DNA of 64,000 bases from Sandaracinaceae bacterium (lineage in GTDB: Bacteria > Myxococcota_A > Polyangia > Polyangiales > Sandaracinaceae): the NCBI GenBank assembly GCA_040218145.1, contig JAVJQK010000070.1, positions 186,001 to 250,000 of the forward strand, in the 5' to 3' direction. The first letter of the stretch is position 1. Each line of letters opens with the position of its first letter. The notes under the pieces were generated by a model. That model was given only the letters and a program-made list of their open reading frames with translations. It did no database searches and was not told where the DNA came from. Positions 1 through 64,000 of this stretch are shown one piece after another. A program made the position numbers and the translations under genes.

Positions 1-1101
1 TAGCGGTCGACCCTCGACCTTGTTGCGCAGGATGTGGAAGAGGGTCTTGGCGTTGTACCGGAAGCCGTGAATGAAGGCCGAGTTGGTCTTCTTGTAGTCA
101 CGAGACTGGGTGATCACGCCCGCGTAGAACAGATTCGGGACGTTGACCGACTCCCACTCGCTGGTCATCTCGGGGAAGCGATCCGCATGGACGCGCGCCG
201 GCCTGCATCCCTCGGCGAAGATGGACGGGTCGAACTTGAACCCGGTGCAGACGATCACCCGATCGTACTCGATGTCCTCCACCTCTCCGAGCGCGTGCTC
301 GTAGCTGAAGGACACGCGGAGCGTCCCGGACTCGGTCTTCTCGATCTTGCGCACCTGCGCGTCGAGGACCGCGTTCTGGGTCTTCAACTGGTAGGTGTCC
401 AGGAAATTGTTGTTGACAGCCCGCAGGTGCCCGGGGAAGTGCGTCTTCCAGGCGAACTTCACGGGGGTCGGGCTGGCGACGTGGAGGAGCGAGGTGGTCG
501 GGATGAGCGCGTCAGCCGTCTCGAAGCCGGAGTTCCCCTTGCCGAGCACGAGCACGCGCTGACCGACGAAGTCCTGGGGGTCGACGCTCACGTCGACGTA
601 GTTCTCGCTGTGCTCGATGCCCGTGATGCGGGGGACATACGGACGACTCACGCCGGTCGCGAGGATCACCGCGCGAGCGTGGTACTTCTGCCCGTTCTTC
701 GCTTCGACGGTGAACGTCCCGTCGTCGTTCCGCGACGTGCTGACCACCTCGGTGTTCACGTCGATGTTGGGAACGAAACGCCGCTGGAACTCCTCGAGGT
801 ACTCGACAAGTGCGTCGGCGCTGGGGAAGTACTCCTCGGTGTAGTGCTTGAGGAGGAGCGAGTGGTCGTCGGTGAGGAGCGAGTTCCAGTCGAACCGAAG
901 GTTGCGCTCGGGATCCGAGTATCCGGTGTGGACCTTGTTGACGGAGATCAGCTTGCGATGCCGAGGGTACTTGCGGAAGAAGTCACCCGCGGTAGGGCCC
1001 TTCTCGAGGACTCGGTAGCTGACGCCGGCTCGCTGCAAGTAGTAGCCCAGCTGAAGACCCGCCGGACCGGCACCGATGACCAGGTAGTCCACTTCATTCA
1101 T
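1..1101 (-). CDS. FAD-dependent oxidoreductase, FOXRED2/flavin monooxygenase-like (3' end cut by window edge)
   Basis: A 367-codon open frame starts with ATG at 1101 and runs off the left edge without a stop, so the C-terminus is missing. The N-terminus is a Rossmann FAD site (VIGAGPAGLQLGYYL, residues 8-22). A second dinucleotide-binding motif, VLGKGNSGFETA, lies near residue 172, and an ATGVSRPY-type motif marks the FAD/NADPH linker. The spacing of these motifs and the LISVNKVHTG stretch resemble the FOXRED2/flavin-containing monooxygenase branch. Such enzymes oxidise small molecules with NADPH and O2, but the substrate cannot be told here. No signal peptide, so probably cytoplasmic. It is transcribed away from the TPR gene at 1201, with a 99-bp gap upstream. 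Confidence 0.85.
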   Translation of the reverse strand, partial: MNEVDYLVIGAGPAGLQLGYYLQRAGVSYRVLEKGPTAGDFFRKYPRHRKLISVNKVHTGYSDPERNLRFDWNSLLTDDHSLLLKHYTEEYFPSADALVEYLEEFQRRFVPNIDVNTEVVSTSRNDDGTFTVEAKNGQKYHARAVILATGVSRPYVPRITGIEHSENYVDVSVDPQDFVGQRVLVLGKGNSGFETADALIPTTSLLHVASPTPVKFAWKTHFPGHLRAVNNNFLDTYQLKTQNAVLDAQVRKIEKTESGTLRVSFSYEHALGEVEDIEYDRVIVCTGFKFDPSIFAEGCRPARVHADRFPEMTSEWESVNVPNLFYAGVITQSRDYKKTNSAFIHGFRYNAKTLFHILRNKVEGRPL

Positions 1102-1200
1102 ACTGCCCACTTCCTCTCGTCCCTCGCAGACGCGAACACGAATGTTACCGCCTGCATGTCTCTCTGTTCAACCCCCCCCTGAGGTCACCGACCGCCGGAG

Positions 1201-2043
1201 TCAAAGCCCGAAGACGACCTGAGTCTGACCGTTGAGCTGCGGCGGAAGCCCGAAGTAGAGCCCTACTCCAAGGGCGGCTCCCGCCACGACTCCGCCGATG
1301 AGCGACCAGAACCACCACTCTTCCCAGACCTCGGAGCCGCCCTGAACGCTGCCTCCCAAGACGGGCGGCTCGTAGCGAGGGTTCTCGATACGCTGCGGGT
1401 CCATCTCGGTCCCGCGCTGCACCAGGACATTGCTCTGGGCGTCGCGCACCTCGAGGATGTAGTCGACCTCTCGCACGTCCGCGCCGACCTCGAGGGGGAC
1501 GCTGCTCATCAGGCGCCGCTCACCGCTCTGGAGGTCTCGATCTTCGTAGGTCTCGGCGCCCGCCGGCCGCACGCGCAGGCGAACGGAGGCGGCCAGCTGG
1601 AGCGGGTCGTGCATCTCGAGCGCAATTCGAACCGGCTGGGGCGCGCCGGGGTCGGCGACCTCCACAGAGACGCTGAAGCGTTCATTCTGTGCGCTCCACC
1701 AGCCGCGAGCGCGGAGGAACGGCGTGCGCATCGTGGGCGGGAGGCTGCGGTCCATCTCCGCGTCGGGGTTCAAGGCCAGCATGCGCAGGTAGGCGTCGTA
1801 CGCGCGCGAGTCGTCCTCCAGGAACGAGGCGCTGAGGCCGATCAGCTCGTACAGGCGCTGCGTGTCCGACGGGGAGTTCCCGCCCGACTCCAGGGCCTGC
1901 TGCGCTGCCTCGCTCGCCGCCTCGTACTCGAGGTTGACGAAAGCCTCTTCGGCGGCGGCCAGACCCTCAGCGGTTTGGGCGGCCGCGTCGGCGGCGCCAA
2001 GAAGGCAGATCAGCGCGAGCGCGGTAGTCAGTGATTTCATCAT
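1201..2043 (-). CDS. TPR-like periplasmic/inner-membrane protein of a kinase operon
   Basis: 280 residues. An N-terminal signal peptide (MMKSLTTALALICLLGAADA) is followed by Ala/Glu-rich helices (residues 25-95) typical of tetratricopeptide repeats. Next is a beta-rich middle segment, and a C-terminal hydrophobic helix (FWSLIGGVVAGAALGVGLYF) close to the end. The start codon overlaps the stop of the upstream Ser/Thr kinase gene (shared bases 2040-2043), so the two are translationally coupled. Such TPR/PEGA proteins next to Hanks-type kinases are frequent in myxobacteria. A role as sensor or scaffold for the kinase is inferred from position only. A similar TPR-plus-membrane-segment gene precedes the second kinase at 28414. 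Confidence 0.75.
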   Translation of the reverse strand: MMKSLTTALALICLLGAADAAAQTAEGLAAAEEAFVNLEYEAASEAAQQALESGGNSPSDTQRLYELIGLSASFLEDDSRAYDAYLRMLALNPDAEMDRSLPPTMRTPFLRARGWWSAQNERFSVSVEVADPGAPQPVRIALEMHDPLQLAASVRLRVRPAGAETYEDRDLQSGERRLMSSVPLEVGADVREVDYILEVRDAQSNVLVQRGTEMDPQRIENPRYEPPVLGGSVQGGSEVWEEWWFWSLIGGVVAGAALGVGLYFGLPPQLNGQTQVVFGL

Positions 2044-3902
2044 TGCAAAGCGAGGTTGAGCCGGGTCGTTTCGTTGGGACGAATGCGCACCTGCATGCGT
2101 TGCTCGAGGCCCATCTCCGGGTTGCGCAGGACGAGCGTGTGAGAACCCGCAGGGAGACGGTGGTTCAAGAGCGGCGTGGTGCCGATCCGCTGGCCGCCGA
2201 GGTAGACCTCGGACCAGGGTCGGGTGACCAGCCGCAGCGTGCCCGATTCGGCGGTGGCCGGAGCCGCGGGCTGCTGGTTCTCGGAGGCCTGCTCATCGGT
2301 GGCCGATTGCTCTCGACGTCGGCGCACGGCGGCGCGGCGGCGCGCTTCCCTGAGTCGACGGGCCGCCGCCTCGTCGGACGCGGACGCGACCTCTTCTGCG
2401 GCCTCGGCGGCCTCCTCGGCGTCTGCCCCTTCGGCGCCCCCCTCGCCGTCCGACTCCGCGGTGGACGCGGCAGGGTCCCCGGCCTCCGCTGCCTCGCCGC
2501 CGCCGGCCGGGGGCACGTCGGCGCCGGGCGCTCCCTCGGCGCTACGAGCGCCCTCCGCGCTCTCGGCGGCTGTGCCCTCCGCAGCTTCCGCGGCCGGATC
2601 GCCGGGCTCTTGCTCGACGCCGGACGGCTGAGCGGTGGCCAGGCCGTCATCGGCCGGCGGTTCGCCCGAGGACATCATCGCGACAGCGACCCCGCCGACG
2701 ACCCCGCCGAGGATGAGCAGCGCCAGGAGCACTGTGCGAAGCGTGTTTCGAGACTCTGGCGCGGAGACGACGACGGGCACCGCCTCCTCCTCGTCGTCCG
2801 CCACGGGCGGCGCAGCGCGGGCCGCGGCCTGGTCGGCTTGCTCGAGGAGGTCTCCGACCATCGCGCGCTGCGACTCGGCCAGCTCTTCGAAGTGCTCGCG
2901 CAAGAAGCCTTCGACGTCTGGCTCGGGTCCGTCGAGCTGCGGCAGCACCTCTGCGAGGGTCTTTCGCATCACGTCGGCGCTCTCGAAACGATCTTCGACG
3001 CGTCGAGCGAGCGACTTCTCCACGATGGGGAAGAGGAGCGCGGGGAGCTTGTCCTCCTCCTCTTTGAGGATCGTGTTGATGTCCCCCGTCAGAACTCGCT
3101 GGAGGGTGTCGACGTCACTCTCACCTTTGAACAGCCGGACGCCCGTGCAGGTCTCGAACAGCGTGACGCCCATGCTCCAGACGTCTGCGCGCCGGTCGAT
3201 GGCCTTTCCCCGAGCCTGCTCGGGGGCCATGTACGAGAGCTTGCCCTTGATCTGCCCGGTCCGGGTCTCGGACAGCTTGGTCGTCGCCTTCGCGATCCCG
3301 AAGTCCAGGATCTTCACCACGCCCTGGTAGGTGATGAAGATGTTCGACGGCGAGATGTCGCGATGAACCACGCCGAGCGCGGTGCCGTCGTAGTCCCTCA
3401 GATCGTGCGCGTAGTGAAGCCCCGCGAGCGACTCCATCACGACGCGAACGGCGAGCTTGACCGGGATCCTGGTGCCCTTGCGCCGAATGGCCTTGAGCAG
3501 CTTGTCGTAGGCGACCCCGTCCATGTACTCCATGGCGATGAAGGGGACTCCGTCCTGCTCTCCCACCTCATGGGTCTGAACGACGTTGGGGTGGCTGAGC
3601 CGGGCCGCCAGCCGCGCCTCGTCCATGAACATCTGGACGAACTCTGGCTCCTCCAGCAGCTGCGGATGGATCCGCTTGACCACCGACACCTTGCGAAAGC
3701 CGGCCATCCCGGACGCGACCGCGAGGAACACCTCGGCCATGCCTCCGTGGCCGATCTTCGCGATCAACGTGTACTTGCCGCACGGCGTCGGATGCACCGG
3801 CACGAACGTGCGGCGCTGTCGGGAAGTGGGCATCGTGGCTCCGGAGAGGGATTGCCCCTCACCCGAGGACGTCGACATCTTCTTGGCCTCACTACTGCTC
3901 AT
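2040..3902 (-). CDS. Membrane-anchored Ser/Thr protein kinase with C-terminal PEGA domain
   Basis: 620 residues. The N-terminal Hanks-type kinase domain (about 44-330) has the glycine loop IGHGGMAEVF, ATP-binding Lys76 in VVKRI, catalytic loop HRDISPSNIF, DFGIAKA and an APEQ activation-segment end, so it looks catalytically complete. An acidic linker and a single hydrophobic helix (LLALLILGGVVGGVAVAMM) follow. Then comes a long Ala/Glu/Pro-rich extracytoplasmic segment, and a PEGA-like beta domain ends the protein (TLRLVTRPWSEVYLGG, TTRLNLAL). It phosphorylates Ser/Thr on target proteins; targets are unknown. It lies between an FHA gene (upstream) and a TPR gene (overlapping downstream), a likely three-gene signalling operon. 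An SD-like GAGG precedes the ATG. Confidence 0.92.
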   Translation of the reverse strand: MSSSEAKKMSTSSGEGQSLSGATMPTSRQRRTFVPVHPTPCGKYTLIAKIGHGGMAEVFLAVASGMAGFRKVSVVKRIHPQLLEEPEFVQMFMDEARLAARLSHPNVVQTHEVGEQDGVPFIAMEYMDGVAYDKLLKAIRRKGTRIPVKLAVRVVMESLAGLHYAHDLRDYDGTALGVVHRDISPSNIFITYQGVVKILDFGIAKATTKLSETRTGQIKGKLSYMAPEQARGKAIDRRADVWSMGVTLFETCTGVRLFKGESDVDTLQRVLTGDINTILKEEEDKLPALLFPIVEKSLARRVEDRFESADVMRKTLAEVLPQLDGPEPDVEGFLREHFEELAESQRAMVGDLLEQADQAAARAAPPVADDEEEAVPVVVSAPESRNTLRTVLLALLILGGVVGGVAVAMMSSGEPPADDGLATAQPSGVEQEPGDPAAEAAEGTAAESAEGARSAEGAPGADVPPAGGGEAAEAGDPAASTAESDGEGGAEGADAEEAAEAAEEVASASDEAAARRLREARRRAAVRRRREQSATDEQASENQQPAAPATAESGTLRLVTRPWSEVYLGGQRIGTTPLLNHRLPAGSHTLVLRNPEMGLEQRMQVRIRPNETTRLNLALQ

Positions 3903-3998
3903 CGTGCCTCGAAAGGGCCTCCGACGCCGCCACGACGGAGTGCGACGGTATCAGACCGGGGGGTCCGAAGGAAGATGGGAATTCGCACCGACACGGCT

Positions 3999-4514
3999 TC
4001 AGCCGCGCCCGGACCGCTCCGGCACCACTCTTCGGATAGTTTGATAAAGCTGTGATACTTCATAGAGCTTGAACACGAGAGCGCCAACCTGAACCAGCTG
4101 ACCGAAGGAGACCTGGACCGGGCTCCGGGGCAGCACGATGGCGCCGCGAATGAGGGTCCCGTTGCGAGAGCCGAGGTCCTCGACCCACATCTGCGGTCCA
4201 CGCACCCGCAGCCGGGCGTGTCGGAGGCTGATCGTCTCGTGCTGGAGCACGACCTCGCACTCCGCGGCGCGTCCGATCGTGATGTCGGGTCTCGCAGGCA
4301 AGGTGTGGACGACGTGATCGAGGAAGTCCGCCGCGCTGAGCCCGACGGCCGCCGGCGTGGCGTGGCGCGTGATGGCGCGCTTCTCCGTCCGCGCCTCGAA
4401 GGCGGGTCCGACCAGCAGACCCAAGGGGGCCCCGAGGCGCCGATGCAGCTCCGAGACCGGGGCGGCTCGCGCCAGATCCATGAGGTCCCGGACACGGGGA
4501 GATGCACCGACCAC
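3999..4514 (-). CDS. FHA-domain phosphothreonine-binding protein
   Basis: A GTG at 4514 gives 171 residues. ATG at 4481 is an alternative start, and longer open-frame extensions would run into the divergent gene at 4603. The C-terminal 90 residues are a forkhead-associated domain: ITIGRAAECEVVL, SLRHARLRV, VEDLGSRNGTLI and FGQLVQVGALVF carry the conserved Gly-Arg, Ser-x-x-His and Asn-Gly positions. FHA domains bind phosphothreonine peptides. The gene is immediately upstream of, and co-oriented with, the Ser/Thr kinase at 3902 (96-bp gap), which makes this a likely readout or adaptor of that kinase. Upstream is a divergent promoter region of about 90 bp. The exact start is uncertain. Confidence 0.82.
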   Translation of the reverse strand: MVGASPRVRDLMDLARAAPVSELHRRLGAPLGLLVGPAFEARTEKRAITRHATPAAVGLSAADFLDHVVHTLPARPDITIGRAAECEVVLQHETISLRHARLRVRGPQMWVEDLGSRNGTLIRGAIVLPRSPVQVSFGQLVQVGALVFKLYEVSQLYQTIRRVVPERSGRG

Positions 4515-4602
4515 GGCGGACAGCTTAGCAGTCCGTGCGATGCCGACGAGTCCGGTCGCGATGTACGGCGTCCAGTCGCGAGATCGCGCTACCCTCGACG
4601 CG

Positions 4603-7182
4603 ATGCGCTTCGCTTCTGTCTGGTGCGCCGTCCTCTGGGTCGGCTGTGTGGCTCCGACCTCTGATCGCGACGACGCCTCGGACGTGGGCGCGCGAGCGGA
4701 GGCGCTCTTCACGGGGAGCGGGGCCGTCGCGGCCGAGGCCACCATCTACGAGAACGCCACCGGCAACAACGGCGGCAGCTACTCCGAGATCTGCGTGGGC
4801 AACCTCGGCTCGACCGGGAGCACGCGCCGCGCGTTCGTTCGCTACTCGCTCCCGTCGATCCCCTCGTCGGCCATCATCACGCGGGTCCGGCTGAGCCTGA
4901 CGCAGGATCTCGTCCGACTGATGGGCGCGGGCGCGCCGAAGTCGGCCACGCTCCAGCTGCAGCGGGTGACAGGGAGCTGGAGCGAGGGCGCCGGCGGCGG
5001 CTTCACCCGCTCCTGCGGCGGAGGCGCCGACGTCGCGGGCGTCGACTGGGCGGGCGCGCCGAGCGTGTCCGGCACCACGAGCAGCACCGAGCCGCTCTCG
5101 AACGTGGCCGGCGCGGCCATCACCATCGACACCGACGTCGGCACGAACGACGATCAGCTCATCGCCGACGTCCAGGCGTGGGTCTCCGGCAGCGCCACGA
5201 ACAACGGCTGGCGCCTGACGATCGCGGAGGAGGGGACGGTCGACAACGCCCGCTCCATCACCCCGGGCGCGCTGAGCGTCGAGTGGCTGCTGCCCAACGG
5301 CGACAGCTGCACGACCGACGCGGACTGCAACAGCGGCCACTGCGTGGGGACCGACGGGCTCGACTGCGGCGGCGGGGCCGGGTGCGTATGCTGCAACGCC
5401 GCGACCTGCGACGACGACTGCGAGAGCTGCCACCTGGCCGGCTCGGTGGGGACCTGCTCGCCGCGCTCGAGCGCGACCATCTGTCGGAGCGCGAGCTGCT
5501 CGGCCGGCACGGCGACCCTCGAGACGACCTGCAACGGCGCGTCGCACACCTGCCCCTCGGCGAGCACGGTGAGCTGCTCGCCGTACTTCTGCAGCGGGAC
5601 CGCCTGCGGGTCCTCGTGCGCGAGCAACGCCGACTGCGAGGCGACGTTCTTCTGCAACGGCATGAGCGAGTGCGAGGCGGTGTCCAACGAGTGCGTGGCG
5701 GGCCTGGACGACTGCGTGGCCCTCGCGACCTGCGCCGACCCGACGGTGGCGCTCGGCGACTGGACCTGCACCTGCCCCGCCGGCTACGCGGGCGACGGCC
5801 GCTCCCCCGGGACCGGCTGCTCGGACGTGAACGAGTGCGCCGCGGGCACGGACGACTGCGACGTCAACGCCACATGCACGAACACCGTCGGGAGCTTCAC
5901 CTGCGCGTGCAACGGGCCCGAGTGGGTGGGGGATGGCCGCACCTGCGTGGACTACGACGAGTGCATGGACCCGTTCTACACGGCGATGTGCGACGCGAAC
6001 GCGAGCTGCGTCAACCAGGTGCCGGGCTTCAGCTGCGTCTGTCAGAGCGGCTACCGGGGCGACGGCTTCACGTGCGCCGAGATCGACGAGTGCATGGAGG
6101 GCAGCGACGACTGTCACGCCGACGCGACCTGCACGAACACGCCCGGGAGCTTCACCTGCGCGTGCAACGGCGGCTACTCGGGCGACGGACGGAGCTGCGC
6201 GGACATCGACGAGTGCATGGACCCGACGTTCACGGGGCGCTGCTCGACCGCGTCGACGTGCTTCAACCTGCCCGGGACGGCGGAGTGCCGCTGCAACACG
6301 GGCTACCGCGGCGACGGCATGACCTGCGACGACATCGACGAGTGCATGGAGGGGAGCGACACCTGCGACGAGAACGCGACCTGCTCCAACACGAACGGCA
6401 GCTACACCTGCGCGTGTGACGAGCACTGGGCGGGCTCGGGCTTCGTGTGCAGCGACGTCGACGAGTGCGCGCGGGGCGTCGGCGGCTGCGGCGCGAACGA
6501 GGAGTGCATCAACAACCGCGGCGCGCCCAACGACTGTGTCTGTCGGCCCGGCTTCAGCCGCGCGGAGCCCGACGGCCCCTGCCTGGCGAGCTGCGGCGAC
6601 GGAGTGCGCGGGCCGGGTGAGGAGTGCGACGACGGGAACATGGAGGCCGGTGACGGCTGCGACGCGCGCTGCGACATCGAAGACGGCTGGGCCTGCTTCG
6701 AGCCGATGGGCACCCTGAGCACCTGCGAGAACACGTGCGGGGACGGGCTCGTCGACCGCGCCGAGGAGTGCGACGACGGCGACGCGAACTCGAACACCGC
6801 GCCCGACGGCTGTCGCACCAACTGCCGGCGCGCCTCCTGCGGCGACGGGGTGACCGACACGGGCGAGGAGTGCGACGACGGCGACGGCAACGACGACGAC
6901 GCGGCCGACGCCTGCCGCACGGCCTGCCTCCTCCCTTACTGCGGCGACGGAGTGGTGGACATGGGCGAGCGCTGCGACCCGGGCGGCGGCGTGCCGGGCG
7001 CGGCGGTGGTCGGCACCTGCACCTCGATGTGCGCGGGCGACGCGGGCGTGGATCCCGAGGATCCGCCGACGTTGACCGGCGGCGCGTGCAGCTGCCGCGC
7101 GACCTCGGGCGGCGGCCAGCGCTGGCCGCTGCTGCTCCTCCCCGCGCTCGGAGTGCTCGCGCTCCGGCGTCGCCGTCGATGA
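4603..7182 (+). CDS. Secreted Cys-rich EGF/DUF4215 surface protein with MYXO-CTERM-like tail
   Basis: 859 residues from ATG 4603, chosen because it begins a lipoprotein-type signal (MRFASVWCAVLWVGCVAP). Residues about 40-220 look like a DNRLRE-type beta-sandwich (RRAFVRYSLPSIPSSAIITRVRLSL). Cys-rich stretches and about six calcium-binding EGF-like repeats with DECM/DECA signatures follow. Then come four CGDG...EECDDG modules of the DUF4215 type. The end is CSCR, then a hydrophobic helix (WPLLLLPALGVLAL) and a run of Arg, matching the MYXO-CTERM cell-surface sorting tail. It is probably exported and surface-exposed. Adhesion or matrix function is inference from the module types. A TACCCT hexamer ends 7 nt before the ATG and there is no SD, so the mRNA may be leaderless. 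Confidence 0.85.
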   Translation: MRFASVWCAVLWVGCVAPTSDRDDASDVGARAEALFTGSGAVAAEATIYENATGNNGGSYSEICVGNLGSTGSTRRAFVRYSLPSIPSSAIITRVRLSLTQDLVRLMGAGAPKSATLQLQRVTGSWSEGAGGGFTRSCGGGADVAGVDWAGAPSVSGTTSSTEPLSNVAGAAITIDTDVGTNDDQLIADVQAWVSGSATNNGWRLTIAEEGTVDNARSITPGALSVEWLLPNGDSCTTDADCNSGHCVGTDGLDCGGGAGCVCCNAATCDDDCESCHLAGSVGTCSPRSSATICRSASCSAGTATLETTCNGASHTCPSASTVSCSPYFCSGTACGSSCASNADCEATFFCNGMSECEAVSNECVAGLDDCVALATCADPTVALGDWTCTCPAGYAGDGRSPGTGCSDVNECAAGTDDCDVNATCTNTVGSFTCACNGPEWVGDGRTCVDYDECMDPFYTAMCDANASCVNQVPGFSCVCQSGYRGDGFTCAEIDECMEGSDDCHADATCTNTPGSFTCACNGGYSGDGRSCADIDECMDPTFTGRCSTASTCFNLPGTAECRCNTGYRGDGMTCDDIDECMEGSDTCDENATCSNTNGSYTCACDEHWAGSGFVCSDVDECARGVGGCGANEECINNRGAPNDCVCRPGFSRAEPDGPCLASCGDGVRGPGEECDDGNMEAGDGCDARCDIEDGWACFEPMGTLSTCENTCGDGLVDRAEECDDGDANSNTAPDGCRTNCRRASCGDGVTDTGEECDDGDGNDDDAADACRTACLLPYCGDGVVDMGERCDPGGGVPGAAVVGTCTSMCAGDAGVDPEDPPTLTGGACSCRATSGGGQRWPLLLLPALGVLALRRRRR

Positions 7183-7206
7183 GCGTTCCGCGGTAGGCTC
7201 GCCGCC

Positions 7207-9165
7207 GTGGCAGCCTTCGTGCGCAACGCGTTGACCCGGAACGGGGCGGAGATCGCCCTGGCCGCGGTCGTGGTGCTGATCGTCGGCATGATGATCGTGC
7301 CGCTGCCCACGTGGCTGCTCGACGTCCTGATCGCGGCGAACCTCTCGATCTCGCTCCTCCTGCTGCTCACCGCGCTCTTCGTCCGGCGCCCCCTGAGCTT
7401 CGGCGCGTTCCCCACCATCCTGCTCGTCACGACGCTCTTCCGGCTCGGGCTGAACGTCTCCTCGACGCGCCTCATCCTCCTCCAGGCCGACGCGGGCACG
7501 GTGATCGCCGCGTTCGGGGAGTTCGTCGTGCGCGGCAACTACGTCGTCGGCGCGGTGATCTTCGTCCTGCTCACGGTGATCCAGCTGGTGGTGATCGCGC
7601 GGGGCGCCGAGCGGGTGGCGGAGGTGGGCGCGCGCTTCACCCTCGACGCCATGCCCGGCAAGCAGCTCGCCATCGACGCCGACCTGCGCGCGGGCACGCT
7701 CGACGCGGAGGGGGCGTCGGGGCGGCGCCGCGAGCTCGAGCGCGAGAGCCAGTTCTACGGCGCGATGGACGGCGCGATGAAGTTCGTCAAAGGCGACGCC
7801 ATCGCCGCGATCGTGATCACCGTCGTGAACATCCTCGGCGGGCTCGCGGTGGGCGTGGTCCAGAACGACCTCGGCGTGGAGCCCGCGCTGCGGCTCTACG
7901 GGCTGCTCACCATCGGCGACGGGCTCGTCTCGCAGATCCCCGCCCTGCTCATCAGCACCGCGGCCGCGCTGGTGGTCACGCGGGTCGTCTCGGAGCGCGA
8001 GCGCGGCACGCTGGGCGCGGACATCGGCGCGCAGATCTTCGGCGACTGGCGGGCGCTCGGCGCGGGCGCGACCTTCGCGGGGCTGCTCTCGGTGGTGCCC
8101 GGCCTGCCGCTCGTCCCCTTCGCGGTGCTCGCGACGCTCCTGGGCACCCTGTCCTTCTGGCTCTACCGCCAGCGCCCCGCCCCGACACCGCACGAGTCGG
8201 GCGGCGAGCCGCCGCGCAGCAGCCCGCTCGAGCTGCGGGTCGGACCGGTCCTGGCGCGCGCCATCGCGGAGGACGCGGGCTTCGGAGAGCGGATCGAAGA
8301 GGCGGGGGCGCTCCTCTATGACCACCTCGGCGTGCGCCTGCCCGCGGTCCGCCCGAAGATCGCACCCGAGCTCGACGTGGACGCCTACGCCATCCGGCTC
8401 GGCGCGGTCCCGGTGGATCGAGGCCGCTGCCCGCCCGACCGACGCTTCGTCGTCGGGGAGGCCACCGTGCTCGAGGCCCGCGATCCGGAGGCCCACCTGG
8501 ACGGCGAAGGAGGCTGGATACGGAGCGGCGACGGGCGCACCGCGACGGAGGTCCTGGTCGATCGCATCACCCTCGCCGCGCGGCTCCACCCGGAGTCGCT
8601 GCTCGGTCTGCAGGAGACGCAGCGCGAGCTCGACCGGCTCTCGCGAGAGGCCCCGGCGCTCGTCCGCGCGGTCGTCCCGGAGCGGCTGAGCCTGCCGAGG
8701 CTCGCGTCGCTGCTGCGATGCTTGCTCTCCGAGCGCGTGAGCGTCCGGGCCCTGCGCGAGATCCTCGAGGCGGCGACGCTCGACCCGCTGCCCGAAGCCG
8801 AGCGCGCGCTCGTCGAGGTGATCCGCGCCCGCCTCGCGCGGCCGCTCTCCCACTCGCTCTGCACCGACGGCGTGCTGCGGGCGCACGCGCTCGATCCGAT
8901 GATCGAGGAGGCGATCCGAGACGGGCTCGGTCCGGACGGCGAGCCGGCGCTGGACCCCGAGCTCGCGCGCGACGTGCTCGAGGCGGTGCGCCGCGGCGTC
9001 TCCGAGGCGGGCGCCGGCAGCGTGCTGCTCACCCAGCCCGACGTCCGCGCCGCGCTCCGCCGCCTGGTCGCGCCCGAGCTGCCCGACCTGCCCGTGCTGA
9101 GCTACCGTGAGCTCGACCCGCAGATCCAGGTCGAGCGACTCGGGCTCATCCGCCCCGGATCGTGA
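7207..9165 (+). CDS. FlhA/SctV-family type III export gate protein (orphan)
   Basis: 652 residues from a GTG start. The N-terminal half has about eight hydrophobic helices and the FHIPEP-family signatures RLGLNVSSTRLILLQ, VVIARGAERVAEVGARF and TLDAMPGKQLAIDADLR. The C-terminal half (about 330-652) is a soluble domain as in SctV/FlhA, where it forms a nonameric ring that receives export substrates. In the family this protein is the gate of flagellar or injectisome type III secretion. No other type III component lies in the window: neighbours are a surface protein and an outer-membrane barrel gene. It may belong to a scattered system or be a remnant; the frame is intact. TAGGCT ends 7 nt before the GTG and there is no SD. 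Confidence 0.9.
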   Translation: MAAFVRNALTRNGAEIALAAVVVLIVGMMIVPLPTWLLDVLIAANLSISLLLLLTALFVRRPLSFGAFPTILLVTTLFRLGLNVSSTRLILLQADAGTVIAAFGEFVVRGNYVVGAVIFVLLTVIQLVVIARGAERVAEVGARFTLDAMPGKQLAIDADLRAGTLDAEGASGRRRELERESQFYGAMDGAMKFVKGDAIAAIVITVVNILGGLAVGVVQNDLGVEPALRLYGLLTIGDGLVSQIPALLISTAAALVVTRVVSERERGTLGADIGAQIFGDWRALGAGATFAGLLSVVPGLPLVPFAVLATLLGTLSFWLYRQRPAPTPHESGGEPPRSSPLELRVGPVLARAIAEDAGFGERIEEAGALLYDHLGVRLPAVRPKIAPELDVDAYAIRLGAVPVDRGRCPPDRRFVVGEATVLEARDPEAHLDGEGGWIRSGDGRTATEVLVDRITLAARLHPESLLGLQETQRELDRLSREAPALVRAVVPERLSLPRLASLLRCLLSERVSVRALREILEAATLDPLPEAERALVEVIRARLARPLSHSLCTDGVLRAHALDPMIEEAIRDGLGPDGEPALDPELARDVLEAVRRGVSEAGAGSVLLTQPDVRAALRRLVAPELPDLPVLSYRELDPQIQVERLGLIRPGS

Positions 9166-9357
9166 ACGCGCGAAGGGATCGAGGCGGCGCGGCGGTGTGA
9201 ACGACCGATTACGGTGAGGCGCCCCGCGAGGCGAAGCGATTTCGTCTCAGCCCCGATCCACCCCGAAATAGGCCCAATTCGGAGAGGCGCCGCAGAATCG
9301 GAGTGCTTGGCACGATGCCTGCTCTACTCCGGACGGGCCGTGAATCGAGGAATGTCC

Positions 9358-10239
9358 ATGACGAACCACCGAGCGTTGAGCTTCTCGCATCTGACCGTGA
9401 CCGCGTTGACCGCGGGTGTGCTGGCCGCGGGTGTGATGCTGCTCTCGGCGACCGCCGAGGCGCAGAGCACCGAGTGTCAGCCCGATGACCTCCTGTGTGC
9501 GGAGGTCCGCATCGGGCCCGGGACGGGGAGGCTCCGCATCGGCGGAGGGACGCAGCCCGCGCCGCCGCCCCCGCCTCCCGTCGTGGTGCAGGAGCCGCAG
9601 CCGCCGGTCGTGATCGTGCAGCCGCAGCAGCCGCCCCCGCCGCCGCAGGTGGTCCAGGTGCAGCCGGCCCCGCAGCCCGTCTACGTGCAGCAGCCGCAGC
9701 CCCGGGTGCGGCCTCGCACGCGCTACCCCTACTCGCAGACCGGCCTCCATCTCCACCTCGGCGGCCTCTTCGGTGACGAGCTGGCGATGGGCGGCGGCGG
9801 CGCGGCCTTCCGCATCCGGCCCAACCCGCACTTCGCGCTCGACATCGGCAGCGCCATCTACGGCGGCAACGACTACAACGGCCTCGACCGGGTCGAGGTG
9901 CCCCTCACGGTGGACGCGATCTTCTTCTTCAACCCGCAGCACCGCTTCCAGTTCTATGCGCTGGTGGGGCTCGGCGGCTCGCTCGGCCACGCCGAGGGCT
10001 TCAACGTGAACACCGATCGCCTCGACGACCGCGACTACGCCCACCTGGGCGGCGAGGCGGGCTTCGGCGTCGAGTGGCGCCTCGGCCGTCACTTCGCCCT
10101 CAACCTCGACGTGCGCGGCTTCATCCGCCACCGCGTCGATGGGAACCCGGAGCCGGAGTTCCGCGAGGGCGGCCAGAGCACCGACACGTCGGGCGGCGTC
10201 ATCGGCCAGGCGGGCATGACCTTCTACTTCGGTCGCTGA
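9358..10239 (+). CDS. Outer-membrane beta-barrel protein with Pro/Gln-rich linker
   Basis: 293 residues. The ATG at 9358 was preferred over 9352 because GAGGA (9347-9351) is then 6 nt away. A signal peptide ending ATAEAQS is followed by a short Cys-containing segment (CQPDDLLC). A low-complexity Pro/Gln/Val linker covers about residues 60-120. The C-terminal 165 residues alternate hydrophobic and polar residues with aromatic ends (LHLHLGGLFG, FQFYALVGLGGSLG, FGVEWRLGRHFALNLDVRGF, GMTFYFGR). This is the pattern of an eight-strand OmpA-like barrel with a C-terminal aromatic-x-Arg end. Predicted to sit in the outer membrane; specific function not recognised. A terminator-like hairpin lies about 110 bp downstream. 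Confidence 0.75.
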   Translation: MTNHRALSFSHLTVTALTAGVLAAGVMLLSATAEAQSTECQPDDLLCAEVRIGPGTGRLRIGGGTQPAPPPPPPVVVQEPQPPVVIVQPQQPPPPPQVVQVQPAPQPVYVQQPQPRVRPRTRYPYSQTGLHLHLGGLFGDELAMGGGGAAFRIRPNPHFALDIGSAIYGGNDYNGLDRVEVPLTVDAIFFFNPQHRFQFYALVGLGGSLGHAEGFNVNTDRLDDRDYAHLGGEAGFGVEWRLGRHFALNLDVRGFIRHRVDGNPEPEFREGGQSTDTSGGVIGQAGMTFYFGR

Positions 10240-10348
10240 CCAACAGATTTCGGCTCGCCACGCTCGGGTGACGGGGGTTTCCCGGGCGAGACGGCGGGCT
10301 GGAGACGAGGGACTCACCTCGGGGGAGATCGGCTTGCCGGTCGGCAGC

Positions 10349-10382
10349 GGGCCTGGTTCTCACGAACCGGGCCCGATGTTTT
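10349..10382 (+). terminator. Rho-independent terminator-like hairpin
   Basis: Arms 10349-10359 and 10364-10374 form an 11-bp stem with one G-T wobble around the loop TCAC, followed by GATGTTTT. It lies between the barrel gene (end 10239) and the acidic-protein gene. It argues against the in-frame ATG at 10376 as the start of the next gene, because that codon directly abuts the stem. Confidence 0.6.
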
Positions 10383-10393
10383 CCGTCGGTGGT

Positions 10394-11443
10394 ATGATGC
10401 GCGAGCCGATGACCCCAGAGCGCCTGCAGGAGATCGACGAAGAGCTGTCCTCCTTCGGCAAGAGCGACGAGGCGCTCGCCGAGGTGGTCACCCGGGCCCG
10501 GGCCCTGGCCGCGGAGGCGGAGGGCGACCTGGCCGCGCTGGTGCAAGGGCTCGACGAGGCGCGGGCCGCGGCGAGCGCGTCGGCGCGGGCTGCGGTGCGG
10601 GACGCGGTCGAGGAGCTCACCCCCGACGCGCCGGAGGAGCCCGAGGGCTCGGGGCTGGTCGAGATCCCCGAGGACGTGATCCGCGGAGAGGCGCTCCCGC
10701 CGGTCCTGGACCTCAACGAGCACGACCGGATGAGCCAGCGTCCGCCGAAGCTCGTGGAGGACACGCCGTTCGTGGAGGAGAGCACGGACGTGCACAGCGC
10801 GGAGGACATCGAGCGCGCGATCGTGTCGTCTCGGCCGCCGCCCCGCGACGCCGCCGCGGGCTCCTCCGACATCGCGGGCCTGAGCGTGGACGAGCTGTTC
10901 GAGGACGCCGAGCCGAGCGCGGCCGCGGTGAGCACCGGAGGCGGGCTCGCCGACCTCTTCGACGACGAGGAGGAGCTCCGCCTCAGCGACCCGGACGGGT
11001 TCCAGGGGCTCGAGGGGCAGCTGGAGCCGGCCGAGGCCGACAAGGAGTTCGAGCTCGGCCCTCCCATCGGGGAGGACATGGAGGAGCAGACCGACCTCGT
11101 GCGCGGGGAGGACCTCGCGCGGTTCCCCCTCGTCGGTCAGGAGTACGGAGCCCCCTCGGCGGACGAGGAGCAGGAGGAGTCCACGATGCTCTTCTCCGTC
11201 GACGAGCTCCGCGACATCCAGACCGAGAACACGGCGGGCGAAGGCGAGGACCTCGGCAGCGACGACTTCGAGCTCCTCGTCGACGAGGACGTGCTCGAGC
11301 TGGACATGGACGACGCGCCGCCCGTGAAGCGCTCGGCCGCGCCCCCTCCCCCGGCCGCCGCGTCCGACGAGGACGACGACGGCGAGAACGGAGGCGGCGG
11401 CAAGGGCGGCGGGCTGATCAGCCGAATCCTCGGCCGCAAGTAG
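10394..11443 (+). CDS. Acidic low-complexity protein, function unknown
   Basis: 349 residues if the ATG at 10394 is used; 10397 and 10409 are close alternatives. ATG 10376 is unlikely because it touches a terminator hairpin. The first 80 residues are Ala/Glu-rich and likely coiled-coil helices (EVVTRARALAAEAEGDLA). The remainder is strongly acidic and disordered-looking, with recurring short motifs such as DELFEDAEPS, DLFDDEEEL, FELLVDEDVLELDMDD. The tail is basic/glycine-rich, ending ISRILGRK. No signal peptide or membrane segment was seen, so it is probably cytoplasmic. I do not recognise the family. It converges on alaS with only 4 bp between stop codons. Confidence 0.65.
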   Translation: MMREPMTPERLQEIDEELSSFGKSDEALAEVVTRARALAAEAEGDLAALVQGLDEARAAASASARAAVRDAVEELTPDAPEEPEGSGLVEIPEDVIRGEALPPVLDLNEHDRMSQRPPKLVEDTPFVEESTDVHSAEDIERAIVSSRPPPRDAAAGSSDIAGLSVDELFEDAEPSAAAVSTGGGLADLFDDEEELRLSDPDGFQGLEGQLEPAEADKEFELGPPIGEDMEEQTDLVRGEDLARFPLVGQEYGAPSADEEQEESTMLFSVDELRDIQTENTAGEGEDLGSDDFELLVDEDVLELDMDDAPPVKRSAAPPPPAAASDEDDDGENGGGGKGGGLISRILGRK

Positions 11444-11447
11444 ATCC

Positions 11448-14105
11448 TCAGGCGCCCGCGGCGCGATAGACCGTGGCGATGGCCTCGCCGAGCTTGCTCG
11501 GGTCCTTGCCGCCGGCCTGCGCGAAGTCGGGCCGGCCGCCGCCGCCGCCGCCGACGATCTCGGCCGCCTCCTTGACGAGGTTGCCCGCGTGGAACCGACC
11601 CACGAGCTCCTTGCTCACGCTGCAGGCGAGCAGCGCCTTGCCGCCCGCGTCGGCGCCGAGGAGGATCACGGCCGGCGCGAGCTTGTCGCGGAGCTGATCG
11701 GCCAGCTCCCGCAGCGCCTTGCCGTCGGTGAGCTCCACCGTCGTGCCGAGGAAGGTCACCCCGTCCACCTGCTTGGCGTCGGCCGTCAGGTCCGTCGTCG
11801 AGCCGCTGACGAGCTTCTTCTGCAGCTGCTCGATCTCCTTCTGGAGCGACTTGTTGGTCTCGAGCAGCTTCTGCACGCGGTCGGTCGTCTCGCCGCGCTT
11901 GGCCTTCAGCAGCGCGCCGGTCTCGGCCAGCTCGCGCTCCATCTGGCGCATCACCTTCATCGCGCCGGTCCCCGTCTGCGCCTCGACTCGGCGCACGCCC
12001 GCCGCCAACCCCGACTCGCTGACGATCTTGAACAGGCCGATGTCGCCCGTGCGCGCGGCGTGGGTGCCGCCGCAGAGCTCGATGGAGTCGTGCGTCATGG
12101 TCAGCATGCGCACCACGTCCCCGTACTTCTCGTCGAAGATGCCGATGGCGCCCCGCTTCTTGGCGTCGTCCATCGGCAGCACCTCGGTCTCGATCGGGGC
12201 GTTCTCGAGGATCTTCGCGTTCACGAGATCCTCGATGCGCACGAGCTCGTCGGCCTCGAGTGGACGGCTGCCCGCGTAGTCGAAGCGCAGCCGATCCGGC
12301 CCGACGAGCGAGCCCTTCTGCATGGCCTGCTCGCCCAGCACCGTGCGGAGCGCCCAGTGGAGCAGGTGCGTCGCGCTGTGGTTCCGGCGCGTGCGTGTTC
12401 TCGAGTCGTGATCCACCTCGAGGCGGACCTCGGCCCCCACCTCGAGCGGGGCGCCCTCGAGCTTGCCCACGTGCACGAAGAGCCCGTCGCGCGGCTTCTG
12501 CGTGTCGCTCACCACGAAGCGCGCCTCGCCCGCGAGGATGACGCCGCGGTCGCCGACCTGACCGCCGCTCTCGGCGTAGAAGGGCGTGGCGTTGGTCACC
12601 AGCTGACCCTCCTGGCCGGGCTCGAGGCGCGTGACGCGCCCGCCGTCGTGGATGATCGCGGCGAGGCGGCTCGTCGCCTGCTCCTGCTCGTAGCCGAGGA
12701 ACTCCGTGGCCGGCAGCTCCTCGGCGAGCTCGTGATAGACGCCCTCGACCGCCTGGTCCCCGACCGCCTCGTCGGAGCGGCTGGCCTCCTTGTGGAGCTC
12801 CATCGCGGCCTCGTAGCCGGCCTGGTCCACGCCGAAGCCCTGCTCGCGCCCGATGACCTCCTGGAGATCGAAGGGGAAGCCGTAGGTGGAGTAGAGGTCG
12901 GCCGCGACCTCGCCCGGCAGGAGCTTCTGGCCATCCCGCTCGAGCCAGCGCTCGTTCTTGGCCATGAGCTCGAGCCCCTGGCCGAGGGTGCGTCGGAAGC
13001 GCTCCTCCTCCTGCTTGGTCAGATCCTCGATCAGGGCGCGCCGCTCGACGAGCTGCGGGTAGGCGTCGCCGAGGATGTCGACCACCTTCAGCACCGCCTC
13101 GTGGAAGAAGAGCCGCTCGATGCCGAGCTGGTGCGACTGCCGGATGGCGCGCCGCATCACGCGCCGGAGCACGTAAGAGCGCTTGTCGTTCCCGGGGAAG
13201 ATGCCCTCGCTCATCATGAACGCGGTGGCCCGGGCGTGATCGGCGATGACGCGCATGGCGACGTCGTCGGCGCCGAGGGTGCCGCCGTAGGGCTTGCCGC
13301 AGATCTGCGAGGCGAGATCGACCACCGGGCGCAGCAGATCCGTGTCGTAGTTCGAGACCACGCCCTGGAGCACGCAGGCGAGGCGCTCGAGGCCCATGCC
13401 GGTGTCGACCGAGGGCGCGGGCAGCGGGACGAGCGCGCCGTCCTCCTGCCGGTCGAACTGCATGAAGACGTTGTTCCAGATCTCCACCCAGCCGGTTCCA
13501 TCCGCCGTGGGCTCGTCGCCGAAAGTCGACAGGTCCGGCTCGCCCGCGCCCATGTAGAAGTGGATCTCGGTGCACGGGCCGCAAGGGCCGGTGTCACCCA
13601 TCTGCCAGAAGTTCTCCTTCGCGTTGCAGCGGAAGATGCGCTCCTCGGGCAGGCCCGCGAGCTCCTTCCAGAGCGAGGCGGCCTCCTCGTCGGCGGGGGT
13701 CTGCGCGTCGCCCTCGAAGATGCTGACGACCAGGCGCTCCTTCGGGATCCCCATCGTCTCGGTGAGGAACTCCCAGGCCCAGCCGATGGCGTCGCGCTTG
13801 AAGTAGTCGCCGAACGAGAAGTTGCCGAGCATCTCGAAGAAGGTGTGGTGCCGCGCGGTGTGGCCCACGTTCTCGAGGTCGTTGTGCTTGCCGCTGATCC
13901 GGATGCACTTCTGGCTGGACGTCGCGCGCTGGTAGTCGCGGGTCTCCTTGCCCGTGAAGACGTCCTTGAAGGGCACCATCCCCGCGTTGGTGAACATCAG
14001 GGTGGGGTCGTTGGCCGGGACGATGGGCCCGGACGGGACACGCGCGTGGCCCTTCCCTTCGAAGAAGGAGAGGAAGGCTTCGCGGATTTCGGCGGACGTC
14101 TTCAT
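11448..14105 (-). CDS. alaS: Alanyl-tRNA synthetase
   Basis: 885 residues, the normal full length for bacterial AlaS. It attaches alanine to tRNA-Ala in the cytoplasm and hydrolyses mischarged Ser/Gly. The class II catalytic core is visible from the N-terminus (MKTSAEIREAFLSFFEGKGH, then FTNAGMVPFKDVF and ARHHTFFEMLGNFSFGDYFK). The editing domain carries both zinc-binding motifs, HSATHLLH and CGGTHAARTGDIG. The C-terminal coiled coil and the Gly-rich DHHA1-like end (VGGGGGGRPDFAQAGGKDP) close the protein. It is transcribed toward the acidic-protein gene. The 61 bp upstream separate it from a co-oriented envelope-protein gene. Confidence 0.98.
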   Translation of the reverse strand: MKTSAEIREAFLSFFEGKGHARVPSGPIVPANDPTLMFTNAGMVPFKDVFTGKETRDYQRATSSQKCIRISGKHNDLENVGHTARHHTFFEMLGNFSFGDYFKRDAIGWAWEFLTETMGIPKERLVVSIFEGDAQTPADEEAASLWKELAGLPEERIFRCNAKENFWQMGDTGPCGPCTEIHFYMGAGEPDLSTFGDEPTADGTGWVEIWNNVFMQFDRQEDGALVPLPAPSVDTGMGLERLACVLQGVVSNYDTDLLRPVVDLASQICGKPYGGTLGADDVAMRVIADHARATAFMMSEGIFPGNDKRSYVLRRVMRRAIRQSHQLGIERLFFHEAVLKVVDILGDAYPQLVERRALIEDLTKQEEERFRRTLGQGLELMAKNERWLERDGQKLLPGEVAADLYSTYGFPFDLQEVIGREQGFGVDQAGYEAAMELHKEASRSDEAVGDQAVEGVYHELAEELPATEFLGYEQEQATSRLAAIIHDGGRVTRLEPGQEGQLVTNATPFYAESGGQVGDRGVILAGEARFVVSDTQKPRDGLFVHVGKLEGAPLEVGAEVRLEVDHDSRTRTRRNHSATHLLHWALRTVLGEQAMQKGSLVGPDRLRFDYAGSRPLEADELVRIEDLVNAKILENAPIETEVLPMDDAKKRGAIGIFDEKYGDVVRMLTMTHDSIELCGGTHAARTGDIGLFKIVSESGLAAGVRRVEAQTGTGAMKVMRQMERELAETGALLKAKRGETTDRVQKLLETNKSLQKEIEQLQKKLVSGSTTDLTADAKQVDGVTFLGTTVELTDGKALRELADQLRDKLAPAVILLGADAGGKALLACSVSKELVGRFHAGNLVKEAAEIVGGGGGGRPDFAQAGGKDPSKLGEAIATVYRAAGA

Positions 14106-14166
14106 GACGCGCGAGTCGTACCGCTCGGCCCGACCGGCGGCAACCGCGCAGACCCTCGCGGCGCAG

Positions 14167-15726
14167 CTACCGGAAGACGTAGCCGAACTGGAGCTGCAGC
14201 CGCACGTAGTGGTCGAAGACCGTCTCCATCGGGCCGCCGACCACGTCGTCGAGATCCGGGACGCCGCCCGGGGCCGGAGGGCTCACCGGCCAGACCTCCC
14301 AGAGGCGGCTGTCGGTCCAGGGGTCCATGTACGTCGAGCAGTCGGTCCCCGGGGCGCAGCCGACCTGCCCACGGAAATCGGTGGCGAAGAAGAAGTAGCG
14401 CACGCTCGCGGCGAAGAAGAGCGCGCCCGGCACCACGTCCGGGATCTCGACCCGCAGCTCGAACGCGCTCGAGAAGCCGTTCGAGGGGCCCGTGTCGGTG
14501 CCCCAGACGTTGCGGGTGGTGACGCCCTGGCTGACCCCGACCCGGCCCGCGACGTCGAGGGTGAGGAACACCCACTCCGGGAGCGCGACCAGCTCGATCC
14601 CCGCCCCGATCACGAGCGAGCCGTGCTCCATGGGCGGGATGATGGTGTCGCGCTCCACCGTCTGCAGCTCGGTCGCGCCGAGGTCGAAGGTGAAGTAGTC
14701 GTAGCCCGCCGTGAGCCGGAGCATCGGTGCCCCGTCGCCCTCCCCGAGCAGGTGCCGGAAGCGCGCGCCGACGAAGAGCTCGAGCTGGCTCGTCGGGACC
14801 TCGACCCCGATGGCCGGATCGGCCTCGAGGAAGCCGTTCGTCTTCAGCCCGAGCGAGTGCGAGAACGAGACGAGCAGCCCGAGGTAGGGGAAGGCCTGGT
14901 CTCCGAACGCGCCCGGGTAGAGCTCGCCGTAGAGGCCCGGCTCGAAGTGCCCGATGCCGCCGCTCTGGTAGCTCCGGCTCTGGTCGAAGGTGGCGGTCGC
15001 GGGGTCGACGACCTCGCCGGTGCCGGTGTCGCGGCAGGGGTCGGTGCGGCAGTCCACGCGCCCGTGCTGGGCCGAGTACACCCGCGCGCGGGTCGCCATG
15101 CTGCGGAAGAGCGTGCCGCCGCCGAGGCCGAGCCGGAGCGCCTCGTAGCGCGAGCTGGGCGCGCGCGGCGGCGCCTCCTCGACGGGCTCTTCGATCGGCG
15201 GCGGCGCCTCGACCTCCCGCCGCTGATACCAGGGCGTCTCGCCGGGCTCGGCCACGACCGCCGCCGGGGAGCGCGCCTGCGCGAGGTAGTCGCTCAGCCG
15301 CGCGTGACCGCTCCGACCCACGCCGGAGAGCGACGCCGCGGTCCGCCCGCCCCAGCTCTCGGTGCCGAGCTCCACGCCGTCCGCCCCGTTGCGTACGCGC
15401 ACGCTCCCGATCCAGCGGCGGCGCCGACGACGCACGCGGCCCTCGAGGATGGCGACCGCGTTCAGCTCACGGGCGAGGTCGACGTACTCGGCGTCGGTGG
15501 GTCGGCGGCCGATCCCGAGGCGACGGCTGGCGTCGCGGACCTCGGACTCGTCGATCACGAAGACGCCGTTGTCCTCCAGATCCCGCACCAGCGCGCGCCG
15601 CATCGCGCTCCCGCGCGGGCCGCGGAAGCGCTCGACGATGACCCGCTGGGCGGGCTGGGGCTGCGCCTCCACCGGCGCGGAGGCGAGGAGAAGGATGGCC
15701 AGACAGAGCTGTACTGCGCGCCGCAT
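14167..15726 (-). CDS. Exported envelope protein with probable C-terminal beta-barrel, function unknown
   Basis: 519 residues from ATG 15726. This start begins a clear signal peptide (MRRAVQLCLAILLLASAPVEA) and follows TAGGCT by 11 nt. The first 150 residues contain an alpha/beta-type region (VIVERFRGPRGSAMRRALVRDL... NAVAILEGRV) resembling periplasmic curli/TolB-like nucleotide-free domains; this is a weak resemblance. A Pro/Glu linker follows, then about 330 residues of amphipathic strands ending YVRLQLQFGYVFR, whose terminal aromatic-x-Arg suggests outer-membrane insertion. It lies 38 bp downstream of the alpha-amylase gene and could be co-transcribed with it. No known family assigned. Confidence 0.65.
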   Translation of the reverse strand: MRRAVQLCLAILLLASAPVEAQPQPAQRVIVERFRGPRGSAMRRALVRDLEDNGVFVIDESEVRDASRRLGIGRRPTDAEYVDLARELNAVAILEGRVRRRRRRWIGSVRVRNGADGVELGTESWGGRTAASLSGVGRSGHARLSDYLAQARSPAAVVAEPGETPWYQRREVEAPPPIEEPVEEAPPRAPSSRYEALRLGLGGGTLFRSMATRARVYSAQHGRVDCRTDPCRDTGTGEVVDPATATFDQSRSYQSGGIGHFEPGLYGELYPGAFGDQAFPYLGLLVSFSHSLGLKTNGFLEADPAIGVEVPTSQLELFVGARFRHLLGEGDGAPMLRLTAGYDYFTFDLGATELQTVERDTIIPPMEHGSLVIGAGIELVALPEWVFLTLDVAGRVGVSQGVTTRNVWGTDTGPSNGFSSAFELRVEIPDVVPGALFFAASVRYFFFATDFRGQVGCAPGTDCSTYMDPWTDSRLWEVWPVSPPAPGGVPDLDDVVGGPMETVFDHYVRLQLQFGYVFR

Positions 15727-15764
15727 GGGTCCCGGCCAGCCTACCAGAGCGGGCCGGGGGCCGA

Positions 15765-18104
15765 TCAACGACCGACGAAGACCGCGGACTCGCCCGCGCC
15801 GAGGCTCACGCGCAGCCGGCCGCCGTCGAGGCGCGCGCTGCCGCCGCCCGCGAGCCGCTCGAGGCTCGTGACCGCGCCGAGGAGCGAGCCGGTCAGGCCG
15901 TCGACGCCCCGGTCGGTGATCGCGCCGCCGCGGTTCACGGCCACCACCGCCAGCTCGCCCGGATCGTCGTGAGCGTAGGCGTAGACGTAGAGGTCGCCCT
16001 CCACGAGGAGCGGCACGCGGCGGCCGCGGCGGAGCGCCTCGGAGGCGGCGCGGGCCCGGCCGAGCTCCGACAGGTGCGTGCGCAGCCCCTCCTCGAGCGT
16101 CGACGTCGACGTCTCGCCCATCGCGACCGACGCGAGCGGGCCCGTCCAGACCATGTCGCGGCGGTTGTCCGGGTCGTTGCCGCCCGGCATGCCGAGCTCG
16201 TCGCCGTAGTAGAGGAAGGGGATGCCCGGCAGCGTGTAGAGCACGGTGAAGGCGCGCTTCAGCCGGTCGAAGGCCGCCGGATCGCTCGGCCGGCCCGGGA
16301 GCGAGGCGCAGCCGCCTCCGTCGGGCCAGCGGCAGCCCTGCGCCGGATCGAACGCGGCGCGCGAGGCCATGCGGTTGCTGTCGTGCGTGCCGAGGAAGCG
16401 GACGTGCAGGCCGTCGGGCGCGTAGCGGCTCTCGAAGTCGCGCACCACCGTCTCGACGTCGGTGAAGGCCATGCGGTCGGTGACCAGGCCGTCCTGGAGG
16501 CGGTGGTGGGTGATGAAGTCGAACTGGCCGTCGAGCGCCTGCTCTCCGACGTAGGCGTCGATCCAGTCGTAGCCGTCGGAGAAGGTCTCGCCGCAGCCGT
16601 AGTCCGCCGAGTCCCACTGCCCGACCGCGGTCTCGCCCACGAGGTAGAGCCGCTCGCCGCCCTGGCCGAAGCGGCGGTCGAGCGCGGCCCGGAGGTTGAA
16701 GATGGAGTGGGTCTCGACGTGCTTCACCGCGTCGATGCGGAAGCCGTCGATGCCGAACTCCTCGACCCAGAAGATCGCGTCGTCGATGAACTGCCGCTCC
16801 GCCCCCGGCACGCGCCAGTCGATGTCGGGGAGGTACGGCGCGAACAGACAGTCGAGCGGCCGCTCGCTCCAGCCGCAGCCGGCCTCGGCCCCGCACACGC
16901 AGCCGGTGCGGAACCACTCGGGGTGCTCGGCGAAGTACTCGTGCTGCTCGTGGATCTGGTTGTTGATCAGATCGAAGAGCACCCGGATGCCGCGCGCGTG
17001 CGCCTCGTCCACGAACGCCCTCAGCGCCTCGTTGCCGCCGAAGCGCGGCTCCACGTCGCGGCCGCGCGAAGGCCAGTAGCCGTGGTAACCCGCGAAGCGG
17101 CGGGCGCCGTCGCGGCCCTCGAAGTGCCCCTCGGCCTGCTGGTTGATCGGGCTGAGCCAGATCGCGTTGACGCCGAGGTCCTCGAAGTAGCCGCTCTGCA
17201 TCACCTCGAGCGCGCCCCAGAGATCGCCGCCGTGGAAGTCCGCCGCGTACTCGACCGGGGCGCCGACCGGCGCGTCGCTCTCGCGGTCGCCGTTGGCGAA
17301 GCGGTCGACGACGATCATGTACATCGTCGCGTCCCGCCACTCGAAGGGATCGGCCTCGATCCAGAAGGGCAGGTCCACCGGCGCGGCCTCGCGGCCCTCG
17401 GTGTCGACGGCCCGGACCGAGAGCAGGTGGCGGCCCTCCGCGAGCCCCTCGAGGTGCACGTCGTACGCGCCCGCGCCGACGTCGAGGCGGGCCGCTCCGG
17501 CGGGCAGGGGCGCGCCGTCGAGCGTGAAGGTGACCTCGCGCGGCGGCGCCCCGTCGGCCGCGGTCCGCACGGTCACGTGGGTGTCGGCCGTGCCCCGCGC
17601 GCCGTCGGCGTCGAGCCGGCCGGCCTCGATCTCCGGGCCCGCGTCGCAGGTCGGCATGACGAGCGCGCTGTTGAGGCAGCCGCCGTCGTACTGTCGGCGG
17701 CCCTCCGCCGGGTCGAGGATCCAGGTCCCGTCGACGATGAGCTTGTAGGGGTAGCGCTCGCCGCTCGTGAGGCGCGGGTTGGGTGAGAGGGTGATCGTGA
17801 AGATCCCGTCGCCGTCGTCGTCCCGGAGGTCGAGCGGCGCGTCGCCCCAGCTGGTGAAGCTGCCGGCGATCTGCACCGTCGTGACGCCGGGGCCCGCCGC
17901 GTGGCTCACCGTCAGGTCGCAGCTCCGCGCGGCCCAGTTGGCCTGTCCCGCGTCGCCGGGGAGCGAGGCGTCGTCCGCGGCGTCGGGTACGACGCGTGCG
18001 TCCGGCGACGAGGCCGCGTCCTGCCCGGCATCGAGGCCGGGTGGCACGCCATCACAGCCCATGGCAAATAGGAACAGCCCAAGCGTTACTACGCGCTGAG
18101 TCAC
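15765..18104 (-). CDS. Secreted GH13 alpha-amylase-family lipoprotein
   Basis: 779 residues from a GTG preceded by GGAGG. The lipoprotein signal ends LFLFAMGC, followed by an Asp/Ala-rich linker. Residues about 60-150 form a CBM48/AMPK-type carbohydrate-binding domain (QIAGSFTSWGDAPLDLRDDD, YPYKLIVDGTWILDP). The GH13 barrel follows, with RIDAVKHVE containing the nucleophile Asp, LVGETAVG containing the acid/base Glu, and FLGTHDSNR containing the third catalytic Asp. Region I reads DLINNQIHE rather than DxxxNH, and region IV has THD instead of NHD, so this is an outlying subfamily. It should hydrolyse or rearrange alpha-glucans at the cell surface. It is divergent from a second glucan-acting lipoprotein at 18146. 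Confidence 0.88.
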   Translation of the reverse strand: MTQRVVTLGLFLFAMGCDGVPPGLDAGQDAASSPDARVVPDAADDASLPGDAGQANWAARSCDLTVSHAAGPGVTTVQIAGSFTSWGDAPLDLRDDDGDGIFTITLSPNPRLTSGERYPYKLIVDGTWILDPAEGRRQYDGGCLNSALVMPTCDAGPEIEAGRLDADGARGTADTHVTVRTAADGAPPREVTFTLDGAPLPAGAARLDVGAGAYDVHLEGLAEGRHLLSVRAVDTEGREAAPVDLPFWIEADPFEWRDATMYMIVVDRFANGDRESDAPVGAPVEYAADFHGGDLWGALEVMQSGYFEDLGVNAIWLSPINQQAEGHFEGRDGARRFAGYHGYWPSRGRDVEPRFGGNEALRAFVDEAHARGIRVLFDLINNQIHEQHEYFAEHPEWFRTGCVCGAEAGCGWSERPLDCLFAPYLPDIDWRVPGAERQFIDDAIFWVEEFGIDGFRIDAVKHVETHSIFNLRAALDRRFGQGGERLYLVGETAVGQWDSADYGCGETFSDGYDWIDAYVGEQALDGQFDFITHHRLQDGLVTDRMAFTDVETVVRDFESRYAPDGLHVRFLGTHDSNRMASRAAFDPAQGCRWPDGGGCASLPGRPSDPAAFDRLKRAFTVLYTLPGIPFLYYGDELGMPGGNDPDNRRDMVWTGPLASVAMGETSTSTLEEGLRTHLSELGRARAASEALRRGRRVPLLVEGDLYVYAYAHDDPGELAVVAVNRGGAITDRGVDGLTGSLLGAVTSLERLAGGGSARLDGGRLRVSLGAGESAVFVGR

Positions 18105-18145
18105 GAATGCCTCCGAAGCGACACACTGACGAACCTGCGGCCCGC

Positions 18146-20782
18146 ATGCAAACGCTCGGGTGCCTGCTCACCTTGCTCGGCCTCTCCGCGGGCGTGGTGG
18201 CGTGTGACGGGGGCGAAGTCGCCTCCGACGCCGGCGCCGACGCCGCCCTCGAGGACGCGCAGAGGCCGCCGACCGACGCGGGCGACTCGCCCGACGCGAC
18301 CGTGGACGGCGGGCCCGAACTGCCCCGCACCTGCGTGCGCCCGTCGAGCGCCGACGCGAGCGGCACCGACACGCTCGAGGACGCGCTCGGCCGCGCCACG
18401 GTGAGCGTGTCGGAGCGCGAGGCGTGCCTCCGCAGCTACACGCTCGAGAGCACCGCGACCTTGCGCGACGGCCGCCCCGACAACCCGCGCGCCGTCGCCG
18501 AGCGCGAGGGCTGGCCGACGACCCGCACCGGCCACGATCTCTTCGACGCCCTGCACGCGCTCGCGCTCGAAGAGGTGCGCGAGAACAGCGTGGCCGCGAT
18601 CCGCGACGGCGCGTTCGACGAGGGCCGACCGGTCTCGTGCGGCGAGGGCGGCTGCTTCGAGACGGGCCGCCTCTGGAACTACGTCTGGACCCGCGACACG
18701 GCCTACGCGATGCACCTCGGGCTCGCCGCGCTCGATCCGACCCGCGCTCGCAACTCGCTCGAGTTCAAGCTCAGCGAGCGCCGCGGCGGCGGCAACCTCC
18801 AGATCGTGCAGGACACCGGCTCGGGCGGCAGCTACCCGATCAGCACCGACCGGGTCGCGTGGACGGTGGGCGCGTGGGAGCTGCTCCAGCACCTGGACGG
18901 CGCCGAGCGAGACGCCTTCGCCGAGCGCAGCTACCGCGCGCTGCGCAACACGGTCGAGCACGACCGGCGCGTGGTCTACGACGCCGACGGCGGGCTCTAC
19001 CGCGGCGAGCAGTCGTTTTTGGACTGGCGCGAGCAGACCTACCCCGAGTGGACGGCGGGCGACGTGGTGCACATCGGCACGAGCCGCGCGCTGAACACGA
19101 ACCTGCTGCACCTGCGCGCGCTCGAGATCACCGCGGAGCTGGCGGTGGAGATGGGCGACGACCCGAGCCGCTACCAGGGCTGGGCCGACGCGCTCCGCGA
19201 GGCGATCCGGACGCAGCTCTGGCTGGAAGACGAGGGGCAGTTCTCCACCTACGTCACGACCGAGCTCGACCCGGCGCCGGTGCGCCGCTTCGATCTCCTC
19301 GGCGCGAGCTTCGCCATCCTCTTCGACGTGGCCACGCCCGCTCAGGCGACGCGCATCCTCAGCGGCTACCCGCACTACGGACCCGGCGCGGCCGTGGTCT
19401 GGCCCCAGCAACAAGACGTGCCCATCTACCACAACCGCGGGGAGTGGCCGTTCGTCACCGCGTACTGGCTGCGGGCGGCGAAGCACGCGGGGCACGACGC
19501 GGTGGCCGACCGGATGATGACGGCGCTGATGCGCGGCGCGGCGCTGAACCTCTCCAACATGGAGAACTTCGAGGCCGCGAGCGGCGCGCCCTGGCTCGAC
19601 GAGGGCAGCACGAGCGGCCCGGTGGTGAACAGCCAGCGGCAACTCTGGTCGGTCGCGGCCTACGTCTCGATGGTGCACCAGACGCTCTTCGGCCTCGAGG
19701 CGGAGCCGGATGGGCTGCACGTCCGCCCCTTCGTGACCGCGGCCATGCGCGAGCTCTTCGCGGGCACGGACGAGCTGGCGCTCAACGACTTCCCCTACCG
19801 CGGCCGCGCGGTGACGGTGGTGCTTCACCTGCCGGAGTCGGCCGGCGAGGGAGCCCTCACCATCGAGTCGATCGTCGCGGCGGGCGCCGCGGTCGAGGGC
19901 GACCTGCTCACGGACCTCGAGGCGCAGGTGCGCGTCGACGTCACCCTGGGCGCCGGGGCGGGCGGCTCGAGCCTGACCGAGACGAGCGACGCGGACTGGC
20001 GTGACGTCTTCGGGCCCCGGACGCCGCGCATCGAGAGCGTGAGCGCGGCGGCGGGCGGCGTGCAGCTCGCGCTGCGCACGAGCGAGAGCCCCGGCGACGT
20101 GACGTGGCGCATCTACCGGGACGGCGAGGTCGTGGCGGACGCCCTCCCCGGCGGCACGACGTCCTGGACCGACGCGGCCGTGGATCCGGGCGGCGCCCGC
20201 TCGCCCTGCTACGTCGCGGAGCTGACCTACACCCGCAGCGGCAATCACTCGCAGCACTCCCCGCCGAGCTGCTGGTGGGGCGCGGGCTTCTCCCGCATCG
20301 CCACCGTCGACGCGAGCGCGATGACGAACGTCGGCGGCGCCGGCAGCACCGACCACGGCCGCTTCCACTACGGATCGTGGGGAGACCCGGGACACTCGCT
20401 GACGGTGCCTAGCTTCACCCCGAGCCAGAGCGGCGAGCACCTCTTCCAGGTGACCTTCGGCAACGGCGCCGGCTCGGTGAACACGGGCATCACCTGCGCC
20501 ATCAAGCGTCTCGTCGTGGAGGAGGTCGCGACCGGCGCCGTCGTCGCCGACGGCCCCCTCTACATGCCGCACCTCGGCACGTGGTCCCGCTGGGAGGACT
20601 CGAACTTCGTCTCGGCCGAGCTCCGCGCGGGCGTCGAGTACCGCGTGGTGATCCGCGGGGACGACGAGATGGTCAACATGTCGTCGTTCGCGCACTTCGA
20701 GGCCTACACGGGTGGCCTCGGCGGGCGCTCGGGCGTGTTCAACCGCGTGAACATCGCCGAGCTCGTCGTCCTCGCCCGCTGA
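18146..20782 (+). CDS. Secreted (alpha/alpha)6-barrel glycoside hydrolase lipoprotein
   Basis: 878 residues from ATG 18146, chosen over 18107 because it starts a lipoprotein signal ending GVVAC. After an acidic linker, residues about 120-560 have the helical-barrel pattern of glucoamylase/amylo-1,6-glucosidase enzymes. Landmarks are NYVWTRDTAYAMHLGL, WREQTYPEWTAGD, FDLLGASFAILFD, NRGEWPFVTAYWLRAA and NMENFEAASGAPW. Beta-rich C-terminal domains follow, the last (about 710-878) jelly-roll-like. Likely hydrolyses alpha-1,4/1,6 glucans, supporting the amylase encoded divergently 41 bp away; the exact GH family is not certain. Its promoter must lie partly inside the neighbour's coding region. It ends against recN in a convergent arrangement. 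Confidence 0.75.
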   Translation: MQTLGCLLTLLGLSAGVVACDGGEVASDAGADAALEDAQRPPTDAGDSPDATVDGGPELPRTCVRPSSADASGTDTLEDALGRATVSVSEREACLRSYTLESTATLRDGRPDNPRAVAEREGWPTTRTGHDLFDALHALALEEVRENSVAAIRDGAFDEGRPVSCGEGGCFETGRLWNYVWTRDTAYAMHLGLAALDPTRARNSLEFKLSERRGGGNLQIVQDTGSGGSYPISTDRVAWTVGAWELLQHLDGAERDAFAERSYRALRNTVEHDRRVVYDADGGLYRGEQSFLDWREQTYPEWTAGDVVHIGTSRALNTNLLHLRALEITAELAVEMGDDPSRYQGWADALREAIRTQLWLEDEGQFSTYVTTELDPAPVRRFDLLGASFAILFDVATPAQATRILSGYPHYGPGAAVVWPQQQDVPIYHNRGEWPFVTAYWLRAAKHAGHDAVADRMMTALMRGAALNLSNMENFEAASGAPWLDEGSTSGPVVNSQRQLWSVAAYVSMVHQTLFGLEAEPDGLHVRPFVTAAMRELFAGTDELALNDFPYRGRAVTVVLHLPESAGEGALTIESIVAAGAAVEGDLLTDLEAQVRVDVTLGAGAGGSSLTETSDADWRDVFGPRTPRIESVSAAAGGVQLALRTSESPGDVTWRIYRDGEVVADALPGGTTSWTDAAVDPGGARSPCYVAELTYTRSGNHSQHSPPSCWWGAGFSRIATVDASAMTNVGGAGSTDHGRFHYGSWGDPGHSLTVPSFTPSQSGEHLFQVTFGNGAGSVNTGITCAIKRLVVEEVATGAVVADGPLYMPHLGTWSRWEDSNFVSAELRAGVEYRVVIRGDDEMVNMSSFAHFEAYTGGLGGRSGVFNRVNIAELVVLAR

Positions 20783-20787
20783 CCACT

Positions 20788-20823
20788 GCGCTCTTCGGAC
20801 GGGCGCTCTTCAGACGGGCGCTC
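20788..20823. repeat. 15-bp tandem repeat in a convergent gene junction
   Basis: Two consecutive 15-bp units, GCGCTCTTCGGACGG (20788-20802) and GCGCTCTTCAGACGG (20803-20817), differ by one base and are followed by a third partial unit GCGCTC. The repeat fills the 39 bp between the stops of the glycosidase gene and recN. Probably replication slippage; no function seen. Confidence 0.7.
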
Positions 20824-22525
20824 AGCGCGCCGCGCGCGCGAGGGACAGCATGTCCTCCGCGGCGCGGCGGGTGCTCTTGGTGATCTGGAGGCCGCCGACC
20901 ATGCGCGCGATCTCCTCGAGCCGCTCGGGCTCGCTGAGGCGCTCGATCCGGCTCCGGGTGCGCTCGCCTTCGGTCTCCTTGACCACCCGGTAGTGCCGGT
21001 CCGCGTAGACCGCGATCTGGGCGAGGTGGGTGATGCAGATCACCTGGTGGTGGGCCGCGACGTCCACGAGCTTCTGCCCGATGACCTCGGCCACCGCGCC
21101 GCCCACCCCGCTGTCCACCTCGTCGAAGACGTACATGCCCGCGCGGCCGACCCCGGCGAGCACCCGCTTGATGGCGAGCATCGCGCGGGAGAGCTCACCG
21201 CCCGAGGCGATCTTGCGGAGCGCGCGCGGCGTCTCGCCCTTGTTGGGCGCGATCAGGAACTCGACCCGATCGATGCCGGTCTCGCTGAGGCGCGCGCCGT
21301 CCACCACCAGCTCGCCCCGCTTCTCGTCGAGCTGCTCGACCTGCACCTCGATGCGCGCGCCGCCCATGCCGAGCGACGAGAGCTCGTCCGAGATGCGCTT
21401 GCCCAGCTCGTCCGCGATGGCGCGCCGCTTCTTGCTGAGCTTGCGCGCCGCCGCCGCGGCCTTCTCGAGCGCCTTCTTCTTGGCCAGCTCGAGCTCCTCC
21501 AGGTGCTCCTCGGCGCGGTCGAGCTGGGCCAGCTCGGCGGTGGCCTCCTCGCGGAAGGCGAGGATCCCCGCGATCTCGCCGCCGTACTTGCGGGAGAGGC
21601 GCTTGAGCTTGTGCAGCCGGTCCTCGACCTCGGCGTGTCGCTCCGGATCGAAGACCACGTCGCGCGCGTAGACGCCGAGCTCGCGCGCCGCCTCCTCCAC
21701 CTGGGTCAGCGCCGACTCGAGCTGCTCGGCCAGGGGCGCGAGCGTGGGGTCGACGTCGGCCGCCTCGCGCACCTCCGCCGCCACGCGCCCGAGCACCTCG
21801 CAGAGCGCGTCGTCCTGCGCGTAGAGCACCTCCTCGGCGCCCCCGGCCGCCTTGGTCAGCTGCTCCGCGTGTCGCAGCCGGTCGCGCTCGGCGCTCAACT
21901 CCTCGTCCTCGCCCGGCTTCGGGTCCAGCTCCTCGATCTCGCGGATCTGGAACCGCAGCAGATCCTCGCGCTCCCCCCGCTGGCTGATCGCCTCCTCCGC
22001 CGCGCGGAGCTGCTCGTGCGCCTCCCGCAGGGAGCGGTGCGCGTCCCGCACCTCCTCCCGGAGCGCGTCGAGCTTGCCGAACGCGTCGAGGAAGCTCATG
22101 TGCGTGCCGGGGTCGACGAGGGTGTGGTGCTCGTGCTGGGAGCTGATGTCCACCAGCCCCTTGGCCAGCGCCGACAGCTGCCCCGCGGTGGCCAGCCGGC
22201 CGTTCAGGTACGCGCGCGTGCGCCCCGACGCGCTCACCACCCGCCGGACGATGAGCTCCACCTCCCGCTCCAGCCCCGACGCCTCGAGCCGGGCGAGCGC
22301 CTCGGCGTCGTCGCTCAGGTCGAAGAGCGCCTCCACCTCGGCCTGCTTGGCCCCGGTGCGGACCAGCTCGGGCCGGCCCTTCTCCCCCAGCACGAGCCCG
22401 AGGGCGTCGATGAGGATCGACTTCCCGGCCCCGGTCTCACCCGTGATGACGTTGAGGCCAGCCCCGAGCTCGACCTCGAGCTCGTCGATGATCGCCAGAT
22501 GACGGACACGAAGACAGGTCAGCAT
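20822..22525 (-). CDS. recN: DNA repair ATPase RecN
   Basis: 567 residues, the typical length of RecN, an SMC-like ATPase acting early in double-strand-break repair. The N-terminal Walker A is VITGETGAGKSILIDAL (about 27-43), preceded by MLTCLRVRHLAIIDELEVEL as in the family. A central coiled coil spans about 160-360, with abundant Glu/Arg/Ala heptads. The ABC signature is LRKIASGGELSRAMLAIK, Walker B is GMYVFDEVDSGVGG, and the H-loop region is QVICITHLAQIA. A GGAG SD lies 8 nt before the ATG. The small membrane-protein gene 59 bp upstream may share the transcript. No LexA-type operator was recognised. Confidence 0.97.
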   Translation of the reverse strand: MLTCLRVRHLAIIDELEVELGAGLNVITGETGAGKSILIDALGLVLGEKGRPELVRTGAKQAEVEALFDLSDDAEALARLEASGLEREVELIVRRVVSASGRTRAYLNGRLATAGQLSALAKGLVDISSQHEHHTLVDPGTHMSFLDAFGKLDALREEVRDAHRSLREAHEQLRAAEEAISQRGEREDLLRFQIREIEELDPKPGEDEELSAERDRLRHAEQLTKAAGGAEEVLYAQDDALCEVLGRVAAEVREAADVDPTLAPLAEQLESALTQVEEAARELGVYARDVVFDPERHAEVEDRLHKLKRLSRKYGGEIAGILAFREEATAELAQLDRAEEHLEELELAKKKALEKAAAAARKLSKKRRAIADELGKRISDELSSLGMGGARIEVQVEQLDEKRGELVVDGARLSETGIDRVEFLIAPNKGETPRALRKIASGGELSRAMLAIKRVLAGVGRAGMYVFDEVDSGVGGAVAEVIGQKLVDVAAHHQVICITHLAQIAVYADRHYRVVKETEGERTRSRIERLSEPERLEEIARMVGGLQITKSTRRAAEDMLSLARAAR

Positions 22526-22584
22526 GCGAGCACTCCAGCGCTACCGGTCGAGAGCGAGCCGGTGGCACCGGCGCAGGACGGATA

Positions 22585-22863
22585 TCACGCCGACCGACTG
22601 ACGCACTCCGAGAGAATTTTCACCTCGCGGTCGAGCGCGCCCCGCACGCGGACGCGTGACGTGTATCCCTGGGCGCGCGTGCGAGCGATCGAAGCGTCGA
22701 GCTCTCCGCACTCGATCTCGGCGAAGGGCTCATCGATCGGCACGGTGGAGGGACGCGGGGTGCGCACCGCGAGGGCGAACGAGATGACGAGCGCGGTCAG
22801 GCCCAGCAGCCCGGTCACGAAGGCGAAGGGGCGGGGCCTCAGCGGTCGGAGCGCCCGGTCCAT
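22585..22863 (-). CDS. Small single-pass membrane protein, unknown
   Basis: 92 residues from ATG 22863. The open frame continues upstream but that part is low-quality. One hydrophobic helix (about residues 13-33, FAFVTGLLGLTALVISFALA) is preceded by a basic N-terminus, so the remaining 58 residues are probably periplasmic. That part contains two Cys (ECGELD, SECVSRSA) and alternating charged residues (TSRVRVRGALDREVKIL). Family not recognised. It lies between an upstream terminator (22890-22913) and recN, so it likely begins its own transcript. Confidence 0.6.
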   Translation of the reverse strand: MDRALRPLRPRPFAFVTGLLGLTALVISFALAVRTPRPSTVPIDEPFAEIECGELDASIARTRAQGYTSRVRVRGALDREVKILSECVSRSA

Positions 22864-22889
22864 CGAGGGAGCATGGCACGAGACGCACG

Positions 22890-22913
22890 AAAGGCGGCCC
22901 CGTGGGACCGCCT
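22890..22913 (-). terminator. Rho-independent terminator
   Basis: On the minus strand AGGCGG-T-CCC / loop / GGG-CCGCCT gives a 9-bp stem with one bulged T and the loop ACG, followed by a short TT run. It begins about 28 nt after the stop of the gene at 22941-23990 and fits termination of that gene. Confidence 0.6.
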
Positions 22914-22940
22914 CGCGTGCGTCTTCGAAGCCGAGTGGGC

Positions 22941-23990
22941 TCAGGCCGCTTCGGTCTCGCGCTCCTCCTGCGGGAGCACCGGCTCGTCGAGGCGCGCCTC
23001 CTGGCGCATCTCCATGATGCGGTTGCGGCCCGCGGGCTTGAGGCTCAGCCACATGAAGTCGCGCACGTCGAGCATGTCGCGGGGCTTGAGCCCCTTCTCC
23101 TCCATGCGCTCCCGGGTGGCCGTCGTCATCGCGACGAGGCGCTCGTAGAGGAGGCCCATGGGGCGCTCGGGGAGACGCAGGCCCGGCGCCATCCAGTTGG
23201 CCTGGCGCTGGAAGATACCCTCCTTGACGACCGGGAACTCCTCGGCGCGGACCAGGCCCAGGAAGACCGTGGCCATCTGCCAGCTCGGCGTCTGGCCCAT
23301 CGCGGTCTCGAGCGCCCGGACGTGGGCGCTGAAGCGGTTCTGGAGCTTGGAGTCCCCGTAGAGCAGCGCGCGCAGCGTGTTGCTCACGTTCTCCATGTGC
23401 GCTTCATCGATGTCCGTGAAGACCTTGCGCTCCTTCGCCGGGACGAGGCCCGTCATCTTCAGGACCTTGGTCGCCGCCGCGTGCAGCTCGAGCGGGCTCT
23501 GCTTGAACGCCGCCTTCGAGAGCAGCTCCTTCGCCTTGGCGACCGCCGGGTCACGGTGGCGCTTCAGCGGGCGCTTGCGGCCGTCGGTGCGATGGTCCTC
23601 GACCCACTCCGCGCTCTGGAAGCCGTCCTCGTACTTCTCGCGGAAGTAGGCGATCTGCTCGTCGAGCGAGATCTCCTTCACGCGGGGCGCGTTGGTGAGG
23701 CGGGGCTCGTCGTCGAAGCCCTCGCACATGCTCTTGAGGCCGTCGACGATGCTCATCGTGATGTCGAGCGGGCGATCGACCGCGTCGAGGAAGTGGTAGT
23801 AGCCGTCGATGAAGGTGCGCTTGCGGCCGTCCTGGAACTGCATGTGGACGCGGTCATCCGCCTTGCGGATGACGATGCCCAGACCCCACACATCTCGCTT
23901 GGTGTGCCGGAAGAGGACGGGCGCGCCGGGGTTGTAGGCGTGCATGTCGCTGGCGGTGGGCGTGGGGGCGTTCGGGGTCGGCTCGGTCAA
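22941..23990 (-). CDS. Conserved protein with N-terminal SH3/tudor-like (DUF3553-like) domain, unknown function
   Basis: 349 residues from a TTG preceded by a strong AGGAGGA SD. Residues about 20-65 (NPGAPVLFRHTKRDVWGLG, VHMQFQDGRKRTFID) look like the small beta-barrel of DUF3553/CarD-type modules that contact nucleic acid or protein; this is a resemblance, not proof. The rest is predicted mainly helical and rich in charged residues, including KRPLKRHRDPAVAKAKELL and a Cys-free C-terminus ending PVLPQEERETEAA. No signal peptide or membrane helix, so cytoplasmic. It has its own promoter region upstream (367-bp divergent gap) and a terminator downstream. Confidence 0.65.
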   Translation of the reverse strand: MTEPTPNAPTPTASDMHAYNPGAPVLFRHTKRDVWGLGIVIRKADDRVHMQFQDGRKRTFIDGYYHFLDAVDRPLDITMSIVDGLKSMCEGFDDEPRLTNAPRVKEISLDEQIAYFREKYEDGFQSAEWVEDHRTDGRKRPLKRHRDPAVAKAKELLSKAAFKQSPLELHAAATKVLKMTGLVPAKERKVFTDIDEAHMENVSNTLRALLYGDSKLQNRFSAHVRALETAMGQTPSWQMATVFLGLVRAEEFPVVKEGIFQRQANWMAPGLRLPERPMGLLYERLVAMTTATRERMEEKGLKPRDMLDVRDFMWLSLKPAGRNRIMEMRQEARLDEPVLPQEERETEAA

Positions 23991-24357
23991 GAGTCCTCCT
24001 GGGCAGAAGTGATGGGGCGGAAGTGCTACGCGACACGTTCGCGCACGAATCGCGAAAGAGTTCGGTGTTTGTTCGATGACGGACTGATGTCGGTGACGGG
24101 CCAGGGCGCCGCAGACAGAGGTGCCTGCGATGGCGTCACCGGCTCGGCCAGAAGACAGGGTCCGAGAAGACCCTCAGCGTTTCCGGCCTGCTGCGTCGTG
24201 AGGTCAGATTCCCCGGACGCAGCTGTAGCCCGGCCGGGACCTTCTGGCCCTCAGCTCCAGGCGACGTCTTCAACGTAGCATACAATCGCCAATTCTCCAA
24301 GTCCTATCGGGAATTTGAGGCATTCACGGCGCCCCGTTCGCGCGGTATGTTGTCGAG
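23991..24357. other. 367-bp divergent intergenic region
   Basis: It separates the TTG-started gene at 23990 (minus) from the lipoprotein gene at 24358 (plus). The strong SD of the minus gene occupies the left end. The middle (24060-24250) shows no ORF or clear repeat. The right 100 bp is visibly more AT-rich than its surroundings and holds the promoter listed at 24323-24351. Confidence 0.6.
24323..24351 (+). promoter_or_regulatory. Predicted sigma70-type promoter, leaderless start
   Basis: TTCACG (24323-24328) and TATGTT (24346-24351) are separated by exactly 17 bp. The ATG at 24358 is 6 nt downstream, where transcription would start, and there is no SD. This suggests a leaderless mRNA. The same TTCAC-N17-TAT arrangement precedes the carbonic anhydrase gene. 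Confidence 0.5.
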
Positions 24358-25704
24358 ATGCAGCGCCACTCTTTCCTTTCGTTCGTCTGCTTCGCCTCCC
24401 TGCTCTCCGGCTGCCCGGCCTCCTCGACCCCGGGCGGCGCCGACTCGGGCACCCGACCACGCGACGACGCGGCGTCGAGCTGCGACGACCGCGTCCAGAA
24501 CGGCGGCGAGACGGGCACCGACTGCGGCGGTGGCTGCGCGGGCTGCCCGGACGGAGTGCCCTGCGCGGTGGACGAAGACTGCCTCTCGCGCATCTGCGGC
24601 ATCCGCCTCACGTGCGTCGCGCCGACCTGCATGGACCGGGTCCACAACGGCGACGAGTCCGACGTCGACTGCGGAGGCTCCTGCGCGGCGTGCCCGAACG
24701 ACCGGGCGTGCGGGAGCGACGCCGACTGCGAGTCGATGCGGTGCCAGGGCGGCGTCTGCGCCTCGCCGTCTTGCAGCGATGGCGTTCGCGGCGGCGACGA
24801 GTCCGACGTCGACTGCGGCGGCGGCTGCCCCCCGTGCGGGCCGGGCGCCGCGTGCGGCGACGGCGCCGACTGCGCGTCGACGTCCTGCGAGGGCGGCGTC
24901 TGCACCACGCCCGCGTGCGACGACGGCATCACCAACGGCGACGAGTCCGACGTCGACTGCGGAGGCAGCTGCGAGCCGTGCGTGGACGGCGCGGGCTGCG
25001 CGGACGGAGAGGACTGCGCCAGCGGGGTCTGCGCGGCGGGCATGTGCGCGCCGCCGAGCTGCATGGACGGAGTGCAGAACGGCGGCGAGGTCGACGTGGA
25101 CTGCCGCGGCCCGTGCCCCGCGCTCTGCCTGACCGGGCAGCGCTGCGGCGACGCGTCCGACTGCGACAGCGGCGTGTGCAGCGCGGGCGTCTGCGCGGCC
25201 CCCGCCTGCGACGACGGCGTGCAGAACGGCGGCGAGAGCGACGTGGACTGCGGCGGCGCGGCCAGCTGCCCGCGCTGCCCGGACGGATCGACCTGCACGA
25301 CGCCCGGAGACTGCGCGACCGGCGCGTGCATGGGCGGCACCTGCGGCAGCGGCGTGACCTACGTCGGCTACGCGAACTGGACGCAGATGTGTCAGACGCA
25401 GACGGACGCGCAGCAGGACAGCGTCATGGACAGCGCGTGCTCGGCCGCCTTCCGCGGAGCGCGGGCCGCGACCATGGACGAGCTCATCAACCGACGCATC
25501 ATGGGCTTGCCCGCGACCAACACGTCGGGCGCGTGGCTGATCCCCAAGTGTCCGGGCTGCGCGGGCACGTCGAACAGCGCTTGCTTGTCAGGGCACGCGA
25601 GGCTCTGCGTGAACCCGAGCGACGCGTGGCCGACGAGCACGTCTCCGTGGAGCAGCAACTCGGGCTGCTATCAGACCCGCCGCACCGCCCTCTGCGTCCG
25701 GTAG
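24358..25704 (+). CDS. Cys-rich repeat lipoprotein
   Basis: 448 residues. The lipoprotein signal ends ASLLSGC. Six tandem modules of about 47 residues follow, each with a C-x-DG-x-x-NG-x-E-x-DVDCGG-x-C core and a second half C-x-x-DC-x-S-x-x-C, a Cys-module type common on myxobacterial surfaces. The C-terminal 110 residues form a separate Cys-containing domain (VTYVGYANWTQMCQ, GAWLIPKCPGCAGTSNSACL, ending RTALCVR) not recognised as a known family. Likely anchored in a membrane facing outward. Function unknown. A rSAM gene follows after 49 bp but has its own promoter-like hexamer. Confidence 0.75.
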   Translation: MQRHSFLSFVCFASLLSGCPASSTPGGADSGTRPRDDAASSCDDRVQNGGETGTDCGGGCAGCPDGVPCAVDEDCLSRICGIRLTCVAPTCMDRVHNGDESDVDCGGSCAACPNDRACGSDADCESMRCQGGVCASPSCSDGVRGGDESDVDCGGGCPPCGPGAACGDGADCASTSCEGGVCTTPACDDGITNGDESDVDCGGSCEPCVDGAGCADGEDCASGVCAAGMCAPPSCMDGVQNGGEVDVDCRGPCPALCLTGQRCGDASDCDSGVCSAGVCAAPACDDGVQNGGESDVDCGGAASCPRCPDGSTCTTPGDCATGACMGGTCGSGVTYVGYANWTQMCQTQTDAQQDSVMDSACSAAFRGARAATMDELINRRIMGLPATNTSGAWLIPKCPGCAGTSNSACLSGHARLCVNPSDAWPTSTSPWSSNSGCYQTRRTALCVR

Positions 25705-25753
25705 CGACCGTTCACATAGGCCCTTCGCCCGGACTTCGGCTAGGCTGAAGCCC

Positions 25754-26959
25754 TTGGCCAACATCGGCTACATCCAGGTCGTCCGGCACTGCAACCATTT
25801 TTGCGGGTTCTGCTCCAACCCGACGACGGCCTACCACCACACGTTCGAGAGCATGGCGTTGCTCGTCGACGACCTCGCCGAGCGCGGATACTTCGGCGTG
25901 GTACTCACCGGCGGCGAGCCGACGCTCCACCCGGAGCTGCCCCGGATCGCCGGCTACGCCAGGGAGCGCGGCCTCCACGTCCGCATGATCACGAACGGGT
26001 GGCGGCTCGCCGATCCGAGCTTCGCGGAGGCGCTCGCCGAGGCGGGGCTCGAGCTGGCCCACGTGTCCATCTACTCCGTCCGGCCCGAGATCGAGGCGCG
26101 GCTCCGGGGCGTGGACGCCACCCTCGACAAGGCCCACGCGGCGCTCGAGAACGCCGCCCGCTTCGGCATCGAGGCGAACGTCAACTGCGTCATCAACGCG
26201 CTCAACGCGGATCACCTCGACGAGAACGTCCGGGTCCTGGTCGAGCGTCACCCGCACGTCCGTCACTTCGTCTGGAACAACCTCGACCCGTCGATGGGGC
26301 GCGCCGAGGTCAACCAGGATCAGTTCACGCCGCGCCTCGCGGACTTCGAGCTCTCGCTTCACCGCGCGATGCGCTTCCTGCACAAGTCGGGGCGGAGCTT
26401 CCGCGTGGAGCGCGTGCCGCTCTGCTACATGACGGATTTCGCCTGGGCGAGCACCGAGACCCGCAAGATCGTCAAGGGCGAGGAGCGCGTGGTGCACTTC
26501 CTCGACGACAAGCAAACGGTGCGGCAGACGGACTGGGAGCACGTCTACGCGGACGGCTGCCGGGTCTGCTCGCTGCGCAACGTCTGCGGCGGCCTCTTCG
26601 ACCGAGGGCAGGCCTACGACCCGGCGGAGCTGGCGCCCGTGTTCGTCCCGCTCGAGCCCGTGGTCCAGCGCATCATCGAGGACCCGTCGGACCCCAGCTA
26701 CCCGCTCCGCACGTACGCCGAGTGGCGCCCCGACTTCGAGCGGCGCGTCGCCGAGGCGCGGGCCCACGCGCGTCCGAAAGAGCAGCCGGGCGAGCTGCCA
26801 CCGCCCGCGATGCGCGATCCGCACGCGCCGCCGGTCGGCATGGTCACGGAAGACAGCTTGCGACGCTTCGCGCGGGCGCGCGCCGCCGAGCAGCGTCGCG
26901 CGGCCCGCCAGGACGTGGAGATCGAGAAGCTCGGCATCCAGGGCGTGCGCGAGGACTGA
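25754..26959 (+). CDS. Radical SAM protein, paralogue of the 52492-53703 gene
   Basis: 401 residues from a TTG. The AdoMet [4Fe-4S] motif C13-x3-C17-x2-C20 (RHCNHFCGFCSNP) starts almost at the N-terminus, followed by the GGEPTLHPELP motif. The C-terminal part has VERVPLCYM and a second cluster signature C-x2-C-x5-C-GG (CRVCSLRNVCGG), a reduced SPASM/twitch-like auxiliary site. It is strikingly similar along nearly its whole length to the enzyme at 53703. Shared blocks include IGYIQVVRHCNHFCGFCSNP, NVNCVIN, VRHFVWNNLDPSMGRAEVNQ and WASTETRKIVKGEER. Probably modifies a peptide or small molecule; no HxsD-like partner lies beside this copy. TAGGCT ends 7 nt before the start. Confidence 0.9.
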   Translation: MANIGYIQVVRHCNHFCGFCSNPTTAYHHTFESMALLVDDLAERGYFGVVLTGGEPTLHPELPRIAGYARERGLHVRMITNGWRLADPSFAEALAEAGLELAHVSIYSVRPEIEARLRGVDATLDKAHAALENAARFGIEANVNCVINALNADHLDENVRVLVERHPHVRHFVWNNLDPSMGRAEVNQDQFTPRLADFELSLHRAMRFLHKSGRSFRVERVPLCYMTDFAWASTETRKIVKGEERVVHFLDDKQTVRQTDWEHVYADGCRVCSLRNVCGGLFDRGQAYDPAELAPVFVPLEPVVQRIIEDPSDPSYPLRTYAEWRPDFERRVAEARAHARPKEQPGELPPPAMRDPHAPPVGMVTEDSLRRFARARAAEQRRAARQDVEIEKLGIQGVRED

Positions 26960-27012
26960 AGACAGAGTCGACAGAGACCACGAGACGCCCGAGGAGCGGC
27001 GCGCGCGCCGGC

Positions 27013-27036
27013 GGCGGGATCCCGACCGGACCCGCC
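27013..27036 (+). terminator. Weak terminator-like hairpin
   Basis: GGCGGG-A-TCC (27013-27022) pairs with GGACCCGCC (27028-27036) with one bulged A and loop CGACC. It lies 54 bp after the rSAM stop. No T-run follows, so termination is uncertain. Confidence 0.3.
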
Positions 27037-27126
27037 CCTGAAGGCTGGACAAGCGCCCGCGATGGCGGTAACTCCCGCGCTCTCGGGCCTTTTCACGGGC
27101 CTCGACCGACCCTACCGGAGCGGATG

Positions 27127-27333
27127 ATGTCTCAGATCGAAAGCGCCCACGGCAAGCTCACCAAGGTCGACCAGGAGTGGACGGGCAGCCGCTTCATCGG
27201 CCTCCTCGTCGGGACCCTCACCGTCGCGCTGATCGTGATCTTCGTGATCGCGTCGGTGAAGAGCGGCGACTACAGCTGGTACCCGTTCGGGCACGACCTC
27301 ATCAAGCACACCTTCGAGACCTCCAGCATCTGA
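27127..27333 (+). CDS. Small single-pass membrane protein
   Basis: 68 residues from ATG 27127; GGAG at 27117-27120 is 6 nt away, favouring it over ATG 27124. The N-terminus is hydrophilic (MSQIESAHGKLTKVDQEWTG). A strong hydrophobic helix covers about residues 24-43 (FIGLLVGTLTVALIVIFVIA) and a short polar/aromatic C-terminus follows (SGDYSWYPFGHDLIKH, then TFETSSI). No family recognised. It is co-oriented with the rSAM gene 167 bp upstream. A substrate relationship is possible, but the membrane helix makes an ordinary small membrane protein equally likely. A hairpin follows its stop. Confidence 0.6.
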   Translation: MSQIESAHGKLTKVDQEWTGSRFIGLLVGTLTVALIVIFVIASVKSGDYSWYPFGHDLIKHTFETSSI

Positions 27334-27350
27334 GGCCCAGAGGTAGGTGC

Positions 27351-27388
27351 GGCTGCTACACGCCTGAAATGAAAGGCGGTTGTAGCCC
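27351..27388 (+). terminator. Hairpin after the small membrane-protein gene
   Basis: GGCTGCTACA-CGCCT and AGGCG-GTTGTAGCC pair as two 5-bp blocks plus outer GC pairs around GAAATGAA. It begins 18 nt after the stop at 27333. There is no downstream T-run, so it is a terminator or mRNA-stabilising stem. Confidence 0.4.
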
Positions 27389-27439
27389 CGCGCTGGCTTG
27401 ACGCCTCGGTGTCCGGCCCGCCATCATTTTGCGTCGGGG

Positions 27440-28417
27440 ATGGGTCACCGAGACCTCAGAGTCGGCGTCTGTCTTCTGCTCGCGGTGAGCACGGCAGCGA
27501 CGACGGTGCTCGCGACGGCCACGACCGTGGCCGCGCAGGAGATCTCTGCGCGCGATCGACAGTCGGCCGCCGAGGCGTACGACCGCGGCACCTCGGCCTA
27601 CCTCTCGGAGGACTTCGCGCGCGCCGCGCAGTGGTTCGAGACGGCCCACCGTCTGGCGCCGGCCTCCGCCGCGCTCGTGCAGGCGGTCCGGGCCCACGAG
27701 CGCGCCGGAAACGCGCTGCGGGCCGCGTCCCTCGCGCTGCAGCTCACCGCACTCTACCCGGACGATCGCGCGGCGCAGCGCGCAGCCCGCAGCGCGCTTC
27801 AGGGGGCCGACGGCTACCTGCGCGTCGAGGTCGAGTGCGAGGGTTGCACGGTCGAGGTCGACGGCGCGATCCTCGGCCACCCGCAGTTCTTCGTGGAGGC
27901 AGACGCCGAGCACACCGTCGTCGCGAGCTTCGAGACCGGAAACCGCTCCCAGACGATCCGCGGCGCGGCCGGCGAGACCCGGTCCCTCTCGTTCGAGACG
28001 CCCGAGCCCGAGGCGGTGGTGGACGAGGTCATCGGGGATGAAGCCGGAGACGCGACGCCGCTCGACTCCACCCCGGCCGAGGCGCAGGGCGGAGGCGGCG
28101 TGCCGCTCGCCGTGACGATCACCGGGATGGTGATCACGGCCGGGCTCGGCGGCGTCCTGATATGGTCGGGCGTCGACGCGCTCGACGGCGTACCGGCGTA
28201 CGAGGCCAACCCCACGGTCGAGGGGCTCGCCGATGGGCGCGCGCGCGAGGAGCGCACCAACTGGCTCATCGCCGGCACGTCGGTCGCTGGCGCGGCGACG
28301 GTGATCCTGATGCTGCTGACCGACTGGGGCGGCGGCGGCGAGGGCGGCGAGGTCGAGCCGACGGTGGCCTTCCAACCGGAAGGCGTCATGCTCGGTCTGA
28401 GAGGGAGACTGCCTTGA
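27440..28417 (+). CDS. TPR-like membrane protein coupled to a Ser/Thr kinase
   Basis: 325 residues from ATG 27440. The signal peptide (LLLAVSTAATTVLATATTVAA) is followed by TPR-like helices (AYDRGTSAYLSEDFARAAQW, FETAHRLAP, ALQLTALYPDD) up to residue 125. A PEGA-like beta segment (YLRVEVECEGCTVEVDGAIL) contains a Cys pair, E-C-x-x-C. Two hydrophobic helices follow (PLAVTITGMVITAGLGGVLIW; WLIAGTSVAGAATVILMLL). Its stop TGA overlaps the TTG start of the kinase, so it is translationally coupled. The arrangement mirrors the kinase/TPR pair at 1201-3902 in reverse gene order and suggests an extracytoplasmic sensor for the kinase. Confidence 0.75.
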   Translation: MGHRDLRVGVCLLLAVSTAATTVLATATTVAAQEISARDRQSAAEAYDRGTSAYLSEDFARAAQWFETAHRLAPASAALVQAVRAHERAGNALRAASLALQLTALYPDDRAAQRAARSALQGADGYLRVEVECEGCTVEVDGAILGHPQFFVEADAEHTVVASFETGNRSQTIRGAAGETRSLSFETPEPEAVVDEVIGDEAGDATPLDSTPAEAQGGGGVPLAVTITGMVITAGLGGVLIWSGVDALDGVPAYEANPTVEGLADGRAREERTNWLIAGTSVAGAATVILMLLTDWGGGGEGGEVEPTVAFQPEGVMLGLRGRLP

Positions 28418-30054
28418 CCGCCGTGCCGAAGCCCGCCTACGGGACGACCGATCTGACCGGTCGGCGCCTCGGCCGCTACGAGGTGCTCAACCTCCTGGCG
28501 TCGGGCGGGATGGCCACCGTCTACGTGGCGCGGGCGCAGGGCGTCGCCGGGTTCGAGCGGCTCGTCGCCATCAAGGTGCTGCACCCGCACCTCGCGCACG
28601 ACGAGGACTTCATCTCGATGTTCCTCGACGAGGCGCGGCTCGCGGCGCGGATCCGTCACCCCAACGCGGTGGGCACGCTCGACATCAGCGACACCCAGGG
28701 CGACGGCTACTTCCTCGTCATGGAGTATGTCGAGGGCGATCACTTCGGCGCGCTGCTCCGCAACGCGGCTAAGGGCGGTGAGCGCCTGCCCGTGCCGGTG
28801 GTGGCGCGCGTGGTGATGGACGCGCTCGCCGGGCTGCACGCGGCGCATCGTCTGACCGACGCGACGGGCGCGCAGCTGGATCTCGTCCACCGCGACGTCT
28901 CGCCGCACAACATCCTCGTCGGCGGCGACGGAGTGGCCCGCATCACCGACTTCGGCGTCGCCAAGGCGCAGGTCCGGCTCTCGTCCACCCGCGACGGTCA
29001 GTTCAAGGGCAAGCTCTCCTACATGGCGCCCGAGCAGGCGGCGTCGGGCCAGGCAGACCAGCGCTCGGACCTCTTCAGCATGGGCATCGTGCTCTGGGAG
29101 GCGCTGACCGGGCGGCGGCTCTTCCGCGGCGAGAACAACGCCGACGTGCTCAACAAGATCCTCAACCCCGCGGTGCCGCCGCCGTCGAGCTTCGAGCCCA
29201 CGCTCGCGCCGTTCGACGCGGTGATCACCAAGGCGCTCGCCAAGGAGGCCGACGATCGCTTCCAGAGCGCGGACGAGTTCCTCGAGGCCATCGAGGAGGC
29301 GGCCGCGGACTGCGGGGGCGTGGCCACGCCGCGCGCGGTGGGCCGGACGGTCAAGACGTGGCTCGGGGACAAGATCGAGGCCGAGCGCGTCCAGATCCGA
29401 GACGCGATCGACGCGCTCGGGCGCAGCGAGCTGACGCCTGGCGTCCTGCCGCGCCCCATGGACAGCGGCTCGCAGCCGAGTCATCCGCAGAACAGCCGCG
29501 TGCGCCCGATCACCCCCGACGACGCGACGATGGGCGCCAAGCCCTCGACGCGCTCGTACTCCGAGGTCACGGCGCTGCCGGAGACGGGGAAGAAGAGCCC
29601 CCTGCTCTGGCTGGCCGTCGGCGCGCTGATCGTGCTGCTCTTCGCGGGCGGCGGGGGCGCCGCGTGGGCGCTGCTCGGAGACGACGCGGAGGTCGACGTG
29701 CTCCCGCCCGCGGCGGCCGGGGAGCCGGCGCAGACGCAGCCCACCGACGAGCCCGGGGCGCGGGCCGCGGACGTGGAGACCGAGCGCGCGGCCGAGGCGG
29801 ACGCGCCGGTCGACCCGAGCCCAGCCGCCGATGAAGAAGCCGCCGAGGAACCCGACGACTCCGACGACCGAGCGGAGGCCGAAGACGACTCGGACAGCGC
29901 CGCGGCGCGGCGGCGACGGGCGCGGCGGCAGCGCCGGGCGCGAGAGAGAGAGGCCGCGGCCCAGGAAACGGAGCCGCCGGCCCAGCGGACCCCTTCCGCG
30001 CAGCAGCGAGGCGGCGAGGACGACGACCTCATGCTGAACCCCTATCGACGGTAG
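28414..30054 (+). CDS. Membrane-anchored Ser/Thr protein kinase
   Basis: 546 residues from TTG 28414, which overlaps the upstream stop and is preceded by AGGGAGA. The kinase domain (about 20-300) has LLASGGMATVYVAR, the Lys of VAIKVLHPH, HRDVSPHNIL, DFGVAKA and APEQ, so it is complete. A juxtamembrane linker contains Thr/Ser-rich stretches (NSRVRPITPDDATMG). One hydrophobic helix (LLWLAVGALIVLLFAG) follows. The extracytoplasmic tail of about 130 residues is Glu/Asp/Arg-rich and low-complexity, without a PEGA domain. It should autophosphorylate and phosphorylate cytosolic targets. Coupled to the TPR-like protein immediately upstream. Confidence 0.92.
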   Translation: MTAVPKPAYGTTDLTGRRLGRYEVLNLLASGGMATVYVARAQGVAGFERLVAIKVLHPHLAHDEDFISMFLDEARLAARIRHPNAVGTLDISDTQGDGYFLVMEYVEGDHFGALLRNAAKGGERLPVPVVARVVMDALAGLHAAHRLTDATGAQLDLVHRDVSPHNILVGGDGVARITDFGVAKAQVRLSSTRDGQFKGKLSYMAPEQAASGQADQRSDLFSMGIVLWEALTGRRLFRGENNADVLNKILNPAVPPPSSFEPTLAPFDAVITKALAKEADDRFQSADEFLEAIEEAAADCGGVATPRAVGRTVKTWLGDKIEAERVQIRDAIDALGRSELTPGVLPRPMDSGSQPSHPQNSRVRPITPDDATMGAKPSTRSYSEVTALPETGKKSPLLWLAVGALIVLLFAGGGGAAWALLGDDAEVDVLPPAAAGEPAQTQPTDEPGARAADVETERAAEADAPVDPSPAADEEAAEEPDDSDDRAEAEDDSDSAAARRRRARRQRRAREREAAAQETEPPAQRTPSAQQRGGEDDDLMLNPYRR

Positions 30055-30132
30055 CGGGTCGACGGTAGCGGGCCGCGCGGGAACGTGTCCGACACGTCCC
30101 ACCCTGGTATTCTCCCCCGAGGGGACCGACGC

Positions 30133-31311
30133 TTGGCCTTGCGCACTTTCATCCTCACGCTGGTCGTCACGCTCGCTGCGGGCTGCCAGGTCTATGACCC
30201 TTCCCTGGTCGAGGAAGACTCGGGGGTGGCGCTGCCCGACACCGGCCCGGCCACGCTGCGCCACCCGCCCCCTCGCCCCACGGGCATGGACGGGGACGAC
30301 GGAGAGGAGCGCCTCTACGGGCTGCGCATGGTGATGCTCAACCAGGACGGCGAGCGCTGGCGCGACATCGGCTACGACCTCGATGGGCGCTTCACCGCGG
30401 AGCCGGGCTTCGACACCGAGTGCCTCCCGCCCCGGCGCAGCCGCCCACCGGTGGACGGCAACCAGGGCATCGACAACGTCTTCGGCGCCTCGCTCTTCCC
30501 GCTCGTAGACCTGACGGTGCCGGGGCTCCAGGAGACCGCACAGGCTGCACAGGAGGAAGGCAAACTGCCCGTCCTCCGCATGCGTGGGTGGAACGGTGAG
30601 GACGACGACCCGCGCGTCGACATCACCGTGACCAACGCCATCTTCATGACGGCGGCCGAGAGCGACGGGTCGCCGCCCGAGGTCGAGGTGGTGGACTTCG
30701 AGCCGCGCCGCCTCTCGGATGGGACCCGCCCCGACTTCCCCGCGTGGGACGGCACGGACTACGGCTGGTTCCGCGAGGAGACGTTCCTCGAGGGCGACCC
30801 CGAGCTGCCGCTCCTCCGGGACGACAACGCCTACGTCGCCGGTCGGTTGGTCGTGGCGCGCTTGCCCGAGAGGGTGGAGATCCTGTTCCCGGCCGACGAT
30901 CTCGGCGTGATCGTCAAGCTCACCGACGCCCGCGCCACCGGCACGATCAGCGCCGACGGGAGCACGCTCGAGAACGTCGTGGTCGCAGGCCGCTGGGCCA
31001 TCATCGATCTCTTGAGCACGGCGGAGAACGTCGGCGTGTGCCGCGACACCGCCCAGTACGACATCTTGACCGGCCAGCTCGACACCATCGCCGACATCCG
31101 CTCCGCCGCGGGCAGCGGCGGCGAAGGGGTGCGCTGCGACGCGATCAGCCTCGGCGTGCAGTTCACCGGCTCGCGGCTGCGCTGGGGTGGGCTGACGCCC
31201 GGGCCGCCCGTCCGAAACGTCTGCACGGACCCACGCACCGACGGAGGGCCGAGCGGCATGGACGGGGGCATGTCCGGCGCGAGGGACGGCGGCGTGGCCG
31301 ACGGCGGCTGA
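30133..31311 (+). CDS. Lipoprotein of unknown function
   Basis: 392 residues from TTG 30133; GAGGGG lies 8 nt upstream and the resulting N-terminus is a compact lipoprotein signal (LALRTFILTLVVTLAAGC). A GTG at 30085 would add 16 hydrophilic residues and is less likely. The mature part is a soluble beta-rich protein (RWRDIGYDLDGRFT, RVDITVTNAIFM, VAGRLVVARLPERVEILFP). Cys pairs include VGVCRDT and GVRCDAI, and the tail is Gly/Asp-rich. No family recognised. It follows the kinase operon after 78 bp and may be an independent unit (TATTCT near 30109). Confidence 0.65.
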   Translation: MALRTFILTLVVTLAAGCQVYDPSLVEEDSGVALPDTGPATLRHPPPRPTGMDGDDGEERLYGLRMVMLNQDGERWRDIGYDLDGRFTAEPGFDTECLPPRRSRPPVDGNQGIDNVFGASLFPLVDLTVPGLQETAQAAQEEGKLPVLRMRGWNGEDDDPRVDITVTNAIFMTAAESDGSPPEVEVVDFEPRRLSDGTRPDFPAWDGTDYGWFREETFLEGDPELPLLRDDNAYVAGRLVVARLPERVEILFPADDLGVIVKLTDARATGTISADGSTLENVVVAGRWAIIDLLSTAENVGVCRDTAQYDILTGQLDTIADIRSAAGSGGEGVRCDAISLGVQFTGSRLRWGGLTPGPPVRNVCTDPRTDGGPSGMDGGMSGARDGGVADGG

Positions 31312-31352
31312 CCGCTTGTGAGCCGAGGCCCGACCGGCGTACGTTCTGCGCC

Positions 31353-33278
31353 ATGTTCGAGCTCGGACCGCCCATCCCCACGCAGCCCACCGCCCAGAAG
31401 GCGCGCACCGTGGGCGAGATGTTCTGGCTGCGAGTCGCCCGCAGCGCCACCCGCCCGGCCCTGTTCTACAAGGACCGCGGGGCGTGGCAGGCGCTGACGT
31501 GGGCGCAGACCTATGACCGCGCCGCCTCCGTCGCCAAGGGGCTCTACGACCTCGGGCTCGAGCGCGGCGAGCGCGTGGCGGTGCTCGGCCCGACGCAGCC
31601 GCCGTGGGCCGTCTACGATCTCGGGGCGCAGCTCGCGTGCATGGTCAGCTTCGGCATCTACCCGAAGCAGTCCGCCGAGCAGGTCCGCTACCTGCTCGAG
31701 CACAGCGAGGCGCGCGCCATCTTCGTCGCCGATCCGGAGGAGCTCGAGACGGTGCTCGAGGCCGCCGAGGGCGTCGAGACGCTGAAGGCGATCGTGCCGT
31801 GGACCGACGCGCTCTACGGCGAGGCCAAGGGCCGCGACCCGCGCGTCGTCTCGCCGAAGCGCTTCGAGGGCGAGAAGCTCCCGGACGCCAAGGTGCGCGA
31901 GCTGTGGCAGACGGCGGACCCCGACGACACGGCCATCTTCATCTACACCTCTGGCACCACCGGGCCCCCCAAGGGGGCGATGATCAGCCACCGCAACATC
32001 CTCAGCCTGCTCACCGGCGCGGCCGACGCGAGCCCGTGGCTCCAGAGCGACCTGTCGATGCACTTCCTGCCCATGGCGCACGCGGCGGAGCGGGTGCTCG
32101 GCTTCTACGCGCGGGTGAACAACGGCATCCCGGGCGCCTACGCGGAGAGCACGGGGACGGTGCTGACGGACCTGCAGGAGGTGCGGCCGACGCTCTTCGG
32201 CTCGGTGCCGCGCATCTTCGAGAAGGCGTACGCGAAGATCCACTCCGAGCTCGAGAAGAAGCCGCCCGCGGTGCAGAAGATCTTCGCCTGGGCCGACGGA
32301 GTGGGCAGGCGGCGCGTGAAGTACGTGGTGGAGGGCCGCGCGGTGCCGCCGCTGCTCGCGCTCCAGTACAAGCTCGCCGAGAAGATCGTCTTCGAGAAGA
32401 TCCGCGCCGCGTTCGGCGGGCGCGTCCGGCTGATGATCACCGGCGCCGCGCCCACCGCGCCCGAGATCCTCGAGTTCTTCTGGGGCGCCGGCCTGCCCAT
32501 CTACGAGGCGTACGGCATGACCGAGTCGACGGTGATCACCCACATCAACCGCGAGGGCGCGGTGCGGCTCGGCACGGTCGGCCGCATCATCCCGCCCGCG
32601 GAGGCGCGCATCGCGGAGGACGGCGAGATCCTCGTGCGCGGGCCGTGGGTGTTCCGCGGCTACTACAAGCAAGAGGAGGCGACGGCGGAGACGGTGATCG
32701 ACGGGTGGCTCCACACGGGCGACATCGGCGAGATCGACCGCGACGGCTTCCTCCGCATCACCGACCGCAAGAAGCACCTCATCATCACGGCGGGCGGGAA
32801 GAACCTCGCGCCGGCGAACATCGAGCGCGCCATCAAGGGCGAGGACGTGCTCATCAGCCAGGTCCACGCGCACGGCGACAAGCGGCCCTTCGTCAGCGCG
32901 ATCATCACGCCCTCCCCCATCGAGACCCTCGAGTGGGGCGTCGAGCGAGGTCTCGTCACGAAGGACGAGCTCGAGGCGCGTCAGAAGGAGCTGATGGAGA
33001 ACCCAGCCGGTCGCTCCGCCGCGCTGAACGAGGCCACGGCGAAGGTGGTCGCGCACCCCGACTACCGAGAGCGCGTGCGGCAGGCGGTAGGGCGCGGGAA
33101 CCACCAGCTCGCGCGCGTCGAGAAGGTGCGCAAGTTCGTGCTGCTCGAGCGCGACTTCAGCCAGGACGAGGACGAGCTGACGCCGACCCTCAAGCTGAAG
33201 CGCAAGGCCATCGAGGCGAAGCACGGGCCGCTGCTCGATCGCCTCTACGCGGAGAAGGGCTTCGGCCTCGAGCCGTGA
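31353..33278 (+). CDS. Long-chain acyl-CoA synthetase (AMP-forming)
   Basis: 641 residues, typical for the bacterial long-chain FadD/ACSL branch. The AMP-binding motifs are present: YTSGTTGPPKGAMISHRN (P-loop), YEAYGMTESTV, then the hinge and C-terminal domain DGWLHTGDIGEIDRDGFLRI and TDRKKHLIITAGGKNLAP. A near-C-terminal Lys lies in DELTPTLKLKRKAIEAKH. It activates fatty acids to acyl-CoA via acyl-AMP in the cytoplasm or at the inner membrane. There is no SD, and TACGTT ends 7 nt before the ATG, pointing to a leaderless mRNA. The stop overlaps the GTG of the RNase D gene. Confidence 0.95.
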   Translation: MFELGPPIPTQPTAQKARTVGEMFWLRVARSATRPALFYKDRGAWQALTWAQTYDRAASVAKGLYDLGLERGERVAVLGPTQPPWAVYDLGAQLACMVSFGIYPKQSAEQVRYLLEHSEARAIFVADPEELETVLEAAEGVETLKAIVPWTDALYGEAKGRDPRVVSPKRFEGEKLPDAKVRELWQTADPDDTAIFIYTSGTTGPPKGAMISHRNILSLLTGAADASPWLQSDLSMHFLPMAHAAERVLGFYARVNNGIPGAYAESTGTVLTDLQEVRPTLFGSVPRIFEKAYAKIHSELEKKPPAVQKIFAWADGVGRRRVKYVVEGRAVPPLLALQYKLAEKIVFEKIRAAFGGRVRLMITGAAPTAPEILEFFWGAGLPIYEAYGMTESTVITHINREGAVRLGTVGRIIPPAEARIAEDGEILVRGPWVFRGYYKQEEATAETVIDGWLHTGDIGEIDRDGFLRITDRKKHLIITAGGKNLAPANIERAIKGEDVLISQVHAHGDKRPFVSAIITPSPIETLEWGVERGLVTKDELEARQKELMENPAGRSAALNEATAKVVAHPDYRERVRQAVGRGNHQLARVEKVRKFVLLERDFSQDEDELTPTLKLKRKAIEAKHGPLLDRLYAEKGFGLEP

Positions 33279-34396
33279 GCGTGCCCGCCTGGATCGACAG
33301 CCCCGGGGCGCTTACCCCGATCGTCTCCCGGGTCGACCCGGATCTGCGGCTCGGGGTCGACGCCGAGGGTGACGGCCTCTACCGCTATCGCTCGCGGCTC
33401 TGCATGATGCAGATCTGCGGCGGCGAGCTCGAGGCGCTGATCGACACGCTCGCGCTGGACGACCTGACGCCGCTCCAGCCGCTGCTCGGCGAAGACGGCC
33501 CGCTCAAGGTCCTGCACGACGTCTCGTTCGACGCGAAGATGCTCGACCAGCGCGGGCTGTCGCTCGGGCGCGTGTTCGACACCGCGGTGGCCGCGCGCTT
33601 CCTCGGCGAGAAGAGCACGGGGCTCGCGGCGCTGCTCGAGAAGTACTTCGAGGTGCAGCTCGACAAGAAGCACCAGCAGGCGGACTGGGGCGAGCGCCCG
33701 CTCGACGAGGACCAGAAGCGCTACCTCGTGGAGGATGTGCGGTACCTGCCAGAGCTCGCGAAGCTCTTCGAGGCGCGCGCGGCGGAGCTGGACGTGCTCG
33801 AGGAGATCGACGAGGAGACGCGCTACGCGATGCGACGCGCGCTCGAGCCCGAGGTGGAGCGCGAGCCGTGGACGCGGATCAAGGGCGCGCGCGACCTGAG
33901 CGGGCACGCGCTCGCGGTGCTGGTGGCGCTCGCGAACGTCCGAGAGCGCGAGGCGGCGCAGCAGGACGTCCCGCCCTTCCGCGTGACGGGCAACCGTGTG
34001 CTCTTCGAGGCCGCGCGGCGTCGCCCGCGCACGCTGGCGCAGCTCCGGAAGATCCGGGGGCTGCGGCAGCTCGACGACGCGCAGCTCCTCGACGCGCTCG
34101 AGGCCGCCGAGCGCGACGGCGTCCCCCAGGAGGACGCCACCCCGCCGCCGCCGGCCGAGGAGCGCGCGCAGCGCAAGGCGCGGGAGAAAGCGCTGACGGA
34201 GTGGCGCAAGAAAGAGGCCGCGGAGCGCGGCGTCGATGTGCAAGTCGTCCTGCCCGGACACTGCCTGCGGGACGTGGCCAAGATCGAGCAGCTCGAGGAC
34301 GAGGCGCTGGCCTCGGTCGACGGCTTCGGCAAGAAGCGCCTCGCGCGCTACGGCTCGACGCTCCTCGACGTGCTCCGCGCGGCCGACGCGGCCTGA
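33275..34396 (+). CDS. rnd: Ribonuclease D
   Basis: 373 residues from GTG 33275, overlapping the acyl-CoA synthetase stop. This 3'-5' exonuclease of the DEDD family trims tRNA and structured RNA ends. The catalytic motifs are VDAEGD (Asp, Glu), VLHDVSFDAKML (Asp) and RYLVEDVRYLPEL (Tyr/Asp). The C-terminal half contains two HRDC-like helical domains (DLSGHALAVLVALANVRERE and KIEQLEDEALASVDGFGKKR), as in E. coli RNase D. It ends 7 bp from the converging alcohol dehydrogenase gene. Confidence 0.93.
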   Translation: MSVPAWIDSPGALTPIVSRVDPDLRLGVDAEGDGLYRYRSRLCMMQICGGELEALIDTLALDDLTPLQPLLGEDGPLKVLHDVSFDAKMLDQRGLSLGRVFDTAVAARFLGEKSTGLAALLEKYFEVQLDKKHQQADWGERPLDEDQKRYLVEDVRYLPELAKLFEARAAELDVLEEIDEETRYAMRRALEPEVEREPWTRIKGARDLSGHALAVLVALANVREREAAQQDVPPFRVTGNRVLFEAARRRPRTLAQLRKIRGLRQLDDAQLLDALEAAERDGVPQEDATPPPPAEERAQRKAREKALTEWRKKEAAERGVDVQVVLPGHCLRDVAKIEQLEDEALASVDGFGKKRLARYGSTLLDVLRAADAA

Positions 34397-34403
34397 GGGG
34401 CGA

Positions 34404-35555
34404 CTACATGCTCGCGCGATAGAGCGAGAGCATGTCGTCCTTGGTGCAGGGCCGCGGGTTGCCCTCCTTCGTCGCGTCCTGGATGGCGAGCGACGCGAGG
34501 TGCGAGAGCTGGTCTTCTTCGACCCCCGCCTCGGCGAGCCCCGAGGGCAGGCCGAGCTGGTTGCGGAGCGCGCGCACCTTGCCGCTGCACTCGAAGGCGA
34601 GCGTCTCGACGTCGTTGCCCTTCACGCCGAGGATGCGGGCGATGCGAGCGATGCGCATCGTCGCGGCGGTGCGGTTGAAGTCGAGCACCGCGGGGAGGCA
34701 GAGCGCGTTGGCGAGGCCGTGGTGCATGCCCACCTCGGCGCCCAGCGGGTGCGCGAGCGCGTGGCACGCGCCGAGCCCCTTCTGGAAGGCGACCGCGCCC
34801 ATCATGGAGGCCTTCAGCATCGCGCCGCGGGCCTCGACGTTGGCGCCGTCCTCGACCGCGGTCGCGAGGTGCTTCGCGATCAGCTCGATGCCCTCGAGCG
34901 CGATCGCGTCGGCCATCGGGTGGTCGCCCTTCGCGCAGTAGGCCTCGACGTTGTGCGTCAGCGCGTCGAAGCCGGTGGCCGCGGTGAGGCGCGCCGGCAA
35001 GGAGAGCGTCAGCTGCGGGTCGAGGATGGCCACGTCGGGCATGAGGCGCGGCGAGAAGATGACCGTCTTCCGGTTCGTCTCCGCGATCGTCACCACGCCG
35101 CTCCGGCCGACCTCGCTGCCCGTGCCCGCCGTCGTCGGCACCGCGATCATCGGGGGCATCGGCTGGGTGATCTTCGCGTCGCCGCCGATCGCGTCGTCGT
35201 ACTCGGCGAGCGGGAGAGAGTGCGTCGTCGCGAGCCGGATCAGCTTGGCCACGTCGAGGGGCGCCCCGCCGCCCACGCCGACCACGAGATCGGCCTTCGC
35301 CTCCCGGTACGCCTCGGCCGCCGCGTGCACCTCCGCCTCGGTGGGGTTGGTGCTGACGCCGGTGGTCATCTCGGTGACGATGCCGCCCTTCTCCAGGGCA
35401 CGGGAGACCTCGGCCGCGATGCCCGCGTCCTCGACGCCGGGGTCGGTCACGATCAGCGCGGTCTTGGATCCGAGGCGCTTGGCTTCGGCGCCCGCTTCGC
35501 TGACGGTGCCAGCGCCGAAGAGGATGCGGGTCGGAAAGCTCCAGACGGTCGTCAT
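34404..35555 (-). CDS. Iron-containing alcohol dehydrogenase
   Basis: 383 residues from ATG 35555, which has AAGGAG 7 nt upstream; a longer frame to 35591 exists but lacks this. The group III Fe-ADH family is recognisable from the NAD(P) motif GVGGGAPLDVAK, from IAVPTTAGTGSEV, and from metal ligands in TGFDALTHNVEAY, ACHALAHPLGAEVGMHHGLA and nearby residues. It interconverts alcohols and aldehydes; the substrate cannot be inferred. Cytoplasmic. It lies alone on the minus strand with a 127-bp gap to the gpsA-like gene upstream of which it does not belong. Confidence 0.92.
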   Translation of the reverse strand: MTTVWSFPTRILFGAGTVSEAGAEAKRLGSKTALIVTDPGVEDAGIAAEVSRALEKGGIVTEMTTGVSTNPTEAEVHAAAEAYREAKADLVVGVGGGAPLDVAKLIRLATTHSLPLAEYDDAIGGDAKITQPMPPMIAVPTTAGTGSEVGRSGVVTIAETNRKTVIFSPRLMPDVAILDPQLTLSLPARLTAATGFDALTHNVEAYCAKGDHPMADAIALEGIELIAKHLATAVEDGANVEARGAMLKASMMGAVAFQKGLGACHALAHPLGAEVGMHHGLANALCLPAVLDFNRTAATMRIARIARILGVKGNDVETLAFECSGKVRALRNQLGLPSGLAEAGVEEDQLSHLASLAIQDATKEGNPRPCTKDDMLSLYRASM

Positions 35556-35682
35556 GCGGGCTCCTTGGCTACGATCGGGGGGGCGGAGCATGGCGCAGCC
35601 GACGTCCGACGCCAGCCGCCGGCATATGAGGCAACAGAACCCGTCCCGAGGTCAATGCGACGGTCCTGGTCGCGGCGGCCGC

Positions 35683-36600
35683 TCATCGCAGCATCAGCGC
35701 GCGGAGCGCCACCTCGACCTCGGCGTGCCCGTCGAGCACGCTCGCCATCGCGCTCGCGATCGGCGTCTCCATGCCGATGCGCTCCGCGAACGCGCTCACG
35801 CGCCGCGCGATGGAGATGCCTTCGATGTAGGCGCCCGCCTCGCGGCCCGCCTCCTCGAGGTCGACGTTCCGCGCGATGGCCCGACCGAGCCGCACCTCGG
35901 CCCGCTCGTCGCCGCCCACCGCCGCGAAGAGATCTCCCGCGCCGGCCATGCCGTGGAAGGTCGAGGCGTCGGCGCCGAGCCGCTCTCCGACCCGCGCCGC
36001 CTCGTGGAGGCCGCGGTTCATCATCACCGCCATCGCCGCCGGGCTGATCTTCGACTCGAGGCAGAACCCCGCCGCGAGCGCGAGCAGACCGACCATCGCC
36101 GAGGCCACCTCCACCCCGACCACGTCGTCGGTGTCGTAGAGCCGGACCTCCGGGGCCCCGATCGCCTCGCGCACCGCCTCGGCCACCTCGGGGAAGCGGG
36201 TGCCGACCACGCCGCCGCCTGGGATCGCCTCGGTGAGCACGCGCGGGTTGAGCGGGCCGGCGAGGCAACCGACGCGGCGAGCCGGCGTGTTGGCCGAGAG
36301 GTGACGGCTCACCGTCTGCAGCTCGTCCCCGATGAGGCCGCGGCTGACGTGCACGAGCAGGTGGCGACCGTCGAGGTGCGCGCCGAGCTCCGGGGCGACC
36401 GCGGGCACGTGCATCGAGGGCACGCAGACGAAGATGAGCTCGCACTCCGAGAGCGCCGCGAGATCGCTCGTCGCGGTCACGCCCTCGGGCGCATCTCGCT
36501 TCGTGCGGCTCCAGAGGAGCGCCTCGCCTCCGTTGCGCGCGATCGCCACGCCGAGCCCGACGCCGAAGCTCCCGCCCCCGACGATGCCGACGCAGCTCAC
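35683..36600 (-). CDS. Glycerol-3-phosphate dehydrogenase (GpsA)-like protein lacking catalytic lysine
   Basis: 305 residues from a GTG that overlaps the upstream stop. The N-terminal Rossmann motif is GIVGGGSFGVGLGVAIARNG, and the C-terminal helical domain follows the GpsA pattern (RLGADASTFHGMAGAGDLFAA). Normal GpsA enzymes have GVELGGALKN in the active site; here the aligned segment reads GVEVASAMVG, so the general-base Lys and the Asn are replaced. The GPSFAKE motif is likewise changed to AGPLNPRVL. It may therefore use another substrate or be a non-catalytic paralogue. It is the last gene of a coupled operon (glutamine-synthetase-like, PlsB-like, this gene), which still suggests a lipid-precursor context. 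Confidence 0.8.
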   Translation of the reverse strand: MSCVGIVGGGSFGVGLGVAIARNGGEALLWSRTKRDAPEGVTATSDLAALSECELIFVCVPSMHVPAVAPELGAHLDGRHLLVHVSRGLIGDELQTVSRHLSANTPARRVGCLAGPLNPRVLTEAIPGGGVVGTRFPEVAEAVREAIGAPEVRLYDTDDVVGVEVASAMVGLLALAAGFCLESKISPAAMAVMMNRGLHEAARVGERLGADASTFHGMAGAGDLFAAVGGDERAEVRLGRAIARNVDLEEAGREAGAYIEGISIARRVSAFAERIGMETPIASAMASVLDGHAEVEVALRALMLR

Positions 36601-38306
36601 AGCTTCACCCCGAGCAGGTGGATCTCGCGCGCCGCGGCCTGGTCGTCGTCCGAGGCGATGGCCTCCGCGTAGTCCAGCAGGCGGTTCTGGTAGTAGAGCA
36701 GCAAGGTGGGATCCTCCGCGACCACGTTGGGCCCCACGTGCCGCGCGACGACGCGCGTGTGGTAGCCGTCCCAGATGCGCATCGAGCGCTCGAGCAGCGC
36801 CTCGGGGGACTTGTTGCGCAGGAACCGGCTGAGGTGCACCGCGCCGTCACGTTCGAGCGCGGCCGCGCGATCGCGGGTCTCACCGATGTCCTTCAAGAGC
36901 TCCTGGTGCGGCACCCGGATCTCGCCGCGGAAGCGCATGCGCCCGAAGAGATCCACGCCCGGCGTCTCGCGCACGAGCCGGCGGAAGAGCACGTGCGCGA
37001 CGAGCTGCGTGGTCATCAGCACCGTCTCGCGCTCGTACTTGTCGAGCAAGGTGTCGCCGAGCTCGCGCGTGTAGGCCGCGTCACGGCTCGGGTCGAGGGT
37101 CGGCGCGCCCTTGCGCTTGACGTAGCTGCCCGGGTCGACGGCCTTCTCGCCGGGCGCGATCGAGCGGCCCTCGTCGTCGATGTCGTTGCCGAAGCAGTCG
37201 ACGGGGCGGCCGAAGCGGATCACGCACGCGCCCTCGGTGTCGGTGAGCTTGCGGAAGAAGCTCACCCAGCGATCGACGCGGCTGAACTCGTCGTCCTCGA
37301 TGATGTAGCGGCCCTCACCGGTCGCCTTGAGGTGGTCCTCGATGAGCGTCTCCGCCTCGAGCACGAGCGCGTAGTTGATCGTGGCCGGCACGATGTAGAC
37401 CGGCCGGTCGATCCCGAAGACCTGGTTGCGCGAGAAGGCCTCGACCGCGGTGCCCGCGAGGCCGAGCTTGAGCTTGCGCTCGACCATGCCGGAGCGGCTC
37501 CGCGTGCCGCCGGGGAAGAAGAGCGAGTGGTAGCCGCGCTCGATCATCACGCACGAGTACGTCTTGAGCGCGTCCTTGTAGAGGCGAGCTCGGATCCGGC
37601 GGTCGACGCGGTAGGCGCCGAGGTTGTGCATGAAGAAGCTGATGATCGGGTTGGTGAAGAGGTTCTTGCCCGCGCCGTAGACCACGGGCGCGAGCCCCGA
37701 GCGCATCAGCGCGTAGCCGAACGCGATGGAGTCCAGGTTGCTCCCGTGCGTCGGCACGTAGACGATCGTGCCCTTCTTCTCGAGCCGCTTCAGGAGGTCC
37801 GTGTCGCCCTCGATCGTGAGCAGCTCGTCGAGCGCGGGCGCGCCGATCCCCACGCTCGCGAGGTCCTTCGGCAGGGCGCCCGGCTTCATCACGCCGGTCA
37901 AGAGCCGCGGCGTGACCCGGCTCGCGAACTTGTAGACGCGCGGGTCGAAGTTGCCCGCGATGTCGCGCGCCATGCGCTCGCTGATCCCGCGGAGGGCGTC
38001 CCGCTTCGCGTCGTCGCTCATCTTGGCGACGCGGCGCAGCAGCCCCTTCCAGTAGCCGATGCTGTCCTTGGCCTCGCTGTCCCGCTGCGTCTCGAGGCGC
38101 TGCACCTCGTAGAACGCGACCTCGTTCAGCGCGTACTCGAGCGTGCGGCGGTCGGCCGCGTAGCGCTCGCCGAGCCGGCGCACGACCTCGCGCACGATGT
38201 CGTCACGCTCGCTGTTGAACCAGAAGATGGCCGGGTCCTCGGGCTCCGGCACGTACGGCTTGAGGCGCGGGAGGCGCAGCGGCTTGGTCAGAAATCGCGG
38301 CGCCAT
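36597..38306 (-). CDS. Glycerol-3-phosphate/lysophospholipid acyltransferase (PlsB-like)
   Basis: 569 residues from ATG 38306, sharing one base with the stop of the glutamine-synthetase-like gene. PlsC-type acyltransferase motifs are present: THGSNLDS (H-x4-D catalytic pair), YRVDRRIR, FFPGGTRSRSG (FPEGTR-type block, with Gly for Glu) and PVYIVPATINYALV. The long N- and C-terminal extensions make it resemble PlsB-family glycerol-3-phosphate acyltransferases, which start phospholipid synthesis at the inner membrane. The downstream gene encodes a GpsA-like protein, consistent with this pathway. The Glu-to-Gly change in motif III lies in the substrate-binding loop and could alter specificity. 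Confidence 0.85.
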   Translation of the reverse strand: MAPRFLTKPLRLPRLKPYVPEPEDPAIFWFNSERDDIVREVVRRLGERYAADRRTLEYALNEVAFYEVQRLETQRDSEAKDSIGYWKGLLRRVAKMSDDAKRDALRGISERMARDIAGNFDPRVYKFASRVTPRLLTGVMKPGALPKDLASVGIGAPALDELLTIEGDTDLLKRLEKKGTIVYVPTHGSNLDSIAFGYALMRSGLAPVVYGAGKNLFTNPIISFFMHNLGAYRVDRRIRARLYKDALKTYSCVMIERGYHSLFFPGGTRSRSGMVERKLKLGLAGTAVEAFSRNQVFGIDRPVYIVPATINYALVLEAETLIEDHLKATGEGRYIIEDDEFSRVDRWVSFFRKLTDTEGACVIRFGRPVDCFGNDIDDEGRSIAPGEKAVDPGSYVKRKGAPTLDPSRDAAYTRELGDTLLDKYERETVLMTTQLVAHVLFRRLVRETPGVDLFGRMRFRGEIRVPHQELLKDIGETRDRAAALERDGAVHLSRFLRNKSPEALLERSMRIWDGYHTRVVARHVGPNVVAEDPTLLLYYQNRLLDYAEAIASDDDQAAAREIHLLGVKL

Positions 38307-39661
38307 CAGACCCCCTCGAAGTAGCGCTTCAGCTCCCAGTCGGTCACCGCGGTGCGGTACTGCCGCATCTCCCAGTCCCGAGTGCGAACGTAGTGGTCGA
38401 CGAAGTCCTCGCCCAGGATGCCGCGGGCCGTCTCGCTCTCGCGCAAGGCCAGGACGGCGTGCTCGAGCGTCAGCGGCAGCGGCTTCGCCTTGGGGTCGGC
38501 GGTCGCGTCCCCCTTCGTCTCGGGCGGCGGCTCGACCGCGTGCTCGATGCCCCAGAGCCCCGCCGCGAGGTTGGTCGCCATCGAGACGTAGGGGTTGAGA
38601 TCCGCGGCGGTCTGCCGGTACTCGACCCGCGTCCCGAGCCCGCCCGTGATCACGCGCACCGCGCACGTGCGGTTCTCGACGCCCCAGGAGGGCGTGAGCG
38701 GCGCCCACACGCCCGGCACGTAGCGCTTGTAGGTGTTGACGAAGGGCGAGTAGAGCGCGGTCAGCTCCGGGGCGAGCTTGGTCACGCCGCCGACGTAGTG
38801 GCGGATGAGGTCGCTCATCCCGTGGTCGGCCTTCGGGTCGTGGAAGAGGTTGGTCTCGCCCGTGCTGTCGAAGAGGCTCTGGTGCAGGTGCCCGCTCGAG
38901 CCGGGGAGCTTCGCGTTCCACTTCGCCATGAAGGTCACGCTGAGCCCACGCTTGGCGACGAGCTGCTTCATCGTCGACTTGAAGAGCGCGGCGCGGTCCG
39001 CGGCCTCGAGCGCGTCCGAGTAGGTCAGCGCCGCCTCCCACACGCCCGGGCCGGTCTCGGTGTGCAGGCCTTCGATCGGGATGTCGAAGGCGCTCATCGT
39101 GTCCATCACCTCGTGGATGAGCTCGGAGAGCTGCCCGGCGCGGACCCACGAGTAGCCGAACATGCCGGGCGTGAGCGAGTCGAGCTGGGCGAAGCCCTTG
39201 GCCTGGAGCGAGTCGGCGTCCTCGTCGAAGAGCCAGAACTCGAGCTCGCACGACATCATCGGCCGGTACCCGCTCGCCTCGGCGCGCGCGATGATGCGCT
39301 TGAGCAGGTTGCGCGGGCACGCGGGGTGGGGCTTCTTGCCGCCGGGGAGCCAGAAGTCGGCGAGGAAGCACGCCGTGTCGGGCTCGTCGGGCAGCACGCG
39401 GAAGGTGTCGAGGTCGATCTTCGCGTGCGCGTCCGGGTAGCCCGAGTGCCAGCCGGTCACGGCGGCGTTGTCGTAGAGCTGGTCGACGATGTCCCAGCCG
39501 AAGATGACGTCGCAGAAGCCGAAGCCCTTGTCGACGGCCGACCAGAACTTCTCCAGCGAGATGTATTTGCCGCGCAGGACACCGTCGATGTCGACGCCGC
39601 CGACCTTCACCTTGCGAATGTCCCGCTTCTCGAAGGCCGCCCGGAGCTCGTTCGGTTCCAT
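38306..39661 (-). CDS. Glutamine synthetase-family ligase (gamma-glutamyl-amine type)
   Basis: 451 residues. The GS beta-grasp N-terminus (VKVGGVDIDGVLRGKYISLE) is followed by the catalytic barrel, with metal-binding CELEFWLFDED, LHTETGPGVWEAAL and GSSGHLHQSLFD. ATP/substrate elements are SWGVENRTCAVRV and VEYRQTAADLNPY. Length and motifs match the PuuA/type-III-like branch, which glutamylates amines or other small molecules rather than ammonia. Cytoplasmic, oligomeric by family. First gene of a tightly coupled operon with PlsB-like and GpsA-like genes, an unusual association. It is divergent from the methyltransferase gene with only 32 bp between starts. Confidence 0.9.
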   Translation of the reverse strand: MEPNELRAAFEKRDIRKVKVGGVDIDGVLRGKYISLEKFWSAVDKGFGFCDVIFGWDIVDQLYDNAAVTGWHSGYPDAHAKIDLDTFRVLPDEPDTACFLADFWLPGGKKPHPACPRNLLKRIIARAEASGYRPMMSCELEFWLFDEDADSLQAKGFAQLDSLTPGMFGYSWVRAGQLSELIHEVMDTMSAFDIPIEGLHTETGPGVWEAALTYSDALEAADRAALFKSTMKQLVAKRGLSVTFMAKWNAKLPGSSGHLHQSLFDSTGETNLFHDPKADHGMSDLIRHYVGGVTKLAPELTALYSPFVNTYKRYVPGVWAPLTPSWGVENRTCAVRVITGGLGTRVEYRQTAADLNPYVSMATNLAAGLWGIEHAVEPPPETKGDATADPKAKPLPLTLEHAVLALRESETARGILGEDFVDHYVRTRDWEMRQYRTAVTDWELKRYFEGV

Positions 39662-39693
39662 GGCCGCCGATTCTGCCAGCGCCGGGCCCCGGA

Positions 39694-40254
39694 ATGAAGC
39701 ACCATGCTCCAGTGTCCGAGGCCGACCGCCTGAAATGGGACGCCCGCCACGCCGAGGGTGAGCCCGGCCCCGCGCCCGCCTGGCTGGATGAGCTCTCGGA
39801 CGAGCTCCCCCGGGAGGGCCCCGCGCTCGACGTCGCGGCCGGCCGGGGGCGGCTGACGGGCTGGATGATCGCGCGGGGGCTGCGCGTGACCGCGCTCGAC
39901 ATCTCTCCGGTGGGGCTGGCGCGCTGCGCGGCGCTGGGGGCGACGACCATCGAGCGCGATCTCGCAGAGACGCCGACCCTGCCCGACGGCCCTTTCGCGA
40001 TGGTGGCCTGCTTTCACTACGAGCAGGCGGCGCTCTGGCCGGAGATGATCGGCGCGCTCGCGCCCGGCGGGGCGCTGGTCTCGGAGATCGCGACGGTCAC
40101 CAACCTGGAGCGCCACGCGCGCCCGTCGCGGCGTTTCCTCGTGGAACCGAACGCGCTGCTCCGCCGGGCCGGATCGCTGCGCGTGACCTACTACCGCGAG
40201 GGCTGGCTCGAGGGCCGCCACGTGGCGCGAATCGTCGCGAAAAAGATCGCCTGA
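39694..40254 (+). CDS. SAM-dependent class I methyltransferase
   Basis: 186 residues, a small Rossmann-fold methyltransferase. AdoMet motif I is ALDVAAGRGRLTGWMIARGL, the acidic ribose-binding residue is in VTALDISPVGL, and motif III-like LAPGGALVSEI is present. It resembles the TehB/thiopurine-type small-molecule methyltransferases. The substrate is unknown. Cytoplasmic. The gene stands alone between a divergent ligase operon and a peptidoglycan-binding-like gene. Confidence 0.85.
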   Translation: MKHHAPVSEADRLKWDARHAEGEPGPAPAWLDELSDELPREGPALDVAAGRGRLTGWMIARGLRVTALDISPVGLARCAALGATTIERDLAETPTLPDGPFAMVACFHYEQAALWPEMIGALAPGGALVSEIATVTNLERHARPSRRFLVEPNALLRRAGSLRVTYYREGWLEGRHVARIVAKKIA

Positions 40255-40270
40255 GGCGTCAGTCGCGGCC

Positions 40271-40305
40271 CCTCTTTTCCGTCCGTCAGGCGAAAGGAAG
40301 AGAGG
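40271..40305 (+). promoter_or_regulatory. Hairpin that covers the SD of the next gene
   Basis: CCTCTTTTCC (40271-40280) pairs with GGAAGAGAGG (40296-40305) with one T-G wobble, loop of 15 nt. The right arm is also the SD for ATG 40313 (7 nt spacing) and is followed by GTTTTC. It could be a terminator for the methyltransferase or a structure that hides the ribosome-binding site. Confidence 0.45.
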
Positions 40306-40312
40306 TGTTTTC

Positions 40313-40612
40313 ATGCTGAAGATGGGAGACCGTGGGCCGCGCGTTCGGGTCCTTCAGGAGAAGCTCGTGAAGCTCGGCTACGAGCCGGTGAAGGTCGATG
40401 GGATCTTCGGGCAGATCACGCAGTGGGCGGTGCTGAACGTCCAGGCGATGTTCGGCTACACGATCGACGGGCTCGTCGGTCAGGGCACCCAGCGTCTGCT
40501 CGACGCGCAGCTCGGCTACGGCTGGTGCGCGAAGAACGAGGACGCGATGCTGCTCGCGCTGAAGGCGCAGGGGCTGATCGGGCGCGACCGGCTCGGCGCC
40601 ACCTGGGCCTAG
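40313..40612 (+). CDS. Peptidoglycan-binding-like domain protein
   Basis: 99 residues. It is essentially one PG_binding_1 domain (LKMGDRGPRVRVLQEKLVKL, VDGIFGQITQWAVLNVQAMF, IDGLVGQGTQRLLD) with a short C-terminal helical tail. These domains usually recognise cell-wall peptidoglycan, but there is no signal peptide here, so location is unclear. It may act as a cytoplasmic or phage-like module. Its SD lies inside a hairpin (40271-40305), and a strong stem-loop follows the stop. Confidence 0.8.
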   Translation: MLKMGDRGPRVRVLQEKLVKLGYEPVKVDGIFGQITQWAVLNVQAMFGYTIDGLVGQGTQRLLDAQLGYGWCAKNEDAMLLALKAQGLIGRDRLGATWA

Positions 40613-40627
40613 CAGCGCGCGGGTCGG

Positions 40628-40653
40628 GGGGGCGGATCGCGCGCTCCGCCCCC
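40628..40653. terminator. Terminator-like stem-loop
   Basis: Perfect 9-bp stem GGGGGCGGA (40628-40636) / TCCGCCCCC (40645-40653) with an 8-nt loop, 16 nt after the stop at 40612. There is no T-run, so it could be a pause/processing stem rather than an efficient intrinsic terminator. Confidence 0.5.
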
Positions 40654-40680
40654 TCGATCTCGCGTCACGCGTTCTGACCC

Positions 40681-40709
40681 TTCACCGATCCATGGTCTCC
40701 GGGTATCGT
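40681..40709 (+). promoter_or_regulatory. Predicted promoter for carbonic anhydrase, leaderless
   Basis: TTCACC (40681-40686) and TATCGT (40704-40709) are 17 bp apart. The ATG at 40718 is 8 nt downstream and lacks an SD, so the transcript probably starts at or within a base or two of the start codon. Confidence 0.5.
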
Positions 40710-40717
40710 TCGTCGCC

Positions 40718-41359
40718 ATGGACAAGTACCAACGAGTATTCGAAGCCAACCGACGCTGGGTCGCCGAGAAGAACGAGGAGGCAGGCTTCTTCGAAGCCCT
40801 ATCGGCGGGGCAGAACCCCGACTTCCTGTACATCGGCTGCTCCGACTCGCGTGTGCCCGCCAACGAGATCATGGGCTGCGCTCCGGGCGAGGTCTTCGTC
40901 CATCGGAACGTGGCCAACCTCGTGGTGAACACCGACCTGAACGCGCACTCGGTGATCGAGTATGCGGTCAACCACCTCGAGGTCGACCACATCGTGGTGT
41001 GCGGCCACTACGGCTGCGGAGGCGTGCGCGCCGCGATGAAGTCGCAGGACCTGGGCTTGCTCAACGGCTGGCTGCGCGAGGTCCGCGACGTCTACCGGAT
41101 CCACCGCGAAGAGCTCAACGCGATCGAGGACGAGGAGGCGCGCTACCGCCGCCTGGTCGAGCTCAACGTCCAGGAGCAGTGCATCCGCGTCATGAAGACG
41201 GCGAGCGTCCAGAAGCACTACCTGCGGCGCAAGCACCCGACCGTGCACGGCTGGGTCTTCGATCTGAAGGACGGGCTGCTCCACGACCTGGACTTGCCGT
41301 TCGACGAGATCCTCGCCGACATCCGCGAGATCTACCGGCTCGACGTCAACGACGCCTGA
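40718..41359 (+). CDS. can: Beta-class carbonic anhydrase
   Basis: 213 residues, full length for the family. It interconverts CO2 and bicarbonate in the cytoplasm. The zinc ligands and catalytic dyad are visible: C41-S-D43-S-R45 and H97-x2-C100 in VCGHYGCGG. The VFVHRNVANLV block and the C-terminal YLRRKHPTVHGWVFDLKDG are family-typical. Predicted promoter at 40681-40709. The stop lies 4 bp from the converging metallo-hydrolase gene. Confidence 0.97.
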   Translation: MDKYQRVFEANRRWVAEKNEEAGFFEALSAGQNPDFLYIGCSDSRVPANEIMGCAPGEVFVHRNVANLVVNTDLNAHSVIEYAVNHLEVDHIVVCGHYGCGGVRAAMKSQDLGLLNGWLREVRDVYRIHREELNAIEDEEARYRRLVELNVQEQCIRVMKTASVQKHYLRRKHPTVHGWVFDLKDGLLHDLDLPFDEILADIREIYRLDVNDA

Positions 41360-41363
41360 GCGT

Positions 41364-42167
41364 TCAGAACGCCAGCGCGAGCTGGTCGTCGCTGATCCGA
41401 CGGCGGACCGGGCCGGCGACCTGCACTCGCAGGTCGACCGGCTCGTCCTGGTCGGCGACCCGCAGCCTCACCCTGCGGGCGCCGAGCGCCTTCTTCGCCT
41501 CGCGCATCGCGATGAGCGGCGTGTTGCACTTCTGTGAGAGGTGCATGAGCACGATCTCGCGCGTGTCGCTCGAGAGCTCCCGCATCAGCGCCGCCGCCTG
41601 CGCGTTCGAGAGGTGCCCGACCGAGGACGCGATGCGCCGCTTGAGGAACTCGGGATACGGCCCGAGCGCGAGCAAGCCCGGATCGTGATTCGACTCGAGC
41701 AACACGAGCTGACAGCCGTCGAGGTGGCTGGCGAGCCCGGCCGGGACGTGGCCGAGATCCGTCACGATCGCGGCGCGCGCGTGCTTGTATTGGAAGACGA
41801 GCGCCACCTGCGGCGCGTCGTGCGGGACCGGCATCGGGTCGACCCGGATGGGGCCCACGTCGAAGGGCGCGTTCCGCCCGAACACCCGGGTGCGGAGCCC
41901 GGGCAGCGACAGGCGCCGCTTGGTCGCCTCGCTGAGGTAGACCGTCGCGTCGAAGGCCTTGGCGCAGGGCACCACCTTGCCCACGTGATCGCCGTGGGGG
42001 TGGGTGAGCACGATCGCGTCGAGATCGAGCACGCGGCCGAAGGCGCGCCGCATGCGATCGGCGAGGACCCGCGGGCCGATGCCCGCGTCGACGAGCACTC
42101 GGCGGCCGCCCGCCTGGATCAGCGTCGCGTTGCCGCCGCTGCCGCTCGCGAGGATGGTGACGCGCAC
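41364..42167 (-). CDS. MBL-fold metallo-hydrolase (YycJ/WalJ-like)
   Basis: 267 residues. The beta-lactamase-fold metal motif THPHGDHVG (HxHxDH) lies at about residues 55-63, preceded by ILASGSGGNATLIQAGGRRV and LVDAGIG, which are typical of the YycJ/exonuclease-like subgroup. Further ligands occur in VPHDAPQVA, IVTDLGH and LMHLSQKC. Predicted cytoplasmic phosphodiesterase or nuclease-like hydrolase; in Firmicutes YycJ is linked to DNA repair/cell-wall control, but the role here is unknown. It lies 54 bp downstream of the double-rSAM gene's stop on the same strand order (that gene ends at 42222). Confidence 0.88.
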   Translation of the reverse strand: MRVTILASGSGGNATLIQAGGRRVLVDAGIGPRVLADRMRRAFGRVLDLDAIVLTHPHGDHVGKVVPCAKAFDATVYLSEATKRRLSLPGLRTRVFGRNAPFDVGPIRVDPMPVPHDAPQVALVFQYKHARAAIVTDLGHVPAGLASHLDGCQLVLLESNHDPGLLALGPYPEFLKRRIASSVGHLSNAQAAALMRELSSDTREIVLMHLSQKCNTPLIAMREAKKALGARRVRLRVADQDEPVDLRVQVAGPVRRRISDDQLALAF

Positions 42168-42221
42168 GGGCCGAGCATGCCGCAGGCCCCGGCGAGAGAC
42201 CAGGCCCGAGAGAACGAGGTG

Positions 42222-45200
42222 TCACGCCTGATCGTGCCGCGCTTCGGCCCGCTTCGACGACGGCGCGCCGCTGGCGGGTCCGATCCCCTCCGATCGCATC
42301 CACTTCGCGAAAGAGGTCATGATCCGCCCCACCTCGAGGTTGTTCGCGGTGATGTCCTCCGGGTAGCTCCACGCGAGCAGGAAGTCGTTGCTCGGCGCGT
42401 CCATCCAGTAGCGGTCGAAGCTCCCGTGCTCGTCGAGGTCGCCGATGACGAACTTCGACTTGTGCTCGGTCTCGTGGAGGAAGCCGTTGCCGCCGTAGAG
42501 GGTGCCGTCGAAATCCACGGTGACCTCACCGTTGAGGCGGACGGGCATCGGGGCGCTCTCGAGGTTGATCATCGAGAGCGCCTCGCCCTCGGCCCAGCGC
42601 TGGCGCAGCCGCTGGCCGATCTCGTGGAGCCCTCGCGCGAAGGCGCGCTTCTTCTCCTCGTCCCAGAGGACGCCGAGCGCGAAGTTGATCTGGACGCGCT
42701 CGAACCCCAGCGACGCGATGTGGAAGAAGTTCTCCGGCATCTGCTCCACCCCCGCGGGGTGCACGACCATGATGACGTCGTAGGGGAGGCCCGAGGCGAG
42801 GATGGCCTGCCGCCGCGTGGCGATGCCCTCGGCGTAGCTGTCGCGGCCCTTGATGAGCGAGGGCCGGAAGCGCCGCTGGGTGGCCGGGTCGCCGTCGAGG
42901 GAGAGCTCGAGCTTGACCGGGTAGCCCGAGAGCCAGCCGAGCGTCTCCTCGTCGAGTGACCAGCCGTTGGAGGACAGGACGAAGCGGAGGTCCTTTCCGA
43001 GGCGCCGCGCCTGCTCGACGCCGTAGTCCATCCCGTGTCGGATCAGCTCCCGCTCCATCAGCGGCTCGCCGCCGAAGAACTGGAGCATCAGGCGCTCTCG
43101 CCGGCTCGAAAGGAGCAGATCGATGGAGCGCTCGAGCGTGCGCAGGTCCATCACGCGGCCGTCCTGCTTGGGGATGTAGCAGTAGCGGCAACGCAGCTCG
43201 CACTGCCAAGTCGGGATGACCACGAGGCGGGGCACTTCGCTGTGCTCGTAGCGGCGGAAGGTGGGCAGCCACTCGCGTCGATCGCCGAGCACCGCCGTCG
43301 CGGCCGCGAGCGCGGTGGCGTCGCCCGCGCCCGCCTTCGCCCCGTCGGCGGAGCGCCGCGCCTGCTGCTCCCGGAGCTCGCGCAGCATCTCGAAGGCGAG
43401 CTGCCGCGGCGCGTCGTCGAGGCGACGGAGCAGGCGCTCGCCCTGCCGCCGCTCTTCGCCGGGCGGGAGCAAGGCGAGGCGCTCGCCGTAGAGCGCGCGC
43501 AGGCGCACCAGGCTCTCGGTGTAGAGGCGCGCGTCGGTGAGGAACTCCTCGTCGACCGCCCGCGCCACCCAGGGGTCGGAGGGGATGTCGTGCTCGACGA
43601 ACGGGTAGTCGAGCTCGGGGTAGCCCGGGACGCTGCGGTGGTCGCGCAGCCGCATCGTGTCCTGCTGACCTTTGCGGACCTTGTTCTTGTGGCTGGCCGA
43701 CGGGAAGTACGAGACGAGGTGCGGCACCACCGGGAAGCGGAGATGGAAGTACTTGGGGTGGCGGAGCTTGAGGCGGCAGAGCTCCTCGACGCTGTCGATC
43801 AGGTCCTCGGCCGTCGTCTCCGCGTTGGAGACGATGAAGTAGGCGTCCATGTGGATGCGCCGCTGGCTGAGCGCGCCGACGATGGCGCGGATGTGACTGA
43901 CCCGGTAGCCCTTGGCGAGACGGAGCAGCTCGCGATCGGAGAAGGTCTCGACCCCGATCTGGAGGTAGCTGCTCCACCCGCGCGAGCGGTGATCGGCCAC
44001 GAAGTCGCGCAGCGGGATCGGCCGGCCGTGATCGGCGAAGAGGCTCGGCGTCAGGACCTCCGAGAGCTCGGGGTCGAGCTCGGGGAGCAGCGCGCGGCCG
44101 TCGCGACGGCAGAGATCGGCGACGGAGGCCTGCACCGAGCTGAGCCGGAAGCGGCTCTCGGGCAGCGCGCGGAAGAAGTCGATCGCGCGCTGCTTGTCGC
44201 AGACGAAGTCGTCGTCGCTGATGTGGACGCGGTACGCGTTGTCCGGGACGTCGTCTCCGAAGAGCTCGGCGAAACGCGCCTCGTACCGGCCGAGCAGCGC
44301 GAAGATGCCCTCGGCGCTGCGCGCCTGGTAGCGATGACGGCCGATGATCGTGCAGAAGCTGCAGTGATGCAGGCAGCCGCGCGAGGTGGAGATCTCGATG
44401 CCCCCCTCGATGTGACGCGGCTCGAGGTGGGAGAGATCGAGCTCGACCCCGTCGAGATCCTCGACCTCGACCACCTTGGCGGGGTTGCCGGAGACGAGCT
44501 GCGCGCCCGCGCGATCGATGGCCAGGATCCCGTCGAGCGACATCAGGGCCTCGACCTGGGCCTCCGTGAACGGGACGTCGACGTCGCTCGTCCCCACGAT
44601 CCGCGCCAGCGCGGGGACGAAGTACTCCCCCGCGCCTCGGCACACGAAGCTGACGCCAGGCAGGTGGGCGGCGACGTGCTCGGGCGTCCGGCTGGGCATC
44701 ACGCCGCCGACGGCGATGTGGGCCCTCGAGCCGAGCTCGCGCAGGGTCTCGATGAGCGAGACGACGCCCTCGAAGTAGCCCTCGAGGAGGGTGATCCCGA
44801 TGAGGTGGACCTCGCGCGAGGCGAGGACCTCGCGCAGCGCGTCCATGCCGAGGATCGGACGCTCTCGGCCGGTGATCGACATCTTCACGTTCGCGAGCAC
44901 GACCTCGGTGGGGCTGCCCGCGAGCGGGCTGAGCATGTGGAGCACGCCGCCCGAGATCTCGCGATCGTTGTGGGGCATGTCGCTGTTCATCAGCGACTCG
45001 AAGAAGAGCGCCGCGTTGGGCACGGCCTCGATCGCGGGAGCGGTGACTGCGGCGCGCCGACCGCGACCAGGCGAGAGCAGGTCGCGCAGCAGCGCCTCGG
45101 CGGGGTACGGCGACGGCTCCTCGTGCAGAGCGACGCCGTCGAGGTGCACGACCTCTCGCGCGGCTTCCCCGGCCACGTCCATCCGAGGAACCGTCCCGGC

Positions 45201-45458
45201 CGGGCCGAGCCGCAGCTCGAGCGCGCGATCGCTGCCGTCGCCGAGCGCCTCGAGCGCGTGCCCGGCCGCCGCCGCCGCGCGCAGCAGGGCCGCGACCGGC
45301 AGCCCCTCGCCGCTCTCGTCGATGACGCGGAGCCGCGCCGGGTGCGCGATGTCTCGACGGCGAAGGGCCGGCTCCCCGGCCGCCGCCCCCTCGGGGGCCT
45401 CGAGCCAGAACCAATGAGGCGAAGCGCCGCTCCGCAGGATCTCCAGGCGCTTCGCCAT
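42222..45458 (-). CDS. Tandem radical SAM protein: B12-binding-like rSAM fused to a second rSAM domain
   Basis: 1078 residues from ATG 45458, preceded by AAGGAGAG. Residues about 180-300 look like a cobalamin-binding Rossmann domain (VHLIGITLLEGYFEGVVSLI, HIAVGGVMPS) without a clear DxHxxG. The first rSAM cluster is C362-x3-C366-x2-C369 (SRGCLHHCSFC), followed by a HemN-like barrel (SSYLQIGVETFSDRELLRLA). A linker (about 640-740) leads to a second, separate rSAM cluster C753-x3-C757-x2-C760 (TWQCELRCRYCYIPKQ) with FFGGEPLMERELI. No C-terminal Cys cluster is seen. B12-rSAM enzymes commonly methylate unreactive carbons; the second module is of the peptide-modifying kind. Divergent from 45621, separated by inverted-repeat element 1. 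Confidence 0.88.
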   Translation of the reverse strand: MAKRLEILRSGASPHWFWLEAPEGAAAGEPALRRRDIAHPARLRVIDESGEGLPVAALLRAAAAAGHALEALGDGSDRALELRLGPAGTVPRMDVAGEAAREVVHLDGVALHEEPSPYPAEALLRDLLSPGRGRRAAVTAPAIEAVPNAALFFESLMNSDMPHNDREISGGVLHMLSPLAGSPTEVVLANVKMSITGRERPILGMDALREVLASREVHLIGITLLEGYFEGVVSLIETLRELGSRAHIAVGGVMPSRTPEHVAAHLPGVSFVCRGAGEYFVPALARIVGTSDVDVPFTEAQVEALMSLDGILAIDRAGAQLVSGNPAKVVEVEDLDGVELDLSHLEPRHIEGGIEISTSRGCLHHCSFCTIIGRHRYQARSAEGIFALLGRYEARFAELFGDDVPDNAYRVHISDDDFVCDKQRAIDFFRALPESRFRLSSVQASVADLCRRDGRALLPELDPELSEVLTPSLFADHGRPIPLRDFVADHRSRGWSSYLQIGVETFSDRELLRLAKGYRVSHIRAIVGALSQRRIHMDAYFIVSNAETTAEDLIDSVEELCRLKLRHPKYFHLRFPVVPHLVSYFPSASHKNKVRKGQQDTMRLRDHRSVPGYPELDYPFVEHDIPSDPWVARAVDEEFLTDARLYTESLVRLRALYGERLALLPPGEERRQGERLLRRLDDAPRQLAFEMLRELREQQARRSADGAKAGAGDATALAAATAVLGDRREWLPTFRRYEHSEVPRLVVIPTWQCELRCRYCYIPKQDGRVMDLRTLERSIDLLLSSRRERLMLQFFGGEPLMERELIRHGMDYGVEQARRLGKDLRFVLSSNGWSLDEETLGWLSGYPVKLELSLDGDPATQRRFRPSLIKGRDSYAEGIATRRQAILASGLPYDVIMVVHPAGVEQMPENFFHIASLGFERVQINFALGVLWDEEKKRAFARGLHEIGQRLRQRWAEGEALSMINLESAPMPVRLNGEVTVDFDGTLYGGNGFLHETEHKSKFVIGDLDEHGSFDRYWMDAPSNDFLLAWSYPEDITANNLEVGRIMTSFAKWMRSEGIGPASGAPSSKRAEARHDQA

Positions 45459-45480
45459 TCTCTCCTTCAACGACTGATAG

Positions 45481-45632
45481 GCTAGAGCACATCTCAAAAC
45501 CACGGACCGAGCGTGGCCGAGCCGTGGCTGGGCGCGACGAGGAAATGCGGGGTATTTTCGAGGAGCGAACGGCCGCGGATGGGGCCCGTCCCGCCGGACA
45601 GGGGACGGGAGGGTTTTGAGATGTGCTCTAGC
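45481..45632. repeat. Inverted-repeat element 1 (21-bp perfect arms, related core)
   Basis: Left arm 45481-45501 and right arm 45612-45632 are perfect 21-bp reverse complements beginning GCTAG and ending CTAGC, enclosing 110 bp. The interior has a core near 45535-45571 (CGACGAGGAAATGC...GTATTTTCGAGGAG) that closely resembles the core of element 2 (52330-52496). It also has a nested stem CCCGTCCC / GGGACGGG (45585-45592, 45602-45609). It lies between divergent rSAM and plus-strand genes; the right arm contains the ATG at 45621. Confidence 0.8.
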
Positions 45633-46295
45633 GTAGTGGCAGCGACAGACGCGCTCCAGGGTCAAATGCAGCGGCTGCTGCTCGAGGCCGCGTTCCCCGG
45701 AGGCGTGCCCGCGCTGATCACCGACCTGCTGCCGCCCGACTGGGACCCCGCCGCGTTCGGCGCCGGGCCCATCTTCTCGAGCGACGGCGCGGCTCGCTTC
45801 TACGTGGCCGACGCGGAGGATCGCGAGGCGTGGACGGAGGCGGTCCTGCGCGCCGCGCCCGATGCCCGCGAGCTGCTGGAGGCGGCCCGCCCGGGGACGC
45901 GGCGCATGGTCGACACCGACGGCGACCGCGTGGACGTGTACCTCGATGATCTGCACCTGCGCGGCCACGGCGCGGTCATGTGCGAGGTGCACCATCATCC
46001 GTCGGGCGCGCGCAGTCGCCTCGTGCTGGTCGACTCGCCCGTCGACCTCGGCGTGCTGAGCCCGGCCTGGGGCGTGGGGCGCTTCGCGCGGCGCGTCGGC
46101 GACCGCGAGAGCCTGCTGTGGATCAGCGAGGCCAAGCACACCGGCCGGGCCGCGGAGGTCGAGGCGCTGGCCGCGTCGATGCTCACGCTGCCGCCGGCCT
46201 ATCGAGCGCTGAAGGCGCGCCTGCCCGAGCTCTACGTCGAGGGGGTCGAGCTGCACCCGGACGGACGCGTGGACCTGACCCCGGGGGTCCTTTGA
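45621..46295 (+). CDS. Hypothetical protein of the modification locus
   Basis: 224 residues from ATG 45621, which has GGGAGGG (45607-45613) 7 nt upstream; ATG 45666 is the next possible start. Soluble, no signal peptide. N-terminal hydrophobic helices (LLLEAAFPGGVPALITDLL) are followed by an alpha/beta region with a His cluster (MCEVHHHPSG) and a basic/aromatic segment (WISEAKHTGRAAEVEALAAS). I do not recognise the family. The stop overlaps the TTG start of the halogenase-like gene, so the two are translationally coupled and probably work together. The start codon lies in the right arm of inverted-repeat element 1. Confidence 0.7.
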   Translation: MCSSVVAATDALQGQMQRLLLEAAFPGGVPALITDLLPPDWDPAAFGAGPIFSSDGAARFYVADAEDREAWTEAVLRAAPDARELLEAARPGTRRMVDTDGDRVDVYLDDLHLRGHGAVMCEVHHHPSGARSRLVLVDSPVDLGVLSPAWGVGRFARRVGDRESLLWISEAKHTGRAAEVEALAASMLTLPPAYRALKARLPELYVEGVELHPDGRVDLTPGVL

Positions 46296-48523
46296 GCGCG
46301 CCCGGCGAGTGCGACGTCGCCATCATCGGCGGAGGCCCCGCGGGGAGCCTCTGCGCCAGCCTGCTGCGCCGGCAGTGCCCAGCGCTGCGTGTGGTCGTCA
46401 TCGAGAAGGAGGCCTTCCCGCGACACCACGTGGGCGAGGCCTGCCTGCCGGGCTGGGGCACCATCCTGGAGCGCGCCGGCGTGCTCGAGGCGGCCCACCG
46501 CGCGGTCCGCGTCGACAAGCTGGGGTTCATCTTCAACTGGGGCCCGCCCGAGTCGCGTCACTACTGGACGGCCGACTTCCGCGACGAGCACGGCGTGATC
46601 CCCATGGGCTCCTGGCACGCAGATCGGGCCGAGCTGGACCGGGTGCTGCTCGCGCACGCCGCGTCGTCGGGCGCGGAGGTGCTGCAGCCCGCCAAGGTCG
46701 TGCGGGTGACGCCGCTCAGCGGGCCGACGCCGCCCCCGATGTCGGGCGACTCCCCCGGCTTCGAGCTGCGCCTGGAGCAGGACGGCGAGACGCGGACGCT
46801 CCGGGCCGCGCGCGTCATCGACGCCTCGGGGCAGGCCCGGCTGCTGGCGCACCAGTGGTCGCTGCCCACGCGGCGCTACGACGACATGAACAACTTCGCG
46901 GTCTACGGCTACTGGCGCGGCGGCGGCGTGGAGGAGGGGGGCGCGCCGCTCCGTGGGCGGGAGCGCTGGGCGGTGGTCTCGAGCACGGAGCTCGGCTGGG
47001 TCTGGCACATCCCGATCGGCGAGACCCTCTCCAGCGTCGGCCTGGTCACCACCAAGGAGACCCTGCAGGAGATCGGCGGCGAGCGTCTGCGCGAGACCTA
47101 CCTCGCGGCCGTGCGCGGCACCGACCGGGTGGGCGAGCTGCTCGAGCGCGCGGAGTACGTCGGCGCCCGCCCCGATGGCGAGCCCGAGCGGGTGAGCGCG
47201 GCGCAGGACTGGTCGTACCGGACCGAGCAGCTCTGCGGCGCCGGCTGGTACACCATCGGAGACGGCGCGGTCTTCGTCGACCCCGTGCTCGCGAGCGGGC
47301 TGACCCTCGCGTCGAACGGGGCCTCGATGGTCGCCAACGCGATCACCACGCTCGAGCGCGACGCCAGCGTCGATCCCGAGAAGCTCCGCGCGAGCGTGGC
47401 CGCCACCTACGCGGACCTGTCCTCCGCGTATCACCGCATGGCGCGGGTCTGGTACCGGCGGAACACGCGCGCCGAGGGGCTGCACTGGCAGGCCAGGCAG
47501 GAGCGGCTGCGCGTGCTGGGCGCCGGCGCGCTCTTCGAGGACGACGCCGACGCGTTCACCGCCGCGTGCCTCGGAGCGATCAACAGCCCTCTCGACGCCG
47601 CGCTGAGCGAGCGGTCCCGGAACATCTGGGGCACCGAGTACTTCAGCTGGATCAGCGCCGACCGCCTGTTCGGCCGCGCGGGCGAAGACGACGGGCGCCG
47701 CTCCGACGCCGAGGGCGTGCACGGGGCGCGGGCCCTGGCGCGGCGCGCGCTGCTCACTCGCTGGCGGCGCCTGATCGACGGCCGCGTGCGCCTGCGGACG
47801 CGCTGGTCGCTCGCCGACGGCTATCACACCAACCGCTTCGTCGACTCCTGGCAGCCGATTCGCTACGTGGAGATCCCCCTCGACGATCCGCTCGACCCGC
47901 ACCTGCGCGTGACCTGCGCCGCGTTCGAGGACTGCCCCGAGGGCGTCTTCCCGGCGCTGGACGGCGAGCAATGTGTGCGCCCCGCGCTCGAGGCGCTGCT
48001 CCGTCCCCACGCGATCGGGAGCCGCGAGCGCGACGCTCGCCTGCAGGCGTTCTCCGAGACGCTCCTGCAGCTGGACATGCTCGGGCTCCTCGAGATCGAG
48101 CCGAGCCCGCCGCCGCCGAGCCTCGAGGACCACCCGCTTCTCCGGGTCGTGGCCGACATCGCGCTGCGCGCGCTCGATCGTCCCGCGCGCCTCCTGCTCG
48201 AGGTGGACTGGCTGGGCGAGGGGGTGTGGATGCGTGTGCTCACCGACGACGGCGCGCACTGGGCGCGCCTGTTCGACGCCCGCGGGGCGAGCCGCGAGGG
48301 CGGCGCCCGGAGCACCGCGACCACGCACATCCGGTGGCCGCGAGAGGTCAGCCCCTGGCTCGATGGCGTGGTGGCCGCGATGCTGCGGCGGCTGGGCAAG
48401 CTGGAGCGAGGCCGTCGCGCGGAGGAGCTCCGGGCCTGCTGGGACGTCATGCGCACCGCTCCCGGTGTGGGCATCGCCTTCGACCACACGCCGGGGCAGA
48501 GGCCGGTGGCGCAACCTCTCTGA
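46292..48523 (+). CDS. Flavin-dependent halogenase-like monooxygenase with extra C-terminal domain
   Basis: 743 residues from TTG 46292, overlapping the upstream stop. The N-terminal FAD site IIGGGPAGSLCASLL (11-25) is followed by EKEAFPRHHVGEACLPG. The halogenase signature W236-x-W238-x-I240-P241 (GWVWHIP) is intact, and K76 in VDKLGFIFNWG matches the position of the catalytic Lys of phenol/pyrrole halogenases (K..G..F.WG). GDGAVFVDPVLASGLTLA is the usual flavin loop. Residues beyond about 500 form an additional helical/beta domain not typical of free-standing halogenases; it might bind a carrier or peptide. Halogenation of a peptide or tethered substrate is inference from the rSAM/peptide neighbourhood. 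Confidence 0.82.
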   Translation: MSAPGECDVAIIGGGPAGSLCASLLRRQCPALRVVVIEKEAFPRHHVGEACLPGWGTILERAGVLEAAHRAVRVDKLGFIFNWGPPESRHYWTADFRDEHGVIPMGSWHADRAELDRVLLAHAASSGAEVLQPAKVVRVTPLSGPTPPPMSGDSPGFELRLEQDGETRTLRAARVIDASGQARLLAHQWSLPTRRYDDMNNFAVYGYWRGGGVEEGGAPLRGRERWAVVSSTELGWVWHIPIGETLSSVGLVTTKETLQEIGGERLRETYLAAVRGTDRVGELLERAEYVGARPDGEPERVSAAQDWSYRTEQLCGAGWYTIGDGAVFVDPVLASGLTLASNGASMVANAITTLERDASVDPEKLRASVAATYADLSSAYHRMARVWYRRNTRAEGLHWQARQERLRVLGAGALFEDDADAFTAACLGAINSPLDAALSERSRNIWGTEYFSWISADRLFGRAGEDDGRRSDAEGVHGARALARRALLTRWRRLIDGRVRLRTRWSLADGYHTNRFVDSWQPIRYVEIPLDDPLDPHLRVTCAAFEDCPEGVFPALDGEQCVRPALEALLRPHAIGSRERDARLQAFSETLLQLDMLGLLEIEPSPPPPSLEDHPLLRVVADIALRALDRPARLLLEVDWLGEGVWMRVLTDDGAHWARLFDARGASREGGARSTATTHIRWPREVSPWLDGVVAAMLRRLGKLERGRRAEELRACWDVMRTAPGVGIAFDHTPGQRPVAQPL

Positions 48524-48640
48524 GCGCGGCTCCGCCACCAGTCCGTTAAAGAACCTCGCTCCTCGTCTCACGTCGCCCCGAACCGAGAACCGGGCCGTCG
48601 CGCTCCGAGATCCTTCGGGCTCGGTACTTCAACGGCCTGC

Positions 48641-48646
48641 TATCCT
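48641..48646 (+). promoter_or_regulatory. -10-like hexamer before the hydroxylase gene
   Basis: TATCCT ends 8 nt before ATG 48655 and there is no SD, again suggesting a leaderless message. No convincing -35 is seen 17 bp upstream. Confidence 0.35.
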
Positions 48647-48654
48647 GCCGCGCG

Positions 48655-49197
48655 ATGCACGACGAAGCGACGCGGCGCGCCTACCCGTTCCTGGACCAGC
48701 TCGAGGCCCACGCGGGCGAGATCCGCGAGGAGGCGCTCGGGCTCGACCCCGCGCTCTGGGTGGACATGCCCGAGTATCCCAACCTGACGCTCTTCGTCTT
48801 GAACACGGGCATCTGGGGAGACGGCTACCCCGGCCTCGACGTCGCGGCGAACCGGGCGCGCTGCCCGCGGACCGCGGCGGTGCTCGACGCCATCGGCGGC
48901 GTGGAGATGGTGGGCTTCATGTGCATGCCTCCGGGCGTGACGATGAGGCGGCACACCGACCCGAGGGACGACGACCTGGTGCGCTGTCACCTGGGCCTGG
49001 TGCTGCCGCCGAACGAGCAGGCCTGGTGGCCGGAGGGCAAGGCGCGCCTGATGGACCCGCGCCAGCCCCACTGGGGGCGCAACGAGTCCGAGCGTCGGCG
49101 CCTGACGCTGCAACTCGACGTGCGGATGCCCTTCGTGGTGCCGGAGAACGCGTGGGGACCCTGGCGCCCCGACGAGCCTCCGTCGTCGAGCGTGTGA
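48655..49197 (+). CDS. Aspartyl/asparaginyl beta-hydroxylase-like 2-oxoglutarate dioxygenase
   Basis: 180 residues. The Asp/Asn hydroxylase family pattern is visible: MPPGVTMRRHTDP (iron ligand H100), then LVRCHLGLVLPPNEQ (2-oxoglutarate-side R110/H112), then RQPHWGRNESERRRLTLQLD with the second iron ligand H139 and R149, and MPFVVPENAWGPW at the end. In the family, such Fe(II)/2-oxoglutarate enzymes hydroxylate Asp/Asn side chains or related peptide residues. No signal peptide, cytoplasmic. It stands 131 bp after the halogenase-like gene and converges on the rSAM-TPR gene, making it a plausible additional tailoring enzyme of the locus. Confidence 0.82.
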   Translation: MHDEATRRAYPFLDQLEAHAGEIREEALGLDPALWVDMPEYPNLTLFVLNTGIWGDGYPGLDVAANRARCPRTAAVLDAIGGVEMVGFMCMPPGVTMRRHTDPRDDDLVRCHLGLVLPPNEQAWWPEGKARLMDPRQPHWGRNESERRRLTLQLDVRMPFVVPENAWGPWRPDEPPSSSV

Positions 49198-49213
49198 TCC
49201 ACGCTCTGGCCGC

Positions 49214-52200
49214 TCAGGTGTCGAGCACGTGCGGGACTCCGTCCGCCGTGTAGTACGTCACCATGCGGCTGGAGCGGTTGCCGCGCATCATCCGGAGCGA
49301 GTGCTCGAGGTCCTCGACCAGGGCGTCGGCGTCCGAGAGCGAGAGGCCGCGGCCTCGGTCGTGAGCGAGGTCGCGCAGGAGCGAGGGGGCGCGCTCGGCG
49401 ATGGCCCGGAGGCAGCGGCGGAGCTCACCTCGCTGGCCAGCGCGCGCGGCGACGAGCGCCAGGTTGACCCACGCGCTGATCCGCCCGGGTGAGTCCTCCA
49501 CCGCGCGCACGAGATCGGCGCGCGCCTCGTCGTCCCGGCCCAGGAGCCGCAGCGCCTCGCCGCGCACGACGGGGGTCGTCGGGCCGACGAAGGTGTTCCG
49601 GGCCGCGCGGTCCAGCACCTCGAGCGCCGCCTCGGGGTCGCCGGTGACCGAGCGCGCGAGCGCGAGGCCGATGTAGGCCCAGACGGTGCGCGCCGAGCCC
49701 TCGAGGGCGGCCTCGAAGTCGGCGATGGCCTCCTCGTAGCGGCCGGTCCACATGTACAGCTCGCCGCGGTGCGTGTGGACGAGCGGGTGGTGCGCGTACG
49801 TCTCGAGCAGCTCCCCGTAGAGCTCGAGGATCGACTCGAAGCCCACGACCCGCAGCGCGCGGCGCGCGTCCATCGCGGCCGAGCGCGGATCGGGCAGCGG
49901 CGAGAGGCGGCGCGTCCGGCCGGGCTCGATCACCGCGGTGGGGTGGATCGAGAAGTTGCCGGAGAGGGCGTCGAACGCGCGCTCGCAGTCGACGCCGCCC
50001 TCGCACAGCGCCGGGGCGCGGCGAGCCAGATCCGCCACCGCCTCCTCGTCCTCGCGCCAGCCGCGCGCGCTCGCCGCCACGCACGCGAGCTCCGTCAGAT
50101 CGAGGGCGAGCAGGTACTCGCGAGCGCCTTGCCGCGCGGCGTGCAGATGCTGGAAGGCCGCCCGCAGGTCTCCGCGTCGGCGCGCGACGGTCGCGCGCAC
50201 GAGGTGCGGCGAGGACGCCTCCGCGTCGATCTCGATGGCGGCGACGGCGCTCCGGTCGGCCTCCTCGAGGGCGCCCTCACAGAGGTGCGCGGACGCGAGG
50301 ACGGCGTGCGCACGGGCCAGCTTGTCTGCCGACGACGCTCCGCCCGGCTCGAGCAGCTCCGCGGCGAGGGCCCGGGCTCGCTCGGTGTGCCCGGAGCGGA
50401 GCGCCGCCTCGGCCCGGACCACGGCCATGGCGGGCTCCGCGCTGTCCTCGCGCTCGAGCGCCTCGAAGCTCCCGCACGCGAGCAGGGCCTCGGCGCGCCG
50501 CTCGGCTGGACCGGCCACGTGGTCGAGCGCCTCCAGCGCGGAGTCGTAGTTGCGCAGCGCGATCAGCGCCTCGATCTCGATCCAGGCGAGCTCCCCCATC
50601 TCCTCGCCCGCGCGGCGCGCGTCCGAGGTCAGGCGGAGCGCGCGGTCGGGCGCGCCGAGCTCGAGGTATTGCCGAGCCAGCGCCACCCGCCGCCCCCGCT
50701 CCTCGTGCAGCTCCAGCGCGCGTTCGAAGGCCTCGAGCGAGCCGTGCAGCCAGTCGAGGCGGTGGCGGACTTCGGCGAGCAGGAGCCACGCCACCGCCGA
50801 CCCGGGCTCGAGCTCGATCGCGCGATCGAGGAGACGCAAGGCGTCGTGCGGCCTCTCGCGACCGAGGAGCAGGCGCGCGGCCCCGAGCAGCTTGCGGAGC
50901 CGCTCGGCGACCTCGGGGGCCAGCGCGGTCGGCTTGCCACGCTGCCGTCGCGCGCGCTCCGCGATCGCGGCCGCCTCCTTGCGACGACCGGGCGGGAGGA
51001 AGAAGAGCAGGTCACGGAGGCGCTCCCGCCGCCGCTGATGAACCAGCGTCACGCCGACCTCGTCCACGGTGGCCACGCCGAGCTCCACGAGCTTGGCGAC
51101 CGCCTCCCCGCAGCGCTCCTCGATGTCGACGCCGAAGGTGCGGCGAAAGCGCGCGCGGTCGAGCACGTCCCCGTCGCGCAGGACGTAGGAGACATAGGAG
51201 AAGACCTCGTCCTCCTCGCTCATGCGGATGCCGACGTACCGGCGCGAGTCCGGCGCCCTGTCGTCGGTGTCGTGCTCGGCCCGGTACTGGAGGCGGCCGA
51301 AGATCCGCGAGCGCGCCGAGTCGCCGAGGCCGAAGACGTAGAGCGGGCGGTGCGCCTGCGAGGGGACGTCGCAGTAGTAGCCGGTGAACGAGGGCCCCGC
51401 GCGGTGCGTGGTGCGCTGCATGCGGATGAGGTGTTTGCCCCCGCCCGGCACCGCGTAGCCGACCCGCGCCGCGACCTCGCGCAGCGCCTGTGGCACGTGG
51501 CTCTCGAAGCCGGCCAGGAAGCGCTCGTAGCGGGCGAAGTCACCGCCGAAGTGCGCCCCGACGTAGGCCGGCGTCGGCGAGATGAAGTAGATGCTCACCT
51601 CGTCCGGCTGGTGGTCTCGGAGGACCTGCTCGATCTCCGCGACCATGCCCTCGGGCGTCGTGCCGTCGAGCCCCATGAGGAAGTCCACGTTGACGCGGCT
51701 CGGCCCGACGCCCTCGAGCAGCTCGAACTGGCGCGCGATGTGGCGCGCCCCCTGTCGGCCGCGGTTGTGCAGCTCGTTGACGCCGACGTCGGTGGACTGG
51801 ATGCCGAAGGAGAAGCGGTTGAAGCCGAACTCGGCCAGCACCTCCATGCGGTTCGGCGTCATGACCATCGGGTCGTACTCGAAGTTCTTCTGCGCGCCGG
51901 GGGCGAAGCGGAAGGTGTCGTGCAGCGTGGTGAACAGGCGGGTGAGCTGCTCGGCGGAGAGCACCGACGGGGTCCCGCCGCCCACGTAGACGGAGCCGAA
52001 CTCCACCCCCTCGAGGGCGGGCGCGAAGAGCTGCGCCTCGCTCGCGATGAACGAGACGTAGTCGTCGAGCGAGCGCTGGCTCGAGACCCGCAGGCGCGTG
52101 TAGTTGCAGAAGCTGCAGATCGACTTGCAATACGGCACATGCAGGTAGAGGTTCCAGGCCGCCTCGGGCGCGCGCGCGTCGGCCCACACCTCGGCGAGCT

Positions 52201-52327
52201 GCCGCGGGCTCAGCCGCTCACGGCGCGCGCCCCCGTAGTCGTGCACGAAGAGAGACGGGTCGGGGAAGGACAGCGCCTCGGCCATCCGGGCGTTGTCCTC
52301 GCGCTCGCGCTGTGCCGCGGTGGTCAC
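49214..52327 (-). CDS. HemW/HemN-like radical SAM fused to TPR repeats
   Basis: 1037 residues from GTG 52327. Residues about 55-420 are a HemN/HemW-type rSAM module. The CxxxCxxC cluster is C67-x3-C71-x2-C74 in LHVPYCKSICSFCNY, with VGGGTPSVLSAEQL, FSFGIQSTD and VNVDFLMGLDG. A winged-helix-like segment follows (RFRRTFGVDIEERCGEAVAK). From about 480 to 1000 there are 10 or more TPR-like helix pairs (LGRERPHDALRLLDRAIELE, WTGRYEEAIADFEAALEG). HemW is a heme chaperone and HemN a porphyrinogen oxidase; other members methylate or rearrange peptides. The TPR superhelix suggests binding of a protein or peptide. It follows the rSAM gene at 52492 across inverted-repeat element 2. Confidence 0.88.
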   Translation of the reverse strand: MTTAAQREREDNARMAEALSFPDPSLFVHDYGGARRERLSPRQLAEVWADARAPEAAWNLYLHVPYCKSICSFCNYTRLRVSSQRSLDDYVSFIASEAQLFAPALEGVEFGSVYVGGGTPSVLSAEQLTRLFTTLHDTFRFAPGAQKNFEYDPMVMTPNRMEVLAEFGFNRFSFGIQSTDVGVNELHNRGRQGARHIARQFELLEGVGPSRVNVDFLMGLDGTTPEGMVAEIEQVLRDHQPDEVSIYFISPTPAYVGAHFGGDFARYERFLAGFESHVPQALREVAARVGYAVPGGGKHLIRMQRTTHRAGPSFTGYYCDVPSQAHRPLYVFGLGDSARSRIFGRLQYRAEHDTDDRAPDSRRYVGIRMSEEDEVFSYVSYVLRDGDVLDRARFRRTFGVDIEERCGEAVAKLVELGVATVDEVGVTLVHQRRRERLRDLLFFLPPGRRKEAAAIAERARRQRGKPTALAPEVAERLRKLLGAARLLLGRERPHDALRLLDRAIELEPGSAVAWLLLAEVRHRLDWLHGSLEAFERALELHEERGRRVALARQYLELGAPDRALRLTSDARRAGEEMGELAWIEIEALIALRNYDSALEALDHVAGPAERRAEALLACGSFEALEREDSAEPAMAVVRAEAALRSGHTERARALAAELLEPGGASSADKLARAHAVLASAHLCEGALEEADRSAVAAIEIDAEASSPHLVRATVARRRGDLRAAFQHLHAARQGAREYLLALDLTELACVAASARGWREDEEAVADLARRAPALCEGGVDCERAFDALSGNFSIHPTAVIEPGRTRRLSPLPDPRSAAMDARRALRVVGFESILELYGELLETYAHHPLVHTHRGELYMWTGRYEEAIADFEAALEGSARTVWAYIGLALARSVTGDPEAALEVLDRAARNTFVGPTTPVVRGEALRLLGRDDEARADLVRAVEDSPGRISAWVNLALVAARAGQRGELRRCLRAIAERAPSLLRDLAHDRGRGLSLSDADALVEDLEHSLRMMRGNRSSRMVTYYTADGVPHVLDT

Positions 52328-52329
52328 GG

Positions 52330-52496
52330 GCTAGTCACCCGGAACAGCAGTGAGTGGTAGAATTCCGCGAGCCATCGGCGCGCGAATCAAGGAACGACGA
52401 CGAGGAATACCCCGAGTATTTCGAGGAGGAGTGACGCCGAGTCGCGCGTCGAGGGCCGAGGGGTTCTGCCATGAATCGGTGTTCCGGGTGACTAGC
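52330..52496. repeat. Inverted-repeat element 2 (17-bp perfect arms, related core)
   Basis: Left arm 52330-52346 and right arm 52480-52496 are perfect 17-bp reverse complements, again GCTAG...CTAGC at the tips, but the arm sequence otherwise differs from element 1. The core near 52398-52436 (CGACGAGGAATACC...GTATTTCGAGGAG) matches element 1 in sequence, orientation and distance to the right tip (about 60 bp in both). The right arm contains the stop codon of the rSAM gene; the left arm ends 3 bp upstream of the GTG at 52327. Confidence 0.8.
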
Positions 52497-53703
52497 TCTC
52501 GTCGGAGGCGATCGGCAGCGAGCGCACGGGGCGCTCCGGTTGGATGCCGAGCCTCTCCGCCCGACGCGCCACCGCGCCGAGCGAGCGCTCGTAGCGGGCC
52601 TCGCTCTCCTCGGTGATCTGCCCTACCCGCGGCGCCCCCTCGGGTCGCATCTCCGGCGGCGGCAGCTCACCGCTGCGATCCGGGCGCGGCCGGCTCCGGG
52701 CCTCCTCCACGCGCCGCGCGTGCTCGACCTCCCACGCCTCGAAGCTGCGGTGCGCGTAGGACGGGTCGCCGGGGTCGGCGATGATCGCCTCGACGATCGG
52801 GCGGAGCGGGATCGTCAGCGGGCGCAGCTCCGCCGGGTCGAAGCCGTCCCCGCGCTCGAAGAGCCCGCCGCAGATCGACCTCGCCGAGCACTCCGCGCAG
52901 CCGGACGCGTAGATGTGATCCCACTCCGTCTGTCGGACGCTCTGCTTGTCGTCGAGGAAGTGAACGATCCGCTCCTCACCCTTGACGATCTTGCGCGTCT
53001 CGGTGCTCGCCCAGGCGAACTCGGGCATGAAGCACAGCGGCACCCGCTCCACGCGGAAGCTGCGACCGCTCGCGTGCAGGAGGCGCAGCGCGCGGAAGAG
53101 CGACTCGCGGAAGTCGGCGAGGCGGTGGAGGAAGCGCGCCTGGTTGACCTCGGCGCGCCCCATGGACGGGTCGAGGTTGTTCCAGACGAAGTGACGCACC
53201 CGCGGGTGATGGCGGATGAAGTGGCGGATGTTCTCGTCGAGGTGGTCGGCGTTGAGCTTGTTGATCACGCAGTTGACGTTGACCTCGACCCCTCGATCGG
53301 CCGCCGCCTCGATGGCCGCGAAGGCGCGGTCGAGCGTGCCCTCGCTGCCGCGCAGCGACGCCTCCACGTCGGGGCGCACCGAGTAGACGGAGACGTGCAC
53401 CAGATCGAGCCCGGCCGCGGCCACGGCGTCGGCGAAGGCGGGCTCCGCGAGGCGGTGGCCGTTGGTGATCATCCGGACGTGGAGGCCGCGCTCCTTCGCG
53501 TAGCGGATCACGCCGGGCAGCTCGGGGTGCAGGGTGGGCTCTCCCCCCGTCAGCACCACCCCGTAGTAGTCGCGGCGCACGAGGTCATCGACCAGGGCGC
53601 GCAGGCTCTCCTCCGTGTGCACGTAGGGGCTGCTCGGGTTCGAGCAGAAGCCGCAAAAATGATTGCAGTGCCGGACGACCTGGATGTAGCCGATGTTCGC
53701 CAT
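52492..53703 (-). CDS. Radical SAM protein, paralogue of the 25754 gene
   Basis: 403 residues from ATG 53703; the frame extends further upstream but homology with the gene at 25754 begins exactly here (MANIGYIQVVRHCNHFCGFC). AdoMet cluster C13-x3-C17-x2-C20, GGEPTLHPELP, VERVPLCFM and the auxiliary-cluster pattern C-x2-C-x5-C-GG (CAECSARSICGG). The two copies keep identical stretches such as VRHFVWNNLDPSMGRAEVNQ and WASTETRKIVKGEER. No good SD is visible. It lies 17 bp after an HxsD-like gene in the minus-strand operon 57321-49214, which ties this paralogue to peptide modification. Confidence 0.92.
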   Translation of the reverse strand: MANIGYIQVVRHCNHFCGFCSNPSSPYVHTEESLRALVDDLVRRDYYGVVLTGGEPTLHPELPGVIRYAKERGLHVRMITNGHRLAEPAFADAVAAAGLDLVHVSVYSVRPDVEASLRGSEGTLDRAFAAIEAAADRGVEVNVNCVINKLNADHLDENIRHFIRHHPRVRHFVWNNLDPSMGRAEVNQARFLHRLADFRESLFRALRLLHASGRSFRVERVPLCFMPEFAWASTETRKIVKGEERIVHFLDDKQSVRQTEWDHIYASGCAECSARSICGGLFERGDGFDPAELRPLTIPLRPIVEAIIADPGDPSYAHRSFEAWEVEHARRVEEARSRPRPDRSGELPPPEMRPEGAPRVGQITEESEARYERSLGAVARRAERLGIQPERPVRSLPIASDES

Positions 53704-53720
53704 CGAGAGGGGCCGGTCGG

Positions 53721-54194
53721 CTACTCCTCGTCCGCGGCCGGCCGCGCCCACGGCACGTCGACCTCCAGCGGGTCGTCCTCGAGCTCCTCGTCGTCGAGCT
53801 CGGCCAGGAGCTCGTCGATCGTGGTCACCCCCCCGGTCCCGAGGAGCGCGCGGGCCGTGTAGTAGTCGCGGATCTGCCCCGTGGCGAGCGCGATGCGGGT
53901 CTGCAGCGTCGTCTGCGCGAGGCTCGCGGCGAACTCCTCCGCGAGCGAGTCGAGCTGCGCTTCGGTGGCCTCCGAGCGCGCCTCGATCCGGAGCGGGAGG
54001 CGATCGCCCTCCGGCCCGCCCACGTAGACGTAGCAGCGGTCGATGAAGGTGAACGCCGCGTCGAGGATCGCGTCCCGCGGGAGCTGCGACTCGTCGACCC
54101 AGAGCAGGAGCGCCCCGTCTCGGGTCTCGTACTCCAGGCTGAGGCTCTTCTGGCTCACCTGTTTCTCGGTCACGGCGTTCTCGTTTTCGCTCAC
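53721..54194 (-). CDS. HxsD-like small protein (second paralogue)
   Basis: 157 residues from a GTG overlapping the upstream stop. No signal peptide. The region ILDAAFTFIDRCYVYVGGPE, then LPLRIEAR, then a helix DSLAEEFAASLAQTTLQTRI follows the HxsD pattern seen in the 146-residue protein at 57981. Both end in a near-identical acidic tag (ELLAELDDEELEDDPLEV here, ALLSELDDEELAEDALEV there). HxsD-family proteins accompany rSAM maturases of His-Xaa-Ser repeat peptides and probably help substrate recognition, though their exact role is not established. Translationally coupled to the HExxH gene upstream and followed by an rSAM gene. Confidence 0.75.
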   Translation of the reverse strand: MSENENAVTEKQVSQKSLSLEYETRDGALLLWVDESQLPRDAILDAAFTFIDRCYVYVGGPEGDRLPLRIEARSEATEAQLDSLAEEFAASLAQTTLQTRIALATGQIRDYYTARALLGTGGVTTIDELLAELDDEELEDDPLEVDVPWARPAADEE

Positions 54195-55471
54195 GTCGGC
54201 TCCGCGCGGTGGCCCGCAGGCCCGAGTTTATCAGATCCCTCGATCATCGACGGCGTCAGGAGCGCCTCGTCGACCCCCAGCACCAGCTCGTCGTGCGTCG
54301 CGGAGAGGGCCTCGAAGACCTTCAGCCCCTGACGGCTCCAGCGACCGCGCATCCGGAGCGTCCGCAGCCCCTCCGCGTTCTGGGCGAGCACCTCGGCCTG
54401 GCGGCGCGTGAAGCTGGGGTCGTCGGTCGACGGATGGCCCAGCTCTCGCAGCCGCTGGTGCAGGGCCGCCACCGGGACGAACGCGTGCACCGCGAGGAGC
54501 ACGCCGAGCAGGGGGCGCGGGTCCGGCCGCACCGGGGAGGAGACCGCCTCGCTCGCCTCGTTGAGGAGCAGCGGGTCGAGCCAGCGCAGGGCGTTGAGCT
54601 TGCCGTGCTGGGTCTCGTGGATCAGCGCCTCGGCGAGCGTGAGCGGCCGGGGGTGCAGGGTCATGTAGACCGTGCCCGGCGCCTCCAGGTACGAGGCCGA
54701 GAGGTGCTCACGCGGACGATGCCCGACCGGGATCACCCGCTGCAAGCTGTGTTGCAGCTCTGCCGCGAGGCTCGGGAGGGCGAGCGCGATCCACGAGGCC
54801 GCCTCGGCCAGCGCGGCGGTCCACGCCTCGACCGGATGGCCCCCCAGATCGATCGCGTTGCCGTCCTTGTCCGGGTGCGCCTCGTGATCGAAGAGCGGGT
54901 TGGAGTCCAGCTCGGAGAGGTGCGCCTCGAGCCCCGAGATGGGGTGGAGCCGCGCGCGGACCGGCAGCTCGTCGAGGGAGCGCAGGCGCCCTCCCCGCTC
55001 GCGCAGCTCCACGCCGTCCGGGCTGAAGCGGAGGCCCTCCGCCGGCGCGTCGAAGTCGAGCGCGCCGCCGCGGGCGCGGTCGACGAGCGTCTCGAAGGGC
55101 ACGTCCCAGAGCCACGGCTCGAGCGCGCGCGCCTTCGCGGGCGACTCGCCGAGGCGCCGATGCAGCTCGACCGCGAAGGCGGGGACCAGGCGCCGCAGGC
55201 TCTCCTCCCGCGGGAACGAGTCGCGCACCACACAGCCGACGAGCGGCAGCACGTCGGGCGCCCAGAGCGCGGCGAGCGTGGCCGCGGGGGCCGCCTCGAG
55301 GGCCTTGGCGAGCCCGACCTGGAAGCGCGGCAGCGCGCGCCGCAGCTCCGCCGAGAGGCCCTGCCGCGGGAGGGTCAAGAGCGCGCGCGCGGCGACGAGG
55401 AGCGCCTTCTTGCGGATCCGGGCGAGGCTGGCGTCGCCTTCCCCGGGCAGCGTCAGGAAGGTCGCCTTCAC
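54191..55471 (-). CDS. HExxH-motif peptide-modification protein (2-oxoglutarate hydroxylase type)
   Basis: 426 residues from GTG 55471, overlapping the stop of the rSAM gene upstream. The key motif is H285-E-T-Q-H289 in LAEALIHETQHGKLNAL. It is preceded by a DLGGHPVEAW / SASYLEAPGTVYMTLHPRPL region characteristic of the HEXXH-domain proteins that accompany rSAM peptide systems such as FxsB. Related proteins have been described as peptide beta-hydroxylases using 2-oxoglutarate; protease function is less likely. It is cytoplasmic and sits between two rSAM genes and an HxsD-like gene in one coupled operon, so the substrate is probably the same repeat peptide. Confidence 0.78.
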   Translation of the reverse strand: MKATFLTLPGEGDASLARIRKKALLVAARALLTLPRQGLSAELRRALPRFQVGLAKALEAAPAATLAALWAPDVLPLVGCVVRDSFPREESLRRLVPAFAVELHRRLGESPAKARALEPWLWDVPFETLVDRARGGALDFDAPAEGLRFSPDGVELRERGGRLRSLDELPVRARLHPISGLEAHLSELDSNPLFDHEAHPDKDGNAIDLGGHPVEAWTAALAEAASWIALALPSLAAELQHSLQRVIPVGHRPREHLSASYLEAPGTVYMTLHPRPLTLAEALIHETQHGKLNALRWLDPLLLNEASEAVSSPVRPDPRPLLGVLLAVHAFVPVAALHQRLRELGHPSTDDPSFTRRQAEVLAQNAEGLRTLRMRGRWSRQGLKVFEALSATHDELVLGVDEALLTPSMIEGSDKLGPAGHRAEPT

Positions 55472-57321
55472 GTGGTCGAGCCCGCGCCGGCGCGGCGGCG
55501 ACGGAGGAGGCGCTCCTCGGCGATCAGCCCGAGCGGGTCGCGGACCGCCTCGGTCGGGGCGTCGAAGCCGGGCAGGCTCGGGCTCGCGCCCACCGGCGGC
55601 GCGCCCTTGGCCACGTCCGGGAGCGGCTCGGGGAAGACCTCGCGCAGCCGCGCGTCGGCCGCGTCGGCCTCCGCGTCTCCGCCCAGCGGGGTCAGGATGC
55701 CCAGGCCCTGGTCGCGCAGGAGGTTGATGTGAGCGCCCCGGCACCGCGCCTCGACCACGCACTCCCGGCACCGCAGCGACTTGGCGCGGTAGCCGCTCCG
55801 CACGTGCAGCCGCGCGACCTCGTCCACCTGCAGCCGGCCGCTCTCCGCGCCGAAGAGCGAGCGCTCGAGGACGGCGGTCGGCTCGCGGTACCGCATGCCG
55901 GGGGCCAGGCAGACGGGCAGGCCGCTGACCTCGAGGGGCGCGACCGTGGCCTCGGCGAGGGCGGCGAAGAACCGACGGGGGAAGCGCAGATCCTGCTCGC
56001 GCGCGTCGCGCAGCAGCTCGTGGCTGGGCTGGTGCAGCCGGACGCGATCCGCGTGCCGCGCGAGGAGCGCCGCGTTCGCGAGCAGCCACGGCGCGACGTC
56101 CGCGCTCAGCTGGACCTCGACCGTGTGGGGGCAGCCCTCCGGCACGTCCGCGATCCAGCGCTCGAGCTGCTCCGTGGTGACGGCGATCAGCTCCAGGGGC
56201 GTCTCGGCGGGCAGGTCCTCGAGCGAGATCGCCGAGACGCTGCGCACCCGCAGCGGGGCCGGGATCTCCTCGAGCGCGCGGAGCAGCCCGGCGCGATCCT
56301 CGACCTGCACGCCGACCCGGGTGCAGCCGAAGGGGAGCTGGCCGTCCGGCAGCGCGACCGGCGCTTCGGGCAGCTCGCCGATGTCCCAGACCTCGAAGCG
56401 CGCCTCCTTCTGGCGGGTGACGGTCTCGTCCAGGGTCGTGCACATGGGCGCGATGAAGCAGTGCTGACAGCGCTCGGGATCGCGGCAGTCGAAGGGCGCG
56501 CCGTGATCGAGGTAGCGCTGCACCATGAACCGGCGCCCGTTGATCTCGTCCAGCATCTTGTGCGGATCCTGGATGAGGTCCTCGAGACCCTCGAGGTAGG
56601 GCACGGGGAAGCGGTTGGTCCAGACCGTGACCCGCGGGTGGCGGGCGAGCCGGAAGACCTTGTGGAGCACGCCGAGGTGCTCCTTCGGGTCGTAGAAGAG
56701 CTCGTCGCGGTTGTCGAAGGCGGACGCCTGCGGGATCACGTGCAGCAGATCGAACTCGCGGACGCCGAGCGCCATCGAGAGCTCCACGATCTTGTCGAGC
56801 ACGCCGACGTTCTGCTTATTGATGCAGACATCGACGTTGACGATGGGCCGGCCGTCCGCGATGGAATTCACGATGGCCCGGGTGATCCGGCGGAACGCGC
56901 CCGGGGTGCCCGTCAGGCGGTCGTGCAGCGCGGCCGTGTGCCCGTGCAGCGAGTAGGTGATCTCGCCCAGGCCCGCGTCGAGCGCCTGCTCGAGGAAGGC
57001 GGGCTCGCCGAAGAAGTAGCCGTTCGTGACGGTCTGGACCTTCCGGTAGCCGAGCTCTTTGGCGTACGCGACGAAGGCCATGAACTCGGGGTGGAGGCTC
57101 GCCTCGCCGCCCGAGATCACCACCCGCGTCGCGCCGCGCTCGCGCCCCAGCCGGAGATCGGCGCGCACGTCCTCGACCGAGAGGAACACGCCACGCGGGG
57201 TGTCCGAGTCGAGGCAGAACAGGCAGCGGCTGTTGCAGGCGGTGACCGCACGGACCCAGTGCTTCGTCTCGTTCGCGATGGCCTCGCGGCGCAACATCTG
57301 CTCTTGATCGGGGGCCCGCAT
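55468..57321 (-). CDS. Radical SAM protein with a second, cluster-less rSAM-like module
   Basis: 617 residues. The active cluster is C29-x3-C33-x2-C36 (TACNSRCLFCLDSD), followed by ISGGEASLHPEFM. The first half ends with CQHCFIAPMCTT, an auxiliary C-x2-C-x5-C site. From about residue 330 a second module follows whose C-terminal end, LEVSGLPVCLAPG...CRECVVEARCRG, matches the equivalent end of its neighbours (GLPLCVLPQ / CRSCSFTDLCEG in 62646). Its N-terminal half has no CxxxCxxC. It thus looks like an rSAM fused to a degenerate rSAM copy. First gene of the minus-strand operon, divergent from the plus-strand Hxs operon (105-bp gap). Confidence 0.85.
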   Translation of the reverse strand: MRAPDQEQMLRREAIANETKHWVRAVTACNSRCLFCLDSDTPRGVFLSVEDVRADLRLGRERGATRVVISGGEASLHPEFMAFVAYAKELGYRKVQTVTNGYFFGEPAFLEQALDAGLGEITYSLHGHTAALHDRLTGTPGAFRRITRAIVNSIADGRPIVNVDVCINKQNVGVLDKIVELSMALGVREFDLLHVIPQASAFDNRDELFYDPKEHLGVLHKVFRLARHPRVTVWTNRFPVPYLEGLEDLIQDPHKMLDEINGRRFMVQRYLDHGAPFDCRDPERCQHCFIAPMCTTLDETVTRQKEARFEVWDIGELPEAPVALPDGQLPFGCTRVGVQVEDRAGLLRALEEIPAPLRVRSVSAISLEDLPAETPLELIAVTTEQLERWIADVPEGCPHTVEVQLSADVAPWLLANAALLARHADRVRLHQPSHELLRDAREQDLRFPRRFFAALAEATVAPLEVSGLPVCLAPGMRYREPTAVLERSLFGAESGRLQVDEVARLHVRSGYRAKSLRCRECVVEARCRGAHINLLRDQGLGILTPLGGDAEADAADARLREVFPEPLPDVAKGAPPVGASPSLPGFDAPTEAVRDPLGLIAEERLLRRRRAGAGSTT

Positions 57322-57403
57322 CGCTCAGCGAGTCACCTTAGCAGAGTCCGGCGCGGCGCCGCGCTGTTCCCATCGAGCGCTTCCTTCGCCCCCCCCGATT
57401 CGA

Positions 57404-57409
57404 TATGCT
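57404..57409 (+). promoter_or_regulatory. -10-like hexamer in the divergent Hxs promoter region
   Basis: TATGCT in the 105-bp gap between the divergent operons, 17 nt before ATG 57427. A TTCCTT sequence about 17 bp upstream could be a weak -35. Both operons must be controlled from this short region. Confidence 0.35.
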
Positions 57410-57426
57410 GGCGCCGAGGCTTTTCG

Positions 57427-57984
57427 ATGGCGACACGCAGAGAGTGGTTGGTGTACACGGGCCTGACCGGACTGGCGGCGGCCACCGGGACGCTGGCTCG
57501 GTCTGCCGCGGCGCCGATCCAAGGGGCCATCGAGGGCGCCGACGCTCCCCCGGGACATGCGGCGTCCGAGCCTGACCCCGACGTTTCCCCGGGAGATGTG
57601 ACGCCCGAGGCGCCGCCGCCGTGGTGGGCGCTCGCGCCGCTCCGCGAGGGCTCGGCGCTCGCGGCAGGCTGGAGCCTGGCCTCCCTGAGCCCCGTGCGTG
57701 AGGGTCGGGCGGTGCTGGAGCTGGCGCACGAGGACGGCGCCCGCGCCGAGGTGCACATGCGGAGACGCGGATCGCGCGAAGCCGCCGGCCTCGCGCAGTC
57801 GGAGCGCTTCGACTTCTTCCTGATGAACGGCTCGCGGGGCGACGAGGAGACCCGCGAGGTCCTCGGCCGGCTGATCCTCGGGCTCGCCCTCCACGTTCGG
57901 CGGAACGAGCTCGACGCCCCGGAGGAGCTCATGGCCAGCTTCACCGCCCATCGGGAGACCGGCCAGAGGACGTCCCGAGCGTGA
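57427..57984 (+). CDS. Tat-signal-like protein, first gene of the Hxs operon
   Basis: 185 residues. The N-terminus MATRREWLVYTGLTGLAAAT has a twin-Arg motif (T-R-R-E-W-L) and a hydrophobic stretch, then an Ala/Pro/Asp linker with PGH and PGD turns. It could be a Tat-exported or membrane-tethered protein. The remainder (about 75-175) begins with WWALAPLREGSALAAGWSLA and continues as a beta/alpha domain ending in helix ETREVLGRLILGLALHVRRN. No Cys residues, no recognised family. Its stop overlaps the GTG of the HxsD-like gene, so it is co-translated with the modification enzymes. It may be a regulator, an export partner or a further substrate. Confidence 0.65.
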   Translation: MATRREWLVYTGLTGLAAATGTLARSAAAPIQGAIEGADAPPGHAASEPDPDVSPGDVTPEAPPPWWALAPLREGSALAAGWSLASLSPVREGRAVLELAHEDGARAEVHMRRRGSREAAGLAQSERFDFFLMNGSRGDEETREVLGRLILGLALHVRRNELDAPEELMASFTAHRETGQRTSRA

Positions 57985-58421
57985 GCGCGCCGAGCGTGAG
58001 CGGGCCGGGACCGGTCGTCCACGACGATCGTGCGTCGCTGCGGATCGACGAGCGGGTGTTCCCGCTCGAGGTGATCTACGGCGCCAGCCTCCACCTGCTC
58101 GAGCGCGCCTACGTCCGCCTCGAGCGCGTCGGCGACGGCGTCGTGGAGCTGCAGATCCGCGGCAAAGAAGGCGGCGAGCCCCGCGCCCTCGCGGGAGAGC
58201 TGGCCAACGAGATGCTCAACCAGTGCATCCGCCACCGCCTCGGCGATCGGGCGCGGCGGCTGCGCGAGGCTTACCTCGCCAAGTCCTTCTCCAATCGGAA
58301 GTCGACCCTCGACGCGCTCCTGAGCGAGCTCGACGACGAGGAGCTCGCGGAGGACGCGCTCGAGGTGCGCAGCCAGCCCGAGGCCACGAGCCCGGCGGCG
58401 GCCACGGAAGGTGACGCATGA
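57981..58421 (+). CDS. hxsD: His-Xaa-Ser system protein HxsD-like
   Basis: 146 residues from GTG 57981, overlapping both neighbours by 4 nt. The HxsD pattern is clear: RVFPLEVIYGASLHLLERAY, a beta strand VVELQIRGKE, then LAGELANEMLNQCIRHRLGD and a basic helix DRARRLREAYLAKSF. A C-terminal acidic tag (ELDDEELAEDALEV) is shared with the paralogue at 53721. HxsD occurs with HxsB/HxsC rSAM maturases and His-Xaa-Ser repeat proteins; its role may be in substrate binding, but the mechanism is unproven. Its place directly before HxsB-like and the repeat protein supports the call. Confidence 0.82.
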   Translation: MSAPSVSGPGPVVHDDRASLRIDERVFPLEVIYGASLHLLERAYVRLERVGDGVVELQIRGKEGGEPRALAGELANEMLNQCIRHRLGDRARRLREAYLAKSFSNRKSTLDALLSELDDEELAEDALEVRSQPEATSPAAATEGDA

Positions 58422-58660
58422 GCGAGCGAGCCGATCAGCGAGCCACGCTGAGCGCCGATCTCTATTCCATCGCGGCGCTCCGGGCGAGCGCCGAGGCGTT
58501 CTCCTCGCTGGCCGCGGTGAGCGTCGAGCAGGGTGACAAGGAGCACACGATCACGATCACGGATGCACGAGAAGATGTGTTGGACCGCGTCCTCGACGAA
58601 CTGCTCAACCACGCCCTCGAGGGGACGATCCTCGGGCTGCGGGAGAGCGAGGCCCGATGA
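58418..58660 (+). CDS. Short HxsD-like protein (third paralogue, N-terminus reduced)
   Basis: 80 residues; ATG overlaps the upstream stop and its own stop overlaps the start of the HxsB-like gene. It corresponds to the helix-strand-helix core of HxsD (LYSIAALRASAEAFSSLAAV, EHTITITDAREDV, LDRVLDELLNHALEGTILGL), matching the LANEMLNQCIRHRL part of the previous protein. It lacks the N-terminal segment and the acidic tag. The HxsD relationship is an inference from pattern and position rather than strong identity. Confidence 0.6.
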   Translation: MSERADQRATLSADLYSIAALRASAEAFSSLAAVSVEQGDKEHTITITDAREDVLDRVLDELLNHALEGTILGLRESEAR

Positions 58661-60159
58661 AGAAGACCATCCCGCTCCCCATCCTCGAGGCGGACGAGAA
58701 CGCCCTCGGGTTCTTTCGCCACGGGCGGATCGACGACCGCGTCATCCTGACCAACGACGCCGGCGAGTGGCAGCTCATCGGCGAGGAGGACTTCCAGAAG
58801 CTCCTCAAGGGCGAGATCGAGCCCGCGCACCCCGACTACGAGTCGCTCGTCGACAAGGGGTTCGTGCGGGACGGCCTGAACATCGAGGCGCTGGCCTCGC
58901 GCCTGCGGCGGAAGAAGGGCTTCGTCGGCCAGGGCCCGCACCTCCACATCGTCATCACGACCCTGCGCTGCAACCAGAGCTGTCAGTACTGCCACGCCTC
59001 GCGGACCGAGATGGACCAGGTCTCGACCGACATGTCGATGGAGACCGCGAAGAAGGTCGTGGACCTGGCCATGCAGACCACGTCTCCCTACGTGAACTTC
59101 GAGTTCCAGGGCGGCGAGCCGACCGTCAACTTCCCGGTCCTGAAGTTCATCGTCGAGTACAGCCGCGAGAAGAACAAGACCGAGAAGAAGCTCCTCGAAC
59201 ACTCCCTGGTCACGAACATGACCTACATGACGGAGGAGCACGCCGAGTGGCTGATGGACAACGAGGTGATGGTCTGCACCAGCCTCGACGGCCCGAAGGA
59301 GCTCCACGACGCCAACCGCCGCTGGAAGAGCGGGGGGAGCGCGTACGAGGACGTCGTCGGCTGGATGAAGCGCTTCAACGAGGGCTACATCGCGCGCGGC
59401 AAGGACCCCCGCCTCTGGTCCGTGGACGCGCTGATGACCACGACCCGCCGGAGCCTCGACCTCGGCAAAGAGATCGTCGATCTCTACGTGGAGATGGGGC
59501 TCAAGACCATCCACCTCCGGCCCCTCAACCCCTACGGCTTCGCGGTCGGCACCTGGAAGGCCATCGGCTACACGGCCGAGGAGTACCTCGACTTCTACGC
59601 GCGCACGCTCGACTACATCATCGAGCTGAACCAGAAGGGCGTGGAGATCACCGAGGGGACGGCGTCGACCTTCCTGATGAAGATGCTCACGCCCGACGAT
59701 CCCAACTTCGTCGACATCCGCTCCCCCTGTGGAGCCGGCACGGGGCAGGTCGCGTACGACTACGACGGCTCGATCTTCACCTGTGACGAGGGGCGCATGG
59801 TCTCGGCCATGGGCAGCGACCTCTTCCAGATCGGCGACGTCTCGAGCAGCAGCTACACGGACATGCTGCAGCACCCGACCGTCAAGGCGCTGGCCGTGGC
59901 GAGCCTCCAGGACGCGCTCCCGTCGTGCCACACGTGCTGGAACAAGCCGTACTGCGGAGTCTGCCCCATGCACGACTACATGCAGGGCGGCGACATCTTC
60001 GGGCAGCGCCCGCGCTCGCCCAAGTGCAAAGAGCACTACACGATCGCGACGCTCCTGTTCGAGAAGCTCGCCCGAGACGAGGACGGCTCCCTCGAGAAGA
60101 TGTTCCGACGCTGGACGCTCCGGCGTCCGCGTTCCGAAGCGGCTTCCTGCAGCGCCTGA
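58657..60159 (+). CDS. hxsB: His-Xaa-Ser system radical SAM/SPASM maturase HxsB-like
   Basis: 500 residues. An N-terminal recognition-like segment (FRHGRIDDRVILTNDAGEWQ) is typical of HxsB. The rSAM cluster is C105-x3-C109-x2-C112 (TTLRCNQSCQYCHASR), followed by FEFQGGEPTVNFPV. The C-terminal SPASM-type auxiliary clusters include DIRSPCGAGTGQ, IFTCDEGRMV and CHTCWNKPYCGVCPMHDY, with a last Cys in SPKCKEHY. This is the standard architecture of HxsB, which modifies His-Xaa-Ser repeat substrates through radical chemistry. The gene overlaps the HxsD-like gene upstream, and the repeat protein follows after 9 bp. Confidence 0.88.
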   Translation: MKKTIPLPILEADENALGFFRHGRIDDRVILTNDAGEWQLIGEEDFQKLLKGEIEPAHPDYESLVDKGFVRDGLNIEALASRLRRKKGFVGQGPHLHIVITTLRCNQSCQYCHASRTEMDQVSTDMSMETAKKVVDLAMQTTSPYVNFEFQGGEPTVNFPVLKFIVEYSREKNKTEKKLLEHSLVTNMTYMTEEHAEWLMDNEVMVCTSLDGPKELHDANRRWKSGGSAYEDVVGWMKRFNEGYIARGKDPRLWSVDALMTTTRRSLDLGKEIVDLYVEMGLKTIHLRPLNPYGFAVGTWKAIGYTAEEYLDFYARTLDYIIELNQKGVEITEGTASTFLMKMLTPDDPNFVDIRSPCGAGTGQVAYDYDGSIFTCDEGRMVSAMGSDLFQIGDVSSSSYTDMLQHPTVKALAVASLQDALPSCHTCWNKPYCGVCPMHDYMQGGDIFGQRPRSPKCKEHYTIATLLFEKLARDEDGSLEKMFRRWTLRRPRSEAASCSA

Positions 60160-60168
60160 GAGTACGAC

Positions 60169-60555
60169 ATGTCCGACGACGACAAGCGAAGGCCCCTCCC
60201 ACTGCTCCGCTCCGAGACCGAGCCGGAGCGGAGCCGCGTCCGACGCGGCTCGAGCGCCGAGAGCCCGTTCCCCAAGCACTCGAGGTCGCCCGCGCAGTCG
60301 CTGCTCGCCGGCGAGCGGGAGGTCACGACCCGCCCCGGCCCGCTCGAGGAGCTTCTGATGGAGGCCGACGGGCTCGCCGAGGACCCCGCCTTCGACGGGA
60401 TCATGCTCGTCCAGCACTGCTCGCACAGCTCGCACGGATCTCACGGATCGCACGGATCTCACGGCTCCCACGGGTCGCACGGATCGCACGGGTCGCACGG
60501 ATCACACGGCTCGCACGGATCGCACGGCTCTCACGGCTCGCATGGGCAGTGGTAG
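60169..60555 (+). CDS. His-Gly-Ser repeat protein, probable modified precursor (HxsA-like)
   Basis: 128 residues. The N-terminal part (about 1-80) is polar and Arg/Glu/Pro-rich, without a signal peptide. It ends in an acidic helix-like leader (EELLMEADGLAEDPAFDG, then IMLVQ). The C-terminus is HCSHSSH, followed by 12 consecutive Gly-Ser-His units, ending GQW. This is a His-Xaa-Ser repeat with Xaa mostly Gly, as in HxsA proteins, the presumed substrate of HxsB/HxsC. Repeat codons vary widely, pointing to selection on the peptide. It is embedded between HxsB-like and another rSAM gene, whose start overlaps its last codons. Confidence 0.88.
   Translation: MSDDDKRRPLPLLRSETEPERSRVRRGSSAESPFPKHSRSPAQSLLAGEREVTTRPGPLEELLMEADGLAEDPAFDGIMLVQHCSHSSHGSHGSHGSHGSHGSHGSHGSHGSHGSHGSHGSHGSHGQW
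60436..60543 (+). repeat. Twelve 9-bp units encoding Gly-Ser-His
   Basis: Twelve contiguous 9-bp units read GGN-TCN-CAY. Gly codons alternate between GGA, GGC and GGG, Ser uses TCT, TCG, TCC and TCA, and the last His is CAT. The variation makes recent slippage unlikely and argues the His-Gly-Ser register is kept by selection. Confidence 0.9.
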
Positions 60556-61624
60556 CCCGGGCGACGCGCGCCGCCGACGCACGGGTCGCTCGGGTGGCAG
60601 GGATCGCAGCAGCCTGATCCTCACGATCACGCGCGAGTGCGACCTCCGTTGCAGCTACTGCCCCACCGTCAAGGAGGGCTGGCCGAGCCTCGACCCGGCG
60701 CAGATCGAGCGGGCCATCGCCCTCTTCTGCGATCGCTTCGGGGGCGGCGACGTGAAGCTCTTCGGGGGCGAGCCGCTGCTCTTCCCCGCGCTGGTCGACG
60801 CCGCGCTCGAGGCGGCCCAGCGCGATCCCCGCGTGCACAGGATCTACCTCTCGACCAACGGGCTCGGCCTCGACGAGGCGCGCCTCGAGCGGCTCGCGCG
60901 AGAGCCCAAGCTCGTGCTGACCGTGTCGATGGACGGAGAGCCCGCCGACCACCGTCGCCTGCGTCGCCCGCTGAACGTCGTGGACGGCGAGACGACCCGC
61001 GACGCCTACGCGCACCTGCGCGCGCTCATGCCGACGCTCCGGCGCATGCCCCGGGCCGTCGTCACCCAGACCATCGCGCCGGCCACCGCCGCGCGCGCGG
61101 CGCGCAACTTCGCGCACCTGAGGCAGCTCGGCTGGTGGCGCTTCAACCTGCTCCCCGGCTACTACCTCCCCTGGCGCGCGGAGCAGCTCACGGACCTGCG
61201 TGAGGGCTTCGCGGAGATCGGACGCGACATCCGGCGCGCCTGGGCCGAGGGCGAGCGACTCTACGTCCGCAACCTCTTCACGCTCGCGCCGACCCCCTTC
61301 TTCAACGTCGGCATGGTGGTGGACTCGGACGGCAGCATCCACGCCTCGAACGTCGGCCTCGCCTCCTCGATGAGCGAGCTGCTCGACGTGACCCGGGTCG
61401 GGAGCCTCGACGATCCGCCGAGCCGCGAGGCCCTCTCCGCGTCCGCGGCCGAGCTCCCGCGCCTCCTCGAGGAGACCGTGCCCGCGCCGATCCTGGAGTC
61501 CACGCGCGCGGTCGACGCGGCGCTGAGCGCGCTGGTGCGAGACCTCTACCCGGCCTACCTCCGGGCTCGCGCGCGGCGTCGCGCGTCCGCCGTCGCGCTC
61601 GGCGCTCCCGGAGGCGCGGCGTGA
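60542..61624 (+). CDS. Radical SAM protein of the Hxs locus
   Basis: 360 residues. ATG 60542 lies inside the last codons of the repeat-protein gene (14-nt overlap), so translation is coupled; no separate SD is visible. A basic N-terminus (RRRRTGRSGGRDR) precedes the cluster C33-x3-C37-x2-C40 (ITRECDLRCSYCPTVKEG) and LFGGEPLLFPALV. The barrel continues to about residue 260 (LVLTVSMDGEPADHRRLRRP, WWRFNLLPGYYLPW), then a short helical C-terminus. There is no auxiliary Cys cluster. A place beside the repeat protein makes it a candidate HxsC-like maturase, but the family match is not certain. Confidence 0.83.
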   Translation: MGSGSPGDARRRRTGRSGGRDRSSLILTITRECDLRCSYCPTVKEGWPSLDPAQIERAIALFCDRFGGGDVKLFGGEPLLFPALVDAALEAAQRDPRVHRIYLSTNGLGLDEARLERLAREPKLVLTVSMDGEPADHRRLRRPLNVVDGETTRDAYAHLRALMPTLRRMPRAVVTQTIAPATAARAARNFAHLRQLGWWRFNLLPGYYLPWRAEQLTDLREGFAEIGRDIRRAWAEGERLYVRNLFTLAPTPFFNVGMVVDSDGSIHASNVGLASSMSELLDVTRVGSLDDPPSREALSASAAELPRLLEETVPAPILESTRAVDAALSALVRDLYPAYLRARARRRASAVALGAPGGAA

Positions 61625-62649
61625 GACACCTGCCCGTCCTCGCGGACCACACACCGGCGCAGCCGTTGGCCGAGGCGCCGCCGGAGCGGCCTGACTGGAT
61701 CGGGCCGCGCGGCGAGCGCACCGAGTGGCTCGAGCTCCACCTCACCTATACCTGCCCCGAGCGCTGCCTCTTCTGCTCCGAGGAGCACCGGATGCGGCGC
61801 TACAAGCCCTACCCGGTCACCTGGGGGCGCACCGCGACGGTGATCCGCGAGCACGCGCGGCGGGGTGTGCGGAGGGTCCACCTGACGGGCGGCGAGCCGA
61901 CCATTCACCCGCGCTTCGTCGACACGCTGAAGCTGGCGAAGAAGCTCGGCATGCGCACCTCGGTCGGCACCATCGGCACGATGCTCGCGCGGCGCGACTT
62001 CGCCGAGCGCGCGCTCCCGTTCCTCGACGAGGCGCTCTTCTCGCTGCACGGGCCGAGCCCCGAGGTGCACGACGCGATGGCGGGCCGGGAGGGCTCGTTC
62101 GCGCAGGTGACCACGGCGCTGCGGCTCAGCCGCGAGGTCGCGCCCCGCTTCCACCCCTACGTCAACATCGTGATGACCCGGAAGAACGTCGCGCAGCTCC
62201 CCGAGACGGTGACGCTCGCGGCCTCGCTCGGGGCGGAGCTGGTGGTGATCTCCAACCTGACCCCGGAGGGCCTCGGGCTCGACGCGTACGAGGAGCTGGC
62301 GGTGCCGCTCGACCGCCTCGCCGAGGTCCTGCCGCGCCTGCCGGCGTTGGCCGGAGACGTGCCGCTGCGCTTCTTCGGTGTGCCGATGTGCCTGCTCGGG
62401 CCCCACCGCATGCTCAGCAACGATCTCCACTGGGACCCGCGGGTCACCGTCGAGTGGGCGGACGCGGGCCCGGACAAGGTCCGCTTCGCCGACCACTACA
62501 ACTGGGATCCGGGGCGCAAGCGGATCCACGTCGAGGAGTGCGAGCCCTGCGCGATGAAGGGGGTGTGCATGGGGGTCTTCGACCGCTACGCCGAGCTCTA
62601 CTCCACCGACGCGCTGAAGCCCGAGACGAAAGCGGAGGTGAGCCCGTGA
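61621..62649 (+). CDS. Radical SAM protein with C-terminal auxiliary cluster
   Basis: 342 residues from a GTG overlapping the upstream stop. Cluster C45-x3-C49-x2-C52 (TYTCPERCLFCSEE), LTGGEPTIHPRFVD, and ALFSLHGPSPEVHDAM. The C-terminal half carries FFGVPMCLLG and the auxiliary pattern C-x2-C-x5-C-x-G (CEPCAMKGVCMG). This makes it a member of the same subfamily as 25754, 52492, 55468 and 62646. The N-terminal 40 residues are Pro/Glu-rich. Part of the coupled plus-strand operon; substrate presumably the His-Gly-Ser peptide. Confidence 0.85.
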   Translation: MRHLPVLADHTPAQPLAEAPPERPDWIGPRGERTEWLELHLTYTCPERCLFCSEEHRMRRYKPYPVTWGRTATVIREHARRGVRRVHLTGGEPTIHPRFVDTLKLAKKLGMRTSVGTIGTMLARRDFAERALPFLDEALFSLHGPSPEVHDAMAGREGSFAQVTTALRLSREVAPRFHPYVNIVMTRKNVAQLPETVTLAASLGAELVVISNLTPEGLGLDAYEELAVPLDRLAEVLPRLPALAGDVPLRFFGVPMCLLGPHRMLSNDLHWDPRVTVEWADAGPDKVRFADHYNWDPGRKRIHVEECEPCAMKGVCMGVFDRYAELYSTDALKPETKAEVSP

Positions 62650-63821
62650 GCGCCGAGCTCGACGTGAGAACCGGGCGCGCGCGCGGGCTCCAGGCCGACA
62701 GCACGTATCGCGATCCTCGACGCAACGTCGAGATCAACATCGGCAAGACATGCAACAACAAGTGCGTGTTCTGTCTCGACGGGATGCCCACCCGCGAAGA
62801 CAAGGCCTTCATGCCGTTCGAGGACATGAAGACGGAGCTCGAGCGCTGGCGCGCGGAGGGACATCTCTCGGTGGGCTTCCTCGGCGGCGAGCCGACCACG
62901 TACCCGCACATCATCCCGTCGGTCGCGTACGCGAAGGAGCTCGGCTACACCCGCATCGCGCTGGCCACCAACGCGATGATGCTGCGGAGAGAGCCGTTTT
63001 TGGACAAGCTCGTGGAGGCCGGCCTCAACCGCGTGACGGTCTCGATGCACGGCCACACCGCGCCCCTCGAGGATCGCCTGACGATGGTGCCGGGCGGCTT
63101 CGAGAAGAAGCTGACGGCCCTCCGCAACCTCACCGCGCGGAGAGACCGCGGGCTGATGACCGAGGGCGTCTCGGTCAACGTCGTCCTCAACGGCTGGAAC
63201 TACCGGGCCCTGCCGAAGATGATGAAGTTCTTCCTCGAGACGGTCGGCCTCCACGACATGCGGGTGAACTTCGTCCGCCCGGAGGGCTACGCCGAGGGCA
63301 ACCCTGATCTGGTCCCCACGTTCACCGACGTGGTGCCCTACCTCGTCAAGGCGATTCTCCTCAACGAGTACCACTTCCGCCGCGTCTTCACCTTCGGTGG
63401 GCTGCCGCTGTGCGTGCTCCCGCAGGAGCTCCTCCGGAGCGAGACGCTGCTCCGGAAGTACGCGGGCGACCTCTATCGCGACCTGAGCACCGACTGCTCC
63501 ATCCGCACCGAGTCGACCATCCCCGACGGCTTCGAGGACGGCGTCTCCGAGATCGAGGGAGGTCGCGCGCGCTTCAACTGGCAGGACCGCAAGCGCTTCG
63601 ACCTCAAGAAGCACCCCGAGGCGTGCCGCAGCTGCTCCTTCACGGATCTCTGCGAGGGGGTGTGGCGCGGCTACCGCGACCTCTACGGCGAGGGCGAGAT
63701 CGCGCCGCTGCGCTGGGAGCGAGGCGCCGCGAAGCGCCTGCTGCCGCGCGTCGATCGGGCGCCCGCGGCGAAGGTCGCCCCTCGCGCGAAGTTCGGCCGG
63801 CGGCTCGTCGTCATCCAGTGA
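62646..63821 (+). CDS. Radical SAM protein with C-terminal auxiliary cluster
   Basis: 391 residues from GTG 62646, overlapping the previous stop. Cluster C36-x3-C40-x2-C43 (GKTCNNKCVFCLDGM), LGGEPTTYPHIIPS, RVTVSMHGHTAPLEDRLTMV. The C-terminal FGGLPLCVLPQELL and auxiliary C-x2-C-x5-C-x-G (CRSCSFTDLCEG) match the neighbours and the C-terminal module of 55468. The first-half sequence also resembles 55468 (SMHGHTA versus SLHGHTA). Last recognised gene of the Hxs operon; no terminator hairpin was identified in the 92 bp that follow. Confidence 0.87.
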   Translation: MSAELDVRTGRARGLQADSTYRDPRRNVEINIGKTCNNKCVFCLDGMPTREDKAFMPFEDMKTELERWRAEGHLSVGFLGGEPTTYPHIIPSVAYAKELGYTRIALATNAMMLRREPFLDKLVEAGLNRVTVSMHGHTAPLEDRLTMVPGGFEKKLTALRNLTARRDRGLMTEGVSVNVVLNGWNYRALPKMMKFFLETVGLHDMRVNFVRPEGYAEGNPDLVPTFTDVVPYLVKAILLNEYHFRRVFTFGGLPLCVLPQELLRSETLLRKYAGDLYRDLSTDCSIRTESTIPDGFEDGVSEIEGGRARFNWQDRKRFDLKKHPEACRSCSFTDLCEGVWRGYRDLYGEGEIAPLRWERGAAKRLLPRVDRAPAAKVAPRAKFGRRLVVIQ

Positions 63822-63913
63822 TCGGCCCTCGCATCCGGCCTCCGGCCGGGCTCCGCGCTTCACCGCGCCGTGGCGTTCTGGTAACTTCGATCCATCGCCA
63901 AGCGAGGGGCCAT

Positions 63914-64000
63914 TGAAAATCGTTCAGAGACGAAGCACGCATTCGACGGCCCCGCTGGCGCTGGCGCTGACCTTGATGGCCCGCCTCCCGTTGGTCGGCT
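63914..64000 (+). CDS. Exported protein, N-terminal fragment (cut by window edge)
   Basis: A TTG at 63914, preceded by GAGGGG 3 nt upstream, starts a frame with a basic N-terminus and hydrophobic core (KIVQRRSTHSTAPLALALTL) typical of a signal peptide. It is open to the end of the window (29 codons). Nothing can be said about the mature protein. It lies 92 bp after the last rSAM gene and could belong to the same locus. Confidence 0.5.

Follow-up and report, generated by a model that had tools for sequence, protein, structure and literature searches.

The Hxs systems, named from sequence, are a recognised gene system that is biochemically unexplained. A locus from a marine bacterium of the family Sandaracinaceae (positions 42222-63821 of the 64,000-nucleotide stretch of DNA analysed here, henceforth the window) combines a His-Xaa-Ser repeat protein with a dense set of radical SAM (rSAM) genes and raises the question of whether all the encoded enzymes form one pathway and act on one substrate. 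The reading that we prefer, with a probability of roughly one half, is that of a multi-enzyme ribosomal-peptide modification system acting on the repeat protein HxsA4, in which HxsB would crosslink the repeats, a HExxH protein would hydroxylate them, the rP-rC3 pair would act on the terminus, and the remaining enzymes would decorate the same product.

Gene content and extent of the locus

The gene inventory of the original prediction is borne out: the locus encompasses eight rSAM genes with nine intact CxxxCxxC motifs, one HxsA4, three HxsD-like proteins, a HExxH protein, a halogenase-type enzyme and an Asp/Asn-hydroxylase-like protein. The rSAM genes encode a B12/rSAM protein fused to a PapB-like domain, a HemN-like protein with TPR, rC1, rC2, HxsB, rP, rC3 and rC4. 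The Cys triad is kept in every rSAM domain, and the GGE/GGGTP motif in all except the first, B12-type domain. The genes of the window were re-called by codon usage; for the first, minus-strand gene, a start near 45458 is likelier than the originally listed 46256, and a conserved gene absent from the original list, orf128, is located at 57598-57984 on the plus strand. Overlaps of 4-14 bases are shared by most adjacent core genes, which form an operon-like plus-strand run (57598-63821) and a divergent minus-strand run that starts at 57321. The locus reaches about 8.2 kb past the end of the window, to a tenth rSAM gene and a conserved halogenase gene (255635-258243 of the contig), the counterparts of which in the closest relative, L004, are 65% and 57% identical and likewise lie beyond rC4. 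Between rC4 and the tenth rSAM gene, there is a gene for a 1487-aa Cys-rich, secreted-looking protein with Stig1-like repeats (249976-254439 of the contig; L008:9976-14439), and the equivalent position in L004 is occupied by a gene for a different Cys-rich, lipoprotein-like protein.

The whole genome yields 68 rSAM hits in 11.06 Mb, which translates into about 0.14 expected per 22 kb compared to at least 8 found (Poisson P ~2e-12 for 8 or more in 22 kb). A protein with both CxxxCxxC and GGE was detected in none of 20 control 20-kb stretches, which were positioned manually at round coordinates within six related genomes (G315, G314, G283, G264, G218 and G105) and do not amount to true random sampling. 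Elsewhere in the same genome, there is an rSAM gene some 16 kb ahead of the locus and with no apparent link to it (window 25745-26959; C70:211775-212215). The genome also carries further rSAM clusters (C7:109640-119333, C115:34051-37200 and C41:83970-87769) and another locus with HxsA4 and HxsB, which is of the HGSW type and has an rSAM set and an orf128 copy of its own (C33:317000-347500; L009, L010).

In the core (52492-63821), HxsB, a radical SAM/SPASM maturase (58657-60159, plus strand; TIGR03978, 517.8 against a cut-off of 370), HxsA4 (60169-60555, plus; NF038313, 108.2 against 55), the HxsD-related protein D3 (58418-58660, plus; NF038315, 52.3 against 41) and the HExxH protein score above the curated NCBIfam cut-offs. 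The latter (54191-55471, minus) belongs to the aKG-HExxH-type peptide beta-hydroxylases given both its TIGR04267 score (100.2 against 40) and the presence of the motif, in the form HETQH, so that hydroxylation is the predicted activity. Among the matches listed, D1, D2, rC1-rC4, rP, the B12 protein and the HemN-like protein fall below every equivalog cut-off. The minus-strand run further includes rC1 (52492-53703), an HxsC-like rSAM protein with a C-terminal CxxCx5C motif (TIGR03977, 101.9 against 267.9) that belongs to an orthologue group present in many A4 loci; D1 (53721-54194; TIGR03976, 34.6 against 50), an HxsD-like protein homologous to D2; and rC2 (55468-57321; NF038332, 84.9 against 500), an HxsC4-like rSAM protein with orthologues in nine other loci and a C-terminal half that carries a second CxxCx5C motif. 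This C-terminal half is not a degenerate rSAM domain (hhalign probability under 2%). The plus-strand run starts with orf128, which has no match in Pfam or NCBIfam; some of its relatives possess Tat-like N-termini, and a fold model built on a three-sequence alignment gave no useful structural match. The next gene encodes the HxsD orthologue D2 (57981-58421; TIGR03976, 28.6 bits), the orthologues of which in L070 and L053 pass the cut-off (55.1 and 57.9 against 50). The predicted model of D2 (core pLDDT ~90), examined as an RRE-like leader binder, shows the element order beta-alpha-beta-beta-alpha; a Foldseek search detected no match at E<=0.001; the best VIA Z was 7.3, and the matches listed included RNA-polymerase L/K-type and ferredoxin-like folds. 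The last gene of the run encodes rC4 (62646-63821), a counterpart of HxsC4 (NF038332, 133.4 against 500); the rC4 of L043 is a true HxsC4 (630.6 against 500), and the window protein falls in its sister clade (support 0.83).

Compared to the canonical Hxs locus (hxsD-hxsB-hxsC-hxsA, as on the Aeromonas salmonicida plasmid NC_009349), the window shares an HxsB member, HxsD-like proteins and a His-Xaa-Ser repeat protein. However, the canonical locus has two rSAM genes including HxsC, whereas the window contains 9-10 rSAM domains and no protein past the HxsC cut-off (the best being the 101.9 of rC1). Two plasmid-borne canonical loci consist solely of hxsD, hxsB, hxsC and either hxsA or hxsA2, which supports the description of the window locus as an expanded one. 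Genes similar to hxsB are found on 328 plasmid records, 304 of them from Klebsiella, and most of these plasmids are predicted to be conjugative. Given that HxsA4 and HxsC4 are already named in NCBIfam, the locus is a variant of the known HxsA4 kind (NF038313, NF038332, NF038315): HxsA4 and the HxsD-related protein are above cut-off, HxsB is present and rC4 is a sister of HxsC4. It differs from these systems in that rC4 is far under the HxsC4 cut-off and HxsA4 ends in HGQW, and it adds the rP-rC3 pair, the B12-rSAM fusion, the HemN-TPR rSAM protein and the halogenase.

Recurrence in Polyangia and the left arm

Analysis of 317 Polyangia genomes identifies HxsA4 above cut-off in 92, HxsB in 102 (104 at E<=1e-60) and the HExxH protein in 88 (90 at E<=1e-6). 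HxsB and HxsA4 co-occur in 88 genomes, HxsB and HExxH in 76, and HxsA4 and HExxH in 71 (Fisher p < 1e-33, with related genomes treated as independent); HxsB is thus present in 76 of the 90 HExxH genomes, and in several, the HExxH gene belongs to the same locus. The orf128 profile is found in 88 of the 317 genomes, 83 of which have HxsB, 80 HxsA4, and 86 either one. Several HxsA4 loci of relatives carry 5 to 8 Cys-motif domains, a count that takes in a few Cys-rich proteins, such as those of L043 and L044, unlikely to be rSAMs. In Polyangia, Hxs loci with multiple rSAMs are widespread and no exception, and the window locus is not unique. It represents a genuine system that recurs, and within the HxsA4 kind, it forms a new subtype in which a link between enzymes and substrate can be tested.

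The closest relative, L004 (G181:C38 by coordinates), shares with the window 12 reciprocal best hits in the same order: rC1, D1, HExxH, rC2, orf128, D2, D3, HxsB (80% identical), A4, rP, rC3 and rC4. The NG86 dN/dS values for these 12 core genes, calculated between these two genomes only, range from 0.20 to 0.64, the highest being those of D1 and orf128; the value for A4 rests on an alignment of repeats, and the left-arm genes are outside the calculation. This range is consistent with constraint. In a phylogenetic tree, rC1, rC2, rC4 and HxsB of the window group with proteins from many other loci; orthologues of rC3, rP and the B12 fusion are few.

The left arm (42222-49197) starts with a minus-strand gene (42222-45458) for a B12-binding domain and a divergent rSAM domain (CLHHCSFC) fused to a second, PapB-like rSAM domain (CELRCRYC) that lacks the auxiliary-cluster cysteines (PF02310, 37.5 against 32.1; PF04055, 58.3 against 29.5). 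Homologues with both domains are present in G211, inside its Hxs locus, and in G249 and G001. The originally proposed methylase-type, B12-dependent enzyme holds as far as this fusion is concerned; methylation itself would be a plausible activity. It is followed on the plus strand by orf209 (45666-46295), which has no match in Pfam or NCBIfam and overlaps the start of the gene for the flavin-dependent halogenase-type enzyme (46292-48523; PF04820, 75.5 against 21), a protein with a C-terminal extension of about 320 aa. The nearest PDB entries for this enzyme are the halogenase 8zop (E 9e-42) and CmlS (4e-37); WxWxIP and the aligned active-site Lys are kept, and FxxPxxSxG has a single substitution, Ala at the Ser position. 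The motifs are those of halogenase-type enzymes; hydroxylases such as QhpG share the halogenase fold family, and hydroxylation instead is possible. The last left-arm gene encodes the Asp/Asn beta-hydroxylase-like protein AspH (48655-49197, plus; PF05118, 59.5 against 22.6), and the adjacent minus-strand gene encodes a HemN-like rSAM protein fused to a TPR array (49214-52327; HemN-type scores below cut-offs, PF04055 45.5 against 29.5, plus TPR).

The left arm is the part of the locus for which a separate pathway has to be considered, i.e., two or more adjacent systems, with the core acting on HxsA4 and the left arm on another substrate. The left arm is missing beside the core of L004; among the stretches read, a repeat protein has AspH nearby only in the window and in the conspecific genome G313; and in G211:C20, a halogenase and PapB-like rSAMs are encoded close to a 36% homologue of orf209, and the 18 kb examined there include no HxsA4. 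The positions of orf209, the halogenase and AspH vary as well, which also weakens the preferred reading. Against separate pathways, the B12/rSAM fusion sits within the HGQW locus of G211 (L070), a stretch of about 20 kb that contains the HemN-like rSAM, a separate TPR protein, HExxH, an rSAM protein related to the one at C70:255635, rC2, the fusion, orf128, D2, D3, HxsB, A4, rP, rC3 and rC4. In G181, a TPR protein, the HemN-like rSAM, a halogenase and an rSAM protein adjoin the core; in the HGQW-type loci of both G211 and G181, the HemN-like rSAM and the TPR protein are encoded by separate neighboring genes. A non-exhaustive look at the short ORFs of the left arm identified no alternative precursor. 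On balance, separate pathways appear to be a minority possibility. One expanded pathway would have been refuted if the extra genes never accompanied the repeat protein; HExxH, the HemN-like rSAM/TPR protein and the halogenase do recur with the system, but beyond the one species AspH does not. A single shared substrate is likely for the core, and the proposal is strengthened for rP-rC3; the left arm may or may not share it.

The HGQW end of HxsA4 and the rP-rC3 pair

The core of the window HxsA4 has the form HCSHSS(HGS)nHGQW, with 14 HxS triplets, and its repeats differ by synonymous codons. Most of the HxsA4 proteins read end in HGSW and a few in HGQW; that of L076 deviates. The pattern HGxHGQW followed by a stop is found in 7 of the 317 genomes, at nine places, eight of which are HxsA4 ends; the ninth, G212:C51, is not, with TGG in place of the stop. 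The gene next to HxsA4 encodes rP (60542-61624, plus), a PapB-like rSAM core without the auxiliary-cluster cysteines; it does not reach the cut-off of the PapB ranthipeptide maturases (NF047865, 75 against 340), and its Cys map contains no CxxCx5C-type auxiliary motif. The following gene, rC3 (61621-62649, plus), encodes an HxsC-like rSAM protein with one CxxCx5C motif, and rP and rC3 are a single fused protein in L006 (678 aa) and in G001 (a 617-aa frame).

At E<=1e-30, with six candidates scored per genome and weaker relatives outside the count, rP is found in exactly the same 7 of the 317 genomes as the HGQW end and adjoins the HxsA4 end in each; the match in G001 (6.7e-32) is close to the threshold. 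The chance of this perfect agreement is about 1e-10 if the 92 HxsA4 genomes are independent. However, the window, L004, L006, L070 and L005 group as a single clade of the HxsB phylogeny (nodes 0.97 and 0.96), so that part of the agreement reflects shared descent; the HGQW loci have much ancestry in common, and the covariation may come down to few events, which counts against the preferred reading. The HxsA4 subtype with HGQW instead of HGSW, tied to rP, is new here, as are the Hxs-associated family represented by orf128, the continuation of the locus past the window and the recurrence of HExxH and of the HemN-like rSAM with its TPR partner. Thioether formation by rP on the Cys of HCS is not a general function, given that G211 (L070) has rP and HASHAS in place of HCS. 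The split between HGQW and HGSW, together with its association with rP-rC3, connects particular enzymes with a substrate feature, so that the chemistry becomes testable with two substrate variants; the choice of genes for a heterologous pathway can be guided by orf128, by the association with HExxH and by the wider boundaries of the locus.

Candidate chemistry of HxsA4 maturation

A literature search for Hxs product structures, HxsA4 products and HGS repeats gave no relevant result. The sequence analysis establishes the gene content, its recurrence, the overlaps typical of operons and the associations of rP with HGQW and of HxsB with HExxH; we infer the chemical steps, their order and a single substrate for all the enzymes. 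The rSAM enzymes HaaB and ScaB form a bond between His C2 and the C-beta of Ala at i+2, and MscB one between Phe and the C-beta of Ser (PMC11002830); ChlH, of the HExxH type, introduces hydroxyl groups at His and Asp of a cyclophane peptide (PMC12636437). Because His-Xaa-Ser fits the HaaB/ScaB spacing, HxsB, served by the HxsD-type proteins, would modify the repeats, most likely through a bond between an imidazole carbon of each His and the beta carbon of Ser at i+2, to yield three-residue cyclophanes; following the ChlH precedent, the HExxH protein would then act on the constrained core by beta-hydroxylation. The HGQW end at the C-terminus would be processed by the rP-rC3 pair, and rC1, rC2, rC4, the B12-rSAM fusion, the HemN-like rSAM and the flavin enzymes might decorate the same HxsA4 product.

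The triceptide systems (ChlB/ChlH, HaaB, ScaB) resemble the window in combining an rSAM enzyme with a HExxH hydroxylase and in the aromatic residue at i with its partner at i+2. However, the sequence relation is weak (as is the match of the HExxH protein to the ChlH structure, 8s5f), HxsB is above the cut-off of no cyclophane-forming family, and the middle Gly and the long perfect repeats are unlike the triceptides described in the cited literature. In addition, neither a protease nor an exporter was identified among the core genes. In the maturation of quinohemoprotein amine dehydrogenase, the rSAM maturase QhpD and the halogenase-like flavin enzyme QhpG act on a protein substrate. The window has an rSAM maturase and a halogenase-like flavin enzyme that score to both families, but below both cut-offs, and no amine dehydrogenase subunits were identified.

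A non-crosslinking change, such as oxidation of the Ser of HxS to formylglycine as in sulfatase maturation, would produce a polymer rich in aldehydes or changed in some other way. In its favor are a score of 107.6 bits for HxsB with the anaerobic sulfatase maturase family, the occurrence of that enzyme among the PDB relatives of HxsB and the many Ser residues in the repeat, but the score is far under the family cut-off of 349, those to the PapB, quinohemoprotein and SCIFF maturases, all crosslink makers, are higher, and the conserved His at i-2 would be left unexplained; this route appears improbable. Somewhat less improbable, if still doubtful, is a product that is chiefly a metal-binding or surface polymer, in which the modifications would stabilise metal sites rather than generate a diffusible natural product. 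His at every third residue, the Tat-like N-termini of some orf128 relatives and the presence of Cys-rich proteins in 25 of 33 A4 loci compared to 8 of 20 control stretches (p=0.018) are compatible with such a polymer; yet, Cys-rich lipoproteins are a common background in the class, and no metal regulator or transporter was identified. With an enrichment that is only mild relative to hand-placed controls, the Cys-rich lipoproteins were not retained as members of the system.

The crosslinked and hydroxylated HxsA4 remains the preferred product. In its fullest and more tentative form, this reading would have a single HxsA4 polymer worked on by about ten rSAM domains, the HExxH protein and flavin halogenases, with HxsB-crosslinked repeats and an HGQW end modified by rP-rC3; if so, few ribosomal peptides known to us would be more heavily modified by enzymes. 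The length of the substrate differs among relatives, with the HGS repeat tracts of HxsA4 in L035 and L038 (from G144 and G145) being far longer than that of the window.

Follow-up and report, generated by a model that had tools for sequence, protein, structure and literature searches.

The open reading frame at 60169-60555 (+) of the window, that is, of the whole 64,000-nucleotide stretch of DNA analysed here, is on balance probably the precursor of a His-Xaa-Ser (Hxs) radical-SAM RiPP pathway of GQW type, which would combine crosslinking, hydroxylation, a C-terminal step and export to the cell envelope. Sequence comparison assigns the precursor, HxsB and the hydroxylase to their families, identifies the repeated unit as His-x-Ser and brings out two couplings, that of the GQW ending with the radical-SAM gene rS2 and that of HxsA4 with HxsB and an HExxH enzyme. 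HxsA4 is a recognised peptide family that is chemically uncharacterised; the first-pass annotation missed both that the family is already catalogued under this name and the enzymes that surround the gene.

Results

Two divergent operons surround the precursor gene

The precursor, 128 aa long by translation of the ORF, scores 108.2 bits against the HxsA4 model NF038313 (cut-off 55, NCBIfam profile search). Its gene starts 9 bp after the end of the upstream HxsB gene, in a plus-strand operon whose ORFs, from 57427 to 63821, nearly all overlap end to start (Table 1). A divergent operon begins 105 bp away, and the two together hold six radical-SAM genes, counting HxsB and excluding the HemN-like/TPR gene. 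Because HxsA4 and the upstream HxsB pass their curated cut-offs, the locus belongs to a recognised kind, the Hxs radical-SAM RiPP systems (HxsA TIGR03979, HxsB TIGR03978, HxsC TIGR03977, HxsD TIGR03976). It resembles these in HxsA4, HxsB and the HxsD-like protein, which together with the hydroxylase are the only locus components over curated cut-offs, but it differs from them in two respects: (i), no HxsC, HxsC4 or HxsD was found over its cut-off in the locus, the best candidates being rS5, rS4 and the two HxsD homologues, respectively; (ii), it adds five radical-SAM genes, an HExxH hydroxylase and a twin-arginine protein.

Table 1. Features of the HxsA4 locus, in coordinates of the window.
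Feature	Position	Strand	Evidence and remarks
Radical SAM (HemN-like)/TPR protein	49214..52327	-	uncertain member of the divergent operon, perhaps its last gene
rS5 radical SAM, HxsC-like, below cut-off	52492..53751	-	TIGR03977, 101.9 bits of 267.9
HxsD homologue 2, below curated cut-off	53721..54194	-	TIGR03976, 34.6 bits of 50
alphaKG-HExxH-type peptide beta-hydroxylase	54191..55471	-	TIGR04267, 97.5 bits, cut-off 40; start inferred, a GTG overlapping the rS0 stop
rS0 radical SAM, opens the divergent operon, two additional Cys clusters	55468..57321	-	PF04055, 57.9 bits
Small twin-arginine-start protein	57427..57984	+	conserved start, RR kept in all 13 aligned rows
HxsD homologue 1, below curated cut-off	57981..58421	+	TIGR03976, 28.6 bits of 50
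HxsD-like protein	58418..58660	+	NF038315, 52.3 bits, cut-off 41
HxsB radical SAM/SPASM maturase	58657..60159	+	TIGR03978, 517.8 bits, cut-off 370
HxsA4 precursor	60169..60555	+	NF038313; leader about residues 1-81, then HCS HSS (HGS)x12 HGQW
Repeat core (14 His-x-Ser units, then HGQW and the stop)	60415..60555	+	sequence, tandem-array analysis
rS2 radical SAM, CX3CX2C only, overlaps the HxsA4 stop	60542..61624	+	PF04055, 57.2 bits
rS3 radical SAM, C-terminal Cys cluster	61621..62649	+	PF04055, 79.3 bits
rS4 radical SAM, HxsC4-like, far under cut-off	62646..63821	+	NF038332, 133.4 bits of 500

C-terminal Cys clusters are kept in rS3, rS4, rS5 and rS0; rS2 has the cysteines of the SAM cluster only. 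The AlphaFold model of HxsD homologue 2 (mean pLDDT 78.5) has the core order beta-alpha-beta-beta-alpha, and PqqD is absent from its best 50 Foldseek matches, which are headed by a type III secretion chaperone (E 2.5e-3, TM below 0.5); a reading of HxsD as a PqqD-type RRE gains no support from them. About half of the residues of the twin-arginine protein are modelled at a pLDDT of at least 90, with no meaningful PDB match to its fold (best E 0.07); the twin-arginine start of this neighbour weakly suggests an envelope destination. Two further ORFs lie elsewhere in the window: one of 1,344 aa at 42222-46256 (-), with B12-binding and PapB-like radical-SAM domains, a close relative of which (1,273 bits) is found next to a GQW locus in another family (L060), and another HxsC-like radical-SAM gene at 25754-26959 (+), which scores 96.7 of 267.9 bits and has the same relatives as rS5.

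The repeat is conserved as His-x-Ser

The frame has exactly the pattern first described for it, ...HCSHSSH-(GSH)x12-GQW-stop, and tandem-array analysis resolves the tract into 13.6 copies of a 9-nt unit (score 153). The Gly-Ser-His register that came with this description has to be replaced. Counted over every in-register unit after the first in 76 distinct arrays (36 GQW and 40 GSW, duplicate cores having been removed before units and arrays were counted), His is kept in 1,049 of 1,050 units, Ser in 1,041 and Gly in 1,011, so that Gly differs in 39 units, Ser in nine and His in one. Since His and Ser are kept above Gly, the conserved motif, and with it the correct register, is His-x-Ser with a small x. 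Frameshifted or lost repeats, which had been named as grounds for rejecting a precursor, do not appear as a trend: the arrays stay in frame over lengths of 6 to 49 units, the exception being a GSW array in which only 3 are counted, and masked bases interrupt one array (in L070). An in-frame stop turned up in one HxsA4 copy (G372:C41) in the phylum search, and frameshifted copies may have escaped the array scan because it took open frames only.

The leader motif LPxhx(R/K)xxxx(F)LxxxE is kept across phyla (alignment, read by eye), and the terminal Trp, earlier proposed as a special site, is kept in both the GQW and the GSW sub-types. With leader motif, unit and terminal Trp all kept in orthologues, the first-pass annotation's view of a modified-peptide precursor-like protein, with a leader and a selected repeat, gains support. 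The single Cys before the repeat fares differently, not being universal: 21 of 36 GQW and 39 of 41 GSW arrays open with HCS, the others (15/36 and 2/41) with HAS, HGS, HSS, HTS or other units. Because the first unit varies in this way among arrays, the Cys is common but dispensable, and its role as a required site gains no support.

Codon choice had been said to vary in every position of the array. This is so for Gly (GGA6/GGC4/GGG3) and Ser (TCG9/TCT3/TCC1/TCA1/AGC1), but not for His, which is CAC in 14 of 15 codons, as in the adjacent genes (38/39). The accompanying claim that selection keeps the pattern gains support: TCN and AGY Ser codons are mixed in 47 of 77 distinct arrays, and as no single synonymous change links TCN to AGY, the mixing supports purifying selection on the protein, which is kept across phyla. 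Because it is conserved as protein in this way, the repeat is not due to chance, and unit conservation across phyla together with codon divergence rules out a DNA-level artefact as the origin of the arrays. The arrays are not codon-scrambled beyond their neighbours, their Ser and Gly diversity being lower, over 41 loci, than that of HxsB from the same locus; the GGA excess of the window array (6/13 against 8/119) therefore does not generalise. Among 1,063 adjacent 9-nt units 152 are identical, nominally fewer than the 210 expected by reordering.

HxsB and a peptide hydroxylase accompany HxsA4

HxsB over cut-off was found in 28 of 30 HxsA4-positive genomes, most of which had been picked because no HxsB was seen near HxsA4, and in none of 20 HxsA4-negative genomes; it is often on another contig from HxsA4. 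Of the two genomes in which it was missed, one is 68% complete and the other has the gene split over contigs. Conserved cysteines of HxsB lie at 105/109/112 and, towards the C-terminus, at 424/427/433/457 (alignment). The nearest solved structure is 5wgg (E 1.2e-26), which we take to be that of CteB, a thioether-forming maturase; the cyclophane enzyme ChlB is matched much more weakly (E 1.2e-4). By score the protein is nearest to the PapB, quinohemoprotein and SCIFF maturases, with the ranthipeptide maturase PapB as the next NCBIfam model (134 bits), and its matches to models of the known cyclophane families are far below their cut-offs (YhhB 58.7, GrrM/OscB 56.2 and FxsB 46.4 bits).

A new finding at the level of gene content is that a predicted alphaKG-HExxH peptide beta-hydroxylase co-occurs with HxsA4. 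In a sample of 377 Myxococcota genomes, such an enzyme passes the cut-off in 110: in 96 of the 127 with HxsA4 (HMM matches, covering 113 of the 115 genomes tallied, plus GQW and GSW pattern matches) and in 14 of the 250 without (Fisher 3e-46, a value that overstates independence because the 377 genomes are related to one another). Enzyme and precursor share a contig in 37 cases and lie within 15 kb of each other in 28 of these. The enzyme is missing from 31 of the 127 HxsA4 genomes, 19 of them in families f27, f49, f41 and f43, and from 4 of 43 GQW genomes. Among nine GQW records outside Myxococcota and Proteobacteria it is present in two, both Elusimicrobia (G399, G402), and there on the HxsA4 contig. 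Several of the 30 GQW genomes reached via named records have contig coordinates in common with genomes of the sample and are not independent of it. In the window, the HExxH motif of the hydroxylase is intact (conserved H292/H296 and H336), and the protein aligns with ChlH (8s5f_A, E 3.7e-4) through HExxH and an R-x-D-x-R-P stretch.

The GQW ending is coupled to rS2

Also new, from the same kind of comparison, are two endings, GQW and GSW, the former coupled to one radical-SAM gene, rS2. GQW arrays occur in 43 of the 377 genomes, GSW arrays in 86 and both in 3, the search for GSW having covered Myxococcota only. A scan of the contig collection for GQW ends gave 36 stretches, mostly labelled Myxococcota, Deltaproteobacteria or Proteobacteria, with others from Elusimicrobia, Omnitrophota, Schekmanbacteria and Azambacteria. 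Called at an identity of at least 52%, rS2 is present in 43 of the 377 genomes, 41 with GQW and two without (G068, G307); two GQW genomes lack it (G203, G208), 332 genomes have neither, and it was found in 0 of 83 GSW-only genomes. The Fisher value for rS2 with GQW, 6e-50, comes from the same related genomes and is inflated likewise. Since a single branch (97/92) of the HxsB tree splits GQW from GSW, the coupling may be one ancient event. Matches resembling rS2 are weak or absent within the stretches covered for the nine GQW records labelled Elusimicrobia (4), Omnitrophota (2), Schekmanbacteria, Azambacteria or just 'bacterium' (L090).

Gene content was mapped in 18 GQW stretches, several of which end early at contig ends or at the extracted length. 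HxsB and an HxsD homologue are present in all 18, the twin-arginine protein in 17, rS3 in 16, rS2 in 15 (and in one more, G003, by the separate rS2 search), rS0 and rS5 in 13 each, the HExxH enzyme in 12, once in the adjoining stretch L147, and rS4, taken at 450 bits or above, in 8. Neither rS2 nor rS3 was found in the ten mapped GSW stretches. The architecture of the window recurs gene for gene in the GQW region of L135 (genome of L102), and the nearest named record, a Sandaracinaceae MAG (MED-G138; L073), has an HxsB that is identical over 480 columns. Other conserved neighbours of GQW loci are large lipoprotein-like ORFs, seen in 6 and 5 of 17 stretches.

Discussion

In the pathway that we favour, the leader would be bound through its LPxhx(R/K)xxxx(F)LxxxE stretch, and HxsB, with rS5, rS0 and the HxsD proteins, would oxidise the H-x-S units one after another. 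Most plausibly, each His side chain would be bonded to the Ser at i+2, comparable to three-residue cyclophanes. Beta-hydroxylation by the HExxH enzyme would follow within the modified units, with His as the leading candidate, and rS2 and rS3 would either recognise the C-terminal Gly-Gln-Trp or act on it. Export of the product is probable, the neighbour's twin-arginine start being the one indication of it; in the cell envelope, where the product would work, its large number of identical modified imidazoles could serve to bind metals or in redox binding. Across the phylum, the pairing with an alphaKG-HExxH enzyme turns this into a concrete hypothesis, a radical step followed by beta-hydroxylation and iterated along the chain, and the GQW/rS2 coupling points to a possible second, end-specific reaction.

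As a sequence, the HGS tract is compatible with a bond from an aromatic residue (i) to C-beta (i+2). Such i to i+2 cyclophanes are described in the available part of PMC11002830, where HaaB links His C2 with Ala C-beta, and MscB links Phe with Ser C-beta; the triceptides of HaaB, YhhB and MscB have in common with the window an aromatic residue at i, a partner at i+2 and a short motif, but HxsB is not close to their maturases by profile. Because the motif fits and there are precedents on each side, a His(i)-Ser(i+2) crosslink is plausible. ChlB/ChlH likewise pairs a radical-SAM enzyme with an HExxH hydroxylase, whose domain the window hydroxylase matches, and according to the accessible text of PMC12636437 ChlH hydroxylates His and Asp dependent on a preinstalled cyclophane; the window differs in its maturase family, in its long HGS repeat and in having the hydroxylase gene non-adjacent to the precursor. 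A short-unit repeat precursor that is radical-SAM-modified at each unit is also known from TvgA/TvgB poly-cyclopropylglycine, there with TVGG units, Val chemistry and another maturase (PMC9062424, in part). Of the papers listed, just two were seen to mention Hxs, PMC9062424 and, as a gene list, PMC8446631; no mention was found in PMC7470986 (RRE-Finder), and no characterised Hxs product in the open-licence literature. The precursor is real, and no prior description of the variant in which it occurs, a GQW type with a peptide-hydroxylating enzyme, was found in that literature.

Another radical reaction is possible because HxsB is nearest to 5wgg and, by profile, next to PapB. That an Hxs precursor carries a different radical modification, such as an ether or C-N bond from Ser or imidazole, an epimerisation or a dehydrogenation, is thus a serious possibility, if short of an even one; the nearness of HxsB to the PapB, quinohemoprotein and SCIFF maturases and the lack of any Hxs product in the open-licence literature speak for it, but thioether chemistry requires Cys, which occurs in only 1 of 1,050 units past the first. 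It is improbable that the protein is instead an unmodified, unprocessed His-rich buffer whose His residues bind Zn, Ni or Cu: His at every third residue, as the most invariant position, would suit such a role, but the near-obligate HxsB partner, the adjacent radical-SAM genes and the linked hydroxylase would not, and the near-invariant Ser would be superfluous for metal binding by His only.

We give hardly any credence to a collagen-like or other structural Gly-x-y repeat. The match to PF01391 (28.7 bits against a gathering threshold of 27.2; Scl-type models match weakly) is a by-product of the periodic Gly, which is the least kept position of the unit, in a tract that lacks Pro and has HxsB for a partner. 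Equally negligible is a low-complexity expansion without function; repeat numbers of 6 to 49 are as expected from slippage, but the unit is kept in Myxococcota, Elusimicrobia, Omnitrophota and other-labelled records while the codons diverge, and the two kinds of serine codon are mixed in more than half of the arrays (47/77). The favoured crosslinking and hydroxylation pathway also has a more elaborate form, in which an HGS ladder of 6 to 49 units would carry iterative His-Ser crosslinks and beta-hydroxylation, end in a Gln-Trp cap set by rS2/rS3 and serve as a metal or redox polymer in the envelope. All of this together we consider rather unlikely; if true, the GQW and GSW ends would mark two products with a common ladder and a different cap.

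Several related loci vary on this theme. The genome of the window holds a second HxsA4 array (L033, G000:C33:338011-338289) that ends in GSW and is accompanied by a separate HxsB (510 bits to that of the window); neither rS2 nor rS3 was found in the 20 kb covered there. In the GSW arrays of L128, L129, L131 and their relatives (families f27, f49, f41 and f43), a hydrophobic stretch comes after a leader of SEEGKIT type, and no HExxH enzyme passes the cut-off in their genomes; these arrays are perhaps a third sub-type, with a leader closer to the Elusimicrobia/Omnitrophota precursors. A record titled Klebsiella pneumoniae MAG (L107) has a GQW locus, and its title is probably a mislabel because its contig coordinates are those of G184:C12 in the Myxococcota set. 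At L054/L085, one cluster holds two GQW precursors of very different length (126 and 190 aa), and small proteins of twin-arginine type lie close by.
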